A stretch of DNA of 64,000 nucleotides from Blautia massiliensis (ex Durand et al. 2017) (GTDB taxonomy: Bacteria; Bacillota; Clostridia; Lachnospirales; Lachnospiraceae), in NCBI RefSeq assembly GCF_001487165.1, contig NZ_LN913006.1:2758657-2822656 (forward strand), read 5' to 3'. Within the stretch, counting starts at the first letter, position 1; the number at the start of each line of letters is the position of its first letter. The position numbers and the translations under genes were made by a program. A model generated the notes under the pieces. It had not been told where the DNA came from. It ran no database searches and was given only the letters and a program-made list of their open reading frames with translations. Of the stretch, positions 1 through 64,000 are shown piece by piece.

Positions 1-410
1 TGATTGCAGAGGAAGCAAAAGCGGATTTATTTGAGATTGAGCCAAAAGTTCCATATACAAAGGCTGATCTTGACTGGATGAATAAAAAATCCCGCAGCAG
101 TGTGGAAATGAGTGATAAGAAATACAGACCGGAGATTATGAAGAAAAAGATGGATATGAGTTCTTATGACGAGATCCTTCTGGGATTCCCAATCTGGTGG
201 TATGTAGCTCCGACAATTGTCAATACATTTTTGGAAGCCTATGATTTCAGTGGCAAAAAGATTGTGCTCTTTGCAACATCCGGTGGAAGTGGATTCGGTA
301 ATACTGTAAAGGAATTACAGCCATCTGCACCGGATGCGGTTATCACAGAAGGCAGCCTGTTAAACCGTGGAACAAAACAGGAAATCAGTGAGTGGGTAAA
401 ATCTTTATAA
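1..410 (+). CDS. Flavodoxin family protein, 3' part (5' end outside window)
   Basis: Reading frame is open from base 3, so the gene begins upstream of the window; an internal ATG lies at 78 but residues before it (ADLFEIEPKVPYTKADLDWM) are typical flavodoxin sequence, so the internal ATG is not the start. The segment LGFPIWWYVAPTIVNTFLEAYDFSGKK and the following FATSGGSGFGNT are the flavodoxin FMN-loop signatures. Family members are cytoplasmic FMN electron carriers or NAD(P)H-linked reductases. It sits 28 bp before the cupin/CMD gene in the same direction and probably shares its transcript. Family assignment is firm, precise role is not. Confidence 0.85.
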   Translation, partial: IAEEAKADLFEIEPKVPYTKADLDWMNKKSRSSVEMSDKKYRPEIMKKKMDMSSYDEILLGFPIWWYVAPTIVNTFLEAYDFSGKKIVLFATSGGSGFGNTVKELQPSAPDAVITEGSLLNRGTKQEISEWVKSL

Positions 411-438
411 ATAACAGTGCTATGGAGGTATACAGAAA

Positions 439-1206
439 ATGGGAAAAATAGTACAGACAGCAGGAAGAAATACACTTGGTGAATTCGCACCGGAATTTGC
501 ACATTTTAACGATGATGTACTTTTCGGCGAAAACTGGAATAACCAGGACATCGACGTAAAAACAAGAAGTATCATCACGGTGGTTGCTCTGATGGCTTCC
601 GGAATTACAGATGCTTCTTTAAAATATCATCTTCAAAATGCAAAAAATCATGGTGTAACACAAAAAGAGATTGCCGCAGTAATCACACATGTCGCATTTT
701 ATGCAGGATGGCCAAAAGCATGGGCTGTTTTCAATCTTGCAAAGGAAGTGTGGGAGGCAGGTGAAGGAGATTTGCCATACGAAGAGGAAGCGATGCGCGC
801 GCATGCAAAAGAGATGGTATTTCCAATTGGTGCACCAAATGATGGCTTTGCACAGTATTTTTCTGGCAGAAGTTTTCTTGCACCGATTTCCACTTCTCAG
901 GTTGGCATTTTCAACGTGACATTTGAACCCGGATGCAGGAATAATTGGCATATTCATCATGCAAAAAGCGGTGGCGGGCAGATCTTAGTATGTGTAGCCG
1001 GCCGAGGGTTTTATCAGGAAGAAGGCAGGGATGCGGTAGAAATGAAACCGGGTGACTGTATTAACATTCCGGTAGATGTAAAGCACTGGCATGGGGCCGC
1101 TCCGGATGAATGGTTTTCCCATCTGGCAATTGAGGTGCCGGGAGTGGATTGTTCCAATGAGTGGTGTGAGGCGGTATCGGAGAAAGAGTACGCTGGATTA
1201 AGATAA
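439..1206 (+). CDS. Carboxymuconolactone decarboxylase-cupin fusion protein
   Basis: 255 residues. Roughly residues 20-110 are a carboxymuconolactone decarboxylase (AhpD-like) fold (RSIITVVALMASGITDASLKYH, then ITHVAFYAGWPKAWAVF); this copy lacks the CxxC of peroxidase-type AhpD. Residues about 130-240 are a cupin barrel with histidines in NNWHIHHAKSGGGQ and a second motif GDCINIPVDVKHWHGA that would bind a metal. Ribosome site TGGAGG lies just upstream of the ATG. Such fusions usually sit beside flavodoxins and aldo/keto reductases, as here, suggesting a small redox or quinone-detoxification operon. The substrate is unknown. Confidence 0.85.
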   Translation: MGKIVQTAGRNTLGEFAPEFAHFNDDVLFGENWNNQDIDVKTRSIITVVALMASGITDASLKYHLQNAKNHGVTQKEIAAVITHVAFYAGWPKAWAVFNLAKEVWEAGEGDLPYEEEAMRAHAKEMVFPIGAPNDGFAQYFSGRSFLAPISTSQVGIFNVTFEPGCRNNWHIHHAKSGGGQILVCVAGRGFYQEEGRDAVEMKPGDCINIPVDVKHWHGAAPDEWFSHLAIEVPGVDCSNEWCEAVSEKEYAGLR

Positions 1207-1216
1207 GGAGAGCACT

Positions 1217-2086
1217 ATGGAATACGGTAAACTCGGAAATACAGATATAGAAGTGTCGAAATTATGTGTGGGCTGTATGAGTTTTGGGAAAGCTGGAACC
1301 ATGCATGACTGGACGTTGGATGAAGCTGAAAGTGAGAATGTTATCAAGCATGCACTTGATTTGGGATATAACTTTTTTGATACAGCAAATGGATATTCAG
1401 CAGGAACAAGTGAGGAATATTTAGGTAAAGCATTGAAGAAAAATGTAGCGAGAAATCAGGTTGTGATTGCATCCAAGGTATATTTTAATGAAGGTCGTTT
1501 ATCAAGACAGGCAATCATGAGGGAAATAGATGGAACTCTGTCACGTCTTGGAACCGACTATCTTGATTTATATATCATCCATAGATTTGACTATGATACA
1601 CCAATTGAAGAAACTATGGAGGCACTGCACGATCTGGTAAAAGCAGGAAAGGTCAGGGCACTTGGTGCATCTGCCATGTATGCGTTATGTCTGGCTGCTA
1701 AGCGAGGGGTAGACGTAAGAATTATCACACCTGGTATCCCTGATAAAAAATTCATTTATAATATAACTCGTTCTTTTTATCATGGATTAGTTAAACATGG
1801 TGTTCGTGTTTATGAGTGGACTCCTGGTTTCTGTCATGCAAAAATGAGTGTGGCAGATGACTGTATGGCAACTTGTGGAACAATTAATCTGGATTATCGA
1901 AGTTTATATCACCATTTTGAAAACGGCTGTTTTATGGCAGATTGTCAGGCAGTTGTGGAAATAAAAAATGATCTGATAAGAACGATGGGAGAATGTCGTG
2001 ATGTGACAGACCAATATCAAACCGGACGAAGTGCATATTTGCGACTGGGACAATTATTTATGAGATTATTTGCTGGATTGCTATAA
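1217..2086 (+). CDS. Chimeric ORF: aldo/keto reductase N-half fused to cardiolipin synthase C-terminus
   Basis: 289 residues with a good ribosome site (AAGGAG) before ATG. Residues 1 to about 155 are an aldo/keto reductase (GKLGNTDIEVSKLCVGCMSFG, catalytic-region FFDTANGYSAGTSEEYLGKAL, DYLDLYIIHRFD) ending at GKVRALGASAMYA. From about residue 156 the protein changes abruptly to the end of a cardiolipin synthase: AAKRGVDVRIITPGIPDKK, then HAKMSVADD (an HKD motif, HxKx4D) and TINLDYRSLYHHFENG. Both halves are truncated relative to their families: the reductase lacks half its barrel and the phospholipase D part keeps only one of two HKD motifs. The join at about 1676-1690 is in frame. I infer a deletion that removed the ends of two genes; activity is doubtful. 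Confidence 0.85.
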   Translation: MEYGKLGNTDIEVSKLCVGCMSFGKAGTMHDWTLDEAESENVIKHALDLGYNFFDTANGYSAGTSEEYLGKALKKNVARNQVVIASKVYFNEGRLSRQAIMREIDGTLSRLGTDYLDLYIIHRFDYDTPIEETMEALHDLVKAGKVRALGASAMYALCLAAKRGVDVRIITPGIPDKKFIYNITRSFYHGLVKHGVRVYEWTPGFCHAKMSVADDCMATCGTINLDYRSLYHHFENGCFMADCQAVVEIKNDLIRTMGECRDVTDQYQTGRSAYLRLGQLFMRLFAGLL

Positions 2087-2102
2087 GAATCTGATGAAAC
2101 GA

Positions 2103-2156
2103 CCTTTCAAAAAACAGTTGATTTAGAAGTTAACTGTTTTTGAAAGGCCGTTTTTG
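2103..2156 (+). terminator. Rho-independent terminator after the chimeric ORF
   Basis: Long inverted repeat: CCTTTCAAAAAACAGTT (2103-2119) pairs with AACTGTTTTTGAAAGG (2132-2147), followed by a short T-run (2151-2155). It lies 17 bp after the ORF stop and would end the flavodoxin-cupin-chimera transcript. Confidence 0.8.
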
Positions 2157-2247
2157 CTATATCTAACAGTCTGTTGTACAAAGAAGATTTTGCATGGATA
2201 GTGATTAATACAACGGAGTAAGAAAAGCTCCTTCATATATTAGAATA

Positions 2248-2292
2248 AAAATATGACTGTTTCTTTAAAAAGAAGCCGGTCATATTTTTTTA
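2248..2292 (+). terminator. Second terminator-like hairpin with no gene in front
   Basis: AATATGAC (2250-2257) pairs with GTCATATT (2279-2286) with further pairing inside (TTCTTT/AAAGAA) and a T-run. No coding sequence lies between this and the previous terminator. It may be a leftover from a deleted gene, or a leader structure of the operon starting at 2377. The remainder of 2087-2376 shows nothing else I can identify. Confidence 0.5.
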
Positions 2293-2376
2293 TGAAAAAT
2301 AAATTTTGTTGAGGTTAAATTGAGATTGACTTTGTATTGTATAAGTATGAAATAAAAAGGAATCAGGTGATGTACA

Positions 2377-3810
2377 ATGAAAAAGCATAAAATATGTAAA
2401 ATCCTTCTTGTTATACTGGCAATTTTTTTATGTGTGGCTTTTTATGAATTGCTCGGAATCTGCGTTGCATATAAAAAACAGCCGGAAGTGTCCAATACAA
2501 CCAAAAAAGAAACAAAAAATGGGTCATGGAACGAATGCAGTGAAAATCCAGAACGGGCAGTAATCATAGAAAAGAATCCAGAAGCGCTTTTACAAAGAGT
2601 GCGTTTGATCAAGAATGCAAAAAAGGAAATTATTCTTTCTACTTTTGCATTTCAATCCGATGAAAGTGGAAAATTGATTTTAGGAGCACTGCATGATGCG
2701 GCAGACAGAGGTGTACATATTCGTCTGTTAGTAGATGGAATGGAGAGCTGGATTGATATGGAAGGAAATCCGTATTTCTATGGATTATCTTCCCATGAGA
2801 ATGTTGAAATTAAACTGTATAATAAGGCCAATCCGTTGAAACCGTGGAAAATGATGGGTAGAATGCATGATAAATATTTGATTGCAGATGGAAAGAGATA
2901 TATTCTTGGGGGAAGAAATACATACAATTATTTCCTGGGTGATTTTCCGGGACATAAGAACTATGACAGAGACGTGTTAGTGGTTTGCGATGAACCTGAG
3001 AAAGAAAATTCAGTTAACCAGTTGTCAGAGTATTTTGAAACCATATGGAATCAGGAAGACAGTGGTTATTTTCATAACAATAAAAAACTGGCAAATAGAA
3101 AATCTGTAAAGAACGCAGTTTTAGAGCTGCAGAACAGCTATCAGAAATATTTTGAAGAGAATAAGGAAAGAATCTGCGAGACCAATTATACGGACGAAAC
3201 TTTTGAGACAGAAAAGATTACATTAGTGTCAAATCCTATTCACACAGGTTCCAAAGAACCAGTAGTGTGGTATCAGTTGGGAGAATTGATGAAAAATGCA
3301 AAAAATCGTGTGAAGATCCACACGCCATATATTATCTGTAATGATATGATGTATAATACATGGGAGGAGATTGCAGAGAACGTTTCAGATTTTTCTATCA
3401 TGACAAATTCAGTTGCGAATAATGGGAATCCATTTGGGGCTGCCGATTATGCGAAAAACAGAAATAGAATCTTAAGTACAGGAATTAATATCTGGGAATA
3501 TGAAGGCGGTTATTCATACCACGGAAAAAGTATTCTGATTGACGATGATCTGTCTGTAATCGGTTCCTTTAATATGGACATGAGAAGTACATATCTGGAT
3601 ACGGAACTGATGCTTGTAATTCGCAGTAAAGATATTAATAAACAGTTGGAAGAGGGCATGATGGAATATGAAAAAGTGTCCCGCCAGATATTAGAAGGCG
3701 GAACTTATAATGATCCATATCATGTAGAGCCAATCGAATTAACAAAGAAACGTCAGAGAAAAATATTTTTGGTACAGCATCTGCTTGGATGGGCAAGGTA
3801 TCTGTTTTAA
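2377..3810 (+). CDS. Phospholipase D / cardiolipin synthase family protein
   Basis: 477 residues with a hydrophobic N-terminal anchor (residues about 5-30) followed by two phospholipase D halves. The first HKD motif is MHDKYLIADGKRYILGGRN and the second is YHGKSILIDDDLSVIGSFNMD, so both catalytic His-Lys-Asp sets are present. Members transfer phosphatidyl groups to make cardiolipin or hydrolyse phosphodiesters at the membrane. It is the first gene of an operon with a two-component system, a FUSC membrane protein and a CDP-alcohol phosphatidyltransferase, all consistent with membrane phospholipid adjustment. Cardiolipin synthase versus another PLD activity cannot be decided from sequence alone. 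Confidence 0.85.
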   Translation: MKKHKICKILLVILAIFLCVAFYELLGICVAYKKQPEVSNTTKKETKNGSWNECSENPERAVIIEKNPEALLQRVRLIKNAKKEIILSTFAFQSDESGKLILGALHDAADRGVHIRLLVDGMESWIDMEGNPYFYGLSSHENVEIKLYNKANPLKPWKMMGRMHDKYLIADGKRYILGGRNTYNYFLGDFPGHKNYDRDVLVVCDEPEKENSVNQLSEYFETIWNQEDSGYFHNNKKLANRKSVKNAVLELQNSYQKYFEENKERICETNYTDETFETEKITLVSNPIHTGSKEPVVWYQLGELMKNAKNRVKIHTPYIICNDMMYNTWEEIAENVSDFSIMTNSVANNGNPFGAADYAKNRNRILSTGINIWEYEGGYSYHGKSILIDDDLSVIGSFNMDMRSTYLDTELMLVIRSKDINKQLEEGMMEYEKVSRQILEGGTYNDPYHVEPIELTKKRQRKIFLVQHLLGWARYLF

Positions 3811-3827
3811 TAAGGAGGAAGGAAAAC

Positions 3828-4499
3828 GTGTTTCAAATATTGATTGTAGAAGATGATAAAGAATTAAGCCAGCTATTCCAAAAAGTGCTTGAGAAGAATG
3901 GATATCAAGTCAAAAGTGCATCGGATGGAGCACAGGCATTAGAAGTATTGGATAAGGAATATATTGATCTGATCATTTCTGATATTATGATGCCGGTTAT
4001 GGATGGCTATGAACTGGTGTCAGAACTTCGTTCAGCAGGATATCAGATACCAGTGCTTATGATCACTGCGAAAGGTTCCTTTGATGATATGCGCCAGGGA
4101 TTTCTTTCGGGAAGTGACGATTATATGGTAAAACCGGTAAATGTGAATGAAATGGTTTTAAGAGTCGTAGCACTGCTTCGCCGTGCACAGATACTGAATG
4201 AACACAAAATTGTGATCGGTTCAACAGAGTTTGATTATGATGCAATGACGGTTACAACTGATAAGGAAAGTTTTGTTTTGCCTAAAAAAGAATTCCTGCT
4301 TTTATATAAGCTTGCAGCTTCGCCAGGCAGAACATTTACAAAACAACAGTTGATGGATGAAGTATGGGGATACGAGACGGAGGCAGACCCACATACGATA
4401 GAGGTACATATAGGAAGAATCAGAGAGCGTTTTAAAGATAACCCTGATTTTGAAATCGTAACAATGCGTGGAATTGGATACAAGGTGGTGAAAAAATAA
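3828..4499 (+). CDS. OmpR-family response regulator
   Basis: I choose the GTG at 3828 because AAGGAGGAAGGAAAAC lies just before it and the receiver domain (FQILIVEDD) begins immediately; the longer frame from 3789 adds 13 residues without homology. Receiver domain residues 1-115 have the acidic pocket (EDD), phospho-Asp in LIISDIMMPVMDGYEL and the conserved Lys in MVKPVN. Residues about 130-223 form a winged-helix DNA-binding domain (FTKQQLMDEVWGYE, HTIEVHIGRIRERF). It overlaps the next gene (TAATG), so it is translationally coupled to its cognate kinase. Confidence 0.93.
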   Translation: MFQILIVEDDKELSQLFQKVLEKNGYQVKSASDGAQALEVLDKEYIDLIISDIMMPVMDGYELVSELRSAGYQIPVLMITAKGSFDDMRQGFLSGSDDYMVKPVNVNEMVLRVVALLRRAQILNEHKIVIGSTEFDYDAMTVTTDKESFVLPKKEFLLLYKLAASPGRTFTKQQLMDEVWGYETEADPHTIEVHIGRIRERFKDNPDFEIVTMRGIGYKVVKK

Positions 4500-5542
4500 T
4501 GGAACAAAAGAAAGAAAAAGGATTGCGGATCCGATCCTGTCTGACTGGTGCAATCTGGCTGGCACTTGTATTTTCAACAGTCATATCTGCGTTATTATTT
4601 GCTTTTTTGAATCATTTTTTTAATCTGCCGGGCAGCATACCTGTGCTTGGCTGGCTTTTGATTTTCAATACATTGATTGCCGGGCTGATCACTTCCTTTA
4701 TCAATGCAAAGTTACTGGAACCAATTACCAGACTTAGTAAAGCAATGAAGGAAGTTTCTCAGGGAGATTTTGAACAGCATTTGGAAACGAACAGCCGTAT
4801 AGCAGAAGTTGGAGAATCTTATCAAAGTTTTAACGTTATGACAAAAGAACTTCGTGCAACAGAGGTGCTGCAGATGGATTTTGTATCTAATGTTTCTCAT
4901 GAGTTTAAGACCCCGATTAATGCCATTGAAGGATATACAATGCTTCTTCAGGGAGAAGAATTGTCTCAGGAGCAAGAGGAATATGTAGAAAAAATCCTGT
5001 TTAATACCCAAAGGCTTTCCGGATTGGTTGGAAATATTTTGCTGTTATCCAAGTTAGAGAATCAGAACATACCAATGAAAAAAACAGAATATCGTTTGGA
5101 TGAACAGATCCGTCAGGCATTTCTTTCCCTGGAAACAAAATGGACAGAAAAAGAAATTGGTTTTCAGGTAGAATTGGAGGAAGTTAAATATACTGGGAAT
5201 GAAGGACTTTTTATGCATATCTGGATAAATCTTTTGGATAATGCGATTAAGTTCAGCCCTTCAAAGGGGACAATTACGATGTTTCTGAAACAAGAACAGG
5301 ATTCTGTTAAGTTCATTCTGGAAGATGAAGGACCCGGAATAGAGGATGATGTAAAATCCAGAATATTTGACAAGTTCTATCAGGTAGATGGATCTCATAA
5401 AGCAGAAGGAAATGGCCTAGGTCTTGCACTTGTAAAACGGATTGTAGATAGTGCCGGAGGAACAATCAAAGCAGAAAACCGTGAATATGGTGGATGCAGA
5501 TTTGTTATAGAGCTGCCAAAGCAGAAAGATGAGATTATATAG
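4499..5542 (+). CDS. Membrane sensor histidine kinase (HAMP-HisKA-HATPase)
   Basis: 347 residues. Two membrane segments (about 15-40 and 48-68) with a very short extracytoplasmic loop are followed by a HAMP linker (LLEPITRLSKAMKEVSQGDFEQ), the H-box FVSNVSHEFKTPINAIEGY with phospho-accepting His, the N-box WINLLDNAIKFSP and the ATP-binding G-boxes DEGPGIEDD and GNGLGLALVKRI. The tiny external loop suggests intramembrane sensing of envelope stress, as in bacitracin-sensing type kinases. Start overlaps the regulator stop by one base. Cognate regulator is the preceding gene. Confidence 0.93.
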   Translation: MEQKKEKGLRIRSCLTGAIWLALVFSTVISALLFAFLNHFFNLPGSIPVLGWLLIFNTLIAGLITSFINAKLLEPITRLSKAMKEVSQGDFEQHLETNSRIAEVGESYQSFNVMTKELRATEVLQMDFVSNVSHEFKTPINAIEGYTMLLQGEELSQEQEEYVEKILFNTQRLSGLVGNILLLSKLENQNIPMKKTEYRLDEQIRQAFLSLETKWTEKEIGFQVELEEVKYTGNEGLFMHIWINLLDNAIKFSPSKGTITMFLKQEQDSVKFILEDEGPGIEDDVKSRIFDKFYQVDGSHKAEGNGLGLALVKRIVDSAGGTIKAENREYGGCRFVIELPKQKDEII

Positions 5543-5575
5543 TTTTAAGATAAATTAGAAGATGGGAGGATTTAT

Positions 5576-6640
5576 ATGACATTTTATCAGGAGTTGCAGT
5601 TAAATCAGGCAGGTTCTAAAAACCTGTTGAAAAAGAGTGAAACACTAAAAGAAAAATTATATCATATGTGGGTATATCTAGTGAAGATAGCTGTTACAAT
5701 GGCATTTTGTTTTTTCTTTGTTAGTATTTTCAGCATCCTATTTGGAAATGAGAACAGCATTGTAGGTGTAGTAGTCTTATTATGTCTCATGGTGTTTAGA
5801 AATGCGGATCTGGGGATCCACACCGGACAATCTACGATGCTTTTGGCTTTGTTCTTTGTAATTATGACTGTATGTCCGCATTTAGCAAACCAGCTTTCAC
5901 CGGTATTGGGAATGCTGTTAAATATTGCGGCACTGGCTGTGTTGATTCTGTTCGGATGCCATAATCCATTTATGTTTAATCAATCTACATTGGTTCTTGG
6001 GTATCTGCTGCTATATGGTTATGATGTTACGGGAAAAAGCTATCAGATGCGATTAGTCGGAATGGCTTTAGGTGCAGCACTTACCTGCTTCGTATTTTAT
6101 CGAAATCATAAAAACAGAACTTATAAAAGAAATCTGAAAGATCTGATACAAGAATTTGATATCACTTCTTCCAGAACAAAATGGCAGATATGTCAGATTT
6201 TATGCGTACCGATTGTCCTTTGCATTGCAGAACTTTGTAATATGCCACGTGCAATGTGGGCTGGTATTGCGGCCATGTCCGCGATTTTGCCGTTTATGGA
6301 AGATATGCACTACAGAGTCCGTAAAAGGATTGTCGGAAATATTGCAGGTGTTATATGTTTTACAGTATTATATTTTCTGCTTCCTTCGTCAATCTATGCA
6401 TATATAGGAATTCTTGGTGGAATCGGTGTAGGATTTTCAGCACAATATGGCTGGCAGGCAGTATTTAACACATTTGGTGCTTTAGCCATTGCTGCAGAGA
6501 CTTATGGACTACAAGGAGCGGTTAGTCTTAGAGTGATTCAAAATGTTTTTGGTGTTGTGTTTGCTTTAGCATTTTGTGTTATATTTTATTGGTTTATGTC
6601 TAAAAAAAAGGAAAGTGAGATGACCGTACATGCAGAGTGA
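5576..6640 (+). CDS. FUSC-family membrane protein
   Basis: 354 residues with about ten hydrophobic segments in two blocks separated by a basic cytoplasmic stretch (RNHKNRTYKRNLKDLIQEFD), the layout of the FUSC / aromatic-acid exporter superfamily. The second block contains PRAMWAGIAAMSAILPF and RKRIVGNIAGVICFTVLYF, characteristic of that family. Ribosome site GGGAGG precedes the ATG. Cargo is unknown; operon context (cardiolipin synthase-like, kinase-regulator, PgsA-like) points to envelope function. Its 3' end overlaps the next gene by 11 bp. Confidence 0.8.
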   Translation: MTFYQELQLNQAGSKNLLKKSETLKEKLYHMWVYLVKIAVTMAFCFFFVSIFSILFGNENSIVGVVVLLCLMVFRNADLGIHTGQSTMLLALFFVIMTVCPHLANQLSPVLGMLLNIAALAVLILFGCHNPFMFNQSTLVLGYLLLYGYDVTGKSYQMRLVGMALGAALTCFVFYRNHKNRTYKRNLKDLIQEFDITSSRTKWQICQILCVPIVLCIAELCNMPRAMWAGIAAMSAILPFMEDMHYRVRKRIVGNIAGVICFTVLYFLLPSSIYAYIGILGGIGVGFSAQYGWQAVFNTFGALAIAAETYGLQGAVSLRVIQNVFGVVFALAFCVIFYWFMSKKKESEMTVHAE

Positions 6641-7202
6641 AGTGAATCAGGAAGAAAATTTGAATAGAATTATTACGGTTCCTAATCTTCTTTCTTTTTT
6701 TCGGCTTTGTCTGATTCCGGTAATTATATGGAGTTATTGTGTAAAGAAAAATCCTCTGTTAGCTGGTGAAATCTTATTGCTGTCTGGTCTTACGGATCTT
6801 GCTGATGGATATATCGCAAGAAGATTCCATAGGATTAGTAATTTAGGAAAAATACTTGATCCGGTGGCTGATAAGCTGACACAGGCAGCGATGTTAATCT
6901 GTCTGTTTACTCGTTTTCCGCATGTGCTTCTTTTAATCGTAATAATGGCAGGTAAGGAGCTGTATATGGTAGTCAGTGGATGTCTTGTGATACGAAAGAC
7001 AGGAAAAGTACATGGTGCAGACTGGCATGGAAAGATAGTAACCTTTTTATTATATGGAACTGCAGCGGTGCATATTATATGGTTCCACATTACACCGATG
7101 GTATCAGATCTGTTGATTGGTTTGTGCGCTATAATGATGGTCATATCGGTCGCTCTGTATATTATCCAGAATACCAGGACTCTTAAGGAAGAGACTGTAT
7201 AA
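6630..7202 (+). CDS. CDP-alcohol phosphatidyltransferase (PgsA-like)
   Basis: 190 residues, several membrane helices. The catalytic CDP-alcohol signature is complete: LADGYIARRFHRISNLGKIL followed by DPVADK, with the two metal-binding Asp pairs. N-terminal TVPNLLSFFRLCLIPVI is typical of phosphatidylglycerophosphate synthase. With the PLD enzyme at the front of the operon this could make phosphatidylglycerol phosphate and then cardiolipin, both controlled by the two-component system. The start overlaps the FUSC gene, indicating co-translation. A dedicated second copy rather than the housekeeping pgsA is likely. Confidence 0.85.
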   Translation: MQSEVNQEENLNRIITVPNLLSFFRLCLIPVIIWSYCVKKNPLLAGEILLLSGLTDLADGYIARRFHRISNLGKILDPVADKLTQAAMLICLFTRFPHVLLLIVIMAGKELYMVVSGCLVIRKTGKVHGADWHGKIVTFLLYGTAAVHIIWFHITPMVSDLLIGLCAIMMVISVALYIIQNTRTLKEETV

Positions 7203-7255
7203 GCAATTTTATATTACAATGACTAGAAAAATATTTAGGAAGATAAGCGGGAATC

Positions 7256-7276
7256 CTCGGTAATTCAATTGCCGAG
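7256..7276 (+). repeat. Left-end hairpin of the IS605 element
   Basis: CTCGGTAATT, one unpaired base, AATTGCCGAG: a 10-bp stem with one G-T pair. The right end carries a related hairpin (20599-20620, arms CTCTGGTAACT and AGTTGCCGAG). Paired subterminal hairpins recognised by the HUH transposase TnpA are the hallmark of IS200/IS605 ends. Confidence 0.7.
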
Positions 7277-7423
7277 ATGAAAGCGTAAACTGTGCATATC
7301 TGCACATTATAAGTAAAATATATTTATTTTTTTACTAAAAAATGCTGTATCCAGCTTTATTAAAAAAGAAAATATGTTCGGCATTTTATTGTGATATTCT
7401 TAATACTATGCTATACTATATGT

Positions 7424-7834
7424 ATGAAGGAGAATCTTATACATTACCGCACTTGTGTGTGCAATATTAATTACCATATGGTATGGTCAGTGAAATACTG
7501 GCGGAAGATATTGAATGCGGAGATTGAAGCATATCTTCAGGAGCTGGTGCAGGAGATCGCAGCGGATAAAGGTTTTACCGTCCATTTGTTTGAATGCGGG
7601 GAAGGAGACCATGTGCACTGTTTTGTGTCTGCTCCTCCCAAATTATCCATAACTGCGATCGTGAAATATCTGAAAGGGATCACCGGCAGGAAATTATTCG
7701 AACGTTTTCCGGAAATAAGAGAACAGCTTTGGAAAGGAGAGCTGTGGAACCATTCCTATTATGTGGAAACGGTCGGGTCTGTGTCGGAAGAAAACATCCG
7801 CAGATATATTGAGCATCAGAGTAAAGTTTATTGA
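7424..7834 (+). CDS. tnpA: IS200/IS605 HUH transposase TnpA
   Basis: 136 residues from the ATG at 7424, which I prefer to the in-frame ATG at 7391 because TnpA proteins begin near the YRTCVCNINYHMVW strand. The HUH motif is present (GDHVHCFVSAPP) and a conserved Tyr lies in the WNHSYYVETVG helix, the nucleophile for single-strand transposition. Length fits the family. tnpB follows 17 bp downstream in the same orientation. The gene looks intact, so this IS could still move provided its ends work, even though tnpB is broken. Confidence 0.92.
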   Translation: MKENLIHYRTCVCNINYHMVWSVKYWRKILNAEIEAYLQELVQEIAADKGFTVHLFECGEGDHVHCFVSAPPKLSITAIVKYLKGITGRKLFERFPEIREQLWKGELWNHSYYVETVGSVSEENIRRYIEHQSKVY

Positions 7835-7851
7835 GATCATAGAGGTGGGAA

Positions 7852-8742
7852 ATGCTGCTGTCAAAGAAAACATCCATAAAGGTCAGTCAGGAATATGCAA
7901 ACGTCATCGGACATATGTGTTATGCGGCATCCAAGCTCTGGAATGTCTGTAATTACGAACGTCAGCATTACAAAGAAATGGGAATGGAGAAATACCCGGA
8001 CTGGTATTATCAGAAAAAATCCCATAGAGAGGATCTGTGGTATAAACAGCTTCCATCTCAGACAGCCCAGGAAGTCTGCAAGCTGCTGGATAAAGCATGG
8101 AAATCTTTTTACGCCTTGAAAAGATCCGGAGGGATTGAGAATCCCAGACCACCGCGGTTTAAACAGGAAAGTATCCCCATTACCTATATGCAGATGGGAA
8201 TTGTACATGAATGGGACACAGAAAAAGTCCGTCTGTCCCTTCCAAAAGCATTAAAAAGATATATGGAAGAAACGTATCAGATCCATGAGAACTTTCTTTA
8301 TCTTGAAAATAAGATTTTCAGGGGCATGGATCAGATCAAACAGTTGCGGATCTACCCACCGGAAAAAGGTGAATGTAAAGTTATTGTTGTTTATGAGATT
8401 TCAGAGAGGGAAGAACTTTCGCAGAATGGACACTATCTGTCAGTTGATCTGGGACTTCATAATCTTATGACATGCTATGATTCCGGGAATGGGAATACAT
8501 TTATCCTGGGCAGAAGATATCTTGCATTGGAAAGATATTTTCATAAAGAGATTGCAAGGGTGCAGGCACAATGGTATGGACAGCAGTCTGTGAAGGAAAT
8601 AAAACATCCAGTCACATCAAAACATATTCGCAGATTATATCAGAAAAAGCAGAACTCGGTAACGGATTATCTGCACAAGATCACAAGATACTTTGCAAAA
8701 TACTGCCGTGAACAGGGAATTACCTGTTTTATCCCCAATTAG
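7852..8742 (+). pseudogene. tnpB: TnpB RNA-guided nuclease, 5' part (interrupted)
   Basis: Encodes residues 1 to about 291 of a TnpB-type protein: N-terminal recognition region, then the RuvC-I motif with catalytic Asp in LSVDLGLHNLMTCYD. True tnpB sequence ends at about 8724; the last few codons (TGT TTT ATC CCC AAT TAG) belong to the inserted element. The remaining RuvC-II/III part is at 20144-20527. As it stands the ORF would give a truncated product lacking two of the three catalytic acidic residues, so no nuclease activity is expected. Confidence 0.9.
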
Positions 8743-8825
8743 GTGTAAAACTCTGCTCGATGGCGGGCGGCGGCGTACAAAAAATCTATATGGTGTTTTT
8801 AAGAGAACCGTCCCGGCGGGACAGG

Positions 8826-10496
8826 TCAGGCAGTGACCTGTTCCACCTCCGGGATGGGTTTGAGATTAAAATGAATTTCGATAGAAATGTGTCTTGTTTT
8901 ATCTTCGTCAATGCGCTCATGCACGACGATTTCTTTGATTAAGCGGTTAAGGGTGGCTGCGTCCAGCTCTGTGATGTTGGCGTATTCCTGAATGGCTTCC
9001 ACCCATTGTTTTGCGTCATTGGCAAGCTGGACTTCATCAGACAGCCGCTTTCTGCCCTCGGACACTTTTGCTTTAAGCTCCGTCTGCTCGGTCTGTGTCT
9101 TTTCCAGCATGGTGTTGAAATTCTGCTCACTGATACGCCCTGCAATCATATCCTCATAAAGCCGCATGACCATTTTGTCCAGAACCTCAATCCGTTCCTC
9201 GTCCCTTGTAAGGGAGCGTTCCATTGCTTCCCGCTGTTCCCGCTGCTCGGCTTCACAGGTATTGGTCAGGCGGTCGGCAACCGCTTCCCCATCCATCAGG
9301 GCAGCTCTGGCACATTCCCGGATTTTCCGCAGCACATGGCTGTAAAGGGTGTCATAATCAATCCGGTGCTGGGTGCAGTGGTTCTTTCCAAAGGCGTTGT
9401 AGGTCTTGCAGGAATAAATCCGCTGGGGATGTTTTGCGTTTGTGTAGCGTATCGTCAGCGACTTCCCACACTCGCCGCATTTTACCAGTCCGGCAAACAG
9501 GCTGATTTCATTGGTCTGCCCCGGACGCTGGCGGGATTTCAGCTTATTCTGCACAATGTCAAAGCTCATGCTGTCAATCAGCGGTTCATGCTGCCCCTCC
9601 ACCACAATCCAGTCCTCCGGCTTCTTTTCCCCAATCGTGCCGATTTTGAAACGGTAGTCTTTTTTCTGGGAAGCAATCGCCCCGGTGTAGACGGGATTCA
9701 TCAAAAGGTCTTTGATAACGGAGAAGTCCCACATATACCGCCCGTTTTCCGGGTCTTTCTTTTCCCATTTGGTGCGGGTATTGCGAAGCCCCCGTTCCCG
9801 GTTCCACCATGTGGGGCAGGGGATTTTTTCTTCCTCCAGCCGTCTGCGGATATAGTTCGGACCATGACCGTTCAGGGCATATCCGAAAATCAGTCGCACA
9901 ATCGGGGCGGTTTCCTCGTCAATGAGCAGATGGTTTTTGTCCTCCGGGTCTTTCCGATACCCAAACGGGGCAAGACACCCGGTAAACTGTCCTTTCTGCG
10001 CTTTCAGAAGATAAGAGGAATGGACTTTCTTGGAAATATCCTTGCTGTACATCTCGTTCAGGATATTCTTGAACGGGGCAATATCGTTGTTATCCCGCAG
10101 GGTGTCGATACCGTCATTCATGGCGATATAGCGGACACCGTTTCTTGGGAAAAAGTCCTCAATCAAATGCCCGGTTTGCAGATAGTTCCGCCCCAGTCGG
10201 CTGAGGTCTTTCGTGATGACAAGGTTGATTTGCCTGCGCTCAATGGCTCTCAACATTCTCTGTAAATCAGGACGCTCCATATTAAGACCTGTGAAGCCAT
10301 CGTCCTGATAGACTGCCACAACCTCCCATCCCTGCTTTTCGCAGTATTTTTCCAGCATATCACGCTGGTTTGCGATACTGGCACTTTCGCCTTGCAGGTC
10401 ATCGTCCTTTGACAGTCTGCAATAGACCGCTGCACGATAGCCCCCGGCAAGTGCCGAACCGATTGTTCTGTATTCCATTTCGTTCATCATAGCCAT
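8826..10496 (-). CDS. Large serine recombinase (TnpX-like)
   Basis: 556 residues. N-terminal resolvase domain with catalytic Ser29 in VYCRLSKDDDL and the conserved KDLSRLGRNYLQTGHLIEDF helix; recombinase domain around residues 170-290; zinc ribbon CGECG ... C ... C at about 345-385; long coiled coil near 420-490; C-terminal DUF4368-type end. Such enzymes excise and integrate elements using a 2-bp core without target duplication. It is the left-most gene, reading toward the left end, and starts directly after the TnpW stop. It is shorter than Tn4451 TnpX, so it is a relative and not the same enzyme. Confidence 0.93.
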   Translation of the reverse strand: MAMMNEMEYRTIGSALAGGYRAAVYCRLSKDDDLQGESASIANQRDMLEKYCEKQGWEVVAVYQDDGFTGLNMERPDLQRMLRAIERRQINLVITKDLSRLGRNYLQTGHLIEDFFPRNGVRYIAMNDGIDTLRDNNDIAPFKNILNEMYSKDISKKVHSSYLLKAQKGQFTGCLAPFGYRKDPEDKNHLLIDEETAPIVRLIFGYALNGHGPNYIRRRLEEEKIPCPTWWNRERGLRNTRTKWEKKDPENGRYMWDFSVIKDLLMNPVYTGAIASQKKDYRFKIGTIGEKKPEDWIVVEGQHEPLIDSMSFDIVQNKLKSRQRPGQTNEISLFAGLVKCGECGKSLTIRYTNAKHPQRIYSCKTYNAFGKNHCTQHRIDYDTLYSHVLRKIRECARAALMDGEAVADRLTNTCEAEQREQREAMERSLTRDEERIEVLDKMVMRLYEDMIAGRISEQNFNTMLEKTQTEQTELKAKVSEGRKRLSDEVQLANDAKQWVEAIQEYANITELDAATLNRLIKEIVVHERIDEDKTRHISIEIHFNLKPIPEVEQVTA

Positions 10497-10694
10497 TTAC
10501 CCACACAATCCAGACGGTATCTGGCTCTTTTGAACCTCATCTGCATTATACTCCATATCTTTCTTTTTGACAAGATATTCTTTTGTATTTGTCTTTCCAT
10601 ATTTCTGGGAAATCAGGCTGACGAACACATCGGTTGCGTCAAGCTCCCCGTCAAACACAGTAGTCACATGAATCTCTGTTTTGTTTTTTGCCAT
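10497..10694 (-). CDS. TnpW family transposon-encoded protein
   Basis: 65 residues from the ATG at 10694 (MAKNKTEIHVTTVFDGELDA); the longer frame from 10757 adds residues not seen in the family. It ends with SQIPSGLCG immediately before the recombinase ATG, so the two are co-translated. TnpW proteins accompany large serine recombinases in Tn4451-like elements; no biochemical role is established. No domain beyond the family similarity is visible. Confidence 0.75.
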   Translation of the reverse strand: MAKNKTEIHVTTVFDGELDATDVFVSLISQKYGKTNTKEYLVKKKDMEYNADEVQKSQIPSGLCG

Positions 10695-10740
10695 AGGCAG
10701 TGATCCTCCATACATGAAAATAGCCAGACAGAGGGTGTCG

Positions 10741-10926
10741 GCAACGAAGTCCGGCAACGGGCTTCAAAAGACCTTGCAAACAATCTCAATCTGGCGATGG
10801 TTACTATTTATACTTTTCTTTTATTTTTCTGTTGTTTTGGTTGTTATAAGGGAGAAAAGCCCGGAAATAAGGGGTTTTCCCCGGCAACCGGCTCGGCAAC
10901 GGGATAGCAACAGGGGGTGCAACGGG
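10741..10926. repeat. Iteron-like GCAACGGG repeats beside an AT-rich stretch
   Basis: Non-coding segment between tnpW and the VapE gene. GCAAC-core octamers start at 10884 (GCAACCGG), 10896 (GCAACGGG), 10907 (GCAACAGG) and 10919 (GCAACGGG), spaced 12, 11 and 12 bp, near one helical turn. Further copies start at 10741 (GCAACGAA) and 10754 (GCAACGGG). An AT-rich tract lies between the two groups (about 10799-10850). The architecture resembles a plasmid-type origin, next to replication genes; function is inference. Confidence 0.5.
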
Positions 10927-10935
10927 CTGTCATTT

Positions 10936-12330
10936 TCAGAATGGAAGCTCCATCTGTTCTGTGACCTCCACAAAACCGTCCATCGTTTTTTCAGACGGGT
11001 TGCATAAGTCCGTTGCCGGGTTTTCACGCTCCCAGCCCTTTTGTCTGCCGTATTCGGAAAACATTCTTGGATTCGGGAAGTACCGCCAGCGGTCAATGCA
11101 CTGGTTCATAATCTCGTTGATTTCCCGGATTTCCCATTGCTTCGGCTCGTCAAAAGCATGGTTCAAGGCTTCCTTATAGAGCTGCTTGGAGCAGACCATG
11201 TTCCCTGTGTACTTATCAAGATACGCCTGTATCATCCCGGCTTTGGTGTCCTCTGGCATAAAATCCCGCTGGTGTTCTTTGAGATACCGCTGCATGGCGG
11301 GGCTGAAAGCCAGCTTGAACCTGCCGCTTCGGTAAATCTCCATCGCTTCTGCCCACATCTGCTCGATATAGGCTCTGGAAGCAGCTTCGTCCTCCAAAAT
11401 GTGAACCTCGGCTTGCTCCGGGTACACCATGACCGGGATAAAGCGGCGGTTGCCGGAACGGTCAAGGGGCAGGAAGTCAAGGGCATTGGAAGTGCCGCCA
11501 AACACGCACTGACGGGGGCGGTCTGCCGGGTGGGTTTCATAAGGTATCTTGTAAACCTCTTTCTGCCGGCTTAAAAACGACTTGATTTCCTCAATGCTCT
11601 TGGCGTTGGCGGTTGCCATCATTTCCGACATTTCGATAATCCAGTGACCTTGCAGCTTGCGGTACACATTGTCATCGTCCAGCTTCCGCAAATCATCGGA
11701 GAACCACTCGTCCCGGACTGCCAGCAGACGGAAGAATGTGGACTTGCCAGCCCCCTGACCGCCTACCAGACAGAGCATGATTTCAAACTTGCATCCCGGC
11801 TGAAAGGCTCGTGTGATAGCGCCCAGCAGGAACAGCTTCAACGCTTCATAGGTGTAATCGTCTGCGTCAGCCCCCAGAAAGTGCCGCAGACAGAAACGGA
11901 TTCGCTCTGTCCCGTCCCACACAAGGGCACTTAGGTAGTCCCGGATGGGATGGTACTTGTTTTCATTCGCCACAATCCCGATGGCGTTATCAATCTTTTT
12001 CTCATTGGTAAGCCCGTAGGTTTCTTCCAGATAGAGAAGCAGATACTTCATATCCGTATCGTTTAAGGCGGTGCTTTCCCTGTGGAAGCCGATGGGCTTT
12101 ATGATGTCCTTGCGGTCGGTCAGGATGTTGTATGCGATAGCCCCGGAAAGCAGCGGGTCACGCTGGAATACGGTCAGACAGTTCCGTATGCTCTGACGGA
12201 CACCGCCTTTCTCGGTAGTTTCCAGCCCCGCCTTGATTTCCTCAATGCTCTGGGGTGGCTGCATGGCGTTCATGGTGCTTTTTAGTTCTTGCTGCGTCTG
12301 TGGCTGCAAGCTCTGCCATTCGCTGTTCAA
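10936..12330 (-). CDS. VapE/VirE-family AAA ATPase (primase-helicase-like)
   Basis: 464 residues. Walker A is GGQGAGKSTFF at about residue 190, Walker B-like HWIIEMSEM follows, and GGTSNALDFLPLDRSGNRRF is the conserved sensor/arginine region of the virulence-associated E family. These proteins pair with a CHC2 primase in phages and integrative elements and are thought to act as replicative helicases. Here the start overlaps the 3' end of the primase gene by 89 bp in another frame, so the two are coupled. Role in replicating the excised circle is inferred. Confidence 0.88.
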   Translation of the reverse strand: MNSEWQSLQPQTQQELKSTMNAMQPPQSIEEIKAGLETTEKGGVRQSIRNCLTVFQRDPLLSGAIAYNILTDRKDIIKPIGFHRESTALNDTDMKYLLLYLEETYGLTNEKKIDNAIGIVANENKYHPIRDYLSALVWDGTERIRFCLRHFLGADADDYTYEALKLFLLGAITRAFQPGCKFEIMLCLVGGQGAGKSTFFRLLAVRDEWFSDDLRKLDDDNVYRKLQGHWIIEMSEMMATANAKSIEEIKSFLSRQKEVYKIPYETHPADRPRQCVFGGTSNALDFLPLDRSGNRRFIPVMVYPEQAEVHILEDEAASRAYIEQMWAEAMEIYRSGRFKLAFSPAMQRYLKEHQRDFMPEDTKAGMIQAYLDKYTGNMVCSKQLYKEALNHAFDEPKQWEIREINEIMNQCIDRWRYFPNPRMFSEYGRQKGWERENPATDLCNPSEKTMDGFVEVTEQMELPF

Positions 12331-12886
12331 GCTGTATCACATCCTTTCCGTAGTCCGTAATCAAAGCCGCTTTTTCCTCTGTTTCCCCGAACAGCAGCAC
12401 ATCCAGCAGATATTCCACTTGATCTTGCTTCTGTAAGGCTTCTATAAACCGGGGATGAAAGGCTTCCTCCGGGGAGTGCGGGGCATAATCCTTTCTCCAT
12501 GCCCGGAGCAGGTGGCGATAGTCGGCAAGAATACGGAAGCAGCGGTTTTTTGCTTCCTGAAACTGTTCCTCCGGGGATTTCTGCCGGGGCTTGGGCTTTT
12601 TCGCCTTTCCCGGCGGCTTCCAGTCCTCATAGGAAAGCCCGAAGTCCTGTGCCAGTTGTACGGCGGCTTCTTTCTTTCCCAGCCCATACAGGGCGGCGGC
12701 AAAATCAATCACATCTCCATCCGCACCGCAGCCGAAGCAGTGGTAACGCCGATCCAGCTTCATGCTTGGGGTTTTATCGTGATGGAACGGGCAGCAAGCC
12801 ATCCCGTTCCGACCTACATGGATTCCATAATGCTCCGCAGCCTGTCTTGTTGTGACGGACTGCTTCACAGCTTCAAATACATTCAA
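12242..12886 (-). CDS. CHC2 zinc-finger primase
   Basis: 214 residues. The N-terminal zinc finger of DnaG-type primases is clear: CCPFHHDKTPSMKLD then YHCFGCGADGDVIDF, giving the Cys-His-Cys-Cys ligands. The C-terminal part is charged and lacks a visible TOPRIM domain, so synthesis may need the VapE partner or host enzymes. First gene of the primase-VapE unit, 66 bp downstream (in transcription order) of the relaxase. Confidence 0.88.
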   Translation of the reverse strand: MNVFEAVKQSVTTRQAAEHYGIHVGRNGMACCPFHHDKTPSMKLDRRYHCFGCGADGDVIDFAAALYGLGKKEAAVQLAQDFGLSYEDWKPPGKAKKPKPRQKSPEEQFQEAKNRCFRILADYRHLLRAWRKDYAPHSPEEAFHPRFIEALQKQDQVEYLLDVLLFGETEEKAALITDYGKDVIQLEQRMAELAATDAARTKKHHERHAATPEH

Positions 12887-12951
12887 ATCTATCCCTCCTT
12901 GAAAAAAAGAAAAGCACCTGACATTCTCTGATTGAAAATGGCAAGTGCCTG

Positions 12952-14532
12952 TTAAAGTTCCATATCCTGTTGTTTGTGTTTTGTCTGTTCTTGGGCGGTT
13001 CTTTGTGCTTTTTTCTCGTCAGTCTTATCCTGCAAGATTTCTTTGATAGGCTGTTTCTTGGGCGGCTCTTTACTTTCCTCTGTGCCGGGGGTGGCTTTCC
13101 GTACCCAGTAGCGGATGTCCCGCAGTTTCTTCAAATCAGCCTGTACCTCGGTCAGAGGTGTTTTCAGGGCTGCAATTTCTTCCAGAAGCGTTTCCTGCTC
13201 CTCTTGCAGCTTCTTTTGGGTGCTGTCCTTATCGTCCGGGTGCTTGGCAAGGTAGGCAGCGGCTTTCGCATACCGGGCAACCTCCGGGTGTTCCTGTTTG
13301 AATTTTTCCTTTGTTTTCTTAAAAAATATCTTCTGGTACTTCTCATAGACAGCCTTACATTCTTTGCAGTCTGTCCGGCTGGCAAGAATCCCGTCAATCA
13401 CTTTGCTTCGGGCTTCCTTTGGCTTCATCTGATTGCGGTAATCTGCGGCTGATTTCCCGGAGGATTCCAGAAATGCTTCTAAGTCCTCCACAGTGGAAAG
13501 CTCCTTTTGCCGGAGATAGGACAAGGCTTCGCTGACTGCCTTTAAGTCCTGTGAAGTCCCCCGGTTCTGTCCAGCCCTCGTCCAGCTTTTTCGTTCTTCC
13601 TTTCGTATCTCCATATATTTCATCAGCAGGTTGGGGAGAAGCGTTGCTTCCTCCGCCGCTTTTTGTGCAAGCAGCTCTTTCCGTTTTTCGCCCAGCTCGG
13701 CAATCCAGCCCTTGAGGTTGTGGATGAGCTGCCGGATGGACTTCATCAGGCTGTTGGCGGCTCTGATTTCCCGGTTCAGGTTTCCGATATTCGTCTGGAT
13801 ACCCCGCTTTTCCATCTGCCGGACAGCAGCTCCCTCATGAACAGTAGGGACTATATCAAGCCCCTGTCTGGCATAGGAACGCAAGTCCACACGCTCCGGG
13901 CGGTCATTGGCTTCCAGATAGCGGTTCTGGATGACCTCCCATTCATGCCGCCAGATTTCACAATACTTCTGGTCGTTCCAGTCAACCGTATCCTCCTTGT
14001 GGCTTTTCCACCTGCCGGATGGCAGCTTTATCCGTTCCCCATTCTCGTCAAGGTCATAAACCTTGCGGCTCTTGGGAAGCCATTTCCCATGCTCGTCCAT
14101 TGCCCGCATAGTCAGCAGGACATGGGCGTGGGGATTGTGTCCCGGCGGGTGGGGGTCATGGATGGCAAAGTCAACAATCATCCCTTTGGAAACAAACTGC
14201 TGTTCACAAAACTCCCGGACAAGGACAGCATATTGGTCGGGCGGTATCTCTCTTGGGATGGTAAGCACCCACCGCCTTGCAAGCTGGGAGTTCCATTGCT
14301 TTTCCACCGCTTCGGCGGCGTTCCATAAGATATTGCGGTCTGCATACGACCGTGGGGCGTTTGCCGGGAGCAGAATTTCATTGTGGACAATACCACGCTT
14401 TTCCGGGTAGTGCTTCACTTGCTGGTCGTATTCACAGAACAGCTTTTCGCCGCTTTGGTAAGCAGCGGCGGCAACCGCAGACTGCCGCTGGCTGCGCTGA
14501 ACAATCGTGATTTCGTTGTGTGGACAGGGCAT
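12952..14532 (-). CDS. MobA/MobL (MOBQ) relaxase
   Basis: 526 residues. N-terminal relaxase domain with conserved Tyr region (AAYQSGEKLFCEYD) and the HUH metal-binding signature in AIHDPHPPGHNPHAHVLLTMR. Members nick oriT and pilot the single strand during conjugative mobilization. The C-terminal 250 residues are Lys/Glu-rich coiled coil. A MOBQ-like nic sequence lies at about 15631-15646, upstream of the gene but separated from it by the peptidase E cargo. The gene looks intact. Confidence 0.92.
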   Translation of the reverse strand: MPCPHNEITIVQRSQRQSAVAAAAYQSGEKLFCEYDQQVKHYPEKRGIVHNEILLPANAPRSYADRNILWNAAEAVEKQWNSQLARRWVLTIPREIPPDQYAVLVREFCEQQFVSKGMIVDFAIHDPHPPGHNPHAHVLLTMRAMDEHGKWLPKSRKVYDLDENGERIKLPSGRWKSHKEDTVDWNDQKYCEIWRHEWEVIQNRYLEANDRPERVDLRSYARQGLDIVPTVHEGAAVRQMEKRGIQTNIGNLNREIRAANSLMKSIRQLIHNLKGWIAELGEKRKELLAQKAAEEATLLPNLLMKYMEIRKEERKSWTRAGQNRGTSQDLKAVSEALSYLRQKELSTVEDLEAFLESSGKSAADYRNQMKPKEARSKVIDGILASRTDCKECKAVYEKYQKIFFKKTKEKFKQEHPEVARYAKAAAYLAKHPDDKDSTQKKLQEEQETLLEEIAALKTPLTEVQADLKKLRDIRYWVRKATPGTEESKEPPKKQPIKEILQDKTDEKKAQRTAQEQTKHKQQDMEL

Positions 14533-14597
14533 TTCGTGTCCCTCCTTTCGGTAATTGGTGGATGGGGTGGCGTTTTACCACCTCATTTTGGGCAGAA

Positions 14598-14634
14598 AAA
14601 AAGCAGGAGATCTTTTTTCAGATTTCCTGCTCGG
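14598..14634 (-). terminator. Terminator for the peptidase E cargo gene
   Basis: Reading the minus strand, AGCAGGAAATCT (14631-14620) pairs with AGATCTCCTGCT (14613-14602) with one mismatch, followed by a run of Ts. It lies about 100 bp after the minus-strand stop of the peptidase gene, so cargo transcription would stop before the relaxase. The rest of 14535-14736 holds no gene I recognise. Confidence 0.7.
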
Positions 14635-14736
14635 TGTGCCGCTGTGTGGGCGGCGGGTATTTAGTTGTAAAAGTTCGGGACAAGTTGACCCGATGTGAAG
14701 CTGACAAACTGGAATTTGACTAATCCTACATGTGCA

Positions 14737-15354
14737 TCATATTACACTCATGTAATTATCCTCTACATAAACAGCTTTTCCATCAGCAAGCTTAATCTCA
14801 TCTTTGCCGTTCGGTAATACTGTTGTTTCAGAACCATTCCAATGGGGGATAATAGGATTGTCAATAATATGTAATCCATCTGTTAAATTTCCCGCCGCAT
14901 ACATACTTCCTGCACTGATTCCGACATATATAAGTCCGTTTTTAATTGCATTATTAAGTATTCTATCAAAACCAGTTCTAGACATTTCACGACAAAGCAC
15001 AGATACATCACCACCACTGACAAAAACAGCATCAAATTGGTTTAATTCTTCAAAAGTTAATAGCCTTGTAAGCATAAACGGGGTTGTAACATACGAAGAA
15101 TAGGTTCTTTGATAGTCTTTTGAAAGAATTAATTCCAGATTGTACACTAATATATTTTCGTACTGAATTCCCATTAGAAAGAGTTCATGAAAACATATTG
15201 CAAGCGACTCTCTTGCACCATCTGTTTCAATGCCAGCTGTTGGAATATAAAGCACTTTCACATCCTTCGGACACTTTCCAATAATATCAAAGAATTTCTC
15301 TTTCATCTTATCGGTCAACCCTGCAGATGTAAGAAATAGATGTTTTCCATTCAT
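14737..15354 (-). CDS. Peptidase E (S51) family protein, cargo
   Basis: 205 residues. The nucleophile elbow GLIYVGISAGSMYAAGN carries the expected catalytic Ser, preceded by FVSGGDVSVLCREM; later HWNG may hold the His. Class I glutamine amidotransferase-like peptidases of this family cleave Asp-X dipeptides or act on unknown substrates. Its codons are AT-rich, unlike the GC-rich neighbours, and it has its own terminator, so it is probably a later passenger placed between the relaxase and oriT. No selectable phenotype can be read from sequence. Confidence 0.85.
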   Translation of the reverse strand: MNGKHLFLTSAGLTDKMKEKFFDIIGKCPKDVKVLYIPTAGIETDGARESLAICFHELFLMGIQYENILVYNLELILSKDYQRTYSSYVTTPFMLTRLLTFEELNQFDAVFVSGGDVSVLCREMSRTGFDRILNNAIKNGLIYVGISAGSMYAAGNLTDGLHIIDNPIIPHWNGSETTVLPNGKDEIKLADGKAVYVEDNYMSVI

Positions 15355-15610
15355 ATTCTTTTACCTCGTCAAACTCCGATTTGTTGTCATCTTCATTATA
15401 CTTCACTGCCTATCAAAAAGATAGCATATTTTATGAAACTTGTCGGCTGGGAACAGCTTGCAACGCAAGATGTCCCCAGATGGCAAGTCCACAAAAGGGT
15501 AGCTGGCGGCAGCCAGCGCAGGGGAAGCGTAGCGTCCCCTGTATGATTTGGAGCAGACCTTGACTGCGGAAAATCACAGCCCTCCGGCGAGGAGCCTTCG
15601 GAGAACGCAA

Positions 15611-15660
15611 TGCACCAACCTCTGGGTGGTGTATAATTGCGCCCTTAGTAAACTAAGGGG
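15611..15660 (+). other. Candidate oriT (MOBQ type)
   Basis: Inverted repeat CACCAACC (15613-15620), loop TCT, GGGTGGTG (15624-15631), then TATAATTGCGCCCTTAG. From memory, the RSF1010/R1162 oriT has the same order: an inverted repeat followed directly by TAAxTGCGCCCT, where the relaxase nicks. A second palindrome CCCTTAG-TAAA-CTAAGGG (15642-15659) overlaps and ends inside the next gene's 3' end. The element encodes a MOBQ-type relaxase, so the assignment is coherent. Nick position is not proven. Confidence 0.7.
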
Positions 15661-15949
15661 TTTCCGGCTTCTTCCGTTCCAGCAGTTTTTTCAATAGTTC
15701 CTGCGTGTCCTGTCTGTGAAAAATGAGGTTCAATAACAGCATGACATCATCATCTGTCAGGCGTTCCGGCTCTTGCAGAAAACTTTCCAGCATACCGCCA
15801 CGAGTACAGAGCCGGTGCGTCCGTTCCTTTCGGGTAAGCTGCTTCAACTGGTGCTGTAATGCCTTTTCATCATTGATGGCTTTCCGCAGTTTCTTTTCAC
15901 TTTTTTCCAGCTCCCGGTTGAGCTTTTCCAGCTTTGAGGTATCAGGCAA
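15653..15949 (-). CDS. DUF3847 family protein
   Basis: 98 residues, highly charged with an N-terminal coiled coil (LEKLNRELEKSEKKLRKAINDEK) and a C-terminal ERLTDDDVMLLLNLIFHRQDTQELL. This family is common beside relaxases in Firmicute mobilizable elements and may be an accessory mobilization protein. Its stop codon lies inside the candidate oriT palindrome. Start overlaps the upstream HTH gene by 8 bp. Role is inferred only from position. Confidence 0.75.
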   Translation of the reverse strand: MPDTSKLEKLNRELEKSEKKLRKAINDEKALQHQLKQLTRKERTHRLCTRGGMLESFLQEPERLTDDDVMLLLNLIFHRQDTQELLKKLLERKKPETP

Positions 15950-16283
15950 GGGCAGCGTCCTCCTTTCCCGGTATCAGCACATAAATTCTGTTGGGTTCTC
16001 CAACGCCCTGACGCACCCGCATGATAAGTCCGACAGTTTCCAGTTCATTCAGAGAACGCTTGACCGTCATGGGGCTGCGGGACAGGACAGCGGCAATAGC
16101 TGTGACAGGGAAGCAGACAAACAAGATTCCGTTCTCGTCCTCCTGCCCGTTGGAGAGCATAGCATCCAGCATCCGGCAGTACATGATCTTTGCGGTGCTG
16201 CTGACTGGAAATCCCGTCAACGCTCTGGGAAAGGGCATACAGGGCGGCAGTGGTGTGTCTATCGTCATAAATTCAAAATTCAT
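15942..16283 (-). CDS. Winged-helix (RepA-like) DNA-binding protein
   Basis: 113 residues. The middle carries STAKIMYCRMLDAMLSNGQED and FPVTAIAAVLSRSPMTVKRSLNELETVGLIMRVR, the arrangement of the replication-initiator A N-terminal / MarR-like winged helix. Length equals only the N-terminal domain of plasmid RepA proteins. It probably binds DNA at oriT or the replication origin of the element. Overlaps both neighbours by a few bases, so it is the middle of a three-gene unit (16468 to 15653). Confidence 0.75.
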   Translation of the reverse strand: MNFEFMTIDTPLPPCMPFPRALTGFPVSSTAKIMYCRMLDAMLSNGQEDENGILFVCFPVTAIAAVLSRSPMTVKRSLNELETVGLIMRVRQGVGEPNRIYVLIPGKEDAALA

Positions 16284-16468
16284 TCGGTGTGTTCCTCCTT
16301 TTTCTTTGCTCGTTTGGATAAATAACGGGGGCAGTCAACCACAACCGCCCGGAAGCTCTGCTTGCACCCATGCTGGCATTTCCGGCATAATTCGTTGTAA
16401 GTGACACGCCCCCGGTCATTGAGGTAAAAGGAAAGCTCATGCTTCCTCTTTTTGCTCATTCTCGGCAT
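16280..16468 (-). CDS. Small cysteine-containing element protein
   Basis: 62 residues, basic (MSKKRKHELSFYLNDRGRVTYNE) with LCRKCQHGCKQSFRAVVVDC, which offers CxxC and further Cys for a possible zinc site. First gene of the unit with the RepA-like and DUF3847 genes; the 3' end overlaps the next start by 4 bp. Similar small ORFs are common in Firmicute integrative elements, but no function is known to me. Confidence 0.6.
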   Translation of the reverse strand: MPRMSKKRKHELSFYLNDRGRVTYNELCRKCQHGCKQSFRAVVVDCPRYLSKRAKKKEEHTE

Positions 16469-16872
16469 ATTGCGCTTCCTCCCGTTTTAGTGTATGGTTT
16501 CGGGGCGATTTTCGGCAAAATTACAGCCATAGAGCCGCTTAAAATCTCCCGAAGTATCAGCGATAGGGTAGACTGTCCCCCTATCAGATTGTCGTGTTTC
16601 GGTATCATTTCGGTGTCAGTTCGCCAGTTCTCCCCGGTGTCGTTCCTCCCCTGAATCTCACAGCGGCGTATCGCTCCCTTTGGTACGCTCGTTTCGGTCA
16701 GGGTTCCTCCACATCCCTGCTAAAAGTCATGGCGCTACATCGCCGGGGAAGCATATCCCACACAGGCTGGTCATTCGATTGGAATAATCCATCGATGAAC
16801 TACCTGTATCATAGAACATTTTTGTGCCCTGTGCCGTATGTCCACAAAGTAGGAATTAAGGGTAAAAATCAG

Positions 16873-16905
16873 AACTTTCCACGATTACGGAAAGTGTGAT
16901 ATAAT
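16873..16905 (+). promoter_or_regulatory. Promoter with overlapping operator for the XRE regulator
   Basis: A perfect inverted repeat ACTTTCC (16874-16880) / GGAAAGT (16889-16895) sits immediately before a consensus -10 TATAAT (16900-16905). The XRE regulator gene starts at 16952. The repeat covers the -35 position, so autoregulation by the downstream HTH protein is likely. Confidence 0.6.
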
Positions 16906-16951
16906 CCAGATAAGCGGCAGCAATGAAACCGTTGGAAGGGAGCGTGCACCC

Positions 16952-17758
16952 ATGAAAGGAGCAACAAGCATACAGGAACGCCTTTGGGAACTCCGCAAGG
17001 ACAAAGGCTTAAATCTGGAAGAACTATCAAAGCTGACGGGCATTTCCAAATCAGCTCTTGGAAGTTATGAAAAAGAAGATTTTAAGGAAATCAATCATGG
17101 CAACCTTATCACGCTGGCAGACTTCTATGGGGTTTCCGTTGATTATCTGCTGTGCCGGACAGAAAACCGGGAGCAGATCAACACACCATTGACGGAGCTG
17201 CATTTGAATGATGAGATGGTTGCACTTCTGAAAAGCGGTCGGATTAACAACCGTCTGCTCTGCGAACTTGCCACCCATAAGGACTTTATCAAGTTTCTTG
17301 CGGACATTGAGATTTATGTGGATGGGATTGCCACCATGCAGATTCAGAACCTCAACGCCCTTGTCGATACCGTCCGGCATGAAATCATTGAACGGTATCG
17401 CCCCGGCGAAGATGACCCCCATTTGAAAGTGTTGCAAGCCGCCCATATCAGCGATGATGAATATTTCAGCCACATGGTTTTGGATGACCTCAACCTCATT
17501 ATCCGGGATATTCGGGAAGCCCATAAAAAGGACAGTGAGAGTGCACCCCAGACCACTGTTGCCAATGAACTGAAAGAAAATCTGGAAGCGGTCAAAAACT
17601 TCAAGGGCAGCCGGGATGAAAAGCTCGTTGTCCTTTACTGCAAGCAGCTCGGTATCAACTATAAAAATCTGTCAGATGAAGAATTTCGCTGGCTCATTCG
17701 GATTCTCAAAAAGTCAAAGAAAATGAGCACGCCTATCAGCCAAAGGAAAAAACGGTAA
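16952..17758 (+). CDS. XRE-family regulator of the element
   Basis: 268 residues. Residues about 8-65 form a Cro/C1 helix-turn-helix (ERLWELRKDKGLNLEELSKL, GISKSALGSYEKED, FYGVSVDYLL). The C-terminal 200 residues are helical without a recognised domain. It is the only plus-strand gene of the element backbone, starts after an operator-bearing promoter, and is followed by a strong hairpin terminator. Likely controls excision or mobilization genes; the inducing signal is unknown. Confidence 0.85.
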   Translation: MKGATSIQERLWELRKDKGLNLEELSKLTGISKSALGSYEKEDFKEINHGNLITLADFYGVSVDYLLCRTENREQINTPLTELHLNDEMVALLKSGRINNRLLCELATHKDFIKFLADIEIYVDGIATMQIQNLNALVDTVRHEIIERYRPGEDDPHLKVLQAAHISDDEYFSHMVLDDLNLIIRDIREAHKKDSESAPQTTVANELKENLEAVKNFKGSRDEKLVVLYCKQLGINYKNLSDEEFRWLIRILKKSKKMSTPISQRKKR

Positions 17759-17811
17759 AGAAAAACCGCTGTTGCATGGTTTGTTAGCTTCCATGTAGCA
17801 GCGGTTTTTAC
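17759..17811. terminator. Bidirectional terminator after the XRE regulator
   Basis: AAAAACCGCTGTTGCATGG (17761-17779) pairs with CCATGTAGCAGCGGTTTTT (17791-17809), flanked by A- and T-runs so that it can act in both directions. It separates the regulator from the convergent cargo genes. Confidence 0.8.
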
Positions 17812-17869
17812 TGTGGTTATTCAGTTAAATTTTCAGAACGACAAACTTGAATTTGTATGGCTCAACTCC

Positions 17870-18496
17870 TTATCGACCGGCCATAGCTCGTTTATAAAGT
17901 AGACCTCCTTTTATAAGTAACAACAGAAAAGCCACTGTTACTGCATATGGTTCTCTCGCAATCGCCAGATACAAAACAGTAATAATACTAAGCCCTACAG
18001 ACAAAAAAGTAATCACCTTTTTTCCCTTTTCAAATTTGAAATTGACCATTAAAATATTCACAATTCCAATAATCGTTAATGCGATAAAAAGACCCCAGTA
18101 TGTCATACGAATCCAAATTTCATTATCTACATACTCAATAAGACTTACTGAATAGATATATCCATCAACCGGTTTGGAATACAATGGAAGAAAAATAAGC
18201 ATCAAAGAGAGCAAATCGGTAAATCCAAATAACAAGTCACATAGACCATTGAGATTTGACTTGTTTTCTTTTTCAGCAATCAAAACCAACTGATCTCCGG
18301 ATAACAGCTCATCAATGGACACAGAGAAATATCTGGATATTTCCTTTAATGAATCTATGCTCGGATATCCTCTTCCGGATTCCCATTTTGAAATTGCAGT
18401 TCTTGAAACAAATAATGCCTCGGCTAGTTCTTCTTGTGTCAAACCTCGGCTCTTTCTTAATTCCTGAAGCTTTTCATGGAATTCCACCTCCTTCAC
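17870..18496 (-). CDS. XRE regulator with C-terminal membrane segments, cargo
   Basis: 208 residues. N-terminal helix-turn-helix (LQELRKSRGLTQEELAEALF, VSRTAISKWESGRGYPSID, FSVSIDELLSGDQ) is followed by four hydrophobic segments (about residues 85-205). Membrane-tethered XRE proteins of this type are common in Firmicutes. It lies 13 bp downstream of the PAP2 phosphatase gene in the same direction and is AT-rich like it, so the two form a cargo pair distinct from the GC-rich backbone. Target is unknown. Confidence 0.85.
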   Translation of the reverse strand: MKEVEFHEKLQELRKSRGLTQEELAEALFVSRTAISKWESGRGYPSIDSLKEISRYFSVSIDELLSGDQLVLIAEKENKSNLNGLCDLLFGFTDLLSLMLIFLPLYSKPVDGYIYSVSLIEYVDNEIWIRMTYWGLFIALTIIGIVNILMVNFKFEKGKKVITFLSVGLSIITVLYLAIAREPYAVTVAFLLLLIKGGLLYKRAMAGR

Positions 18497-18509
18497 CTCC
18501 TTTTTTATT

Positions 18510-19169
18510 TCACTTTTTTATTGTTAGCATAACTACTGCCTTATAAACAGTAAATAATCCGGCACTTAACAATACACCACCCACAATATCCGTAAACCAA
18601 TGTACTCCGGAAATCAATCTGCCGATAACCATGAATGCAGAAAAAGCGATTGCTAGAATCGTTATGATTCTTTTCAATGTAGAACATGACATTCTTCGCT
18701 GGATCTGTTCAACCAAAGTCGGCATCACGCACAATACCAGTAGAGTCGTTGAAGAAGGATAAGAAGCCTCCATAATTCCATTGATTAAAATTGGTCTGTA
18801 ATTGATTGGGATGATCTCAAAAATGAAGTATGCCAGTATCACTATAACATAATAAACTCCCAGGATAATGATATCGGGATCCACTTTGAAGAGACTTCTT
18901 CTCTTTATTAACTGAACCAGTCCAATACCTGCAAAAATCAGGCATACAACTAAAGGAATCAGACCCATCCAATCGGTAATCGTATAAATTGTCATATTAA
19001 CATTTGTTAAACGATGAAACCAGCAATTAAATGTTGCAAATCCAATATTCGTTGCATTCTGCCCCAGTGGCTGCACGTCTACCATCTGGATCAAAGCTGT
19101 CCATATTGCAAACGCTATAATAAATATACCTCCTAAAAATAAAACTTGTTTTCCATTCTTTTTCATCAT
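18510..19169 (-). CDS. PAP2-family membrane phosphatase, cargo
   Basis: 219 residues with about six membrane helices. Phosphatidic acid phosphatase signatures: YRP near residue 125, SYPSSTTLLVLCVM in place of the usual PSGH, and GRLISGVHWFTDIVGG for the third motif (His and Asp present). The variant second motif lacks the usual His, so activity toward undecaprenyl or lipid phosphates is uncertain. AT-rich, paired with the membrane XRE gene. Might affect envelope lipids or antimicrobial peptide tolerance; that is speculation. Confidence 0.8.
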   Translation of the reverse strand: MMKKNGKQVLFLGGIFIIAFAIWTALIQMVDVQPLGQNATNIGFATFNCWFHRLTNVNMTIYTITDWMGLIPLVVCLIFAGIGLVQLIKRRSLFKVDPDIIILGVYYVIVILAYFIFEIIPINYRPILINGIMEASYPSSTTLLVLCVMPTLVEQIQRRMSCSTLKRIITILAIAFSAFMVIGRLISGVHWFTDIVGGVLLSAGLFTVYKAVVMLTIKK

Positions 19170-19362
19170 TATACGTCCTTTCTATATTGGTTTGTCTTTT
19201 CGACGATTTCACCTTATCAAAAAGCGTAAAATGACGCAAGAATCGCTCTTTCACATGTATGACACGATTCGTATCATCCCCACAAATGCGTGATTTTCTG
19301 TATATTTTCCTGAATACCTATTCCTACAAATTTCGATTTGTCATAATCATTCTATCATACCG

Positions 19363-19740
19363 TTATGAATAAATCATCTCATGCAAAACAATTTCTTCTG
19401 CCCGGTTGTGGATATTATTGCACCGCTGCACCCATTCCATTTGACGGGTACGCTTCAAGTCCTCGGTCACGCCCTCGGCAGCTTTCATCTGCTCCATGAT
19501 AGTGTCTAACCGTTCCTGTGCCTGTTCGTTCAGGTCTGCAAGATATGTCCACAATTCTCCGGTCAGTATCAATGTGTTCAATCTGGCTGGGTGGACTTCT
19601 CTTAAATATTCCCGGTGCATCCGTCCATACTTTCCGATGGGGCGGCGTTCTTCCGACAGTTTCAAGTCCGGGATGTAGTAATCTCCGACAAGGATATAAT
19701 CAATTCCGTTTTCCGTTATTCTTGGTTTCAATTCGCTCAT
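19363..19740 (-). CDS. TnpV family transposon-encoded protein
   Basis: 125 residues: MSELKPRITENGIDYILVGDYYIPDLKL, REYLREVHPARLNTLILTGEL and a helical C-terminus, matching the TnpV family known from Tn4451-like elements. Function in those elements is undetermined. Start overlaps the upstream XRE gene by 41 bp. It marks the right-hand backbone of the element resuming after the cargo. Confidence 0.8.
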   Translation of the reverse strand: MSELKPRITENGIDYILVGDYYIPDLKLSEERRPIGKYGRMHREYLREVHPARLNTLILTGELWTYLADLNEQAQERLDTIMEQMKAAEGVTEDLKRTRQMEWVQRCNNIHNRAEEIVLHEMIYS

Positions 19741-19972
19741 GTTCCTTACCTCCTGTGGAAGCAGGCTCGTCTGGTACTAACTCAATCACATCGGTAATCT
19801 CACAATTCAGCGTTTCACAGATACGGGCTAATGTGTCCATGCTGATGTGCTTTCCCTCTTTGCTCATGTTGGCAATCATATTCGTTGTCATACCAGCGGC
19901 AAGCCTTAAATCTTCTTTTCTCATATCACGCTCTAACAGTGTGTGCCAGAGTGGTTTATAGCTGATGTGCAT
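19700..19972 (-). CDS. Small XRE-family regulator
   Basis: 90 residues from ATG 19972 (MHISYKPLWHTLLERDMRKE); the longer frame from 20062 adds non-homologous residues. Helix-turn-helix residues: LRLAAGMTTNMIANMSKEGKH, ISMDTLARICETLNCEITDV. This YozG/Cro-like family gene typically sits next to tnpV at the element end. Probably a local repressor. Confidence 0.82.
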   Translation of the reverse strand: MHISYKPLWHTLLERDMRKEDLRLAAGMTTNMIANMSKEGKHISMDTLARICETLNCEITDVIELVPDEPASTGGKEHERIETKNNGKRN

Positions 19973-20137
19973 ATTGTTTTCCTGCCTTTCTACCCATACC
20001 ACCGGGGCGGCTGCCCCGGCAGGAACTTTTCTCTTATTATAACACCAATCTTGTGAAATCACAATTTATTCTTGTAACCTGCCGCTGATACCGTCTGGAT
20101 TGTGCTTTTCCTTTCTTTTTGTTACCTTTAATTAGCC

Positions 20138-20527
20138 ATGAACTGTGTTGTGGCAGGGGATATCCGGAATATCCGGAAAGGAAAAGACCTGGGACACAGA
20201 ACAAACCAGAAGTTCCACAATCTGCCGTATAACAGGCTCTATAGCATGATGGAATATAAGCTTAAGATGTACGGGATCCGTTTTGTAAGACAGGAAGAAA
20301 GCTATACCAGCCAGTGCAGTCCGCTGTCACCAGAGGTGGAAAAAAGATATGCACAGCCATGCAACCGAAAACAAAGGGGACTGTACAGGGACAGAAACCG
20401 GAAGTATAACGCAGATGCTGTAGGTGCATATAACATCCTGAGAAAATATCTCTCCGTATCCGGAGAGAAAAAGGAACTGTCCGTAACCGGACTAAAAACG
20501 CCAGAAATAATAAAAGTAGCTGTATAG
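20138..20527 (+). pseudogene. tnpB: TnpB RNA-guided nuclease, 3' part (interrupted)
   Basis: From codon TGT at 20144 the frame reads CVVAGDIRNIRKGKDLGHRT, the RuvC-II region of TnpB, and continues through MMEYKLKMYGIRFVRQEESYTSQC to NADAVGAYNILRKYL with the RuvC-III Asp. The RuvC-II position carries Gly where canonical TnpB has Glu, and the zinc ribbon keeps few Cys; both are seen in a subset of TnpB proteins, some of which use a relocated Glu. Without its promoter-proximal half the ORF is not expected to function. Ends just before the IS right end. Confidence 0.88.
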
Positions 20528-20539
20528 CTCTAAAGAGCA

Positions 20540-20640
20540 AACAGTAGTGGTGTCATGGACGCACCCTGAAAAGGCGGTATCCCGCCTTAATTCAGATGCT
20601 CTGGTAACTCAGTTGCCGAGTAGTTCACATAGAAAATAAA
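20540..20640 (+). ncRNA. IS605 right end with probable omega-RNA 3' scaffold
   Basis: Downstream of tnpB are stacked hairpins: AAGGCGG (20571-20577) / CCGCCTT (20582-20588) and CTCTGGTAACT / AGTTGCCGAG (20599-20620). In IS605 elements the guide (omega/reRNA) overlaps the tnpB 3' end and the right end, with the guide taken from flanking DNA after it. Expression here is doubtful because the element interrupts tnpB. Position of the 3' boundary is estimated. Confidence 0.45.
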
Positions 20641-20699
20641 TCATTATAAAAAGATCCTGTTCATACTATGATATATGCGATGATTATGGAGATAACAAT

Positions 20700-21068
20700 T
20701 ATGACTGCCAGTATGGAAAGCCAGAAATAATCTATAATTCTTTGATTGCAAGGTATTTTGTTGTATTGCGTGTCTTGGTCAGGTTCACCTCCTCTCTATT
20801 TCGTCGAGTTTTTTAAGAAATCAATCTCCATTTGTTGCTGCTGTGTTTGAGCTTTTAGTAGTCGGTTTTCAGCTTTCAACTTCTCAATATCTGATAATTG
20901 AGAAATCGCTTTGTTCTTACCTCGTCGATCATATAATCCTTCGATTCCTTTATCTTTATATTTTCTAACCTATGCATAAACTTGTCCGTAGGAGCAACCA
21001 TATTTATTCGCTGTAGAAGAATAATTACATCCCGTGTTCAAGGCTTTGCGGTATTTTTTCGGATTTCA
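20700..21068 (-). pseudogene. IS3-family transposase OrfA remnant
   Basis: On the minus strand a degraded OrfA reads YRKALNTGCNYSSTANKYG, CSYGQVYA, stop, VRKYKDKGIEGLYDRRGKNK, then a leucine-zipper-like tail ending in FLKKLDEIERR with a stop at 20785. The in-frame TAG replaces the Trp expected in the helix-turn-helix (TGG to TAG). A short OrfB start follows in the overlapping frame (VNLTKTRNTTKYLAIKEL, stop). This fills most of the gap between the IS605 element and the molybdopterin gene. Confidence 0.75.
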
Positions 21069-21177
21069 ATGTGTCAAACTCCCGTGTTTATGAAAGTTGT
21101 GTTTTTCTTGGCAATATGTTACAATTACTCCATATAAATTTATAACTTTTCTAGACAGAAAGTAAAAGGGGAACGTC

Positions 21178-22203
21178 ATGAAGTGTATTAAAACAACGGA
21201 CGCGGTAGGACATGTACTGTGCCATGATATTACCAGAATTGTGAAGGATGTGGTAAAAGATACAGCCTTTCGTAAAGGACATATTGTACAGGAAGAAGAT
21301 ATTCCGGTTTTGCTATCTCTGGGAAAAGACCATCTTTATGTGTGGGAGAAGGATGAAAATACTTTGCATGAAAATGAAGCAGCGCAGATTCTGTGTGATG
21401 TGTGCATCAATGAGAATATGCATCCAACGGATGTAAAAGAAGGAAAAATTGAGTTGATTGCAGATTGTGACGGAGTATTTCAGGTGGATGTGCCGAGGCT
21501 GGATGCTATTAATGAGATCGATGAGATTATGATTGCCACCCGTCATACAAATTTCCCGGTAAAAAAAGGTGACCGTCTTTTAGGAACCCGTGTGATTCCG
21601 CTGGTGATTGCAAAAGAAAAAATGGATTTGGTGAAGAAAACAGCAGGAGAAAAACCGCTGGTATCGCTGGCACCTTATAAGAAACGGAAGGTAGGAATTG
21701 TAACCACCGGAAATGAAGTATTTTATGGAAGAATTAAGGATACTTTCACACCGGTAATCATCGAAAAAATGAAATCTTACGGTGCTGAAATTCACGGACA
21801 TATTCTGTGCAATGATGATATGGAAAAAATCACTGCCGCTATTATGAAATTAAAAGAAGAAGGGGCAGATCTGATTGTCTGTACCGGTGGTATGAGCGTG
21901 GATCCAGATGATAAGACACCGGGCGCGATCAAAAATACAGGAGCGAGAATCGTATCTTATGGTGCTCCGGTACTTCCGGGAGCGATGTTCCTGTTATCCT
22001 ATCTGGAAGATGGCACACCGGTAATGGGACTGCCGGGATGTGTGATGTATGCAAAAGCCACCGTATTTGATCTTGTTCTGCCACGTATTATCGCAGGTAT
22101 AGAAGTGACAAAAAAAGATCTGGCACATATGGGAAATGGCGGATTCTGTCTTGGCTGCAAAGAATGTCATTATCCGAACTGCAGCTTTGGAAAGGGCGTA
22201 TAA
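21178..22203 (+). CDS. Molybdopterin-binding (MoCF domain) protein, MoeA-related
   Basis: 341 residues with ribosome site AAAAGGGG. N-terminal half resembles MoeA domains (TDAVGHVLCHDITRIVKD, AFRKGHIVQEEDIPVLLSLGK). Residues about 165-310 are the MoCF/MogA fold: GIVTTGNEVFYGRIKDTF, DLIVCTGGMSVDPDDKTPGA, GAMFLLSYLEDGTPVMGLPG. The C-terminus is Cys-rich (GFCLGCKECHYPNCSFGKG). Proteins of this type accompany selenium- or DVU_1559-type molybdenum hydroxylases and may handle cofactor insertion. It heads the cofactor cluster; moeA itself follows 22 bp downstream but is broken, which makes this the only intact MoeA-like protein in the window. Confidence 0.88.
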   Translation: MKCIKTTDAVGHVLCHDITRIVKDVVKDTAFRKGHIVQEEDIPVLLSLGKDHLYVWEKDENTLHENEAAQILCDVCINENMHPTDVKEGKIELIADCDGVFQVDVPRLDAINEIDEIMIATRHTNFPVKKGDRLLGTRVIPLVIAKEKMDLVKKTAGEKPLVSLAPYKKRKVGIVTTGNEVFYGRIKDTFTPVIIEKMKSYGAEIHGHILCNDDMEKITAAIMKLKEEGADLIVCTGGMSVDPDDKTPGAIKNTGARIVSYGAPVLPGAMFLLSYLEDGTPVMGLPGCVMYAKATVFDLVLPRIIAGIEVTKKDLAHMGNGGFCLGCKECHYPNCSFGKGV

Positions 22204-22225
22204 GAGCAGGACAGGAGGAATAAGC

Positions 22226-23261
22226 ATGGAAAAGCTTACGGTAGAGTAGGCACTGGAAGCACTGCTGGAACATACAAAAGTAATAGAGGAAACGGAGACT
22301 GTACCACTTTTGCAGGCATGTGGAAGAGTGTTGGCAAAGGATATGATTGCAGGATTTGATAACCCGCCGTTTGACAGATCACCTGTGGATGGTTATGCCT
22401 GCAAAGCGGAGGATATAACGGATGCATCAGAAAGTCATCCGGTACAGTTGACGGTATTGGAAGAGATTGATGCGGGGCAGTATTCCAGAGTCACAGTGGA
22501 AAAGGGGGCAGGCGGTTCGGATTATGACAGGCGCAGCTATTCCGAAAGGCTGTGACTGCTGTGTCCGTCAGGAGGATACAGATTATGGAGAAGAGACTGT
22601 CAGAATCTTCCGTCCGACCGGACAGTGGCAGAATTACTGTTATCAGGGAGAGAATTTTAAAAATGGAACGGTTCTTTTGAAAAAGGGTGACAAAATCGGA
22701 TTTATTGAAGCAGGTATACTGGCCAGTATGGGAGTCATAAAAGTGAAGGTTTATCGTCGGGTAAGAGCAGCTGTTCTGACTATCGGAGATGAAGTAATGG
22801 CACCCGGAAAAAGATTGATTCCGGGGAAGATTTATGATTGTAATCAGGGACTTCTGGCGGTTCGCATGAAAGAATTTGGTGCAGAACTGGTGGAAGTGGC
22901 AGCCATAGAGGATCGCCCGCAGGCTATGACAGCAGCAGGCGAAGTCATGGCTCTGGACTGGGGAATTACATTGCAGTGTGATACCACAGGAAAAGAAGAC
23001 GCCAGCAGTGTAGGAGTGCGAAGTCACTTTATATATCCGGTACTACCGGAAGCAGATGGCACAACGAAAAACGTATTTCCATGTAAAGTGGAAAGAGTGA
23101 TTGAGGACGTGTTTTCGTATATCTTGATCGTATCTACGAAAGAAGAAGCCAGGATTCGCGTAGATGTGACGAAAGAACAATGGCAGCAGTACCAAAAGCA
23201 TATTTCTGGAAATAAGATATGGATTGGGATAGATGAAAAAGATGTGATGTTATTAAAATAA
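22226..23261 (+). pseudogene. moeA: Broken MoeA fused to the C-terminus of ModC
   Basis: Good ribosome site (AGGAGG) and ATG at 22226, but codon 8 is TAG (22247-22249; MEKLTVE then stop then ALEALLEHTKVIEE). The frame continues to the G5 run at 22504-22508, where one extra G shifts it; the +1 frame then continues GQAVRIMTGAAIPKGCDC. MoeA homology ends near 22945 (GKIYDCNQGLLAVRMKEFGA ... TAAGEVM) and the rest, ALDWGITLQC ... VGVRSHFIYP ... FPCKVERVIEDVF ... KDVMLLK, is the TOBE tail of a molybdate ABC ATPase (ModC). I infer a deletion spanning the end of moeA and the start of modC. Three independent lesions make it a pseudogene. Confidence 0.85.
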
Positions 23262-23263
23262 AT

Positions 23264-23315
23264 GAAAGAATCACCGTATCAAGGTTGAGGTAATCTATGA
23301 TACGGTGATTCTTTC
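23264..23315. terminator. Bidirectional terminator, perfect 18-bp stem
   Basis: GAAAGAATCACCGTATCA (23264-23281) pairs perfectly with TGATACGGTGATTCTTTC (23298-23315). It lies between the end of the moeA/modC remnant and the convergent fdhD gene and could serve both, probably originally the modC terminator. Confidence 0.8.
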
Positions 23316-23378
23316 GTGAAAAATGCGAAAAAGCTTTCAATATCCAGTTCCGGTGGTTTAATATGCGGTTGTCAAACA

Positions 23379-24083
23379 TTATTTCGTAAATACTTTCATT
23401 CGATCCCTTCTGGCTGCACAGATCAGGGTCAGGTGATATTTTTTTGCAAGATCAATTGCTTCAGAAGTAGGAGAAGCCTTGCTGGAGAGAATTGGAATCC
23501 CTGCATGGATGACCTTTAAAGTCATATCAGTTGGTATTCTGCCGCTGGAATATACCATACATTGATGCAGGTCAATATTGTGCCGCAGAGCGTAGCCGAT
23601 CACTTTATCCAAAGCATTGTGCCGTCCGATATCTTCGCAGGAAAACAGAATGTGATCTTTTTGAGCGAGAATGCAGCTATGTGTGGCAAAGGTAATGCCA
23701 TGGAGAGGAGAACCATCCGCAAAGGCATCCGCCATATGAAAGATCCATTCTGGTTTCCAGAAAATCGGTGTAAGTGACTGCGGCTCTTTGGATGTAACAA
23801 AGTAATCATTTAAAATATGATTGCCGGTACAGCAGGTAGGAGTTACTTCTACAAAGGCATCCGATGAGGATTGTGTGCTGCGTGCCGAATTTTTTAAATA
23901 GACTTTTGCACGTTTTCCATATTCACAGATATAGATATGATCTACATCTGTGAATATGGAAAACGTGATGATTTGTTCTGTCAGCAATCTTCCAAGAACC
24001 AGTTCAGTCAGATGCTGGGGCAGGCAAACAAGTTTCATAGTCAGATGATCATTTATATAGACATCCATCATATGTTCGTTCAA
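23379..24083 (-). CDS. fdhD: FdhD-family sulfurtransferase
   Basis: 234 residues from ATG 24083, but homology (EEVLNEHMMDVYIND) extends upstream in frame without an ATG, so the true start is probably a non-ATG codon between 24084 and about 24145. FdhD moves sulfur onto the molybdenum cofactor (classically for formate dehydrogenase). Signatures: VEVTPTCCTGNHIL with the active-site Cys loop, FSCEDIGRHNALDKVIG and VYSSGRIPTDM. The stretch ITFSIFTDVD is unlike the family and arises from a perfect inverted repeat in the DNA. No formate dehydrogenase is in the window, so FdhD may serve the aldehyde oxidoreductase. Confidence 0.85.
   Translation of the reverse strand: MNEHMMDVYINDHLTMKLVCLPQHLTELVLGRLLTEQIITFSIFTDVDHIYICEYGKRAKVYLKNSARSTQSSSDAFVEVTPTCCTGNHILNDYFVTSKEPQSLTPIFWKPEWIFHMADAFADGSPLHGITFATHSCILAQKDHILFSCEDIGRHNALDKVIGYALRHNIDLHQCMVYSSGRIPTDMTLKVIHAGIPILSSKASPTSEAIDLAKKYHLTLICAARRDRMKVFTK
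23909..23967. repeat. Perfect 22-bp inverted repeat inside fdhD
   Basis: Left arm 23909-23930 (CACGTTTTCC ... CACAGAT) is the exact reverse complement of 23946-23967, with a 15-bp loop. The two arms encode ICEYGKR (conserved in FdhD) and TFSIFTDV (not conserved), so the second arm looks copied from the first by template switching. The frame is preserved. Confidence 0.85.
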
Positions 24084-24231
24084 TACTTCTTCTTGTTCCG
24101 TACGGGATTCTCCATTTCTTCCGATATATTGATATGTTTTTGTCTCTAGCAGAGACAGATTTTGTTATTGTTCGTTAATATACATAATTTCTCCAATTGA
24201 AAAAACAATTCTTTTATCATGTTTACTATGT

Positions 24232-24253
24232 GTTATACTAGATTTAGTATAAC
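24232..24253. promoter_or_regulatory. Palindromic operator upstream of the MOSC/moaC/moaA operon
   Basis: GTTATACTA (24232-24240), spacer GATT, TAGTATAAC (24245-24253): a perfect 9-bp inverted repeat 53 bp before the MOSC gene and between divergent transcripts (fdhD leftward). It resembles the TATA-rich palindromes bound by molybdate-sensing ModE proteins. The window encodes a ModE-like HTH fused to an NTP transferase (30523-31455), a candidate binder. Inference only. Confidence 0.45.
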
Positions 24254-24305
24254 AGACATCTCTTTATTTCGAAAGAGTGAATTGAGGGATGAAGGAGGAA
24301 ATAAA

Positions 24306-24761
24306 ATGGGAAAGATTATGGCGGTAAATATCAGTGAGAAGAAAGGTACACAGAAAAAGAATGTACATAGTGCCAGACTGATGGAAGAATTTGGAATCGA
24401 GAAGGACGCCCATGCCGGCAAGTGGCATCGCCAGGTGAGTCTTCTTTCTTATGAAAAAATAGAAGAATTCAAGGCAAAGGGAGCACCGATCGAAGACGGA
24501 GCATTTGGAGAAAACCTGATTGTAAGTGGATACGATCTGAAGGCATTGCCGGTTGGCACCAGACTTCGCAGCGGAGAGGTATTATTAGAAGTGACACAGA
24601 TCGGGAAAAAATGTCATAGTGGATGTGAGATTTATAAAATTATGGGTGACTGTATTATGCCAAGAGAAGGTATCTTTACCAGAGTACTTCATGGTGGCGT
24701 ATTGACAGAAGGCGATGAAATTGTGATAGAGAAGGCAGCAGGTGAGGCAGATGGAGAATAA
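24306..24761 (+). CDS. MOSC domain protein
   Basis: 151 residues from ATG 24306, preceded by AAGGAGG. MOSC (MoCo sulfurase C-terminal) fold: [44 protein letters not shown], and the conserved Cys in [29 protein letters not shown]. Stand-alone MOSC proteins are thought to deliver sulfur or handle molybdenum cofactor. First gene of an operon with moaC, moaA, mogA and mobA; overlaps the moaC start by 11 bp. Confidence 0.9.
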
Positions 24762-25236
24762 GCTGAATCATTTTGATCAGAAGGGTAACGCTGTTATGGT
24801 GGATGTGTCCGGAAAGATACCGACATCCAGAACAGCAGTAGCAAAAGGCAAGATTTGTGTCTGTCAGGCTGTGATGGATGCAGTGAAACAGGGGACTGTG
24901 AAAAAAGGAGATGTACTTGGAATAGCAAGAGTGGCTGGCATTATGGCGGTAAAACAGACATCTCATCTGATTCCGATGTGTCATCCGCTGATGATTTAGA
25001 AGTGTTCGGTAGATTTTGAACTGGATGAAGAAAATCTTGAAATTACGGCAATCTGTACAGCCAAAACGGAAGGTCAGACCGGTGTGGAGATGGAAGCGCT
25101 TACTGGTGTGAATGTGGCACTTTTGACAATTTATGACATGTGTAAGGCAATTGACAAGTCCATGGAGCTGACGGACATTCATCTGGTAGAAAAAAGCGGA
25201 GGAAAAAGCGGGTTATATCGAAACCCGAAAGAATAG
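24751..25236 (+). pseudogene. moaC: MoaC (cyclic pyranopterin synthase) with in-frame TAG
   Basis: MoaC converts the MoaA product to cyclic pyranopterin monophosphate. From ATG 24751 the frame is full length (161 codons) except for a TAG at 24997-24999 (codon 83), directly after the active-site region [12 protein letters not shown]. Downstream homology is undamaged: [54 protein letters not shown] is used as an ordinary stop in neighbouring genes (for example 5540-5542), so I read this as a nonsense mutation, most simply CAG to TAG. Recent inactivation, readthrough or a sequence error are all possible. Confidence 0.85.
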
Positions 25237-25237
25237 T

Positions 25238-26212
25238 ATGAAGGATAGATTTGGAAGAGAGATTGACTATCTGCGGATATCCATTACAGATCGATGTAAT
25301 CTCAGGTGCGTCTATTGTATGCCGGAAAATGGAGTTGTGCAGATCCCGCATGAAGAAATTCTGACTTATGATGAGATTACCAGAATCAGCAGATGTATGA
25401 CTGGTTTAGGTATACGTAAGATCAAACTGACCGGAGGAGAACCGTTAATTAGAAAGAATTGTGCCACACTGGTTCGAATGTTAAAAGAACTTCCTGGCAT
25501 CGAAAAAGTGACATTAACGACCAATGGTGTATTGCTCGAAGAACAGATAGCAGATCTGGCAGAAGCGGGGCTTGATGATATAAATATCAGTCTGGATACT
25601 TTAAATGCAGCAGAGTTTGCAAAGGTAACCAGGAGAGAAAGTCTGGATCGGGTGCTGGAGGGAATCCAGGCGGCATTACAGTATCCGCAGATTGGATTGA
25701 AGATTAATTGTGTGCCGGTAGTGGAAGAGCAGGAAAATCTGGTATCGATAGCGAGACTTGCAAAGCAATATCCGATTCATGTTCGTTTCATTGAAATGAT
25801 GCCGATTGGATATGGAAAGGATTTTCAGTTTCGGGGAGAAAGTGAAATATGCGAAATATTAGAGAAAGCATATGGAAGAATGACTCCAATAAAAGAACGA
25901 TATGGGAATGGACCGTGTCATTATTATAAAATAGAAGAATTTCAGGGTAAAATAGGATTTATCAGTGCGATGACGCATAAGTTTTGCGACCAGTGTAATC
26001 GTGTGCGTATGACAGCAGAAGGATTTTTAAAAGCCTGTCTGCAATATCAGACTGGAACGGATTTGAAGAATTTGATGCGTTCAGGATGCACAGATGATGA
26101 ACTGACAGAGGCAATACAGAAAGTAATATGGGAAAAACCGGTCAGTCATCATTTTACATCGGAAGAGATTGAGACAGATGAATGTAAATTAATGTCCCAG
26201 ATAGGAGGATAA
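25238..26212 (+). CDS. moaA: GTP 3',8-cyclase MoaA (radical SAM)
   Basis: 324 residues, starting one base after the moaC stop. The radical SAM cluster motif is ITDRCNLRCVYCMPENGV (Cx3Cx2C); the C-terminal Fe-S cluster uses KFCDQCNRVRMTAEGFLKAC; and the protein ends in IGG, the double glycine needed for product formation. MoaA rearranges GTP to 3',8-cH2GTP, the first step of molybdopterin synthesis. Intact, although its partner moaC carries a stop codon. No moaD/moaE is in the window. Confidence 0.95.
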   Translation: MKDRFGREIDYLRISITDRCNLRCVYCMPENGVVQIPHEEILTYDEITRISRCMTGLGIRKIKLTGGEPLIRKNCATLVRMLKELPGIEKVTLTTNGVLLEEQIADLAEAGLDDINISLDTLNAAEFAKVTRRESLDRVLEGIQAALQYPQIGLKINCVPVVEEQENLVSIARLAKQYPIHVRFIEMMPIGYGKDFQFRGESEICEILEKAYGRMTPIKERYGNGPCHYYKIEEFQGKIGFISAMTHKFCDQCNRVRMTAEGFLKACLQYQTGTDLKNLMRSGCTDDELTEAIQKVIWEKPVSHHFTSEEIETDECKLMSQIGG

Positions 26213-26218
26213 GGAATT

Positions 26219-26707
26219 ATGAAAGCTGCGATTATCACATCCAGTGATTCCGGATATGCAGGAGAGAGAGAAGATAAAAGTGGTTCGGTAATCCAGGAAA
26301 TTTTGGAAGCGAACGATTACGAAGTGGTGCATACCATTCTTTTGCCGGATGACAGAAAGATGCTGGCAGATGAGATGGCTCGTATAGCAGATGAGGGAAT
26401 AGCAGAGATGATTGTAACTACGGGTGGAACCGGATTTTCGCCGAGAGACTGTATGCCGGAGGCAACAAAGGATATTATAGAACGTGAAGTGCCGGGGATT
26501 CCGGAAGCAATGAGAGCATATAGTATGACGATTACACCAAGAGCTATGCTCAGTCGTGCAGCAGCAGGTATTCGAAAAGGAACACTGATCGTGAATCTGC
26601 CGGGAAGCCCGAAAGCAGTCAGAGAAAGTCTGGAATATATTATTCCAGCGCTGGAACATGGATTACAGATCCTGACCGGGGAGGCAACGAACTGTGCCAG
26701 AAAATAA
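26219..26707 (+). CDS. MogA/MoaB-family molybdopterin adenylyltransferase
   Basis: 162 residues. MoCF fold with MKAAIITSSDSGYAGEREDKSG, the molybdopterin-binding loop EMIVTTGGTGFSPRDCMPEAT and a late GTLIVNLPGSPKAVRESLEYI. It adenylylates molybdopterin before MoeA inserts molybdate. Starts 6 bp after moaA and overlaps mobA by 14 bp. Intact. Confidence 0.92.
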   Translation: MKAAIITSSDSGYAGEREDKSGSVIQEILEANDYEVVHTILLPDDRKMLADEMARIADEGIAEMIVTTGGTGFSPRDCMPEATKDIIEREVPGIPEAMRAYSMTITPRAMLSRAAAGIRKGTLIVNLPGSPKAVRESLEYIIPALEHGLQILTGEATNCARK

Positions 26708-27377
26708 TCGGAAAATGCAGACTGATATATCTGAATTAGAAAACGGTCAGTTGGCAGAACAGCAATTGCCATCAGATTTTACGCTGGTAGTCCTGGCAGG
26801 TGGTGCCAGCAGCCATATGGGAAGGGAGAAGTCAGATCTGCTTTTAGATGGACAGACATTTTTGGAGATACAGATCGGAAAAGGATGTCAGTTGGGAGCA
26901 AAACAGATCTTAATTTCTGGATATCGTGGAACACAGTGTGGGGAAGAGATTGTGCCGGATCGAATTTCCGGTCAGGGTCCACTTGGCGGTCTGGAGAGCT
27001 GTTTTCGAAGGGCAAAGACAGAAAAATGCCTGGTGCTGGGGGTAGATACGCCGCTGGTACCTGTGGAAGAACTTCAAAATCTGTTGAAGTTCGCAATGGA
27101 AAAAGCCGACCAACCGGTGACTATGCTGTGTCATAATGGAAAAGAAGAATCGCTGATAGCGGTATATGATGCCAGACTTTATAAAGAGATCACAGATTTT
27201 CTGGAATCAGGAAGATCATCGGTGTATCGTTTTTTAAATACAGTGGGATATTCCCTATACCATACCAGTGCACCGGAAAACTATTTTCAGAATATCAATG
27301 ATCCGGAAATCTATAAGAAAGTCTGCACGGAATGCGAAATTGCTGATATTTTCATAAAGGAATCCGTTAAACTATAG
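26694..27377 (+). CDS. mobA: Molybdenum cofactor guanylyltransferase MobA
   Basis: 227 residues, overlapping mogA. The nucleotide-binding motif is TLVVLAGGASSHMGREKSDL; families normally have RMG where this has HMG, so a usual phosphate-binding Arg is replaced by His. ISGQGPLGGLESCF and LVLGVDTPLVPVEEL are the other signatures. MobA attaches GMP to make the dinucleotide cofactor. The N-terminus (about 20 residues) is longer than usual. A fragment of a second mobA-like 3' end follows directly. Confidence 0.88.
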   Translation: MPENNRKMQTDISELENGQLAEQQLPSDFTLVVLAGGASSHMGREKSDLLLDGQTFLEIQIGKGCQLGAKQILISGYRGTQCGEEIVPDRISGQGPLGGLESCFRRAKTEKCLVLGVDTPLVPVEELQNLLKFAMEKADQPVTMLCHNGKEESLIAVYDARLYKEITDFLESGRSSVYRFLNTVGYSLYHTSAPENYFQNINDPEIYKKVCTECEIADIFIKESVKL

Positions 27378-27378
27378 A

Positions 27379-27492
27379 TTTTTAAATACTGTAGGAATTT
27401 TTGTTTGTTATACGGAATCCAATGAGGGATATTTTCAGAATATTAACGATTCTGATACATATTTAAAGACTGAAGGGTATCTCGTAAAATAG
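27379..27492 (+). pseudogene. Fragment duplicating the mobA 3' end
   Basis: Starting 2 bp after mobA, the frame FLNTVGIFVCYTESNEGYFQNINDSDTYLK resembles the mobA C-terminus RFLNTVGYSLYHTSAPENYFQNINDPEIYKK. It ends with TAG at 27490. The match is diverged, so this is the tail of a second nucleotidyltransferase gene whose body has been deleted, not a recent duplication. Confidence 0.7.
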
Positions 27493-27539
27493 TATAATAC
27501 AGAAGGCGTATAGGATTATGAAAGGCTTCCAATTAGGTT

Positions 27540-28403
27540 TTAAATGATTTTTCGGATAATAGCACTTCCATGCAGATCGCATACAGGATCTGCAAACAGG
27601 TGGTGTTTCAGGCAGAATTCGTCTACAGCTTTGTTACATCCGGAAAACTGGGTACTGTATACGTCATGGATCAGGAGAACTCCGCCGATAGACAGACGTT
27701 CATAAAATAGAGGTAATGCAGCAGCAGTTGGAGCATAGAGATCTGCATCTAATGATACGAAACAGAAAGTTTCATCGGTAATATCGGAAAAAGTATCCGG
27801 AAACCATCCTTTATGGATGATCACATGTGATGGATCAGGCATGATGCGAAGAACAGAGTCTACATCTGTAGAAGAAAAGTCACCTGTTTTAGCGCGAGAC
27901 AGATGCCTGGAGGTTTCTACGGCAATATCTTTTTCTGAAAAGCCTTCAAAAGTATCAAAAAGATGTATTTTTCGATCCGGAAAGGCCGTACTGATCAGGC
28001 AAGAAAAATCACCCTGGAAAACACCAAGTTCTGCCACATCTCCAGGGATATTTTGTTGATGTATTTGTTCGGCTAAAAGGCGCATAACCGCAACCCGTGC
28101 ATCAAACATGCGAAGTGCAGAAGGATCACAAAATGAACCGTGATAGCCCAAGTGCTCCATCTGCTGCATCATAGAACCACGCCGCTCTTCATCCAATACA
28201 CCAAGAATAATCAGATCAGGAAGAAGAGCAGCGGCCTTTGATGGAGAACAGATTGGGATATTACCAATAAATTGTCCATGTTTGCGCGGATCATTATCGG
28301 CAAAGCACATGATCTGATAGGAATTTCCAAGAAGTCGGGCAGTCATCTGCCCAATCTGTCCGGCACCGAATATAATAGTTTTGTAGATATGTTTTGTCAT
28401 CAT
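27540..28403 (-). CDS. Rossmann-TylF methyltransferase fusion
   Basis: 287 residues. Residues about 5-85 form a nucleotide-binding fold (TIIFGAGQIGQMTARLLGN, CFADNDPRKHGQFIGNIPI). Residues about 110-285 are a TylF/MycF-type SAM methyltransferase: GDVAELGVFQGDFSCLISTAF, IHLFDTFEGFSEKDI, VSLDADLYAPTAAALPLFY, GGVLLIHDVY. TylF relatives methylate sugar hydroxyls of macrolides, but here the gene is last in a minus-strand operon with XdhC, a phosphatase-HD protein and an NTP transferase. Start overlaps the XdhC stop (ATGA). Substrate unknown; a modified cofactor or glycoconjugate is conceivable. Confidence 0.82.
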   Translation of the reverse strand: MMTKHIYKTIIFGAGQIGQMTARLLGNSYQIMCFADNDPRKHGQFIGNIPICSPSKAAALLPDLIILGVLDEERRGSMMQQMEHLGYHGSFCDPSALRMFDARVAVMRLLAEQIHQQNIPGDVAELGVFQGDFSCLISTAFPDRKIHLFDTFEGFSEKDIAVETSRHLSRAKTGDFSSTDVDSVLRIMPDPSHVIIHKGWFPDTFSDITDETFCFVSLDADLYAPTAAALPLFYERLSIGGVLLIHDVYSTQFSGCNKAVDEFCLKHHLFADPVCDLHGSAIIRKII

Positions 28404-29425
28404 TTCATAGCAGCCTTTCTTTCAGCTCGAACCTGAATCATTTGTCCTGTGATAGATATTGCGATTTCAGCAGGTGTTTCTGCTTTAATATTAAGTCCCA
28501 CAGGCGTGATAATACGGTCTAATTCTCGCTCATCGATTCCATACTCTTCTACGAGACGATGAAATACACCAGCTCTTTTGGCGAGACTTCCAATGACGCC
28601 GATATAGCATGCAGGTGTGGCAAGAAGTTGTGCCTGCACAATCGTATCATAGGCATGACCTCGTGTCATGACACAGCAATAATCAGCATCTGTGATAGAA
28701 ATGCTCTGATCCAGATGATCAAAATCGCAAAGGATTGTCTCCGCTGCATCCGGGAAAAGAGCAGGATCTGTAAATTCCGGACGGTCATCCAGAACGATGC
28801 AGTGAAAGTCAACACTTGCAAGTATTGGTACCAGCTTTTGTGAAACATGCCCGCCTCCAAATACATAGACAGTTCCGGATGTACCGATTTGTTCTGTAAA
28901 CAGGTCACAGGTTTCATTGCGATGACGGCATGGTCTTGCAGATAAGGAAGATAAGATGGAAGAAGGAACATCAGCATTTCCAGTCAATCCATAGGATGCA
29001 CTGTACAGACTCATACCGGATGTAGCATGAAGATCACAGATCAGCCAGAAATCTTTTCGTTCTTTATATAATGTTTCAGCAGTTACTGCAAGTTCCATAA
29101 TAATAGGGTCATTATGGTCCAGATACTGGAAAAATACGGTAACATCACCACCACAAATCATACCGATATTCTCAACATCTTTGCGATTCAACCGGAATTC
29201 ATGTTCACAGGATTCTTTCTTTTCAAGAATATCAAGTGCCATAAGCTCTGCACGATGTTCGACAGAACCTCCGCCTATGGTTCCGGCAACTCGGCCTTTT
29301 TTTCCAACCAACATACGGGAACCGGCACCTCTTGGCGTTGATCCTGAGGAAGCAACGATGGATGCAAGCACAAGGTCGTTTTCTTTTTGAAATTCTTGTT
29401 GTATGATCTGAAATAAAGTTCTCAT
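28400..29425 (-). CDS. XdhC-family molybdenum hydroxylase maturation protein
   Basis: 341 residues with a strong ribosome site (AGGAGGTG). N-terminal XdhC domain: LVLASIVASSGSTPRGAGSRML, GTIGGGSVEHRAELMA; C-terminal Rossmann XdhC_C domain: GTVYVFGGGHVSQKLVPILASVD, CCVMTRGHAYDTIVQAQLL, YIGVIGSLAKRAGVFHRL. XdhC binds sulfurated molybdenum cofactor and inserts it into xanthine dehydrogenase-type enzymes. The likely client is the aldehyde oxidoreductase encoded divergently at 31962. Confidence 0.92.
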   Translation of the reverse strand: MRTLFQIIQQEFQKENDLVLASIVASSGSTPRGAGSRMLVGKKGRVAGTIGGGSVEHRAELMALDILEKKESCEHEFRLNRKDVENIGMICGGDVTVFFQYLDHNDPIIMELAVTAETLYKERKDFWLICDLHATSGMSLYSASYGLTGNADVPSSILSSLSARPCRHRNETCDLFTEQIGTSGTVYVFGGGHVSQKLVPILASVDFHCIVLDDRPEFTDPALFPDAAETILCDFDHLDQSISITDADYCCVMTRGHAYDTIVQAQLLATPACYIGVIGSLAKRAGVFHRLVEEYGIDERELDRIITPVGLNIKAETPAEIAISITGQMIQVRAERKAAMK

Positions 29426-29456
29426 ATATAAAACACCTCCTGTAATTTTCTATAAG

Positions 29457-30530
29457 TCATATCGTCATGTGACAGATGGTCTGTATCATATTTTGCAGAT
29501 CAAGAGCCTGTTTAAGCTGTCGTTCATGAGATTTCAAAGCTTCGGGACTGTTACACTTACACAGACTGTCCGCAAATCGTTTTTCGATGGTTACACGTTC
29601 GGTTTCCTGAATCAGTTTATCTGATAAAAAGACGATAGCCGCTTCATTCAGAAGTGTCTTCTGTAAACCATGATGTTGTGAAATAATCTGACTGATTTCA
29701 GTATAGCCTAATTGTAAGAAAAGATCACCACCTGTTTTGGTGTGATGTTTTTGAAGTCTGGCAATATCGTGAAGGAGTGCTCCGGAGCGAATCAGTTTTT
29801 TATTAAAAAAGTAACCATGAGATTCCAGCAGATCGCAGAAATGGCAAGCCAATTCAGTCACTGCATCACTGTGCGCTTGTACATGATGAGGAAGAGACAC
29901 CGAATCGCGAAGCATCCGGCATAGTTCGTCATGCAAGTCAGGATGAGGCAGCAGGTAAGTCGAATCAGATAAGGCAACATGATCGTTATCGTCTGCGTTC
30001 AGATGATAATAGGAACCACATGGAAGACGAAAATACTGTCTGGCATGCTGTTTTGAATCAAGCAAATACAGATAAGAAGAAATTACATCTGTATGAGAAA
30101 CAATCGCAATATCACCCTCAGAAGAACGAAGAATCTCATAAATTGCTTGCGAAAAACGCATGCCAGATGCGAAAGGAGTTTCTGCTCCTGGAATCGGGTA
30201 ATCAGGATTCATTCCACGTGCTTCATATATGTCCGGCCATCTTTTGCGTATCTCATCAAATGAAAGACCATCCCATTCTCCCAGATTTCGTTCTGTTAAA
30301 TCTGAGATAGTGATATGTGGAAGATCAGGTGTGATATGTGCAGCCGTTTCCATAGCTCTTGATAAAGGACTGCAGTAAACAGCAGTTATTTTATCATCCA
30401 GTTCTCCGTGAAGAAGGACTGACTGCAGATGTCCAAGCATAGATAAAGAAAAATCAGTCTGACCGATACAGTAAGAATGTTCATCTGGATATTGTGGTTT
30501 TCCGTGTCGAATAAGATAAAGATTACGCAT
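29457..30530 (-). CDS. Histidine phosphatase-HD domain fusion protein
   Basis: 357 residues from ATG 30530 (MRNLYLIRHGKPQYPDEHSY); the frame open from 30602 adds residues antisense to no homology. Residues 1-190 are a phosphoglycerate mutase-like phosphatase with RHG motif, CSPLSRAMETAAHI, and IVSHTDVISSYL. Residues about 220-340 are an HD phosphohydrolase (CHFCDLLESHGYFFNKKLIR, ALLHDIARLQKHHTKTGG). The gene overlaps its upstream NTP-transferase gene by 8 bp. Combining two phosphohydrolases with nucleotidyl transfer in a cofactor locus suggests clearing of nucleotide or phosphorylated cofactor intermediates; the substrate is unknown. Confidence 0.85.
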   Translation of the reverse strand: MRNLYLIRHGKPQYPDEHSYCIGQTDFSLSMLGHLQSVLLHGELDDKITAVYCSPLSRAMETAAHITPDLPHITISDLTERNLGEWDGLSFDEIRKRWPDIYEARGMNPDYPIPGAETPFASGMRFSQAIYEILRSSEGDIAIVSHTDVISSYLYLLDSKQHARQYFRLPCGSYYHLNADDNDHVALSDSTYLLPHPDLHDELCRMLRDSVSLPHHVQAHSDAVTELACHFCDLLESHGYFFNKKLIRSGALLHDIARLQKHHTKTGGDLFLQLGYTEISQIISQHHGLQKTLLNEAAIVFLSDKLIQETERVTIEKRFADSLCKCNSPEALKSHERQLKQALDLQNMIQTICHMTI

Positions 30531-31455
30531 TGAAAAATCCTCTGAAACACTTTTCAAATATTGCTTCGGAACAGGTACGTGTTTCCTCTGAAAAACGGGC
30601 ATATCGCTTCAAAAATTCTTCTCCGTATGGTGTCAGCTCACTGTGACTGCCCTTTACACCGCCCTGACTTCGAATAATCAGCGGTTCATGAAGCTGAGAT
30701 TCTAATGTATGGATCAGATTCCAGCTGGTGGAGTAGGAAATGTGCATGCGTTCGCAGGCATCACGAACAGATCCTGTTTCATGAATCAGTGTAAGCAGCG
30801 AATAAAGCTGTTCATCAAAGAAGACCTTTTCCCGTGCCAGCTGAATCTGAATCTCTGAACGGATCAGACTTTGATTGTGTGCACGAAGAAGTTCTACATA
30901 ATCCTCTGGTGTATCCGCATCATGAATGATTCCAGGATCTTCTACATTTAAACAATACATGGGAGTTCCACAATGTTCTACAGCACCCTTCAGACCAGTG
31001 TTTCCATCATTGCTTAAAATGGACTCAATTAATGAGGAACGAATCAGGATCGGATGACCTGGAGTTCCGTTACAGACCGGAGTGACAAGAGGCTGTCCAA
31101 GAGAAAGCATTTGTGTAACGGTATGTGCTGTGAATAGTGGAACATCTACAGGTGTAAAGAGTACCGTATCCACTTTGTCTTTTAAATATTCCAGTCCAAT
31201 CCTGACAGAATCAAACATATGAGTAGTTTCATAGTCCTCATTTCGAAGAAAAATAACATGATTGGAAGCAAGGTGGCGTTCCAGAGCATCCGCATTGTAT
31301 CCGGTTACCACCACTATTTTAGAGATTCCGGCCTGCCGGAAGTTATTAATCACACGCTGCGCGATGGAAATGGATCCAAGCTGAAGCATGGGCTTGAAGT
31401 CTCCCATTCGTGACGATTTCCCTGCAGCTACGATGAGAGCACCTGTCTGCATCAT
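30523..31455 (-). CDS. MobA-like NTP transferase fused to ModE-type HTH (DVU_1551 family)
   Basis: 310 residues. Residues 1-195 are a MocA/MobA-like nucleotidyltransferase (GALIVAAGKSSRMGDFKPML, VLFTPVDVPLF, GTPGHPILIRSSLIESIL). Residues about 210-300 form a LysR/ModE winged helix (LLTLIHETGSVRDACERMHI, SYSTSWNLIHTLESQLHEPL, LTPYGEEFLKRYARF). In MocA this fold makes the cytosine dinucleotide cofactor used by aldehyde/xanthine oxidases. The fusion could couple cofactor synthesis to transcription control. First gene of the leftward operon, divergent from the oxidoreductase. Confidence 0.88.
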   Translation of the reverse strand: MMQTGALIVAAGKSSRMGDFKPMLQLGSISIAQRVINNFRQAGISKIVVVTGYNADALERHLASNHVIFLRNEDYETTHMFDSVRIGLEYLKDKVDTVLFTPVDVPLFTAHTVTQMLSLGQPLVTPVCNGTPGHPILIRSSLIESILSNDGNTGLKGAVEHCGTPMYCLNVEDPGIIHDADTPEDYVELLRAHNQSLIRSEIQIQLAREKVFFDEQLYSLLTLIHETGSVRDACERMHISYSTSWNLIHTLESQLHEPLIIRSQGGVKGSHSELTPYGEEFLKRYARFSEETRTCSEAIFEKCFRGFFNA

Positions 31456-31664
31456 AGATACCTCCTAAAAATAACATTGTACAAATTTGATATTATTATA
31501 GCATGAAAAGTGAGGATAAATAGTAAAATTTTTAAATAAAGTAATAAAAACAATATAAAAAAGGGCGAAAATAGCCAACTAATAATTATTTACAATTTGT
31601 AAAACTGTACAAAATTATGATAACATGAAATTATACAAAATAATGTAAACAGGAGAACGTTTCC
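31456..31664. promoter_or_regulatory. Divergent control region of the aldehyde oxidoreductase locus
   Basis: Very AT-rich 209 bp between divergent operons. It contains the palindromes TTGTACAA (31477-31484) and TTTACAA-T-TTGTAAA (31589-31603), and a further ACTGTACAAAATTATGATAAC immediately after. These are plausible operators; consensus promoters are not clear enough to place. The ModE-like fusion encoded on the left is a candidate regulator. Confidence 0.45.
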
Positions 31665-31925
31665 ATGGATAAGATTTTTGAAATTACCGCAAAAGAAGTT
31701 ACGATACAGGTAAAAGATGAGCGCACAGGAGAGCAATACAGTCGGACACTTCCGATTGATTATTATGAGAATGCGAATGTTTTAAAACTCAGCGGTGAGA
31801 ATCTGGACGGAAGCAGTTCTTCCATTGTTTTCTATTCTGTCAGAGGAATGGAAAGACTTAAAGATCTGACGGGTAAGGGAGCCGATCATGATCCATGTGG
31901 AACACATAAGTCAGAAGATTTGTAA
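31665..31925 (+). CDS. Small uncharacterised protein preceding the aldehyde oxidoreductase
   Basis: 86 residues (MDKIFEITAKEVTIQVKDER; VFYSVRGMERLKDLTG; DPCGTHKSEDL end) with ribosome site AGGAG. I do not recognise the family. It is soluble, probably beta-rich, with a single Cys near the C-terminus. It is the first gene of the rightward operon and lies 36 bp before the oxidoreductase, so it may be an accessory factor or small subunit. Confidence 0.6.
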   Translation: MDKIFEITAKEVTIQVKDERTGEQYSRTLPIDYYENANVLKLSGENLDGSSSSIVFYSVRGMERLKDLTGKGADHDPCGTHKSEDL

Positions 31926-31961
31926 CATCGGAACGTGTATTTTTTAAAGGAGGAATGAAAC

Positions 31962-34724
31962 ATGATTAAAAAGACATTGAAGATCAATGGTGTGGAGCGA
32001 ATCCTTATTCTTGATAAGGATGAGACACTGGCTCAGGTACTTCGTGAGCATCTTCTTCTTACAGGATGTAAGATCGGTTGTGGAGAAGGTCATTGCGGAG
32101 CATGTAATGTTATTATGAACGGAAAAGTTACAAGATCCTGTATTTACAAGATGAGCCGTGTTCCGGACAATGCAGAGATCACAACAATCGAGGGTGTGGG
32201 AACAATTTCTGATATGCATCCGATACAGGTTGCATGGATGGCATATGGATGTGCACAGTGTGGTTTCTGTTCACCAGGTTTTATTATTTCAGCAAAGGTT
32301 CTTCTCGATAATAATCCGAGCCCTACCCGTGAAGAAGTGAGGGACTGGTTTAACAAGCAGCGTAATCTCTGTCGTTGTACAGGTTACAAGCCGCTTATCG
32401 ATGCGACCATGGCGGCAGCAGCAGTTATGCGTGGCGAGATGACTAAAGAAGACCTCGTATTCAAGCAGACAGGTGATTCTATCGTCGGTACAAACTATAT
32501 CCGTCCATCAGCAGCACAGAAGGTAACAGGTACCTGGGATTTCGGTGCAGATGATGCATTAAAGATGCCGGAGGGAACTCTTCGTCTTGCACTTACACAG
32601 GCCAAGGTTTCTCACGCAAATATTCTCAGTATCGATACAACAGAAGCAGAGAGTATGCCGGGAGTTGTTCGTGTTATTACAGCGAAGGACATTAAGGCAG
32701 CAGGCGGAACCAACAAGATCAATGGTCTTGTAATGCTTCCGAAACACAATAAGACAGACGGATTTGAGCGTCCTGTACTCTGCGACGAAAAGATCTTTCA
32801 GTTTGGTGATGCGATTGCGATCGTAGCTGCGGATACAGAAGAACATGCACGTGCAGCAGCAGATGCAGTTAAGGTGGAGATCGAAGAACTTCCTGCATAT
32901 ATGAACGCAATGGATGCAATCGCACCGGATGCAGCAGAGATCCATCCTGGTACTCCAAACGCATTTTTTGAGACAAACTGTATCAAGGGACCGGACTTTG
33001 ACTGGGACAGCATTCCGGATTCACAGCAGGTTGAGATCGAGTCCTACTGTTCACGCCAGCCTCATCTTCACCTTGAGCCGGACTGTGGTTATGGATATAT
33101 TGATGAAGACGGTATGATAACAGTGCATTCCAAATCTATCGGTATACATCTTCATATGCCTATGATCGCAGATGGTATCGGTGTACCAATGGAAAACTTA
33201 AGACTTGTTCAGAACCATGCAGGCGGAACATTTGGTTACAAGTTCTCACCGACAAATGAGGCTCTGATTGGTGCAGCTGTTAAGATTCTGGAACGTCCGG
33301 TATCGCTGGTATTTAATCAGTTCCAGAACATTACTTATACAGGAAAGAGATCTCCTGCATTTATGAATATTAAGCTTGCAGCAGATGAAAATGGTAAACT
33401 CTTAGCACTTTGGGGTAACAACTATGTAGATCACGGTCCATATTCAGAATTTGGCGATCTGCTTACCATGAGACTTTCTCAGTTTACAGGCGCAGGTTAT
33501 GGAATTAATTCTATTTGTAATAAATCAACAACCGTATTTACAAACCATGCATGGGGCTCCGCATTCCGTGCTTATGGTTCACCACAGTCTTATATGGGAT
33601 CTGAGATTGCGATTGACGTGCTGGCAGCTAAGATGGGAATCGATCCGTTTGATATCCGTGAAATGAACTGCTATAAAGAATCAGAGGGCACTACCATCCC
33701 GACAGGTTATCCACCGGAGGTATATTGTGAGGAAGATTTGTTTAAGAAAGCACGTCCATTGTATGAAGCGGCGAAAAAACGTGTTGCCGAAAAGAATGCA
33801 GCTTCTGACGGAAAGATGAAATATGGTATCGGTGTATCTCTTGGAGTATACGGTTGTGGTCTTGATGGTGTTGATACATCAAATGCATTTGCAGAATTAA
33901 ATCCGGATGGAACCGTTACGATGTATGCTGCATGGGAAGATCATGGACAGGGGGCTGATATGGGTGTTCTTGTATCATCTCATGAAACACTGCGTCAGGC
34001 AGGAATCAGACCGGAACAGATTAAACTGGTTATGAATGATACGAAGACATGTCCGAATGCAGGACCTGCAGGAGGATCACGCTCACAGGTTATGTCAGGT
34101 AATGCATGTCGTCTGGCTGCAGAAAATCTTGTAGCAGCAATGAAGAAAGAAGACGGAACATTCCGTACTTATGATGAGATGGTAGCAGAAGGGCTTGCAA
34201 CAAAATATGAAGGTAACTGGGTAACTACATTCTGTGCAGATCATCCGATCGATCAGGATACCGCACAGGGCGATCCATTTGCAACTTATATGTATACTAT
34301 CTTCCTGCCGGAAGTTGCTGTTAATACAGAAACAGGTAAAGTTACCGTTGAGAAATTTACTTGCGTAGCTGACGTAGGTACGATCATGAACAGACTTCTT
34401 GTAGAAGGTAATTTCTATGGTGGTCTTGTACAGGGTATCGGTCTTGCTCTTTCGGAAGATTTTGAAGATTTGAACCATGACACCACTTTGAAGAATTGTG
34501 GTATTCCATATCCAAAGGATGCTCCGGATGATATTGAACTTCACTTCAATGAAACATATCGTCCAAGTGGTCCTTACGGTGCGGCTGGTTGTGGTGAGGC
34601 TCCACTGGATGCTCCACATCCTGCAATCCTGAATGCAATCTTTAATGCGACAGGTGCACGTATTACACGTATCCCTGCCCGTCCGGAAAGGGTTCTTGCA
34701 GCATTAAAAGAACTTGAGAAATAA
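31962..34724 (+). CDS. Molybdopterin-dependent aldehyde oxidoreductase (Mop-like)
   Basis: 920 residues, a single-chain xanthine oxidase-family enzyme without FAD domain, as in Desulfovibrio Mop. First [2Fe-2S] domain: GCKIGCGEGHCGACNVIM and RSC; second: YGCAQCGFCSPGFIISAKVL and NLCRCTGYKPL. The molybdenum domain has GGTFGYKFSP, AFRAYGSPQSYMGSE, NAGPAGGSRSQV and the catalytic Glu in YGAAGCGEAPLDAPHPA. It would oxidise aldehydes or hydroxylate heterocycles with water as oxygen donor, passing electrons to the 2Fe-2S clusters and then to the neighbouring Fe-S protein. Codon choice is optimised, suggesting high expression. Confidence 0.93.
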   Translation: MIKKTLKINGVERILILDKDETLAQVLREHLLLTGCKIGCGEGHCGACNVIMNGKVTRSCIYKMSRVPDNAEITTIEGVGTISDMHPIQVAWMAYGCAQCGFCSPGFIISAKVLLDNNPSPTREEVRDWFNKQRNLCRCTGYKPLIDATMAAAAVMRGEMTKEDLVFKQTGDSIVGTNYIRPSAAQKVTGTWDFGADDALKMPEGTLRLALTQAKVSHANILSIDTTEAESMPGVVRVITAKDIKAAGGTNKINGLVMLPKHNKTDGFERPVLCDEKIFQFGDAIAIVAADTEEHARAAADAVKVEIEELPAYMNAMDAIAPDAAEIHPGTPNAFFETNCIKGPDFDWDSIPDSQQVEIESYCSRQPHLHLEPDCGYGYIDEDGMITVHSKSIGIHLHMPMIADGIGVPMENLRLVQNHAGGTFGYKFSPTNEALIGAAVKILERPVSLVFNQFQNITYTGKRSPAFMNIKLAADENGKLLALWGNNYVDHGPYSEFGDLLTMRLSQFTGAGYGINSICNKSTTVFTNHAWGSAFRAYGSPQSYMGSEIAIDVLAAKMGIDPFDIREMNCYKESEGTTIPTGYPPEVYCEEDLFKKARPLYEAAKKRVAEKNAASDGKMKYGIGVSLGVYGCGLDGVDTSNAFAELNPDGTVTMYAAWEDHGQGADMGVLVSSHETLRQAGIRPEQIKLVMNDTKTCPNAGPAGGSRSQVMSGNACRLAAENLVAAMKKEDGTFRTYDEMVAEGLATKYEGNWVTTFCADHPIDQDTAQGDPFATYMYTIFLPEVAVNTETGKVTVEKFTCVADVGTIMNRLLVEGNFYGGLVQGIGLALSEDFEDLNHDTTLKNCGIPYPKDAPDDIELHFNETYRPSGPYGAAGCGEAPLDAPHPAILNAIFNATGARITRIPARPERVLAALKELEK

Positions 34725-34774
34725 GCTTAATTCATAATGTGGTTGGAGTAAAAGCTGCCAACTGCGATATAATC

Positions 34775-34800
34775 AGGGGAGACGGGAAACTGCCTCCCCT
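34775..34800 (+). promoter_or_regulatory. Intergenic hairpin after the oxidoreductase
   Basis: AGGGGAG (34775-34781) pairs with CTCCCCT (34794-34800), loop of 12. There is no long T-run, only TTTACAG, so it may attenuate transcription or stabilise the oxidoreductase mRNA end and set different levels for the following genes. Confidence 0.5.
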
Positions 34801-34825
34801 TTACAGACGAAAGGAGTATCAGGTT

Positions 34826-37120
34826 ATGACATACATACAGGAGAGGGGTTCTACTCACGTTTATCATGTAAATCGAATGTCAAAAGAAGAGATGGATCAT
34901 ATGATCAGTCTCTGCGTCCATGAACAGCCGGCCTACTGTGTTGCAGCCTGTCCTTTCAAAATGGATACAAAAGAGATGCTGTATTATGCTGCAAAAGGAA
35001 ATTTTAAGAAAGCGTTGGCAATTTATGAGAAAATTACACCATTTCCAATGATTCTCTGTGATGGATGTACGGCACCTTGCGAAGATAATTGCAAGCTTTG
35101 TGAACTTGGTGATGGTGTCTCCATACGAGAAGTAGAACGTGCGATTGTCCGGTATGGAGAACCGGGAAGACGAAGCAGTGTATTTCGCATGAGAAAGAAG
35201 AAAAGGGCAGCAATCTTTGGTTCTGGATTATTTCCACTGTTTCTTGCAGGGGAACTGGAAAAGAAAATGTATCCTACGACAATTTATTGTAAGGAAGAAG
35301 ATTATGAAAGCTATATTGCAGCGGCAGCCGGACATCTTTTGGAATCAGACCGCAGCAATGAAGCGAAACGTCTGAAATCTATGGATCTTTCTTTTGAATT
35401 TGGATGCAGTTTGAATCTTTCGTTTATCAGAGAAAAAATGGAACTGGCAGATGTGGTATGCGCATCAGAAGAAGTGGCAAAAATGTTAGCTCCGGAAGAA
35501 GCAGCAGATGTCGAGATTATGTTAAGAGAACAGGCAAAGATTGTCAGCGGACCTGCGGAATCTGTGATGGATGCGGCTTTTGCCGCAAAGCGGGCAGCTT
35601 TGACAGTGGATCTTCTGGTACAGAATTTATCGCCGCACAGCAACAGAGGCAGTGAAGGAGCAGTGACTACCAAGCTTTATACGAACATGGAAGGAATCCA
35701 TGGATCGAATAAGATTTTCTGTGGTCAGGATGGGTATTCAAAAGAAGAAGCTGTAGAAGAAGCAAAACGATGTATTCAGTGTCATTGTGACGAATGCATG
35801 AAAGGCTGTGTGTATTTAAGTGAATATCAAAAACATCCGGGTTTATTAGCCCGTGAGATCTATAATAATACGCAGATTATCATGGGAGATCATCCGATGA
35901 ACAAACCGATGAATGCCTGTGCCCTCTGTGGACAGTGTACGGTGATCTGTCCGAATGGATTTGATATGAGTCAGGTGTGTAAGTCAGCAAGAGAAAATAT
36001 GGTATCCACAGATAAGATGCCGCTGGCGCCACATGAATTTGCACTGATGGACATGTTATTTTCAAATTCAGAGGCTTTTTTGAGCAGACTCCAGCCGGGA
36101 TATGAAACTTGCAGATATGTATTTTTCCCGGGCTGTCAGGCAGGTGCGATAGCGCCGGATGTGGTTATACAGGCATACGAAGATTTAAGTAATCGGGTAG
36201 CTGGAGGCGTTGCTCTGATGCTGGGATGCTGTGGTGCAATCAGCGAATGGGCGGGCCGCTATGAAATGACAGAAAAAGTAAATGAGCAGCTGAAACAGGA
36301 ACTAGCCAAGCTTGGTGATCCGATCATCATAGCAGGTTGTCCAACCTGTATGAAGCAGCTAAAAGAAAGTATTGGAGCGCATGTTATAGGAATCTGGGAA
36401 ATTTTGAGAAAAATCGGACTTCCACAGCAGGCGAAAGGACTGGAGATACCGGTTGCCATACATGATGCCTGTGGTGCCAGAGGGGATGCACAGACACAGG
36501 ATATTATAAGAGAACTTTTGTTGGATATGGGATGTACCGTTGAAGATACAGAATATTCCAGAGATTTGTCTCCATGTTGTGGATATGGAGGTCTGACGGC
36601 ATATGCCAATAAAGATATGGCAGCGAAAATGACAGAAAAGTGTCTGGAACGTTCCGATGCACCATATATTACATACTGCATGGCATGCAGAGACCGATTT
36701 GCCAGAGAGGGAAGAGAATCCAGACATATCATGGAACTTCTGTATGGTGCAAATGCCAGCAACATGCCTGATATCAGTGAGAAACGCTACAACAGGCTCA
36801 TATTGAAACAGACACTTTTAAAAAACATCTGGAATGAGGAACCGATCATGGAGAAAAAAGACTATACTGTTGCCTATACAGAAGAGGCAATCCATATGAT
36901 GGATGAGCGCATGATACTGAAAAGTGATGTGGAACGTGTGTTATCAGATTACAGAGAAAATCAGGAAGCAATCCTGGATGAAGAAACAAAAGAACTGGTG
37001 ACAAGAAGCAGACTGGGAAATGTCACATTCTGGGTGCGGTTTGTGGAAACAGAAGACGGATATCTGGTACACAGAGCATACAGTCATCGAATGAATATTA
37101 TGAAAAGGGTGGGACAGTAA
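34826..37120 (+). CDS. Dicluster Fe-S / CCG-domain electron-transfer protein (degenerate pyridine nucleotide-disulfide oxidoreductase)
   Basis: 764 residues from ATG 34826 (ribosome site AAAGGAG); the frame from 34739 is not homologous. Order: N-terminal DPYD/GltD-like Fe-S domain (CVAACPFKM, LCDGCTAPCEDNCKLCELGD); a degenerate Rossmann stretch (AAIFGSGLFPLFLAGELEKK) that has lost the usual GxGxxG spacing; a 2[4Fe-4S] ferredoxin (CIQCHCDECMKGC, CALCGQCTVICPNGF); two heterodisulfide-reductase-type CCG domains (FFPGCQAGAIAP, LGCCGAISEW; DACGARGDAQ, LSPCCGYGGL, TYCMACRDRF); and a C-terminal helical part. It probably accepts electrons from the aldehyde oxidoreductase. Stop overlaps the next start (TAATG). 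Confidence 0.88.
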   Translation: MTYIQERGSTHVYHVNRMSKEEMDHMISLCVHEQPAYCVAACPFKMDTKEMLYYAAKGNFKKALAIYEKITPFPMILCDGCTAPCEDNCKLCELGDGVSIREVERAIVRYGEPGRRSSVFRMRKKKRAAIFGSGLFPLFLAGELEKKMYPTTIYCKEEDYESYIAAAAGHLLESDRSNEAKRLKSMDLSFEFGCSLNLSFIREKMELADVVCASEEVAKMLAPEEAADVEIMLREQAKIVSGPAESVMDAAFAAKRAALTVDLLVQNLSPHSNRGSEGAVTTKLYTNMEGIHGSNKIFCGQDGYSKEEAVEEAKRCIQCHCDECMKGCVYLSEYQKHPGLLAREIYNNTQIIMGDHPMNKPMNACALCGQCTVICPNGFDMSQVCKSARENMVSTDKMPLAPHEFALMDMLFSNSEAFLSRLQPGYETCRYVFFPGCQAGAIAPDVVIQAYEDLSNRVAGGVALMLGCCGAISEWAGRYEMTEKVNEQLKQELAKLGDPIIIAGCPTCMKQLKESIGAHVIGIWEILRKIGLPQQAKGLEIPVAIHDACGARGDAQTQDIIRELLLDMGCTVEDTEYSRDLSPCCGYGGLTAYANKDMAAKMTEKCLERSDAPYITYCMACRDRFAREGRESRHIMELLYGANASNMPDISEKRYNRLILKQTLLKNIWNEEPIMEKKDYTVAYTEEAIHMMDERMILKSDVERVLSDYRENQEAILDEETKELVTRSRLGNVTFWVRFVETEDGYLVHRAYSHRMNIMKRVGQ

Positions 37121-37341
37121 TGGCAGTAGAGAGAACATATTATACGATTGATCCGGAAGGAAAGCTGACCTGCATGAAATGTAAGGTTCCTCTTGTAAAA
37201 GGAAAAGCAAAATTTATGTATCTGGAAAATGGATTTCCTGTGGAAATGCCTGTCTGCCCAAAGTGTGGGTTTGTGTATGTTCCGGAAGAACTCGCACTTG
37301 GAAAAGTGCTCGCGGTGGAGCGTGCACTGGAGGATAAATAG
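37120..37341 (+). CDS. Small two-CxxC protein (DVU_1557 redox family)
   Basis: 73 residues with two CxxC pairs, LTCMKCKVPLVKGK and MPVCPKCGFVYVPEELALGK, forming a rubredoxin-like or zinc-ribbon knuckle. Members of this family sit between the dicluster protein and methyltransferase in DVU_1551-1559-type loci. Iron-binding redox protein or structural zinc cannot be told apart from sequence. Overlaps its upstream gene by one base and abuts the next. Confidence 0.8.
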   Translation: MAVERTYYTIDPEGKLTCMKCKVPLVKGKAKFMYLENGFPVEMPVCPKCGFVYVPEELALGKVLAVERALEDK

Positions 37342-37875
37342 ATGAACAGGCATCCGGGAGGGGAAGCGCAGACGCTTCATCTTCTGGAGAACATAGAATG
37401 GAAAAAAGAAATGAAAGCACTGGATCTTGGAGCAGGAGAAGGAGACACGGTACGAATCCTGAAATCATTTGGGCTGGAAGCACATGGCGTGGATCTTTTC
37501 CCACGGGGCAGTGATGTGGAAATAGGCGATTTTCTGCATTTGCAGTATTCATCAGACAGTATAGATCTTTGCATCAGCCAGTGTGCATTTTTTGTCAGCA
37601 GAGATCAGAAAAATGCACTATCTGAATGTTGGCGTGTTTTGAAAAAGGGAGGTTTTCTATTATTGTCAGATCTGGATACTGGAAATCTTTCAGAAATGGC
37701 AGAACAGACAGGATTTACCATTCTCCGGCAGGAGGATCAGACGTTACTTTGGCGGGAATATTATCTGGAAGCAATCTGGAATGATTCGTTCTGCTGCGAA
37801 GAGTATAAGATTCTGCAGAAAGAATATAAAGGAAAGAAGCTGCGCTATACCATGTTGGTTGGCAGAAAGGAGTAG
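37342..37875 (+). CDS. SAM-dependent methyltransferase (DVU_1556 family)
   Basis: 177 residues. Class I methyltransferase motifs: MKALDLGAGEGDTVRILKSF (motif I), HGVDLFPRGSD, CISQCAFFVSRDQKNAL, ECWRVLKKGGFLLLSDL. N-terminal MNRHPGGEAQTLHLL is characteristic of this subfamily. It starts directly at the previous stop. With a radical SAM protein, a CoA ligase and a Cys-rich protein around it, it might modify a small molecule or the cofactor; substrate unknown. Confidence 0.85.
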   Translation: MNRHPGGEAQTLHLLENIEWKKEMKALDLGAGEGDTVRILKSFGLEAHGVDLFPRGSDVEIGDFLHLQYSSDSIDLCISQCAFFVSRDQKNALSECWRVLKKGGFLLLSDLDTGNLSEMAEQTGFTILRQEDQTLLWREYYLEAIWNDSFCCEEYKILQKEYKGKKLRYTMLVGRKE

Positions 37876-37878
37876 CAC

Positions 37879-38313
37879 ATGGATCTTTATGAAAGAATCA
37901 TAGAACTTAGCAGTATGGGTTATCATTGCTCACAAATGGTTATGATTATGACACTGGAAGCCATAGGTGAGGAAAATCCACAGCTTGTAAAGGCTTTGGG
38001 AGGTCTTGGCGGTGGCATTGGTTACTGTGGAGATACCTGTGGCTGCTTGACAGGAGGAGCCTGTGCGATAGGTTTGTTCCTTGGCAATCTGGCTCCGCAG
38101 GAGAAAGAAGATATACAGATGAAACCGGCTGTGCAGGAATTATATCAGTGGTTCCATAAGAAGACCGAAGAAGAATTTGGTGCTTTTTATTGTAAGGATA
38201 TCACTTCTAATTTGGATTGGGGAGTGATTATGGAGCAATGTCCTGCGCTGATTGCAGATACTTATACGAAAGTGATAGAAATACTGACAGAACGGGGAAT
38301 ATTGGAACTATGA
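37879..38313 (+). CDS. C-GCAxxG-C-C family protein (DVU_1555 type)
   Basis: 144 residues. Conserved cysteines: SSMGYHCSQMV, then CGDTCGCLTGGACAIGLFLGN (the GCxxGG core), then FGAFYCKDI and IMEQCP. Family proteins are thought to bind an Fe-S cluster or metal through these Cys and are often linked to redox or selenium/molybdenum genes. Overlaps the radical SAM gene (ATGA), so the two are coupled and may physically interact. Confidence 0.85.
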   Translation: MDLYERIIELSSMGYHCSQMVMIMTLEAIGEENPQLVKALGGLGGGIGYCGDTCGCLTGGACAIGLFLGNLAPQEKEDIQMKPAVQELYQWFHKKTEEEFGAFYCKDITSNLDWGVIMEQCPALIADTYTKVIEILTERGILEL

Positions 38314-39635
38314 TTACGCTGGGTAAAACAAAAAGTGTATGCCCGATATGTATGAAAGTACTTACGGCAAAAAAATGTATTGGTGAAGATGGCATTTATC
38401 TGGTGAAAGAATGTGATATCCACGGAAAGTTTCAGACACTGATCTGGGAAGGAACGGCAGCAGAGTATCTTTCCTGGGGAAGAGAAAACCTGTCTGCGGA
38501 GACTCCGGTAAATCCCAAAATCAAAGAGAAATCCTGCCCGGATAATTGTGGACTCTGTGAGGAGCACGAACGAAAAGGCTGTTGTATGATACTGGAAGTG
38601 ACAAAGCGCTGCAATATGCACTGCCCGGTCTGCTTTGCTTCGGCAGGAGAATGTCTGGAAAACGGTGATCTTTCAATTGATGAAATAGAAAAGCAATATG
38701 ATTTTCTGATGGATCATGGAGGACCATTCAATATTCAGCTCTCAGGTGGAGAACCAACCATGCGGGAGGATCTTCCGGAGATCATACGTATGGGAAGAGA
38801 AAAAGGGTTTACATTTTTTCAATTGAATACCAATGGAATCCGTCTTGCGCAGGAAGCAGGATATGCCAGAAAACTAAAAAAAGCAGGACTGAATACAGTA
38901 TTTCTTCAGTTTGACGGTGTCACAGATGATGTGTATCAGACATTGCGCGGACGCTCTATGATAGAACTGAAAGAAAAGGCTGTGTTAAACTGTTCGGAAG
39001 CGGAACTGGGAATTGCCCTGGTACCTGTCATTGCGCCAGGAGTAAATGACATGCAGGTTGGAGATATTCTGAAGTTTGCGATGGATCATATGCCATTTGT
39101 AAGAGGAGTACATTTCCAGCCGATCAGCTATTTTGGCAGATGTTCTCAGCAGCGTCCACAAGCTCCGATTACCATACCAAAGATGTTGAAGCTGATCGAG
39201 GAACAGACTGACGGGCTTATGAAAAGCAAGGATTTCGCCGGTGGTGGAGCAGAGAATCCATACTGTTCTTTTCATGCAAGTTATCTGAAAAAAGGTGAGG
39301 GGGAACTGAAACTTTTGGAAAAGAAATCAGGCAGAGGATGTTGTTGTACTACCAGCGATAATTCCAGACAGTATGTGGAAAATCAGTGGAGCTATAGCAC
39401 AAAAAAATTTGATGATGGAGAAATGACACAGACAGATGCGCTGGATGAATTCCTGATCCGGGTTCATAATGAAACTTTTGCAGTATCAGGGATGATTTTT
39501 CAGGATGCATGGAATCTGGATCTTGAACGTCTGAAAAGATGTTATATCTGCGAGGTGGATTCTGATTATGGAATGGTGCCGTTTTGTGCATATAATCTGA
39601 CGAATTCGAAAGGAATATATTTATACAGAAAGTGA
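38310..39635 (+). CDS. trsS: Radical SAM protein TrsS (Tes/MJ0619-like)
   Basis: 441 residues from ATG 38310; longer frame is not homologous. N-terminal Cys pairs (VCPICMKVLTAKKC, CDIHGKF, CPDNCGLCEEH) precede the radical SAM motif VTKRCNMHCPVCFASAGE (Cx3Cx2C) and the SAM-contacting SGGEPTMREDLPEIIRMG. This layout is shared with the MJ0619/tetraether synthase (Tes) branch, which makes C-C bonds at unactivated carbons or methylates pterin precursors. A C-terminal SGRGCCCTTSDNS offers extra cluster ligands. TrsS relatives are selenoproteins in some genomes; no in-frame TGA is present here, so this is a Cys version. Reaction unknown. Confidence 0.85.
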   Translation: MITLGKTKSVCPICMKVLTAKKCIGEDGIYLVKECDIHGKFQTLIWEGTAAEYLSWGRENLSAETPVNPKIKEKSCPDNCGLCEEHERKGCCMILEVTKRCNMHCPVCFASAGECLENGDLSIDEIEKQYDFLMDHGGPFNIQLSGGEPTMREDLPEIIRMGREKGFTFFQLNTNGIRLAQEAGYARKLKKAGLNTVFLQFDGVTDDVYQTLRGRSMIELKEKAVLNCSEAELGIALVPVIAPGVNDMQVGDILKFAMDHMPFVRGVHFQPISYFGRCSQQRPQAPITIPKMLKLIEEQTDGLMKSKDFAGGGAENPYCSFHASYLKKGEGELKLLEKKSGRGCCCTTSDNSRQYVENQWSYSTKKFDDGEMTQTDALDEFLIRVHNETFAVSGMIFQDAWNLDLERLKRCYICEVDSDYGMVPFCAYNLTNSKGIYLYRK

Positions 39636-40831
39636 AACGATCGAATATAGATGCAATGATCTGTAAGCAGGAAGGTATTACAGAGATTACAAGAGATGAA
39701 ATACACAGAATACAGCTGGAGAAATTAAATATTGTACTGAAGAGAGAGAAAGAACGAGAGGGTTTTTACCGAGATTTGCCGGAAAGACTGGAAAGCCTGA
39801 TAGATTTGAGAAGCCTTCCTTTTACGACAGAAACAGATCTGGCACGAGATGGAGGCAGGATGCTGCTTTGCTCCCAGGGGGAAGTACAGAAAGTGATATC
39901 AGAACAGACAAGCGGAACTACCGGTGCCGGTAAACGTGTATTCTATACAGAGGGAGACTGTGAACACACCATAGAACTTTTTATGGCAGGTCTGGGTGAA
40001 TTTATTTATCCTGGAAGTATAACGATGGTGGCTATGCCATTTTCAGGTCCTTTTGGATTAGGAGAACTGATCGCGGAGGCAATCAGACGTCTGGGAGCAA
40101 AACCTCTTTCAACCGGGACAGGAAGAACTTATGGCGAACTGAACAGGATTCTGGAAGAGGAGCAGCCGGATACGTATGTGGGAATGCCGACGGCATTGCT
40201 GTCCATGCTTCGAATGTGCGGAAAAGGCAGTATAAAAAGAGCACTGGTATCCGGAGATGCCTGTCCGAAAACTGTCATGAAAGCAATCGAAGAAATTCTG
40301 CAAACACGACTTTGGCCGCACTATGGTTCCAGAGAGATGGGGCTTGGAGGTGCCATTTGCTGCACGGCGCATGAGGGCATGCATATGCGGGAAAACCATT
40401 GTATTACAGAGATTATAGATGAGAACGGAAATGTGCTGCCGGACGGTAAATGGGGAGAACTGGTGATTACAACCATTGGAATGGAAGCACAGCCGTTGAT
40501 TCGATATCGAACCGGTGACTGGTCAAGGATCATTCCAGGAAGATGCCTCTGTGGAAGTGAAATAAAACGCCTGGACTTTGTAAAGCGGATGGATCCATTG
40601 GGAAGTATCAGAGAGATGGATGAATTACTGTTTGAGATTCCGGAACTGGTAGATTATTGTGTGAAAATTGTAGATGGAAAAAAGGAAATTACAGCGCTTT
40701 TTACATCGGACAATGGAGAAGAACGAATCAGGAGTGTTTTGGAAGAGAAGGATATTCGTTCATGGAACTGCAAAAAAGCAAAGTGGGAAGATGGGGCGCT
40801 GTATCCTGGCAAACGAGTTACAAGGCAGTGA
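39632..40831 (+). CDS. AMP-dependent CoA ligase, PaaK-like (DVU_1553 family)
   Basis: 399 residues from GTG 39632, which overlaps the TrsS stop (GTGA). Adenylate-forming signatures: SEQTSGTTGAGKRVFYTEGD (P-loop), WPHYGSREMGLGGAICC, and RYRTGDWSRIIPGRCLCGSE with KRLDFVKR (hinge region). Similar to phenylacetate-CoA ligases. It would activate a carboxylic acid, possibly the product of the aldehyde oxidoreductase, to an adenylate or CoA thioester. Last gene of the operon, ended by a perfect hairpin. Confidence 0.88.
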   Translation: MKRSNIDAMICKQEGITEITRDEIHRIQLEKLNIVLKREKEREGFYRDLPERLESLIDLRSLPFTTETDLARDGGRMLLCSQGEVQKVISEQTSGTTGAGKRVFYTEGDCEHTIELFMAGLGEFIYPGSITMVAMPFSGPFGLGELIAEAIRRLGAKPLSTGTGRTYGELNRILEEEQPDTYVGMPTALLSMLRMCGKGSIKRALVSGDACPKTVMKAIEEILQTRLWPHYGSREMGLGGAICCTAHEGMHMRENHCITEIIDENGNVLPDGKWGELVITTIGMEAQPLIRYRTGDWSRIIPGRCLCGSEIKRLDFVKRMDPLGSIREMDELLFEIPELVDYCVKIVDGKKEITALFTSDNGEERIRSVLEEKDIRSWNCKKAKWEDGALYPGKRVTRQ

Positions 40832-40862
40832 TTTCGTGGTATCATGGAATCACTGCCTTGCC
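40821..40862. terminator. Bidirectional terminator between the CoA ligase and DUF5714 genes
   Basis: CAAGGCAGTGATT (40821-40833) and AATCACTGCCTTG (40848-40860) form a perfect 13-bp stem. The left arm contains the ligase stop codon, and the stem lies just before the convergent DUF5714 stop. Confidence 0.75.
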
Positions 40863-40864
40863 TG

Positions 40865-41596
40865 TTATTCAGGATAGTATGGACAATCTTCCTGGATGCA
40901 TTCGCGATTATCTTCGCAGTATTTACACGTTATAGAAGACAACGGAATGTTTACAGAACAAAACTGACTGTAAAAATGAACGGCTTCTTCGATGGCAATT
41001 CTGCTGGTACGTTTGCAGCAGCGAGGTCCACCAACATCTGCCAGTCTGGATAAAATAATGGAAACAAGTTTTTGAGGAAACGGCCATGCATCTTTGTGAA
41101 GTGGACTGGATCCAGTCATAACGGACATGAAAATACCGGCTCCGGCAGCAGCTCCACAGACACCCCAGTAACCACAGGTACCGCCCGGAACCTGCTTCGC
41201 TCTTTTACAGATTTCAGATAGTGCAGCATCGTAATCCATATGTTCTCCATTATTGCGAAACGCTGTCAGAAGAACACATGGAACAATTGCATGATGCTCC
41301 GGTCCATGCATATGTACAGATGGAAGATCCATAATTTTTTCCAGAAGAAGCAAAGCATCTTTTTCGGTACTGTCTCTGAGCGCTGCGATTACCGGAGCAT
41401 ATGTGCCATAGCTGTGACAGGCATCACAGATAAAGTGACTATTTTCACAGACCGCATTGGTTAATTGCTCTTTATGGCAGATACTACACGTCTGAATAGA
41501 GCTTTCAGCACGATACGTAATAGGAGCACCACAAATCAGACATCCGGAAAAATGTTCCGCTTCACCACAACAACAGGAATTATTCGTATGATCCAT
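40865..41596 (-). CDS. DUF5714 cysteine-rich protein
   Basis: 243 residues from ATG 41596, which follows GGAGGTG; the frame from 41692 lacks homology upstream. Contains many Cys: NSCCCGEAEHF, CLICGAPITY, QTCSICHKEQLTN, FICDACHSYG, then a GGTCGYWGVCGAAAGAGIFM core, PRCCKRTSRIAIEEAV and a C-terminal CKYCEDNRECIQEDCPYYPE. The GxCGxWGxCGAAxGxG core resembles the C-GCAxxG-C-C proteins in logic. Convergent with the oxidoreductase operon, and I infer it belongs to the same system. Likely binds metal clusters; function unknown. Confidence 0.82.
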   Translation of the reverse strand: MDHTNNSCCCGEAEHFSGCLICGAPITYRAESSIQTCSICHKEQLTNAVCENSHFICDACHSYGTYAPVIAALRDSTEKDALLLLEKIMDLPSVHMHGPEHHAIVPCVLLTAFRNNGEHMDYDAALSEICKRAKQVPGGTCGYWGVCGAAAGAGIFMSVMTGSSPLHKDAWPFPQKLVSIILSRLADVGGPRCCKRTSRIAIEEAVHFYSQFCSVNIPLSSITCKYCEDNRECIQEDCPYYPE

Positions 41597-41714
41597 TTGA
41601 TTCACCTCCGGAGAATTTATTTTAATAGTGTTAACGATGTAAAAAGTATAACATAAAATGAAAAAGTAATGATAAAGTATCTTGACAATCATGTTACTTT
41701 GGGTATATGATTTG

Positions 41715-41842
41715 ATCCAATAAAGGGGAGTAACCTGCGCTTAACAAATTGCGTTTGTGATGTTGTCAGTACGGTGGAAGCATCCGGTATCATAAGGAAA
41801 TGGTGAGACTTTTATTGCATTTTTTATTATGCAATGAAGGTC
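41715..41842 (+). ncRNA. yybP-ykoY manganese riboswitch with terminator
   Basis: Conserved elements in order: AAAGGGGAGTAACC (41722-41735), GTCAGTACGGTGG, CATCCGGTATCATAAGGA and GGTGAGACTTT (41802-41812). The closing part TGAGACTTTTATTGCAT then pairs with ATGCAATGAAGGTCT (about 41829-41843) before a T8 run, so an expression-platform terminator is visible. This class senses Mn2+ and often controls cation exporters; here the downstream gene begins as a P-type ATPase, which fits. Confidence 0.85.
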
Positions 41843-41926
41843 TTTTTTTTATATTTTTTTCAAAGAGGTCTTTCATTGCATAAGAAATTCAGGTAGTAAA
41901 TACTTAGAAACGATGAGGCGGAAGTG

Positions 41927-42169
41927 ATGAAGGAAATTTATCAGCAGACGGTAGAAGAGGTTCTTGAAAGGGTGAATGGCAAGAAATCTGGGCTTACAAG
42001 TGAACAGGTGAAAAGATCCAGAGAAAAGTGTGGGTGGAATGAACTTACAGAAGGAAAGAAGAAAGGTATCCTGCAGATTTTCTTTGAAGGAGCTGTCTAT
42101 TTCCCGACAGCTCCTTTTCTTGTATTCATTCGGCTGATACAAAGCGACAAAGCCGGCACAATATCATAA
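41927..42169 (+). pseudogene. P-type cation ATPase, N-terminal fragment
   Basis: EIYQQTVEEVLERVNGKKSG, LTSEQVKRSREKCGWNELTE and GKKKGILQIFFE are the N-terminal domain of a Ca2+/Mn2+-type P-type ATPase, about 50 of roughly 870 residues. Then the sequence runs into a terminator hairpin (42088-42121) read through as coding, so almost the whole gene has been deleted. The Mn riboswitch upstream is intact and now controls nothing useful. Confidence 0.85.
42088..42121 (+). terminator. Terminator at the end of the deleted ATPase gene
   Basis: AGGAGCTGTC (42088-42097) pairs with GACAGCTCCT (42106-42115), followed by TTTTCTT. Probably the original terminator of the ATPase operon, brought next to its first codons by deletion. 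Confidence 0.75.
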
Positions 42170-42230
42170 GTAATATATAAAACTCTGATGTACATGTGAT
42201 TAAAAAGAATCAATCATATGCATTAGCCGC

Positions 42231-42660
42231 TCATGAAAAATATCTCTTTCTTCGTAAACTTTTTTCTAACTCTTTTTCAGTAAACAATGCATAGGCGCTA
42301 TCAGGAACAGTTGTTAATCCATCACAGGTAAATGGTATACGTCGCCCACCTCTGAAAATGGCTGCTTCCCAGTACTTTTTTCTAAAATATTTAATTATTC
42401 CCATGTAGTACCATCTCTTTCCCATATTTGTTATTGACGTTCTGGCAAATAAAATACTTCTGTTCTTACTATATTATCATCAAAATCCATTTCTACATAA
42501 TAATCTCGGACAAAATATGATCTCCAGTAATCTTGTAGTGAGTAAATTTCCAATGTTTTGAAATCAACAATGCACAATGGAATGTCAGAGTTAACAGAGC
42601 ATACCTTGGCAAATGAAATAGAAGCTCCACATGAGATTTTAAGAAAATAGGCAAGTCAAA
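42231..42660 (-). pseudogene. Degraded hypothetical gene
   Basis: On the minus strand, frame pieces read KISCGASISFAKVCSVNSDI ... LEIYSLQDYWRSYFVRDYYV ... VRTEVFYLPERQ, stop at 42431, then in another frame GIIKYFRKKYWEAAIFRGGR ... EKELEKSLRRKRYFS ending at 42231. The amino acid composition is protein-like but I recognise no family. This accounts for most of the 42170-42770 gap. Confidence 0.35.
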
Positions 42661-42727
42661 TTCCAGTTTGGAGAATTGAAAAAATGGAATTTACCTATTA
42701 AGACATATAAACTCTTGACAATAAAGC

Positions 42728-42770
42728 TCCTATATAGTATGTTTTTAATAAACTACTATATAGGAGCTTT
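42728..42770. promoter_or_regulatory. Inverted repeat upstream of the MarR gene
   Basis: AGCTCCTATATAGTA (42727-42741) pairs with TACTATATAGGAGCT (42755-42769), a perfect 15-bp stem with a 13-bp loop, 4 bp before the MarR start codon. It could be a MarR operator or a leader hairpin that blocks the ribosome site; AGGAG of the right arm is the only Shine-Dalgarno-like sequence, so pairing would sequester it. Confidence 0.65.
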
Positions 42771-42773
42771 TGC

Positions 42774-43211
42774 ATGGAAATGAATGGAGGATTTCTTGTC
42801 ACAAAAATAAAACAGCTTGGAGACCGGATTTTTGAGAAGATTCTCAGTGAAAAGAATATTGATGCGTTTAATGGAGCCCAGGGACGTATTCTTTATGTGC
42901 TGTGGCAGGAGGATGGTATCTCAATCAGGTCACTCTCGACTAAATGCGGATTAGCGATAACATCTCTTACTACGATGCTGGAAAGAATGGAAAATCAAGG
43001 GCTGATAAGCCGTATTCAGTCTGAAACGGACAAAAGGAAAACACTCCTGTTTCTGACTGAGAAAGCACATGCATTAAAGGGCGAGTACGATTCTGTATCT
43101 GATGAGATGGGCAGTATTTACTACAAAGGTTTTTCAGAGGAAGAAATTACCCGGTTTGAGAAATGTCTCGACCGCATCAGAAAGAATCTTGAGGAGTGGC
43201 AGAAGTCATGA
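42774..43211 (+). CDS. MarR-family regulator of the radical SAM pair
   Basis: 145 residues. Winged helix: FNGAQGRILYVLWQEDGISIRSLSTKCGLA, ITSLTTMLERMENQGLISRI, QSETDKRKTLLFLTEKA (wing). Its TGA overlaps the ATG of the first radical SAM gene (ATGA), so all three genes are translationally coupled. Annotated relatives are described as the regulator of the radical SAM mobile pair system. The upstream CTCCTATATAGTATG ... ACTACTATATAGGAG (42728-42770) forms an inverted repeat that may be its operator. Confidence 0.88.
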   Translation: MEMNGGFLVTKIKQLGDRIFEKILSEKNIDAFNGAQGRILYVLWQEDGISIRSLSTKCGLAITSLTTMLERMENQGLISRIQSETDKRKTLLFLTEKAHALKGEYDSVSDEMGSIYYKGFSEEEITRFEKCLDRIRKNLEEWQKS

Positions 43212-43897
43212 GTATTTGTATCAAAGATCAGATTCAGAACATGAATATCGTCATTGGCTGCACAGTGGGGTGTACATATTGCTATGCCCGCAACAACGTG
43301 AAACGCTGGCATATGATTGATGACTTCGCTGACCCTGAATTCTTTCCGGGTAAGCTCAAGATGATGGAAAAGAAACGTCCGCAGAACTTTCTTCTTACCG
43401 GGATGAGCGATCTCTCCGGATGGAAGCCGGAATGGAGAGACGAGGTATTTGCAAAGATCCGTGAAAATCCACAGCATCAGTTCCTGTTCCTTACCAAGCG
43501 ACCTGATTTGCTGGATTTTGATACCGATTTGGAAAACGCATGGTTTGGCGTTACGGTGACGAGGAAAGCAGAACTGTGGCGTATCGACGCCCTTCGGAAA
43601 AACGTCAGAGCAAAACATTACCATGTTACCTTTGAGCCGTTATTCGACGATCCCGGCACAGTTGACCTTTCCGGAATCAATTGGATCGTTGTGGGCACCA
43701 TGACCGGAGCTCAGAGCAGGAAGATTCATACGGAGCCGGAATGGGCATGGTCTCTGGCGGACCAGGCACATAAGCTCGGCATTCCGGTGTTTATGAAGGA
43801 AGACCTTGTCCCTATCATAGGGGATGAAAATATGATTCAGGAAATGCCGGAAGAATTTAATAAAGTGTTAGAGGTACAGAAATCATGGAAGAAGTAA
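43208..43897 (+). CDS. Radical SAM mobile pair protein A
   Basis: 229 residues. Fe-S motif IGCTVGCTYCYARNNVKRWH (Cx3Cx2C), followed by PQNFLLTGMSDLSGWKPEWR, QFLFLTKRPDLLDF, WFGVTVTRKAELWRIDAL and GTMTGAQSRKIHTEPEWAW. Resembles SplB/DUF5131-like compact radical SAM enzymes. Always found with protein B and a MarR regulator in mobile contexts, as here. Reaction unknown. Overlaps protein B by 13 bp. Confidence 0.85.
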   Translation: MSICIKDQIQNMNIVIGCTVGCTYCYARNNVKRWHMIDDFADPEFFPGKLKMMEKKRPQNFLLTGMSDLSGWKPEWRDEVFAKIRENPQHQFLFLTKRPDLLDFDTDLENAWFGVTVTRKAELWRIDALRKNVRAKHYHVTFEPLFDDPGTVDLSGINWIVVGTMTGAQSRKIHTEPEWAWSLADQAHKLGIPVFMKEDLVPIIGDENMIQEMPEEFNKVLEVQKSWKK

Positions 43898-44793
43898 TAA
43901 ATGGAATCCTCATTCGTGAGGTGGAAACAAAGAACATCATGACTAAGTCTAGTCTGCCGGTAGGCGGTTACTCGGTCAATCCCTATGTGGGCTGTACACA
44001 TGCCTGCAAGTATTGCTATGCTTCTTTTATGAAGCGCTTTACCGGGCACAAGGAGGAATGGGGCACTTTCCTTGATGTGAAGCATTGGACGGAAATTAAA
44101 AATCCGAAGAAATATGCCGGACAGCGGGTGGTCATCGGTTCTGTGACAGATGGCTACAATCCACAGGAGGAGCAATTCGGGAATACCAGAAAACTTCTGG
44201 AGCAGCTGATCGGCAGTGACGCAGATATTCTGATCTGCACAAAGTCGGATCTTGTGGTACGAGATATTGATTTACTGAAGAAGCTTGGACGTGTAACCGT
44301 TTCATGGTCGATCAACACACTAGATGAAAATTTCAAGAACGATATGGACTCTGCTTCGAGCATTGAGCACCGTATCGCTGCTATGAAGCAGGTATATGAG
44401 GCAGGTATCCGTACAGTCTGTTTCGTATCCCCGGTATTTCCCGGTATCACGGATTTTGAAGCAATCTTTGAGCGGGTAAAGGATCAGTGCGATCTGTTCT
44501 GGCTCGAAAATCTCAATCTTCGAGGCGGTTTCAAAAAGACAATTATGAATTATATCGCCGGAAAATATCCTGATCTTGTACCACTTTACGACGAGATCTA
44601 TAACAAGCATAACCGCAGCTACTTTGAAGCACTTGAAGTAAAAGCTGAGAAAATGGCTAAGAAGTATGATTGTGCCTTTGTGGATAATGAAATGCCTTAT
44701 GGCAGAGTCCCGCAGGGACATCCGGTGATCGTAGATTATTTCTATCATGAGGAAATCCGTGGGACAGAGAATACCGGAAAAAGAAATCGCTAA
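43885..44793 (+). CDS. Radical SAM mobile pair protein B
   Basis: 302 residues. Motif VNPYVGCTHACKYCYASFMK (Cx3Cx2C), then KYAGQRVVIGSVTDGYNPQE, DILICTKSDLVVRDIDLLKK, VSWSINTLDENFKNDMDSAS and FWLENLNLRGGF. This is a spore photoproduct lyase-like (SplB) radical SAM family. C-terminal end is basic. Two distinct radical SAM enzymes translated together suggest they act on the same substrate or as a heterodimer. Possible DNA or RNA repair role by analogy with SplB; unproven. Confidence 0.87.
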   Translation: MEEVINGILIREVETKNIMTKSSLPVGGYSVNPYVGCTHACKYCYASFMKRFTGHKEEWGTFLDVKHWTEIKNPKKYAGQRVVIGSVTDGYNPQEEQFGNTRKLLEQLIGSDADILICTKSDLVVRDIDLLKKLGRVTVSWSINTLDENFKNDMDSASSIEHRIAAMKQVYEAGIRTVCFVSPVFPGITDFEAIFERVKDQCDLFWLENLNLRGGFKKTIMNYIAGKYPDLVPLYDEIYNKHNRSYFEALEVKAEKMAKKYDCAFVDNEMPYGRVPQGHPVIVDYFYHEEIRGTENTGKRNR

Positions 44794-44856
44794 CTTCCAG
44801 TTTGTATATATCTTTTAAAAGGTATATGATTAAGAAAAACGGCAGGAGGTATCTGA

Positions 44857-45066
44857 ATGAAATCACATAAATATTGGTCTATCGGTGCACTGATTACAAT
44901 GCTTGGAACTTTTTATACAGGTTATAAGGGATCAAAAGAAGGCCATAAGTACTTTGCAGCAAGTTCTTTGCTTTGCATGATTATGGCTATTTATACAGGA
45001 CACAAGATGATTTCTGGTAAAAGTAGGAAGAAAAAAGAAGTTTCAGTAGAGAGTGTTGAAGATTAA
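44857..45066 (+). CDS. Small membrane protein (DUF6219-like)
   Basis: 69 residues, two hydrophobic helices (YWSIGALITMLGTFYTGYKG and YFAASSLLCMIMAIYTGHKM) with a basic C-terminal tail. Ribosome site GGAGG. Follows the radical SAM pair and precedes a terminator, so it may be the last gene of that unit. Function unknown. Confidence 0.75.
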   Translation: MKSHKYWSIGALITMLGTFYTGYKGSKEGHKYFAASSLLCMIMAIYTGHKMISGKSRKKKEVSVESVED

Positions 45067-45081
45067 AAAACAAAATATTTT

Positions 45082-45134
45082 AATAAATAACGCCGGTGCG
45101 GGATTTTTGATATCCAGTACTGGCGTTATTTATT
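45082..45134. terminator. Terminator after the radical SAM pair region
   Basis: AATAAATAACGCC (45082-45094) pairs with GGCGTTATTTATT (45122-45134). The internal sequence (GGTGCGGGATTTTTGATATCC) is also partly self-complementary. A close relative of this hairpin occurs at 53771-53810, so it is a repeated sequence type. Confidence 0.8.
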
Positions 45135-45327
45135 CTACAGGGGCTTGGGGGTGTAGCCACCAAATAGTCAGTTCGCATTTCTTGTCAAAAGACATCGGAT
45201 CACAGTTCAGTACATCCATATAAAACTCTTTTCGTAGGATGCTTTGTCTGAATTCATCTGCAATCTCCGTCATAATAAAAATATCTCCATCATTTCAAAA
45301 GAGAATGCTGGAGATATTTCGCCTTGC

Positions 45328-45612
45328 TTATTCTTGTAGTAACCAATCGGCTATATCGTGAATTACGATTCCTTCATAGTTATATGGGGGATGTTTGGTT
45401 CTAGCAATAATCATTTTCGGATAAGCATCTCGAATCTGAAGCCGAGGAAAGCATTCTCTCTCAAATGTTTCCTGCCCGGAAATGTTGTCGCTGATCTGAA
45501 TATAAAACTTCTCGTTGCTTCTCTGAGCAACAAAGTCGATTTCTTTTTGATAGAGCTTGCCGACATAAACATTATATGAAAATAGATCATACGCTCTGTT
45601 TTTTGCAATATT
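45328..45612 (-). pseudogene. DUF4143-type AAA ATPase, C-terminal fragment
   Basis: Minus-strand frame [74 protein letters not shown], stop at 45328. This is the C-terminal third of an AAA+DUF4143 ATPase. The N-terminal part is gone; its upstream end abuts the diguanylate cyclase stop. Related scraps are at 52762 and 62307. Nothing recognisable between 45135 and 45327. Confidence 0.8.
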
Positions 45613-47373
45613 TTATCTTGCGAATTTATCATTGTAACGAATATGCATATCTTCCCAATCCATGAACAATACATAAAATACTTTCCCGTATTGCGGGCTC
45701 TCTACAATTCTTCCATGATCAAGAACAGAAAAATAAGTTCCGTCAGCTTTTCGAAGATGAAAGTGAATATAGTCATTTTCATTGCCGTTGTCAATCTGTT
45801 CCCAGATACTTGATTCTATCTGTTGCTGTTCATCTTCACGAATCAAGTTGCGAAAACTTTTCTCAGTAAGTCTGAACAGTTCATCTATATCTTTATATCC
45901 GGACATATGAAGAAATTCATCATTTGCAAAAATTAGTTCATCATCTTCTTTGTCAGCTCTGTATATGATGAATGCACCTGGAAGATGTTCAGAGATATCC
46001 TTGAATGCGAATCCAAGTTGTTTGCGGGCACCTGACTGAAGTCCTTCTCTGTAGACCATACATCCATTTTTTCCATGAAGCTTTATTTCATAAAGAGCGG
46101 CATCTGCGCAGCGCATGAGTTGTGAACGATTGGATGCAAATGTTGGATATTCTGCATATCCTAGAGAAACATAAAATGCATGTTCCTTACCATGGTATGA
46201 GAATGATTTAGGAAGTTTGGTGAATTTCTGCAGCTGTATATCTGCTTCTGCAAAGGTACAATTTGGTAAAAGAATGCAGAATTCGTCACCACCATTTTTT
46301 CCAAGTAATGCATCGGATGGGAAAAAAGTCTTCATGCTGTCTGCAAGATTCTTTAGTGCCCTGTCTCCGTAATTATGTCCATAGATATCATTAATAAACT
46401 TGAAATCATCGATATCAAGGAGCGCAGCCACAAAATGTGTTTTTGGATTTTTTTGAATCATTTTTTCTGCAAATTCATCAAATCCATAGCGGTTATAAAT
46501 ATTTGTAAGAGAATCTGTGCGTGCCAGTATCTGAAACTTTTTCTTATGTTCTTTTGCTACTAACCATACTCTGGTAAGAACTGACAGGAGAAGGCTTATT
46601 GTAAGAAAAATTCCGATGATGATTATCAGTAATGTGGCATTTCTCCATCCACTTTTAGGAGTTACTTCAAATTTCCAGTTTTCGTCTCCTATTGTAAATG
46701 TATAAGAAACAGGACGATTTATTTGCCCATCTGATTGATAAACCACTTTATAAGTATCACTCCATGGAGCGTCTGTTTTTGAAATTTTGTATTCGTATCC
46801 AAAATTTGAAAGTGCACTGATTGAATCTGAAAAAATATCCGGAACACGCAGGATAACAATAGTAAATCCCCAGAAATACTCATGTCCGTTTTTATCTTTC
46901 AGGTATATGGGATTGCGGACTGCAATTCCATATCCTCCCTGTTTTAATTTGAAGGGGCCCTGCGTAATGATTGTATGGTTGTCTCTTGCGTAACAGGAAA
47001 TTTTTCCGCGGTCTTTATCATGGATCAAATCAATCTTACCTGCCTCATTTTCATTAGCTGGATAAATATCTGTAACAACACCATTAGGAGCGAGCTGTAC
47101 ACTTTCAATAGAATCAGACATAAGATTTCCTGCAATTGTTTCAAACTGACGGATTTCGCCATCTTCACTTATTAAGATTTGCTTCAAGGTATCTGTGATC
47201 TCAATTCCATTTGTAATTTCATTCTTTATTTGTTCGCCATAGGTGGCTACGTTTAATTGTGCTGTTATGTGTCTCTGCTCTTTTTCGTGGGTGTCTGTTT
47301 TGTATACAATCAAACTAATAAGGCATATGCCCAGTAAAAAAGTGATAAGAGGCACAAGTGTTTTCTTTTTCAC
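45613..47373 (-). CDS. Membrane sensor diguanylate cyclase with C-terminal PAS
   Basis: 586 residues from GTG 47373 (VKKKTLVPLITFLLGICLIS), chosen because AAGGTGA lies just upstream; an ATG-initiated frame from 47487 is possible. A membrane helix, an extracytoplasmic CHASE-like region, a second helix at about residue 265, then GGDEF domain (RTDSLTNIYNRYGFDEFAEK; LLGKNGGDEFCILLPN) with intact active site but Phe in place of the Arg of the RxxD inhibitory site. A PAS fold follows (ISEHLPGAFIIYRADKEDDE ... YGKVFYVLFMDWED). It would make c-di-GMP in response to an external ligand. Apparent loss of feedback inhibition. Confidence 0.88.
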   Translation of the reverse strand: MKKKTLVPLITFLLGICLISLIVYKTDTHEKEQRHITAQLNVATYGEQIKNEITNGIEITDTLKQILISEDGEIRQFETIAGNLMSDSIESVQLAPNGVVTDIYPANENEAGKIDLIHDKDRGKISCYARDNHTIITQGPFKLKQGGYGIAVRNPIYLKDKNGHEYFWGFTIVILRVPDIFSDSISALSNFGYEYKISKTDAPWSDTYKVVYQSDGQINRPVSYTFTIGDENWKFEVTPKSGWRNATLLIIIIGIFLTISLLLSVLTRVWLVAKEHKKKFQILARTDSLTNIYNRYGFDEFAEKMIQKNPKTHFVAALLDIDDFKFINDIYGHNYGDRALKNLADSMKTFFPSDALLGKNGGDEFCILLPNCTFAEADIQLQKFTKLPKSFSYHGKEHAFYVSLGYAEYPTFASNRSQLMRCADAALYEIKLHGKNGCMVYREGLQSGARKQLGFAFKDISEHLPGAFIIYRADKEDDELIFANDEFLHMSGYKDIDELFRLTEKSFRNLIREDEQQQIESSIWEQIDNGNENDYIHFHLRKADGTYFSVLDHGRIVESPQYGKVFYVLFMDWEDMHIRYNDKFAR

Positions 47374-47536
47374 TTGGTTCACCTTATTCTGTTCATGGGA
47401 ATTATTATAATAAAGCATTATATCACAGAAGTTGAAAAACAGAATAAGTTTTATGAAAAAAACGAACTGTGCAAAATCTTTATACATCTATGACAGAAGA
47501 ATATATATCGATAGGGATTTGTGAAATCTATATATT

Positions 47537-47755
47537 TTAAGAAGGAGCCTTGGAATCATCATAAATATCCTGTATTTTTGCTTTTACAGCTTTACGACGT
47601 TTTTCTGTATCAGAAGGTACGTGGTGGAGCCATGCAAGATATCCTGAGCGAGAGACACCTAAAAATTTCAACATTCCGAAGACGGAAACCCGACGTCCAG
47701 CCTTTTTGGCAGCTTCCGTCTTCTCAGACACTTCAAGATAAATGGCTTCCGTCAT
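47537..47755 (-). pseudogene. IS3-family transposase OrfB, 5' fragment
   Basis: 72 residues starting MTEAIYLEVSEKTEAAKKAG, RRVSVFGMLKFLGVSRSGYL, then stops. It is the N-terminal HTH_21 part of an IS3 OrfB; the integrase core with the DDE triad is missing. Overlaps OrfA by 4 bp. The rest of the IS has been deleted toward the cyclase gene. Confidence 0.82.
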
Positions 47756-48036
47756 TTTCCCAGAATGTTGATTGCTTTTTCTAACACATCAAGTGCATCT
47801 TGGGCATCACGTAATTCACGTCTGAGACGGGCAATTTCCTTCTGCTCATCAGATGCATAATTACCAGAACCACGAACAGGAATATCACCTGATTCCCGGA
47901 AGTCTTTTAGCCATTTTGTTAATGTGCTGTATCCGATGCCAAGATTTTCTGCACATCCACGTACTCCGAGATCTTTGTGATCCTGATAGTACTGGACTGC
48001 ATCAAGTTTAAATTGTTTGTCATGTTGCTTTGCCAT
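47752..48036 (-). CDS. IS3-family transposase OrfA
   Basis: 94 residues: MAKQHDKQFKLDAVQYYQDH, GVRGCAENLGIGYSTLTKWL and a leucine-zipper tail EIARLRRELRDAQDALDVLE. Complete DNA-binding OrfA of an IS3/IS150-like element, but OrfB is truncated so transposition is lost. Ribosome and end sequences lie to 48060. Confidence 0.85.
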   Translation of the reverse strand: MAKQHDKQFKLDAVQYYQDHKDLGVRGCAENLGIGYSTLTKWLKDFRESGDIPVRGSGNYASDEQKEIARLRRELRDAQDALDVLEKAINILGK

Positions 48037-48142
48037 ATGAGATCTTCCTTCAGCATGCCTCTATTGTATCATGCTTATGTGTATTTGGAATTTCTCATTT
48101 TGGTTTGTACTATTTATATTCTAGCACCAATACCTGCAATCT

Positions 48143-48535
48143 ATGAAGGCAAATCTGAGAGAAATTATTCACTATATTGACGAGTCAACACTTGAAAAAG
48201 CGAAGAACGAAAAAGTTCAAAAGCAAGAGTCTCCCTCAAAGATGTCAAAAGACGTAGAGGAGTCTGTTGATAAGATGTTCTCCAATCGTATGAGCAAAGC
48301 ATATTCTGAATGTAAATCAAATCAAGATACACAGCCATTTAATGAAAATATAGAGAAGGAATACCAGAAGCTTTTGGAAACACTGTCTCCGGAACAAGAG
48401 GAAGTGCTTACGAAGTATTGTGATGAAATATTTGCCAGCGGAGCAGAGACAGAAGAGTTTTTTTATCGCCTGGGTATAAAGGATGGACTGAGATTAAAAA
48501 GTACGGTAAAATCTGTATTAGAAATGATGTCGTGA
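48143..48535 (+). CDS. Small acidic protein (DUF6809-like), possibly N-terminally altered
   Basis: 130 residues. The C-terminal half, LSPEQEEVLTKYCDEIFASG, EEFFYRLGIKDGLRLKSTVK, resembles the DUF6809 family. The N-terminus lacks the usual family start and no clear ribosome site precedes the ATG, which lies about 80 bp from the IS3 end, so the insertion may have replaced the original 5' end. Function unknown. Confidence 0.6.
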   Translation: MKANLREIIHYIDESTLEKAKNEKVQKQESPSKMSKDVEESVDKMFSNRMSKAYSECKSNQDTQPFNENIEKEYQKLLETLSPEQEEVLTKYCDEIFASGAETEEFFYRLGIKDGLRLKSTVKSVLEMMS

Positions 48536-48560
48536 AATCGGAATTTGGAGGGATAATGAG

Positions 48561-49166
48561 ATGAATATAAAAGATTTTAAGTGGACGAGAGAACCTGATG
48601 ATTACACGCTGACAGATGACAAAATTGAGATTATCACACAGCCTGGAACTGATTTGTGGCAAAGAACTTACTATCATTTCCGCAATGATAATGCTCCGGT
48701 TTTGCAGATAGAAACAGAGGAAAAGTTTTTTTCATTTATGGTGAAAACAGATTTTAAGGAAAGCCATCATCGCTTTGATCAGTGCGGTGTGGTTATGTAT
48801 CTTGACAGTGAGAATTGGTTGAAAGGTTCTATAGAATATGAGAATGACAATTTTCAGCACCTGGGAAGTGTTGTGACAAACAATGGATATTCAGATTGGG
48901 CAACTACGGAAATTGATGCAGAGATTAAATCTATGTGGTATCGTCTCAGTAGACGTGAAGATGATTATTGCATTGAATGTTCTGAGGATGGAATACGGTT
49001 TAAGCAAATGAGGATTTGTCATATGTGGGCTGGTGCAGGAAAAATCAAATTTGGAATTTATGCATGCAGTCCGGAAGATTCATCGTTTAAAGCGGTATTT
49101 ACAGATATGAAATTGACGGAGTGTCAATGGAAAGCCCACGATGGTCAAAAGCCGGATGAGATGTAG
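48561..49166 (+). CDS. DUF1349 concanavalin-like protein
   Basis: 201 residues: FKWTREPDDYTLTDDKIEII, DLWQRTYYHFRNDNAPVLQI, YDQCG-type stretch DQCGVVMYLDSENWLKGSIE and RICHMWAGAGKIKFGIYACS. This is the DUF1349 beta-sandwich fold related to legume lectin/glycosidase-binding domains. Cytoplasmic, no signal peptide. Probably binds a carbohydrate or acts as a sugar-modifying accessory protein. Ribosome site GGAGGG. Confidence 0.85.
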   Translation: MNIKDFKWTREPDDYTLTDDKIEIITQPGTDLWQRTYYHFRNDNAPVLQIETEEKFFSFMVKTDFKESHHRFDQCGVVMYLDSENWLKGSIEYENDNFQHLGSVVTNNGYSDWATTEIDAEIKSMWYRLSRREDDYCIECSEDGIRFKQMRICHMWAGAGKIKFGIYACSPEDSSFKAVFTDMKLTECQWKAHDGQKPDEM

Positions 49167-49236
49167 CAGACTGTATTTGATATAAAAAACCAATATGAAA
49201 ATAGTTAAAGTTTTTCAGGTTGTGTAACTGAGAAAA

Positions 49237-50073
49237 ATGAAAATTGCGGAGGTGGATTTGTTGAAGGAAAGTACATATCAAACTCCTTGCGGAACAATTC
49301 ACTATTGGTCAAATAATCTGAGTTTGGATACAACGACGCTTGTATTTTTACCAGGGCTGACTGCTGACCATAGATTATTTGATAAACAGGTTGAGTACTT
49401 CGATGGAAAATATAATATTATTGTATGGGATGCACCGGCTCATGCCTCTTCCTGGCCGTTCCGCTTTGACTTTGATCTGTTTGATAGGGCAAAATGGCTG
49501 AATGGGATTCTTGAAAAAGAAGAAATCATAAAACCAATTATAATAGGTCAATCAATGGGAGGATATGTGGGACAGGCTTATGCACAATTGTATCCTGACC
49601 GGCTGGCAGGTTTTATTTCCATTGATTCAGCACCGCTGCAGAGGAACTATGTGACAGCAGTGGAGATCTGGCTTCTGAAAAGAATGGAACCAGTATATGC
49701 ACATTACCCATGGAAGTTGCTTTTGAAATCCGGAACTGAGGGAGTTGCAACTTCTGATTATGGCAGAAATCTGATGAAGGAAATGATGCTGGTCTATGAT
49801 GGTGATCAGCATCGTTATGCCCAAATTGCCGGGCATGGATTTCGTATTCTGGCAGAGGCAATGGAAAAGAATCTGCCATATGAAATCAAATGTCCTTCCC
49901 TGTTGATATGTGGTACAAAGGATCATGCCGGTTCATGCATAAGGTATAACAGAGAATGGCATCGAAAAACGAAAATTCCTTTAAAGTGGATTGAAGGGGC
50001 CGGTCATAATTCTAATACAGATAAACCGGAGATGATAAATAGTTTGATAGAAGAATTCCTTTCAAACATATAA
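49237..50073 (+). CDS. Alpha/beta hydrolase
   Basis: 278 residues if begun at ATG 49237; a TTG at 49258 or 49261 after GGAGGTGG is an equally good start. Nucleophile elbow IIGQSMGGYVGQAY (Gly-x-Ser-x-Gly), oxyanion region FLPGLTADHRLFD, acid at ICGTKDHAGSC, His in EGAGHNSNTD. All triad residues present. Substrate is unknown; a lactonase or esterase is possible. Confidence 0.88.
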   Translation: MKIAEVDLLKESTYQTPCGTIHYWSNNLSLDTTTLVFLPGLTADHRLFDKQVEYFDGKYNIIVWDAPAHASSWPFRFDFDLFDRAKWLNGILEKEEIIKPIIIGQSMGGYVGQAYAQLYPDRLAGFISIDSAPLQRNYVTAVEIWLLKRMEPVYAHYPWKLLLKSGTEGVATSDYGRNLMKEMMLVYDGDQHRYAQIAGHGFRILAEAMEKNLPYEIKCPSLLICGTKDHAGSCIRYNREWHRKTKIPLKWIEGAGHNSNTDKPEMINSLIEEFLSNI

Positions 50074-50145
50074 AGACTATTGAAAACAATTGGTCAACCG
50101 TTATAAAAGGACAATAAACAAATCGGAATCAGTAGGAGGATCATT

Positions 50146-50901
50146 ATGAGATTTTATAACATATTTTTCAGCCCGACAGGGGGTACAGAGAAAGTAGCAG
50201 ATATTGTTGCGAAAGGGACGAAGCTGGATGCTGAAGAAATCGACCTAATTAAAGAACCAGATAAACTCATGAAGGTGAAATTTGAAAAAAAGGACCTATG
50301 TTTGGTTGCTGTACCGTCTTACGGTGGACGCATTCCATCAGTTGTAACGGATATGTTCCGCAAAGTAAAGGCAGATGGTACGAAAGCAATTCTTGTGGCA
50401 GTATTTGGAAACCGTATGATTGATGATACTCTATTGGAACTACAGGATGTTCTGGAGGCATCAGGCTTTGTATGTATCGCAGGAATGGAGGCAGTCGCAG
50501 AGCATTCCCTGATGCACCAATTTGGAACCGGACGCCCGGATCAGCATGATGAAAAGGAATTGCTGGAATTTGCCGCAAAGATTATGCAAAACAGCGAAGC
50601 ACAAAGGACACCTGCATTTCCGGGAAACAGACCATATCGAGAATATGGTGGTGTTCCACTCAAACCTGTTGCAAATGGAAAATGCACTTCCTGCGGTCTG
50701 TGCGCAAAAGAATGCCCGGCAGGTGCCATTCCGTTGGACAATCCGAAGATGACCGATAAGGATAAGTGTATTTCTTGTATGCACTGTGTAGCAGTCTGTC
50801 CGAAGAAAGCAAGAAATTACAGTAAGCTTGTCAGTTTTATCGCTGGACTGAAAATGAAAAAGGTTTGTTCCGGTAGGAAGGAAAATAAATTGTATTTATA
50901 A
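50146..50901 (+). CDS. EFR1-family flavodoxin-ferredoxin protein
   Basis: 251 residues. N-terminal flavodoxin fold (FFSPTGGTEKVADIVAKGTK; VAVPSYGGRIPSVVTDMFRK) followed by two [4Fe-4S] motifs: CTSCGLCAKECPAGAIPLD and CISCMHCVAVCPKKARN. EFR1 proteins are internal electron carriers joining FMN and Fe-S chemistry in anaerobes. Strong ribosome site (AGGAGG). Followed by a long intergenic region with a weak terminator. Confidence 0.92.
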   Translation: MRFYNIFFSPTGGTEKVADIVAKGTKLDAEEIDLIKEPDKLMKVKFEKKDLCLVAVPSYGGRIPSVVTDMFRKVKADGTKAILVAVFGNRMIDDTLLELQDVLEASGFVCIAGMEAVAEHSLMHQFGTGRPDQHDEKELLEFAAKIMQNSEAQRTPAFPGNRPYREYGGVPLKPVANGKCTSCGLCAKECPAGAIPLDNPKMTDKDKCISCMHCVAVCPKKARNYSKLVSFIAGLKMKKVCSGRKENKLYL

Positions 50902-50979
50902 TAGGGCGAGCAATACAATGAGAAACATGTAAATTGATACGTGAACAATCGGCTCAGTATGATATTTAATTAAATATTG

Positions 50980-51034
50980 CAATGAAAAGATCATTTACCG
51001 TAAACAAGCAGTAGATGGTCTTTTTTATATCTTT
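50980..51034 (+). terminator. Probable terminator after the EFR1 gene
   Basis: AAAAGATCATTTAC (50983-50996) pairs imperfectly with GTAGATGGTCTTTT (51011-51024), followed by more Ts. The remainder of 50902-51199 is AT-rich with no gene seen. Confidence 0.5.
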
Positions 51035-51199
51035 TTGTGAACAAGTAGAGATTTATAGCTGGTAATATGTGTTTTATCATAATCCGTGAAATAAGATGAG
51101 TTAATTCTTCGATTTACATATTTTTTAAGGTGTTCCGGCATGGTATTATGATACTTATAAAGAACCAATTATATCTGTTGGAGAGAGCGGTGAAAAGTT

Positions 51200-51670
51200 A
51201 TGAAGTTATTGTTTAAACAAAGGCTGTTTTCATGGTTTGACAGCTATGATATCTATGATGAAGCAGGCAACACTGTTTATGTAGTAAAATGCCAGTTGTC
51301 CTGGGGACATAAACTTGTAATTTATGATGCCTATGGAAATGAAGTAGGAATGGTTGTTCAGAAAGTACTTACTTTTCTTCCTAAATTTGAAATTTATAAA
51401 AACGGCAGTTATATCGGATGCCTGAGCAAAGAATTCTCATTCCTGACGCCACATTATAATATTGATTACAATGGATGGCATATTGATGGAACCATTATGG
51501 AATGGGACTATAGCATTCTTAATCAAAGCGGTTATTCAATTGCACGGGTTAGTAAAGAACTGTTTCATATGACTGATACATATGTTATTGATGTGCAGGA
51601 TCCAGGAAATGCATTGGATGCGTTGATGTTCGTACTTGCGATTGATGCAGAAAAATGTTCCAGGAATTAG
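51200..51670 (+). CDS. LURP-one/scramblase-like beta-barrel protein
   Basis: 156 residues: MKLLFKQRLFSWFDSYDIYD, VVKCQLSWGHKLVIYDAYGN, FLPKFEIYKNGSYIGCLSKE, YGWHIDGTIMEWDYSILNQ-like and RVSKELFHMTDTYVIDVQDP. This is the tubby-like LOR fold (YxjI family). Function in bacteria unknown. Ribosome site GGAGAG. First of a run of small genes. Confidence 0.85.
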   Translation: MKLLFKQRLFSWFDSYDIYDEAGNTVYVVKCQLSWGHKLVIYDAYGNEVGMVVQKVLTFLPKFEIYKNGSYIGCLSKEFSFLTPHYNIDYNGWHIDGTIMEWDYSILNQSGYSIARVSKELFHMTDTYVIDVQDPGNALDALMFVLAIDAEKCSRN

Positions 51671-51715
51671 ATAGTTGATCTTGTTACCGAAGATATTCGG
51701 AGATGGGGAGGTAGC

Positions 51716-51934
51716 ATGGGATTATTTAAAAAGAAAATCGTGAAAAAAACATATGACCGAGAACATATGAAACCAGTTATTCGTGCAAGCATTTGTACTG
51801 GAGAAGAAGTAGCAGGGTTCAAAGACATACGGACCGGAAAAATCGAAGAAATCATGCTGATCAGATCTCCAGAGGACTTAGAAAAATTCAAAGAGATATA
51901 TGAGATAACAGAGGAAATTGCAAAAGAATATTAG
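51716..51934 (+). CDS. Small hypothetical protein
   Basis: 72 residues beginning MGLFKKKIVKKTYDREHMKP with ATCTGEEVAGFKD-like middle and an acidic C-terminus (EDLEKFKEIYEITEEIAKEY). Basic N-terminus, helical C-terminus. Ribosome site GGGGAGG. I do not recognise a family; it is the kind of protein often seen between LOR and YccF genes. Confidence 0.65.
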   Translation: MGLFKKKIVKKTYDREHMKPVIRASICTGEEVAGFKDIRTGKIEEIMLIRSPEDLEKFKEIYEITEEIAKEY

Positions 51935-51957
51935 ACATTGGATGAGGAGATGTTGTC

Positions 51958-52320
51958 ATGAGAACTATAGGTAATATCCTTTGGTTTATATTTGGAGGAT
52001 TACTGGGCGGACTGGCATGGATTTTTGCAGGTTGCATATGGTGTATTACAATTATTGGAATTCCGGTAGGTCTGCAATGTTTTAAATTTGCAACCTTGGC
52101 ATTTTGGCCGTTTGGAAAAGAAATCGTGTATGGAAATGGCATGTTTTCATTTCTGGTAAATCTTATATGGATTATATTTTTTGGATGGGAAATGGCACTT
52201 GGAAACCTGATAGTGGGTTGTATTTGGTGCATTACGATAGTTGGAATTCCATTTGGAAAGCAGTTCTTCAAGATGGCAAGACTCTCTTTCATGCCATTTG
52301 GTGCGAGTGTGATAGGGTAG
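51958..52320 (+). CDS. YccF-domain membrane protein
   Basis: 120 residues, two copies of the YccF motif: NILWFIFGGLLGGLAWIFAG with CIWCITIIGIPVGLQCFKFA, and LVNLIWIIFFGWEMALGNLI with CIWCITIVGIPFGKQFFKMA. Inner membrane protein of unknown function. Clear duplicated domain architecture. Confidence 0.92.
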   Translation: MRTIGNILWFIFGGLLGGLAWIFAGCIWCITIIGIPVGLQCFKFATLAFWPFGKEIVYGNGMFSFLVNLIWIIFFGWEMALGNLIVGCIWCITIVGIPFGKQFFKMARLSFMPFGASVIG

Positions 52321-52339
52321 AATGTGTAAGGTCTTATTG

Positions 52340-52644
52340 ATGAAAAATGAAATAATATTATTCACAGATGGTAATATTAATATTGGAGTTCAAATAAACC
52401 CTGAACAGGAAACAGTCTGGTTGACACAGAAGTATTGTTTGATGTTAAGCATATGCAGCAGCCGGTCACTGATAAGGAATTTAAAAATTTCACAGACTGT
52501 GCGGTTAAGAAAAGTAACGAAAATGCCCTGATTTTCACAACTGAAGATATGGAGAAGCCTTTCATAAGCTTTGATGAAGGAATGTAGAATTTCTTTGAAC
52601 CGGAGCTTCAGAAGAGATTGTATGAAATGGAAAAAGTCATTTAA
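52340..52644 (+). pseudogene. Remnants of a RhuM-type gene and a second gene end
   Basis: The first 30 codons, MKNEIILFTDGNINIGVQIN and EQETVWLTQ, match the start of RhuM-family virulence-associated proteins. It then breaks; another frame gives FDVKHMQQPVTDKEFKNFTD, NALIFTTEDMEKPFISFDEG, stop, NFFEPELQKRLYEMEKVI, stop at 52644. So two gene scraps are joined by a deletion. Confidence 0.6.
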
Positions 52645-52761
52645 TATATATTGATCAATGATATAATATTCTAAAATGTTGATGATAAAAGAAATATAGT
52701 AATTAAAAATGTTACAAAGTTGTTCTTGATAAAAATATTATTTGGTAACAGGAGATGTTTT

Positions 52762-53024
52762 ATGTTAAAAAGAAAAGTGACGCATTACATAAAAAATGGG
52801 TAGATTCAAAAAACAAAAAATGTCTTGTAATTCAGGGAGCCAGACAAACAGGAAAAACATATATAGTTGAAAGATTTGCAGAAGAGAACTATGAAGAAAT
52901 TATTGAAATTAATTTTAAACAGATACCTTCTGCGATGGATATTTTTTCCAGTGATCTAAAAGTAGATAATATGGTTATGGCTATGTCCGTATTTGATGAC
53001 GGAAAGTGCAAAAGCATTAGATAA
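52762..53024 (+). pseudogene. DUF4143-type AAA ATPase, N-terminal fragment with frameshift
   Basis: Starts at ATG 52762 after GGAG: MLKRKVTHYIKN then a shift in the A6 run at about 52789-52795 (one A missing) into KKWVDSKNKKCLVIQGARQT, with Walker A GARQTGKTY intact, then truncates after about 85 residues. Catalytic Walker B and the DUF4143 domain are absent. Confidence 0.8.
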
Positions 53025-53091
53025 AATATTGCAGACCATGAGAGAGTGGGGAAACTGATATTTATAACTTTGAATTTAGAGGTTATCGGAA

Positions 53092-53709
53092 ATGACTGAA
53101 AGAGAAAAAATGCTAAGTGGAGAGTTGTACGATCCAACGGATAAAGAATTGGAGCAATTACGCGTGAATGCACGTAAATTAGCAAGAAAATACAATTCGA
53201 CAGATGAAGATGATCAAGAAGAACAAGCACAGATATTGAGGGAATTATTGCCAGCAACAGAGGAACTCCCCTATTTACAGGCGCCTGTTTATTTTGATTA
53301 CGGATGTAATACGTTCTTTGGAAGATTCAGCTCTGCTAATTTTAACTTTACATGTTTAGATGTATGTGAAATACATATAGGCGATAATGTGATGATTGGT
53401 CCAAATGTTACATTGGCAACTCCTATGCATCCATTATTACCTGAAGAACGCAATATTAGGAAAAGAGAAGATGGAAGTTTTTACAATCTTGAATATGCGA
53501 AGCCAATAACTATAGAGGATAATTGCTGGCTGGCATCCAATGTGGTTGTTTGTGGTGGTGTCACCATAGGAGAAGGGTGTGTAATTGGTGCAGGGAGTGT
53601 TGTAACAAAAGATATTCCGCCGTATAGTTTGGCAGTTGGAAATCCATGCCGGGTCATTCGAAAAATAACTGAGAAAGATCATATGCCGGATGGAATTGAA
53701 AAGAATTAA
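53092..53709 (+). CDS. Sugar O-acetyltransferase (LbH-MAT, maltose acetyltransferase type)
   Basis: 205 residues. N-terminal Mac domain MTEREKMLSGELYDPTDKEL, then left-handed beta-helix hexapeptide repeats: FFGRFSSANFNFTCLDVCEI, HIGDNVMIGPNVTLATPMHP, CWLASNVVVCGGVTIGEGCV, IGAGSVVTKDIPPYSLAVGN. The catalytic His in ATPMHP is present. It transfers acetyl from acetyl-CoA to the 6-OH of sugars. Intact. Confidence 0.93.
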   Translation: MTEREKMLSGELYDPTDKELEQLRVNARKLARKYNSTDEDDQEEQAQILRELLPATEELPYLQAPVYFDYGCNTFFGRFSSANFNFTCLDVCEIHIGDNVMIGPNVTLATPMHPLLPEERNIRKREDGSFYNLEYAKPITIEDNCWLASNVVVCGGVTIGEGCVIGAGSVVTKDIPPYSLAVGNPCRVIRKITEKDHMPDGIEKN

Positions 53710-53770
53710 AAATTTGCATTGATGATAAGCAGTTCATCTGAATAAAGAAAATAAAATGATCACAATTAAT

Positions 53771-53810
53771 AACGCCGATGCAGGATTTTTATAATCCTAT
53801 ATCGGCGTTT
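53771..53810. terminator. Terminator related to that at 45082
   Basis: AACGCCGAT (53771-53779) pairs with ATCGGCGTT (53801-53809), with internal pairing AGGATTTTTATAATCCT. The theme AATAACGCC ... GGATTTTT ... GGCGTT is the same as at 45082-45134. Confidence 0.75.
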
Positions 53811-53838
53811 GTTGGTTACAAGAGAATGTATTTTACAC

Positions 53839-54675
53839 TTATTTTCCAAATGTATTGCTGGATTTAGCAGCAGCTTTAGCTGCCATGGTGTTAGTGGACT
53901 CAAACAAGGAAGTTGTCGGTGCGACCGGACACATCAGTACCCGTCCTGTTCCACGATAAACATTTACCAGACCCTCTCCGCTAACTGCAGATCCGACAAG
54001 TGTTTTTGTAGATCTTTCTACGGTAAATTCAAGATTTGATGACCAGCATACAGCAAGGTTTCCATCAATTTTCAGTTCATCATTTTCCAATATGACTTCA
54101 ATCAATTCATCTTCGGGAACATTAGACTCCAGTGCAGCTACACCATTTCCCTGCAAACTCAGATTAAACAGACCTTCGCTACCTAATACTGCTGATGAAA
54201 GGTTCTTTCTGGCTACAACTTTACTTTTTACATTTGCATCACAAGCCAGGAACATGCCATCTTCAATTGTCATTCCGGCTGGTCCCCATTTGCCAATGTC
54301 TGCAAGGATAATATATTTGTATGTCGGTTCTAATACCAGACAGCCTTCACCAACATATTCCGGTTTAACTGCGGTTTCTTTTGTAACCGCACCCTTGAGT
54401 GCCTTTCCAAGGAAATCTCCGATACCTTTTACACCAGATGTGGCTTGTACATTACCACCCATCCATTGCATGGCACCAGCCTGGATAACAGCTGAATGGT
54501 CTTTATCAATATCAATAACAACCTGTCTTCTTCTGACATTCATTTTACTCATGAAATACTCATTCATTGCATTCATAGGTGAAACGCTGGCATCCTGCAC
54601 ATATTCAAGCACATGGAAGTTTTCGATACTTTTCGCATATTTTCTGTTTTCATTTTGCAAGTTTTCAATTCGCAT
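53839..54675 (-). CDS. AIM24-family protein
   Basis: 278 residues: VRRRQVVIDIDKDHSAVIQA, GAMQWMGGNVQATSGVKGIG, KSKVVARKNLSSAVLGSEGL, VYRGTGRVLMCPVAPTTSLF. The AIM24/TIGR00266-like beta-barrel fold is clear. Often located beside tubby-like and membrane proteins; function unknown. Transcribed leftward, with promoter region near 54690-54720. Confidence 0.87.
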   Translation of the reverse strand: MRIENLQNENRKYAKSIENFHVLEYVQDASVSPMNAMNEYFMSKMNVRRRQVVIDIDKDHSAVIQAGAMQWMGGNVQATSGVKGIGDFLGKALKGAVTKETAVKPEYVGEGCLVLEPTYKYIILADIGKWGPAGMTIEDGMFLACDANVKSKVVARKNLSSAVLGSEGLFNLSLQGNGVAALESNVPEDELIEVILENDELKIDGNLAVCWSSNLEFTVERSTKTLVGSAVSGEGLVNVYRGTGRVLMCPVAPTTSLFESTNTMAAKAAAKSSNTFGK

Positions 54676-54902
54676 AGCATAATCTCCCTTTTAATAATAA
54701 TTTATGATGTTGCTCGGATATGCTTATTATAAAAGAGGCAGCATAGATAGGAAACAATTCGTGCAGAGAAATATAAAGACAGAATTCTCAAAATTCGAGA
54801 AATATAAAGATGCAATTCCTCATGGTGGATGTGTATTATGAAAAATAAATTTGTTATAGTGACAATATCAACAAAAAAACAGAATATAAATGGGGTGATC
54901 AG

Positions 54903-55031
54903 ATGGAAGCGGCACAGAGAATTCGATTAATCCGGATAATAGAAAAGATGGAGAAAAATCCGGTATTCAGTAATAAGCTTGGCATAAAGAACACATCTGA
55001 ATATTTAGCAGAAAAAGAACAGAAAAAATGA
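54903..55031 (+). CDS. Small conserved protein (42 residues)
   Basis: MEAAQRIRLIRIIEKMEKNP, then VFSNKLGIKNTSEYLAEKEQ and KK. Preceded by GGGGTGATCAG. Short basic-acidic helical peptide of a type I recall as conserved in Lachnospiraceae genomes beside small membrane proteins; function unknown. Its length is below usual gene-calling limits. Confidence 0.6.
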   Translation: MEAAQRIRLIRIIEKMEKNPVFSNKLGIKNTSEYLAEKEQKK

Positions 55032-55070
55032 AAGACACATATTAGAATGAGTTTCAGAAGGAGTAAAAAA

Positions 55071-55286
55071 ATGTTATCGTTATTATTTGCAATTTGTATG
55101 ATTTGGTTTGTTGGAAAATTTTTTGTTTTTGGGTTAAGAGCATCCTGGGGAATTATGAAATTACTTTGCACAGTTATTTTCTTCCCGGTGATATTGATTG
55201 GTATGGTTGTAGGTGGACTGATGTACATTGCTTTTCCATTGTTGATTGTCGGTGGCATTATAGCATTGGTGACGTCACATTCATAA
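55071..55286 (+). CDS. Small membrane protein
   Basis: 71 residues from ATG 55071, because AGAAGGAG lies 7 bp before it; the frame from 55047 would include that site as coding. Two or three hydrophobic helices (MLSLLFAICMIWFVGKFFVF, LLCTVIFFPVILIGMVVGGL, FPLLIVGGIIALV). Follows the 42-residue protein and precedes the helical protein at 55308. Function unknown. Confidence 0.7.
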   Translation: MLSLLFAICMIWFVGKFFVFGLRASWGIMKLLCTVIFFPVILIGMVVGGLMYIAFPLLIVGGIIALVTSHS

Positions 55287-55307
55287 TCGATCAGGAGGAG
55301 AAAACGA

Positions 55308-55724
55308 ATGGGATATGATATTGAAAAAGAAAAAAGAGAAGCAATTGAAGCTGGACATAGAGCTTTGAACAGTCTTCAGGCAGCAAAAGAAAATTTAAAC
55401 AGTGCAAAGAACTGGGGACTGGTAGATATGTTTGGCGGTGGTTTTTTCACTACGATGCTAAAACATTCTAGAATTGATCAGGCCAAACGGAATATGGAAC
55501 AGGCAAAGTATGATCTTCGTAATTTCAGTAGAGAATTAAATGATGTAAATATGGTATGTAACTTGAATATCGATACTGGAGATTTTCTTTCTTTTGCGGA
55601 TTATTTTTTTGATGGATTTGTTGTGGACTGGGTGGTCCAGGATCGAATCAATAATGCAAAAAGACAGGTAGAAGAAGCTATTCGAAGAACAGAAAGTATC
55701 GTCAATCAATTACAGCGTATGTAA
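55308..55724 (+). CDS. Uncharacterised helical protein
   Basis: 138 residues: MGYDIEKEKREAIEAGHRAL, LNSAKNWGLVDMFGGGFFTT, a central SRIDQAKRNMEQAKYDLRNF helix, DYFFDGFVVDWVVQDRINNA, KRQVEEAIRRTESIVNQLQR. Two coiled-coil helices around an FGGGFFTTxxKH turn. I recall similar hypothetical proteins in Firmicutes, with no assigned role. Ribosome site AGGAGGAG. Confidence 0.72.
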   Translation: MGYDIEKEKREAIEAGHRALNSLQAAKENLNSAKNWGLVDMFGGGFFTTMLKHSRIDQAKRNMEQAKYDLRNFSRELNDVNMVCNLNIDTGDFLSFADYFFDGFVVDWVVQDRINNAKRQVEEAIRRTESIVNQLQRM

Positions 55725-55759
55725 AGGAAAAGGCAATGAGTCAGAAATGGTTCATTGCC

Positions 55760-56180
55760 TTTCGTTGCGTTATGGCTTATTTTAATTTTTCTTTTTTGGC
55801 ATTTAAGAGCTCAAGATTCTTGGTGAAGGCGCTTTCTCCGGAACCTTGATACCAGCTTTGCGGATCATAGCATCAAAATTTTTTTCAATTATATGCAGGG
55901 TATTCTGTTGCTTCTGGAGATCCTGCTTTTCTTTTTTTGCTGAGGACAGTTCTTCTTCTAGTTCCATCTGTTGTCGCTGCAGTTTTTCAGCCGACGGAAG
56001 TTTGTGAATACCAAATTCTGAGCACGTATGATGTCACGACAGGCTCGATAGACTTCACAGTGTTTCTGAATTACTTGTTGATTTTGAATTGCCAGTCTCG
56101 TTTGCTGAATCTTATTATCGGTGGCATGAATGGAAGCCTCCAAATCTGCAACATGATTTTTGAATTCTTCGTAGTTTAGT
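55760..56180 (-). pseudogene. Relaxase-type C-terminal coiled-coil remnant plus repeated XRE gene end
   Basis: On the minus strand: NCQLNYEEFKNHVADLEASI, HATDNKIQQTRLAIQNQQVI, QKHCEVYRACRDIIRAQNLV, then a frameshift and KLPSAEKLQRQQMELEEELS, SAKKEKQDLQKQQNTLHIIE, NFDAMIRKAGIKVPEKAPSP. This looks like the C-terminal coiled coil of a mobilization relaxase. Its distal end (55765-55820) is near-identical in sequence to 61050-61105, the 3' end of the XRE gene there, so the junction is a recombination scar. No other gene is seen in 55725-56690 apart from the fragment at 56590. Confidence 0.55.
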
Positions 56181-56589
56181 TGGCAATTAAAGGCCTTTAA
56201 TCAGCGTTTAATCTGCCATAGGGCCCAATTATCTCCGCCATAGAACCAGTTGGTTGTCGGGATTTTCGCACAGCCATTTATTGTAAGATGATAACATCAA
56301 AAAAGAAGAAAAATCCAAGGAGGACTGGCAGATGAAAGGTTATAACACAAGGTCAGTATGGATAATATCAGCAGAAATAAGGTATCTGCTGTCGGAACAG
56401 AAAAAGTTTCAAAATAAATCAAAAAATATTGATGAAGTCTACCAATCAGTGTTTTTTCGTTGTATAATGTTTTTGTCGTACAAGGTCACTTTCCTTTGTA
56501 ATGTTTTGGGTCAAATTCATTATACATCAGAAAGTCCTGTACGATATTTTTTTATGAAAAAGTTGTAAAGTGGTGTTAGATAATAAAAT

Positions 56590-56672
56590 ATTGGAACAAT
56601 GAAAGAGGAACAGGAAATATTTGAGCGAATTGTTATGACGAGAAAGATTTCTGGTCAAGATAGATAAGAATT
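56590..56672 (+). pseudogene. Tail of a DHH phosphoesterase gene, second copy
   Basis: EQEIFERIVMTRKISGQDR then TAG corresponds to RQEILERIVMMRKFSGQDK at 58502-58564. The following non-coding bases (AAGAATTAGA...ACAGGAGAA) are also shared. It is the diverged end of a duplicated DHHA1-type gene, now just before the peptide deformylase. Confidence 0.65.
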
Positions 56673-56691
56673 AGAGTACAGGAGAAAGTAA

Positions 56692-57102
56692 ATGGTAAAA
56701 CAAATAGTAAGAGATGTTTTCTTTTTAGGTCAGCCATCCGAACCAGCCACGAAAGCAGATATCCAGGTTGGAAAGGATCTGCAGGATACGCTGCAGGCGA
56801 ACAGAGAACGTTGTGTTGGTATGGCGGCGAACATGATTGGTGTAAAGAAGAATATCATCATTGTGAATATGGGATTCATAAATGTTGTGATGTTCAATCC
56901 GGTGATTGTTTCAAAACGTGACATGTATGAGACAGAAGAAGGCTGTCTGTCGCTGGATGGTGTTCGTAAGACGACCAGGTACCAGGAAATAGAAGTAGAG
57001 TATTATGACTTCAAATGGAAAAAACAGCGCCAGAAATTGTCAGGATGGACAGCACAGATCTGCCAGCATGAAATTGATCATTTGTCTGGAAAGATTATTT
57101 AA
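56692..57102 (+). CDS. def: Peptide deformylase-like protein
   Basis: 136 residues. Motif II EEGCLSLDG (Cys metal ligand) and motif III QHEIDHLSG (HExxH) are intact; motif I reads CVGMAANMIGV, where the usual Gln of GxGxAAxQ is replaced by Met/Ile region (AANMIG), a variant seen in Clostridial second-copy deformylases. Removes formyl from nascent peptides. Shorter than housekeeping Def, so likely a paralogue. Ribosome site AGGAG. Confidence 0.85.
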   Translation: MVKQIVRDVFFLGQPSEPATKADIQVGKDLQDTLQANRERCVGMAANMIGVKKNIIIVNMGFINVVMFNPVIVSKRDMYETEEGCLSLDGVRKTTRYQEIEVEYYDFKWKKQRQKLSGWTAQICQHEIDHLSGKII

Positions 57103-57158
57103 CCGCATGCGGATTGCGAATATTCGCTTGACTCAAAGCGGATTGTGAGGTGACGGAT

Positions 57159-57527
57159 ATGCTGAAAAACGTACTGATTGTGGTAGATGATATAGAAAAA
57201 TCCATAGAGTTTTATAAGGACTTATTTGGACTGCAAGTGATTCTTAAGAATGAAGGTAATGTAATCTTATCGGAGGGACTCGTTTTGCAGGACGCCGACG
57301 TATGGGGGAAAACACTAGATGAGATTTCCACTCCATTCAATAACAGGATGGAACTGTATTTCGAGGATTTTGACATAGATGGATTGCTTGCAAAATATGA
57401 ATCCGGTAAGTATTTCGTCCGATATGCCACTGAACTAACAGAACTTGCAGGTGGGCAGAAGCTTGTAAGGCTGTATGATCCGAGTGGTAATCTCATCGAG
57501 GTTCGTACGCCATTTATGTGTAATTAA
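57159..57527 (+). CDS. VOC (glyoxalase/bleomycin resistance) family protein
   Basis: 122 residues from ATG 57159 (ribosome site TGAGGTGA). MLKNVLIVVDDIEKSIEFYK, DLFGLQVILKNEGNVILSEG, then NNRMELYFEDFDIDGLLAKY and LVRLYDPSGNLIEVRTPF: two beta-alpha-beta-beta-beta modules, metal ligands His absent at the first position but Glu in LYFE and IEV remain. Substrate unknown. Confidence 0.85.
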   Translation: MLKNVLIVVDDIEKSIEFYKDLFGLQVILKNEGNVILSEGLVLQDADVWGKTLDEISTPFNNRMELYFEDFDIDGLLAKYESGKYFVRYATELTELAGGQKLVRLYDPSGNLIEVRTPFMCN

Positions 57528-57537
57528 AGGAGAAGAT

Positions 57538-57993
57538 ATGCAGATTTTTGTTGATGCAGATGCCTGTCCGGTAGTCGGTATTGTTGAAAAAGTTGCAAAA
57601 GAGCACAGTATTCCGGTAACGTTGTTGTGTGATACCAATCATGTGTTATCTTCTGATTACAGTGAAGTGATCGTAGTTGGAGCCGGAGCAGATGCCGTGG
57701 ATTATAAACTGATCAGCATTTGCCATAAAGGTGATATTGTTGTATCACAGGACTACGGTGTGGCTGCAATGGCATTAGGAAAAAATGCGTATGCGATTCA
57801 TCAATCTGGGAAATGGTATACGAATGAGAATATTGACCAGATGCTTATGGAACGGCATCTGAATAAGAAAGCACGAAGGGCATCCGGAAAGAATCATTTA
57901 AAAGGACCACGAAAACGAACATCGGAGGATGATGAGCATTTTAGAGAATCCTTTGAGAAAATGATACATATGGCAATGGATAAGGAGAATTGA
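57538..57993 (+). CDS. YaiI/YqxD-family protein (DUF188)
   Basis: 151 residues from ATG 57538 after AAGGAGAAG. Signature: MQIFVDADACPVVGIVEKVA, DTNHVLSSDYSEVIVVGAGA, DAVDYKLISICHKGDIVVSQ, DYGVAAMALGKNAYAIHQSG, and KRTSEDDEHFRESFEKMIHM. The DUF188 fold is PIN-like with conserved Asp; RNA-related role suspected. Followed by an ArsC-like gene 1 bp later. Confidence 0.93.
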   Translation: MQIFVDADACPVVGIVEKVAKEHSIPVTLLCDTNHVLSSDYSEVIVVGAGADAVDYKLISICHKGDIVVSQDYGVAAMALGKNAYAIHQSGKWYTNENIDQMLMERHLNKKARRASGKNHLKGPRKRTSEDDEHFRESFEKMIHMAMDKEN

Positions 57994-57994
57994 T

Positions 57995-58336
57995 TTGAAC
58001 GTACAGATTTTTGGAACAAAGAAGTGTAATGATACAAAGAAAGCAGAACGTTTCTTTAAAGAACGTGGGATTAAGTTTCAGTTTATTGATATGAAAGAAA
58101 AGGGCATGAGCAAGGGTGAATTTAATTCGGTTGCCCAGGCAAATGGTGGACTGGAAAATATGATCAACTGGGAGGGCAAGGATAAGGATCTGCTTGCGCT
58201 CATTAAGTATATTGCAGAGGAAGATAAACTTGAGAAGGTGCTGGAAAACCCGCAGGTGATTAAGACACCGGTTGTCCGTAATGGAAAACAATCCACTCTT
58301 GGATATCAGCCGGATATCTGGAAGGCGTGGAAGTAA
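57995..58336 (+). CDS. ArsC/Spx-family thioredoxin-fold protein
   Basis: 113 residues from TTG 57995, immediately after the previous stop and with AAGGAG upstream. NVQIFGTKKCNDTKKAERFF carries a single Cys in the position of the ArsC active site; KTPVVRNGKQSTLGYQPDIW is the conserved TPVV cis-Pro region. Either arsenate reductase-like or Spx-like regulator; without CxxC it is not classical Spx. Start codon TTG is unusual. Confidence 0.87.
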   Translation: MNVQIFGTKKCNDTKKAERFFKERGIKFQFIDMKEKGMSKGEFNSVAQANGGLENMINWEGKDKDLLALIKYIAEEDKLEKVLENPQVIKTPVVRNGKQSTLGYQPDIWKAWK

Positions 58337-58354
58337 GAAACAGGATATTTTACC

Positions 58355-58564
58355 ATGTATGAGGAAGAAGAAAATCGCTGGCGTTGTTCCTTCTGGTCTG
58401 ATGGAAAATGGATCAATGTAAACGAACTTCTGCAGACGTTTGGCGGAGGTGGACATGCTGCAGCAGCTGGTGTGCGCAAACGGACGAATGATGTTGAAAA
58501 ATTCAGGCAGGAAATCCTTGAGCGGATTGTTATGATGAGAAAGTTTTCTGGGCAGGATAAATAA
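58355..58564 (+). pseudogene. DHH-family phosphoesterase, C-terminal fragment
   Basis: 69 residues: RWRCSFWSDGKWINVNELLQ, TFGGGGHAAAAGVRKRTNDV, EKFRQEILERIVMMRKFSGQ. The GGGHxxAxG motif is the DHHA1 domain of NrnA/RecJ-type nanoRNases. The DHH catalytic half is missing, so it is the truncated end of a gene. A diverged twin of its last codons is at 56590. Confidence 0.8.
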
Positions 58565-58603
58565 GAATTAGAAACAGAACACAGGAGAATCGGGAGGTGT
58601 AGA

Positions 58604-60133
58604 ATGATGGAAAAGGAAAGAACCTATATTGCAATCGATCTTAAGTCATTCTATGCGTCTGTGGAATGTAAAGAACGAAATCGGGATCCTTTGACGACCA
58701 ATCTTGTGGTTGCGGATAAAAGTAGAACAGAAAAAACGATCTGTCTTGCGGTATCTCCAGCTTTAAAGTGTTATGGGATACCAGGAAGGGCTCGTTTATT
58801 TGAGGTTGTTCAAAAAGTAAAAGAAGCCAACAGCGCTCGCAGGTGGAAAGTGCCGAACAGAACTTTTATCGGAGCCTCTGATGACAGCACAGAATTAGAT
58901 ACCAATCCGGAACTGGAGATTGATTATATTGTCGCTCCTCCCCGGATGGCTCTCTATCTGGAATACAGCACCAGAATTTATAGTATTTATCTGAAATATA
59001 TTGCGCCGGAAGATATTTTTCCGTATTCGATCGACGAAGTATTTATGGATGTAACGGATTATCTGCATACTTATAATATGACAGCAAGAGAACTTGCAAT
59101 GACCATGATACAGGATGTGCTGAAAACGACAGGTATAACGGCAACTGCTGGAATCGGAACGAATATGTATCTGTGTAAGATTGCGATGGATATCGTGGCG
59201 AAGCACATTAAAGCAGATAAAGATGGTGTACGAATTGCAGAACTGGATGAAATGTCATACCGAAGGAAACTCTGGGGTCACAGACCACTTACTGATTTTT
59301 GGAGAGTAGGAAAAGGATATGCAAAGAAGCTGGAAGAATACGGGCTTTATACAATGGGAGATATTGCCAGATGTTCCATCGGAAAAGAAAATGAGTTATA
59401 TAATGAAGACCTGTTATATAGGTTGTTTGGTGTTAATGCAGAGTTGCTGATCGACCATGCCTGGGGATATGAGCCCTGTACCATGGAAATGGTCAAGGCT
59501 TATAAGCCGGAAACGAACAGTGTTTGTTCCGGGCAGGTACTTCATTGCCCTTATGATTTTGAAAAAGCAAAATTAGTCGTTAAAGAGATGACGGACCAGA
59601 TGGTTTTGGATTTGGTGGATAAGAAGCTTGTAACGGATCAGATCGTGTTGACGGTTGGTTATGATATTGAGAATCTGAACAATGCCGACAGGAGAAAGCA
59701 GTATCATGGAGAGGTTACGATCGACCGTTATGGAAGAAGAATTCCGAAACATGCACATGGAACGACCAATCTGAAACGGCAGACTTCCTCAACCAAGATG
59801 ATAACGGATGCAGTAATAGAGTTATATGACAGGATCGTTGACAGAAACCTGCTTGTCAGAAGAATCAATATCACAGCGAACAGGCTTGTGGATGAAAGTT
59901 CTGTCAAGAAAGAAGAAGTATATGAGCAGCTGGATCTTTTTACGGATTATGAGGAGCAAAGGAAAAAGCAGGAAGAGGAAGAGGCTGCGCTGGATCGCGA
60001 AAAACGTATGCAGGAAGCAATGCTCAGTATCAAAAAGAAATTTGGAAAAAACGCTGTACTGAAGGGGATGAATCTTCAGGAAGGTGCAACCGCCAGGGAC
60101 AGAAATGAACAGATTGGCGGTCATAAGGCGTAA
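58604..60133 (+). CDS. Y-family DNA polymerase (UvrX/UmuC-like)
   Basis: 509 residues, ribosome site GGGAGGTG. Catalytic motifs: YIAIDLKSFYASVECKERNR and PYSIDEVFMDVTDYL, giving the metal-binding Asp/Glu set; thumb and little-finger follow (ATAGIGTNMYLCKIAMDIVA, RPLTDFWRVGKGYAKKLEEY). The C-terminus is Glu/Lys-rich. Family is used for translesion synthesis in Firmicutes and on mobile elements; often paired with YolD as here. Intact. Confidence 0.92.
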   Translation: MMEKERTYIAIDLKSFYASVECKERNRDPLTTNLVVADKSRTEKTICLAVSPALKCYGIPGRARLFEVVQKVKEANSARRWKVPNRTFIGASDDSTELDTNPELEIDYIVAPPRMALYLEYSTRIYSIYLKYIAPEDIFPYSIDEVFMDVTDYLHTYNMTARELAMTMIQDVLKTTGITATAGIGTNMYLCKIAMDIVAKHIKADKDGVRIAELDEMSYRRKLWGHRPLTDFWRVGKGYAKKLEEYGLYTMGDIARCSIGKENELYNEDLLYRLFGVNAELLIDHAWGYEPCTMEMVKAYKPETNSVCSGQVLHCPYDFEKAKLVVKEMTDQMVLDLVDKKLVTDQIVLTVGYDIENLNNADRRKQYHGEVTIDRYGRRIPKHAHGTTNLKRQTSSTKMITDAVIELYDRIVDRNLLVRRINITANRLVDESSVKKEEVYEQLDLFTDYEEQRKKQEEEEAALDREKRMQEAMLSIKKKFGKNAVLKGMNLQEGATARDRNEQIGGHKA

Positions 60134-60148
60134 AGGAGTTGAAAGAGG

Positions 60149-60562
60149 ATGAAAAATAATTCTTATGACGATATCATTAATTTACCGCATCCGGTCTCTA
60201 AGAATCATCCGCAAATGCCACTTCGGGATCGGGCAGCGCAATTTGCTCCTTTTGCAGCCCTGACCGGACATGATGCTGCGATAAAGGAAACGGCAAGATT
60301 AACCGATGAAAGATTGGAACTGAGCGAGGAAGCGATTGCTCAGCTGAATGAAAGAATCAATATAATCAGAAATAATATCGGTATAGAACAGAAAGTATCG
60401 ATAACTTATTTTATTCCCGATGCAAAAAAAGCAGGCGGCTCCTATGTTACGTGCTCTGGTATTGTAAAAAAGATAGACGAATACGAGCATACCATCATTA
60501 TGACGGATCAAACGGTTATTCCAATCGAGCAGATAAGTGATATTAAATGTGAAGAGTGGTAA
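60149..60562 (+). CDS. YolD-like protein, partner of the Y-family polymerase
   Basis: 137 residues: MKNNSYDDIINLPHPVSKNH, PQMPLRDRAAQFAPFAALTG, then ITYFIPDAKKAGGSYVTCSG, IVKKIDEYEHTIIMTDQTVI, PIEQISDIKCEEW. The RDRAAQFAPFAALTG motif and the beta-rich SH3-like end define the YolD family, which associates with polymerase V-like enzymes. Begins 15 bp after the polymerase, ribosome site AAGGAG further upstream. Confidence 0.88.
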   Translation: MKNNSYDDIINLPHPVSKNHPQMPLRDRAAQFAPFAALTGHDAAIKETARLTDERLELSEEAIAQLNERINIIRNNIGIEQKVSITYFIPDAKKAGGSYVTCSGIVKKIDEYEHTIIMTDQTVIPIEQISDIKCEEW

Positions 60563-60640
60563 ATGTGAAAATAGATACAGAGAATATAGAATGTTTCACT
60601 AGAAAAAGTTGAGACAGAAAGTGGAGGTGACCACGATGGC

Positions 60641-60922
60641 TCAATAAATTTGTTTTCCATATTTTTTTATATCCTCCAATAAATACTCATTTTTTATACT
60701 GTCAAAGTCAAAAATATCAATTTTCCTTAGCGTTTCAATCTGCTGAAGATCATCTTCTAACTGTATTAGATTATTACAGCCGTATACTACAAAATCAATA
60801 TCACTGGTGGGGGTCGCAGTGCCTGTGGCGAAGGAACCGAATAAATCAAGGCGCTTTACGTTATTTTTTTTGCAAATCATGGTTACTTTTTCGATGATTT
60901 CGGAAATGGGCATTACGTTCAT
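60641..60922 (-). CDS. MNT-type nucleotidyltransferase (orphan antitoxin-like)
   Basis: 93 residues with the GSFATGTATPTSDIDFVVYG minimal nucleotidyltransferase signature (GSx..DxD). In HEPN-MNT modules such proteins AMPylate the HEPN toxin; no HEPN gene lies beside it on either strand, so either the partner is lost or it acts alone. Reads leftward between the YolD gene and the XRE gene. Confidence 0.87.
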   Translation of the reverse strand: MNVMPISEIIEKVTMICKKNNVKRLDLFGSFATGTATPTSDIDFVVYGCNNLIQLEDDLQQIETLRKIDIFDFDSIKNEYLLEDIKKYGKQIY

Positions 60923-61059
60923 GATCCACTCATGTCCTCCTTTACTTGGAAAATTCTGATAAAAATATGATAGCAGTTTCTATAGATTAATTCAACTTTA
61001 AAGACACTGACTGCGGTTGGTGTTATTCTATAGTCGTAATCCTTTCGTGGCGTTATGGA

Positions 61060-61575
61060 TTATTTTAATTTTTCTTTTTCGGCATTTAAGAGTTCAAGAT
61101 TGAGCCCTTGTTCTCCAGCTGTTTTATCTACCCAAAGATTCAAAGAGTCTATGGCTAAAGAAATTTCATCAAGTTTTTTACTGATATAAGCAAAATCTTT
61201 CATTTCATCATCACTGATCTTACCGTCACGGGCAATCTGGATCAGACGACCGGTAAGAGGATTGATTTCATTTAAACTGGCAATTGTCTCCAAAATGATA
61301 TTTGACAGATCGGTCATTTCTATTTCTGGAACATAACGATAGCCGATTTCGCATTTGTGAGAGCAATAATAATTGCAAAGATCTGGTCTTTTATAGGCAT
61401 CTGCCATCTGGAGGATATCATAAGGCGTAGGTTCTTGTGTTTCATATTCAAATTTTTCAATTTTTGAATCAGAGACAGCATCCATTTTTTCACTGGCTTC
61501 TGCTCTTGTAAGTCCTGCCGCTTCTCGGCAAAGCTGGTAAATTGTTTTGTTTTCCCTGGTGGATTGTTTACCCAT
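61060..61575 (-). CDS. XRE-family regulator
   Basis: 171 residues: helix-turn-helix TIYQLCREAAGLTRAEASEK, MDAVSDSKIEKFEYETQEPT, PYDILQMADAYKRPDLCNYY, then CSHKCEIGYRYVPEIEMTDL with a CxxxC and helical C-terminus. Resembles regulators of Firmicute conjugative elements. Its 3' end sequence recurs near 55765. Confidence 0.87.
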   Translation of the reverse strand: MGKQSTRENKTIYQLCREAAGLTRAEASEKMDAVSDSKIEKFEYETQEPTPYDILQMADAYKRPDLCNYYCSHKCEIGYRYVPEIEMTDLSNIILETIASLNEINPLTGRLIQIARDGKISDDEMKDFAYISKKLDEISLAIDSLNLWVDKTAGEQGLNLELLNAEKEKLK

Positions 61576-61810
61576 GAGAATTTCCTCCTCGTATATCGCT
61601 AAACTTGCGGATTATTTATGTTCCAGGCCGCATGCTGAGCGTGTATTTCTTATATTAATTTTATTATACATAAATTATGAATTAACAACAAGTAATAGAC
61701 TTTGTAAAATTACCTATTTTATAAATCATTTCACGGGAATTTTTTACAATTAAATAATCCATTTCAAGGAAAAGCCAGCCCAGCTATTCATTGGAAAGAC
61801 CATAGAAAAG

Positions 61811-61860
61811 ACAGGTTCAGATACACTGATTAACCTCAGTATGTCTGGAACTGTTTTTTT
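61811..61860 (+). terminator. Orphan terminator
   Basis: ACAGGTTCAGATACACTGA pairs with TCAGTATGTCTGGAACTGT with small bulges and ends in T7. The gene it served (on the plus strand) is not recognisable; 61576-61810 contains no ORF I trust. A sigma-70 promoter follows. Confidence 0.7.
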
Positions 61861-61914
61861 GTTGCTATCGTTACTTTCGGCTGCCTTTGCCGCGCTTGCT
61901 TCCTGGAGATTTCA

Positions 61915-61943
61915 ATGACAAACCCTCTCCCATAAGGTATAAT
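61915..61943 (+). promoter_or_regulatory. Consensus-like sigma-70 promoter in front of gene scraps
   Basis: ATGACA (61915-61920) and TATAAT (61938-61943) with a 17-bp spacer. It now drives only fragments of NUDIX and methyltransferase genes and, further down, the GNAT gene. Confidence 0.55.
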
Positions 61944-62022
61944 AAAGTAGAGTATTTTGTTTTGCTCACCACGAAACGAGAGGGAGATCTACATTAATGG
62001 ATGCGAATGTGATCAATGAATT

Positions 62023-62136
62023 GAATTAAAGGAAGCAGAAGCGGCAAAATGGCTTACAAGGGATCAGTTAGATAGTGTTGCCTGGTTACCGGCAGACGTC
62101 ACTTTGATAGATAAAATCCGAAGGTACATGAAATAA
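62023..62136 (+). pseudogene. NUDIX hydrolase, C-terminal fragment
   Basis: ELKEAEAAKWLTRDQLDSVA then WLPADVTLIDKIRRYMK with stop at 62134. This is the end of an 8-oxo-dGTP diphosphatase-like NUDIX protein; the NUDIX box is missing. Confidence 0.72.
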
Positions 62137-62161
62137 GCTAAGATCGAGGAGAAACTTCCTG

Positions 62162-62308
62162 GACAAAACAATAGAATATTATAATAAAAATGCGGATATG
62201 TTTGTCTAGGGGACTCGTTTGGTAGATTTTACGGTTATACAGGAGCGGTTCACTAAAATGCTTCCGGTAGGTTCAAGGATATTAGATTTTGGTTGTGGTT
62301 CTGGTTGA
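62162..62308 (+). pseudogene. SAM methyltransferase N-terminal fragment with two nonsense codons
   Basis: DKTIEYYNKNADMFV, TAG (62207), GTRLVDFTVIQERFTKMLPV, GSRILDFGCGSG, TGA (62306). The class I motif DFGCGSG and the following Arg/Asp-Ser position (RDS expected) show that both stops arise by single changes, CAG to TAG and CGA to TGA. The rest of the gene has been replaced by an ATPase tail. Confidence 0.75.
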
Positions 62309-62352
62309 GATTCACGATATAGCTGATTGGTTGTTACAGAGAAATCAAAGTT
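62307..62352 (+). pseudogene. DUF4143 ATPase, last codons
   Basis: [17 protein letters not shown] overlaps in sequence with [14 protein letters not shown] at the end of the fragment at 45328. It is joined directly to the methyltransferase fragment and leads into the GNAT gene. Confidence 0.65.
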
Positions 62353-62369
62353 GGTGGAGAATATTTGTT

Positions 62370-62795
62370 ATGATCAGAAAGATGCAGAACATAGATATTG
62401 ATAGAGTTGCTGACATATGGTTAAAGACCAATTTAAAAGCACATTATTTTATTCCTGAGCAATATTGGACAAGTAATTATGAATTAGTGAAAGAAATGAT
62501 GTTACAAGCGGAAGTCTATGTGTATGAAGATGATAAAATGATTCAAGGTTTTGTCGGATTAAGTAACGAATACATGGAAGGTATTTTTGTTTCTGATGAA
62601 ATGCAGTCATGTGGTATAGGTAAGCTTTTATTAGACTATATCAAGAATAAAAAAGTTAGATTGCGATTAAACGTATACCAGAAGAATGCCAGAGCCCTCT
62701 CTTTTTATCAAAGAGAAGGGTTCGATATTCAATGTGAAGGATTCGATGATGCTACTGGTGAAAAAGAATACACAATGTTGTGGCAACAGAAATAG
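62370..62795 (+). CDS. GNAT-family N-acetyltransferase
   Basis: 141 residues from ATG 62370. MIRKMQNIDIDRVADIWLKT, YVYEDDKMIQGFVGLSNEYM, EGIFVSDEMQSCGIGKLLLD (acetyl-CoA loop), then VYQKNARALSFYQREGFDIQ. Complete GNAT fold. Substrate unknown. No obvious ribosome site and its 5' neighbour is a patchwork of fragments, so expression may be poor. Confidence 0.88.
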   Translation: MIRKMQNIDIDRVADIWLKTNLKAHYFIPEQYWTSNYELVKEMMLQAEVYVYEDDKMIQGFVGLSNEYMEGIFVSDEMQSCGIGKLLLDYIKNKKVRLRLNVYQKNARALSFYQREGFDIQCEGFDDATGEKEYTMLWQQK

Positions 62796-62822
62796 AAAGC
62801 GGATTTTTGGGGAGGATTTTAT

Positions 62823-62906
62823 ATGGAGTTTAACAATAAGGTAGTGATTGTGACGGGAGGCGCGCAGGGCATTGGAAAGACCATTGCAGAGGAATTGCCT
62901 TTATGA
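62823..62906 (+). pseudogene. Short-chain dehydrogenase N-terminal fragment
   Basis: MEFNNKVVIVTGGAQGIGKT then IAEELPL and stop. The Rossmann TGxxxGIG motif is complete but only 27 residues remain. It has a good ribosome site (GGAGG), so a deletion after codon 24 is likely. Confidence 0.8.
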
Positions 62907-62955
62907 AAAAAGCATAAATATAATGACAACACCCAAAAGAAAGGAAGAAGTAATC

Positions 62956-63768
62956 ATGTATAAAAAATTAATGACATGCCTGGAAAGCGTAAGAAAGAAA
63001 ATTGATTTCAAACCAGAAGTTGCACTGATCCTTGGATCCGGACTTGGAGATTTTGCAGATGGAATTCAGATTGAACAGACCATCGACTATACGGACATCG
63101 AGGGATTTCCGGTTTCTACTGTAAAAGGACATAAGGGACGTTTTGTGTTTGGGTATGTGGAGAAAACACCGGTTGTAATCATGCAGGGACGTGTTCATTA
63201 TTATGAAGGATACGCAATGTCAGATGTTGTTCTTCCAACGCGTCTTATGGGAATGCTCGGTGCGAAAAAAATCCTTCTCACTAATGCAGCAGGAGGAGCT
63301 AATCCTTCCTATAAACCGGGAGATTTCATGATGATCACAGATCACATTACAACGGGAGTTCCAAGCCCTCTGATAGGACCGAACATGGATGAGCTGGGAA
63401 CCAGATTTCCGGATATGAGTGAGGTATACAGCCGCCGTCTTCAGGATGTGATCCGCAAATGTGCAAAAGAATGTGACATCAAACTTCAGGAAGGTGTTTA
63501 TGTACAGTTTACAGGACCAAATTATGAGACTCCTGCAGAAGTAAGACTTGCACAGAGATGGGGTGGAGATGCAGTTGGAATGAGCACCGCATGCGAAGCT
63601 ATGGCTGCCCGACACATGGGAATGGAAATTTGTGGAATTTCCTGCATCACAAATATGGCAGCAGGAATTTCCCAAAAAGAGCTTAACCATAAAGAAGTGC
63701 AGGAAACAGCAGACCGCGTAGCGAAATCCTTTAAGGAATTAGTAACAAAAGTTGTTGTAAATATGTAA
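62956..63768 (+). CDS. Purine nucleoside phosphorylase
   Basis: 270 residues from ATG 62956. Phosphate loop EVALILGSGLGDFADGIQIE, STVKGHKGRFVFGYV, QGRVHYYEGY, LLTNAAGGANPSYKPGDFMM, GVYVQFTGPNYETPAEVRLA, GMSTACEAMAARHMGMEICG. All signatures of the trimeric PNP family. Splits purine (deoxy)nucleosides to base and (deoxy)ribose-1-phosphate. The next gene is phosphopentomutase, which uses that product. Confidence 0.95.
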   Translation: MYKKLMTCLESVRKKIDFKPEVALILGSGLGDFADGIQIEQTIDYTDIEGFPVSTVKGHKGRFVFGYVEKTPVVIMQGRVHYYEGYAMSDVVLPTRLMGMLGAKKILLTNAAGGANPSYKPGDFMMITDHITTGVPSPLIGPNMDELGTRFPDMSEVYSRRLQDVIRKCAKECDIKLQEGVYVQFTGPNYETPAEVRLAQRWGGDAVGMSTACEAMAARHMGMEICGISCITNMAAGISQKELNHKEVQETADRVAKSFKELVTKVVVNM

Positions 63769-63805
63769 GATCCATAAGTAAGACATCAGAAAGGAGACAA
63801 AAATT

Positions 63806-64000
63806 ATGAAGAAATATAAGAGAATATTTACTATTGTAATAGACTCCTTTGGGGCAGGAGAAATGCCGGACGCAGCCCAGTACGGGGATGAAGGAACAGA
63901 TACTATGGGACATATTTCCCAGAATGTAGATGAATTTACGATTCCAAACCTTCAGAAGCTTGGAATTGCAAATCTTCATCCGTTGAAACAGGTTGCAGCA
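63806..64000 (+). CDS. deoB: Phosphopentomutase, 5' part (continues beyond window)
   Basis: [48 protein letters not shown]: start of DeoB, including the metal-binding Asp of VIDSFG. Ribosome site AAAGGAG. Converts (deoxy)ribose-1-phosphate to -5-phosphate. Operon with the phosphorylase. Confidence 0.95.

Follow-up and report, generated by a model that had tools for sequence, protein, structure and literature searches.

The window analysed here, a 64,000-nucleotide stretch of Blautia massiliensis DNA, carries around its molybdenum aldehyde oxidoreductase (AOR) gene a locus whose profile matches and gene order place it, as a divergent variant, in the DVU_1551-1559/TrsS set that NCBIfam lists. 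The explanation that we favour, tentatively, is that this accessory operon serves XO-family Mo AORs in trans and that its module makes a thiol or selenol redox carrier for the AOR. The preliminary description of the locus had envisaged a system that builds or uses an unusual modified cofactor or substrate, and this interpretation is partly supported.

The locus and its gene family

The features of the locus, with the profiles that they match, are as follows.

21178-27377: adjacent Mo-cofactor genes (MoeA-like, short MoeA, FdhD, MOSC, MoaC as a short ORF, MoaA, Mog-like, MobA)
27540-28403, minus strand: TylF-type methyltransferase (PF05711, 83 bits)
28400-29425, minus strand: XdhC-family AOR maturation factor (NF045664, 302 bits, cut-off 350)
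29457-30602, minus strand: histidine phosphatase-HD fusion (PF00300 and PF01966)
30523-31455, minus strand: MocA-like NTP transferase fused to a ModE-type DNA-binding domain (NF045665, TIGR00637)
31665-31925, plus strand: ORF86, a small conserved protein of 86 aa, directly upstream of AOR
31962-34724, plus strand: single-chain Mo aldehyde oxidoreductase, D. gigas Mop type (NF045668)
34739-37120, plus strand: dicluster protein with putative twin-CCG (HdrD-type) site and GltD-like N-terminus (NF045663)
37120-37341, plus strand: four-cysteine (CxxC x2) redox protein, DVU_1557 family (NF045645)
37342-37875, plus strand: class I methyltransferase, reduced DVU_1556 relative (NF045667)
37879-38313, plus strand: C-GCAxxG-C-C protein, DVU_1555 family (NF045669)
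38310-39635, plus strand: TrsS, radical SAM enzyme of predicted Tes fold (NF045646)
39632-40831, plus strand: PaaK-like AMP/CoA ligase, DVU_1553 family (NF045666)
40865-41692, minus strand, convergent: DUF5714 protein (PF18978, 212 bits)

The genes named in the preliminary description are all present as open frames in the ORF list and in matches to NCBIfam and Pfam profiles, and the likeness that it drew to the DVU_1551-1559 set was borne out, with six families over their cut-offs and three represented by relatives below them. The six are AOR (1519 bits, cut-off 1100), TrsS (597, cut-off 490), the dicluster protein (787, cut-off 530), the CxxC protein (94, cut-off 60), the CGCAxxGCC protein (151, cut-off 103) and the CoA ligase (332, cut-off 300). 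The methyltransferase, XdhC and the NTP transferase fall short of their equivalog cut-offs (109/155, 302/350 and 198/315 bits respectively), each family still being the best match; the locus is therefore filed as a divergent variant in which those three are relatives only.

The plus-strand genes follow the canonical order AOR-dicluster-CxxC-MT-CGCAxxGCC-TrsS-CoA ligase on a single strand, where MT is the methyltransferase. Gene order had been thought unexplained, but it follows the DVU numbers. Of 39 well-flanked loci, which have 9 kb or more on both sides of TrsS and come from several phyla, 16 show the identical contiguous order on a strict count. All seven genes were found in 32 of these 39 loci in a census using profiles and thresholds of our own. 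The nine members of the set in D. vulgaris Hildenborough (NF045645, NF045646 and NF045663-NF045669) all have counterparts in the window; the D. vulgaris order was taken from the NCBIfam model names rather than from the D. vulgaris locus itself, with the numbers of TrsS, XdhC and the dicluster protein assigned by elimination. Compared with that set the XdhC/NTP half is inverted in the window, the NTP transferase is fused to ModE rather than to HD, HD is fused instead to the histidine phosphatase, the methyltransferase is reduced, and ORF86, TylF and DUF5714 are extra. The plus-strand junctions measure 14, -1, 0, 3, -4 and -4 bases (with the TrsS ATG at 38310), which bears out the tight coupling proposed earlier.

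XdhC is present in 27 of the 39 well-flanked loci, and two genes fall outside the core: the TylF-type methyltransferase (1/39) and DUF5714 (0/39). The DUF5714 protein scores 137 bits against NF045648 (MbdU; cut-off 600) and is found next to TrsS at two loci, both from a single other genus of Bacillota; the right end given in the preliminary description, 41596, falls within its gene. The match of the NTP transferase-ModE protein to NF045665 covers positions 2-202 and that to TIGR00637 scores 53 bits. In a profile search the HD part of the histidine phosphatase fusion resembled the C-terminal half of NF045665, and this fusion more probably starts at an ATG near 30530. ORF86, which went unnamed in the preliminary description, has homologues in 5/7 same-family loci and 5/80 named TrsS loci, and matched no NCBIfam or Pfam family at E 0.001. 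Among the adjacent Mo-cofactor genes, MoeA-like, short MoeA, FdhD, MOSC and MobA are NCBIfam matches below cut-off, and MoaC, MoaA and Mog-like were identified by reading the ORFs. Rfam and tRNA searches across the whole window gave no matches.

Co-occurrence and copy number of TrsS and AOR

The proposal that these genes form one system withstood the test of independent occurrence. Among 299 Bacillota genomes 18 have both TrsS and AOR, three have AOR only and none has TrsS only, so that 18/18 TrsS-positive genomes carry AOR (a count that takes in contig-end matches); the ligase subfamily is over cut-off in 15 of the 299 and all 15 are TrsS-positive. In one Desulfovibrio family (288 genomes) the corresponding figures are 172 with both, 17 with AOR only and 9 with TrsS only. 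The figure of 17 is an overcount, judging by stretches read from five of these genomes: in three (G331, G332 and G471) TrsS was matched in three pieces at the expected place, and the one frame read of these, that of G332, is open with low-complexity inserts; in G326 the contig terminates just past AOR; and in G571 AOR stands alone on 13.5 kb. AOR genomes without TrsS, among them the three of 21 in Bacillota, count against the operon as a general partner of AOR; G207 has AOR and dicluster matches with no TrsS match. TrsS and AOR lie apart in G308; apparently unlinked TrsS in four other genomes (G572, G528, G553 and G562) was dismissed, each TrsS locus having its own AOR. Evolutionary distances among six cluster proteins in 37 loci are correlated (0.35-0.80, all 15 pairs beating 999/999 permutations), which is weak evidence as shared ancestry alone could produce it.

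Two to four AOR matches were found in 24 of the 288 Desulfovibrio-family genomes, of which 21 have one TrsS match, one has two and two have none. Twelve AOR stretches, chosen for lying away from TrsS, all lack any other core gene above 100 bits. A single TrsS beside several AORs, together with these solitary AOR loci, gives the module the appearance of a service that AORs share and that acts in trans, not of a substrate-specific pathway, although solitary AOR copies may make no use of the operon. The operon is usually present once per genome in Desulfovibrio relatives; this is not general, since two TrsS occur in some Bacillota (G042, and one genome each for the pairs L092/L107 and L097/L108), and copies may be undercounted because TrsS with inserts can slip below cut-off.

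Copy number bears directly on the pathway suggested in the preliminary description, in which an aldehyde precursor made or altered by TrsS and the methyltransferase is oxidised by AOR to an acid, from which the ligase forms the CoA ester. As many as four AORs accompany a single TrsS, which speaks for general service over a step tied to one substrate, and the D. gigas AOR accepts short, long and aromatic aldehydes (PMC3877041). Thirteen neighbour clusters recur in at least 4 of 80 TrsS loci; by reading, they resemble MoeA, Mo/W-type transport, cysteine desulfurase, regulators, Fe-ADH and W-AOR, with two more unnamed, and no organic-substrate transporter or CoA-ester pathway gene was recognised among them. 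Such a pathway would be consistent with the ligase family being over cut-off with many invariant positions in 75 sequences, and with the Fe-ADH-like and W-AOR-like neighbours (6 and 5 loci, on our own reading), but on balance we consider it unlikely. The recurrent neighbours, as read, look like Mo genes and not lipid genes.

TrsS and tetraether synthase

The TrsS family has, on a structural model, the tetraether synthase (Tes) fold. The AlphaFold model of one family member, L039, matched Tes (7tol/7tom) with TM scores of 0.80/0.72, the other 48 matches listed for this model scoring 0.33-0.44 (query-normalised). The two share the fold across the chain, an N-terminal zinc-ribbon-like part and the radical SAM core; TrsS sequences are 37-49% identical to M. 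jannaschii Tes and 82/82 pass E<1e-50. Unlike Tes, TrsS is AOR-linked, scores below the Tes cut-off (window TrsS against NF045702, 345 bits, cut-off 450) and has two extra invariant cysteines (C92 and C320 in the window, 82/82 sequences) that lie opposite non-cysteines in the Tes alignment, C320 at its ragged end. These differences, and neighbours that read as Mo genes, make it highly unlikely that TrsS is a bacterial tetraether or membrane-lipid synthase whose fatty aldehydes are recycled by AOR and the ligase, despite the fold, the identity and the E values. A role for TrsS in pterin methylation, prompted by the Pfam name HMPTM at its N-terminus, was dropped, the closest solved structure being tetraether synthase 7tol. 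We take HMPTM to be the pterin methyltransferase MJ0619, which was reportedly later re-assigned to Tes.

A similar E threshold has been used to call bacterial Tes homologues possible makers of membrane-spanning lipids (PMC8941075). Since all 82 TrsS sequences pass such a threshold, bacterial Tes counts in Desulfobacterota, Chloroflexota and Bacillota may include AOR-linked TrsS and need checking. TrsS can be a selenoprotein, according to the name of NF045646 and to PMC13188914. Three TrsS genes were checked for in-frame TGA: in L051 the TGA serves as the stop at the end of the gene, in L138 the portion covered is open, and L144 has an XX gap with a frame change. L051 alone among 27 TrsS match rows contains a stop.

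The AOR cofactor and the role of the operon

The window AOR is about equally distant from the crystallised enzymes of D. desulfuricans (1dgj, 1132 bits) and D. gigas (1sij, 1104 bits), with full-length homology and common N-terminal cluster cysteines, and is known here from its sequence. Eight N-terminal cysteines, which we take to be the [2Fe-2S] ligands, are present in 48/48 sequences. The window AOR fails the model of the selenium-dependent Mo hydroxylase (TIGR03311, 407 bits, cut-off 830), likewise an XO-family Mo enzyme; its cluster presumably has XdhC- and MocA-like helpers, and the TrsS module is not known to belong to it.

The D. gigas AOR, which matches 1sij/1vlb across all 907 aa, is encoded in an intact trs operon. 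Its structure was the first to be solved in the XO family (PMC10223205), and the active enzyme purified from D. gigas contains plain pyranopterin cytosine dinucleotide, seen at 1.28 A (PMC3877041; PMC10223205). With an intact operon and an ordinary cofactor in the same organism, the cofactor of the AOR bears no visible trace of TrsS or the methyltransferase, which goes against the unusual cofactor proposed earlier if this was meant to be the AOR's own. The literature searched held no apparent explanation of the operon around the D. gigas AOR.

An alternative, possible though doubtful, is that AOR in its apo or inactivated form is a passing target of TrsS, the methyltransferase and the CGCAxxGCC, CxxC and dicluster proteins, which would, for example, re-reduce an oxidised dithiolene or supply a labile Mo ligand without leaving a trace in the active enzyme. 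In inactive D. gigas AOR a dithiolene sulfur is oxidised, and dithionite together with sulfide restores activity (PMC3877041). The many cysteine proteins, the XdhC companion, the cysteine-desulfurase-like gene in 8 loci and the single trs set alongside several AORs are also in agreement with maturation or repair. However, it is hard to see what a PaaK-like ligase and a Tes-type radical enzyme would contribute to reduction, and purification of the D. gigas AOR in air can leave its activity unaffected, most batches being fully active (PMC3877041).

The first steps of the redox-carrier scheme that we favour are drawn from the protein families: synthesis and insertion of the cytosine-dinucleotide cofactor would fall to the MocA-like NTP transferase, XdhC and the MoeA-like neighbour, and the AOR would oxidise a broad range of aldehydes. 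Electrons would leave through the four-cysteine protein, whose four Cys are present in 69/69 sequences, to the flavo-Fe-S dicluster protein. The latter has two complete C-CC-CxxC motifs, the ten CCG-motif cysteines being found in 52-53/53 sequences, as expected of a putative twin-CCG site of the disulfide-reductase (HdrD) type. To our knowledge CCG proteins such as the GlpC and LutA types are not all disulfide reductases. The FAD motif, retained by most of the relatives listed, is degraded in the window protein, whose start is uncertain (an ATG near 34877 suits the relatives).

In the later steps, a small molecule other than the cofactor of the AOR would be the joint product of TrsS, the AS3MT-like methyltransferase, the CGCAxxGCC protein and the PaaK-like ligase. 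A redox carrier bearing a thiol or selenol is the likeliest such molecule, and the dicluster protein would use it as electron partner of the AOR. The ligase (1.5e-27 against phenylacetate-CoA ligase, PDB 4r1l) would adenylate a carboxylate, TrsS, in the manner of Tes, would link an unactivated carbon through a C-S or C-C bond, and the methyltransferase would handle a cysteine-bound soft atom. A small sulfur- or selenium-bearing redox partner is our best guess at the product, and its synthesis by these four proteins is the weakest inference in the scheme. Flavodoxin accepts electrons from the D. gigas AOR in vitro (PMC10223205), so catalysis needs no special carrier.

In the methyltransferase family C81 (64/64 sequences) and C115 (51/64) align with Cys156 and Cys206 of human AS3MT, described as arsenic-binding in PMC3877260. 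This alignment, the matching of ArsM models to 17/17 family methyltransferases and the inhibition of the D. gigas AOR by arsenite (PMC10223205) would fit a protective function in which the methyltransferase methylates arsenite and TrsS and its partners make organo-arsenic or organo-selenium compounds. Such a function seems very improbable indeed: MenG/UbiE models score about as well as ArsM, the best PDB profile matches are other methyltransferases (6uv6, and in a second search 4pne, with AS3MT fifth), no arsenic gene was recognised, by reading, among the 13 recurrent neighbour clusters, and the window methyltransferase keeps C81 and lacks the family's C31 and C115, so retaining only the first arsenic-binding equivalent. 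The loss of that second cysteine and of the dicluster FAD motif suggests that parts of the redox-carrier scheme may be degenerate in this locus.

As the classic crystallised AOR is encoded in such a cluster, the job of the cluster becomes directly testable; the D. gigas pairing eliminates the simplest idea, that of a lasting cofactor modification, and opens clear knockouts in Desulfovibrio. We regard it as rather unlikely that TrsS, the methyltransferase, the CGCAxxGCC protein and the ligase make a new thiol or selenol cofactor that receives AOR electrons by way of a soluble HdrD-type protein. If true, this cofactor would be a bacterial counterpart, in logic, of coenzyme M/B and heterodisulfide reductase, and would be found in D. 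gigas and in other anaerobes across several phyla.

The locus in the window and its conserved gene set

Every gene named in the preliminary description was located in the window by ORF calls and family profile matches. The junctions of the six plus-strand genes downstream of the single-chain molybdenum aldehyde oxidoreductase (AOR, NF045668) measure 14, -1, 0, 3, -4 and -4 bases, counted with the ATG of the Tes-fold radical SAM enzyme TrsS (NF045646) at 38310. Family cut-offs were passed by six of the seven plus-strand products, the exception being the DVU_1556-related methyltransferase (MT; 109 against 155 bits), and XdhC and the NTP transferase, both on the minus strand, scored below the equivalog cut-offs. 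The surrounding genome (3.7 Mb, completeness 100) has one TrsS over the cut-off and one AOR of the NF045668 family, with a weak XO-type gene elsewhere (330 bits against a cut-off of 1100). Other features of the window are:

7852-10496: TnpB-family gene and large serine recombinase akin to Ccr proteins
21178-27377: molybdenum-cofactor gene block adjoining the locus
31665-31925: ORF86, a small protein near the AOR, kept in relatives from the same bacterial family
41924-42169: short ORF resembling an N-terminal remnant of a cation-transport ATPase (ORF reading)
43196-44793: radical SAM mobile pair protein A (TIGR04471, 429 bits)

No family match was found for ORF86, the tail of which is conserved (GxG(P/A)DxxxC-type) in an alignment of same-family relatives. 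The MoeA at 22467-23261 has only 264 aa, covers approximately positions 77-232 of a MoeA model and may be broken or split. A second radical-SAM-like ORF adjoins the gene for mobile pair protein A (ORF reading), and together these suggest a mobile piece adjoining the locus.

When 84,980 species genomes were scanned for TrsS, 567 TrsS-like stretches were confirmed, the best 80 of which were used; these come from Bacillota, Desulfobacterota, Chloroflexota, Campylobacterota, an Acidobacteriota and a Rhodoferax bin. Genes were called with profiles made from the window proteins, at thresholds set in this analysis. Among the 39 well-flanked loci of these best 80 (at least 9 kb on each side of TrsS) were found the AOR (35), the twin-CCG (HdrD-type) dicluster protein (37), the CxxC protein (DVU_1557 family; 38), MT (35), the C-GCAxxG-C-C protein (DVU_1555 family; 36) and the PaaK-like ligase (DVU_1553 family; 36), and the full AOR-to-ligase set of seven in 32. 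XdhC was present in 27, the NTP transferase and the histidine phosphatase/HD protein in 26 each, and ORF86 in three. The TylF methyltransferase occurred in one of the 39 and DUF5714, sought by profile, in none; both are therefore local additions. In another Bacillota genus, two genomes (loci L176 and L185) have a DUF5714 gene immediately upstream of TrsS; DUF5714 is related to the MbdU model, a double-selenoprotein.

L131 and L116 had the fewest partners, L116 of Clostridium ragsdalei holding TrsS alone. Two other loci of the C. ragsdalei genome each hold part of the set: L173 (AOR, dicluster, CxxC, ligase, XdhC, NTP transferase and phosphatase/HD) and L186 (AOR split in two, with dicluster, CxxC, MT, C-GCAxxG-C-C, TrsS and XdhC). 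An AOR over the cut-off was present in seven of eight genomes checked and absent only from that of L131. A CobW/P47K-like GTPase gene stands beside or a few genes from TrsS in L116 (8234-10761) and L174 (4856-9719; ORF reading), a possible link to metal insertion.

The NF045665 model joins an NTP transferase (positions 2-202) to an HD domain (200-358). In L173 a 368-aa ORF combines the NTP region with one of the phosphatase/HD matches, the other lying on a separate 203-aa ORF; judged by ORF lengths, this layout fits NTP-HD plus a free phosphatase. The window fusions are NTP transferase with a ModE-type domain and HD with phosphatase. These swapped fusions argue that NTP transferase, HD and phosphatase function together, and the ModE domain suggests control by molybdate.

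Co-occurrence of TrsS and AOR

The proposal that these genes form one system is borne out by their distribution. In 299 Bacillota genomes (the phylum of the window), evenly drawn with one per species, 19 had an AOR and 17 a TrsS over the cut-off, 16 genomes being common to both. With matches cut by contig ends added (TrsS in G072; AOR in G073 and G076), 18 genomes had both, three AOR only (G073, G083 and G207), none TrsS only and 278 neither. G083 has a Tes-like match of 332 bits; in G207, genes for AOR and dicluster protein (L181) occur with no TrsS match. Fifteen of the 299 genomes, each of them TrsS-positive, had the ligase subfamily over the cut-off, against 165 with looser PaaK relatives (E<=1e-50).

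The Desulfovibrionaceae, the family of the Desulfovibrio sp. genome G299 (locus L151), were sampled with 288 genomes. The query for AOR was the D. gigas enzyme's N-terminal 206 residues (E<=1e-70); for TrsS the threshold was E<=1e-110. Both were found in 172, AOR only in 17, TrsS only in nine and neither in 90. At least one, and probably three, of the 17 are false because inserts interrupt their TrsS. In the Desulfovibrio relatives L204, L205, L206 and L207 TrsS was matched in two or three segments, which escape the strict E-value cut, and in L205 low-complexity inserts lie within an open TrsS frame.

Two to four AOR matches were present in 24 of the 288 genomes; TrsS was single in 21 of these, double in one (G387) and not found in two (G475 and G571). 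Seventeen stretches of ~20 kb were read, picked because AOR and TrsS lay apart or a second AOR was listed. In four of the five TrsS stretches the cluster was complete and included an AOR; the fifth (G308) had the cluster without one. None of the 12 AOR stretches (11 from eight of the 24 genomes, one from G308) had another core gene above 100 bits within its ~20 kb, the strongest match being dicluster at 98 bits in L228. Several Bacillota genomes have two TrsS. Also in Bacillota, a second AOR can have its own dicluster gene without TrsS (L175 in G293). As a single TrsS accompanies several, stand-alone AORs, a function common to all the AORs of a cell fits better than a step in a single-substrate pathway, which does not prove that solitary AORs use the TrsS module.

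The D. gigas AOR and its cofactor

The 206 residues of the D. gigas AOR were matched with 100% identity in a single genome, G517, whose AOR aligns end to end, over all 907 residues, with PDB 1sij/1vlb. The gene order there (locus L172) is AOR, nitroreductase-like, dicluster, CxxC, MT, C-GCAxxG-C-C, TrsS, ligase, XdhC and phosphatase/HD; TrsS scores 567-574 bits in a frame without internal stop, and a profile search of the stretch for the NTP transferase gave no match.

L172 7918-8571: nitroreductase-like gene between the AOR and dicluster genes (ORF reading)

The accessible sections of PMC3877041 describe an AOR purified from D. gigas cells, with most batches fully active. There and in the accessible sections of PMC10223205, the kinetics of dissolved-crystal and as-isolated enzyme are essentially equal and the cofactor, at 1.28 A, is a pyranopterin cytosine dinucleotide in which an oxo replaces the usual sulfido ligand. 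With the operon intact and the AOR cofactor ordinary, the trs operon therefore makes no lasting, visible change to that cofactor in D. gigas, the one organism for which both kinds of data were brought together here. This speaks against the modified cofactor previously proposed, as far as the AOR's own is meant; a change may be lost during purification or may fall on another molecule. Inactive batches contain oxidised dithiolene sulfur and are restored by strong reductants (same sections of PMC3877041), which would fit maturation or repair of the AOR, a less favoured alternative.

Features of the parts and a possible product

A model of one TrsS (L039; 17-row alignment, mean pLDDT 85, pTM 0.89) resembles the tetraether lipid synthase Tes (7tol/7tom) with TM 0.80/0.72 and 0.81/0.72 and 34% identity over 477-479 columns; the other 48 structures among the matches listed gave query-normalised TM of 0.33-0.44. 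Two cysteines (window C92 and C320) are invariant in 82 of 82 TrsS (the best 80 of 567 loci, the window and D. gigas), whereas Tes has non-cysteines opposite, C320 lying at a ragged alignment end. Each of the nine dicluster cysteines, and each of the ten in the two C-CC-CxxC motifs, is present in 52-53 of 53 dicluster proteins, the N-terminus of which matches GltD/NfnA-type flavoproteins; the FAD loop is retained in most relatives shown and degraded in the window copy. The nearest solved structures to the ligase are phenylacetate-CoA ligases.

C81 (64/64) and C115 (51/64) of the MT family correspond in alignment to human AS3MT Cys156 and Cys206 (8xt7, chain numbering offset by 37 from the published at both cysteines, as calculated here), given in the accessible part of PMC3877260 as the two confirmed arsenic-binding residues. 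The window MT has C81 only, and the second cysteine is also absent from five of seven same-family relatives. ArsM models match 17/17 family MTs, as do MenG/UbiE models with similar strength, and the top PDB profile matches are other methyltransferases.

The families represented point to cofactor loading and electron exit; more speculatively than either, TrsS, MT, the C-GCAxxG-C-C protein and the ligase could produce a small redox partner containing sulfur or selenium. As a whole, a service module supplying such a partner in trans is the best explanation we can offer, and a tentative one. It is preferred over maturation alone because the presence of a Tes-type radical enzyme together with an adenylating ligase suggests constructive carbon chemistry and because the mature AOR needs no unusual cofactor, and over a substrate pathway because one TrsS module occurs beside several AORs and because recurrent neighbours in the best 80 of 567 loci, named by reading, resemble MoeA, Mo/W-type transport, cysteine desulfurase and regulators.

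No literature explaining the operon was found in a search with subscription journals mostly outside it. In the parts seen, TrsS with radical SAM is a table entry in a selenoproteome review (PMC13188914), DVU1559 appears in tables (PMC10920352, PMC11784015), DVU1558 is mentioned (PMC3114432) and the C-GCAxxG-C-C name occurs (PMC10434189, PMC9312934). Against residues 24-340 of M. jannaschii Tes (7tol), with the database size taken to be 1e11, the 82 TrsS all gave E<1e-50 with 37-49% identity. As far as the accessible sections show, Zeng et al. counted bacterial Tes homologues at E<1e-50 and identity >20 or 30% against M. acetivorans Tes (PMC8941075), and a Black Sea study gives the distribution of bacterial homologues, calling their role unconfirmed (PMC11868695). 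Because the reference Tes differed in the test here and the database size was assumed, this test indicates no error in either study but a risk that bacterial Tes counts may confuse TrsS with Tes.
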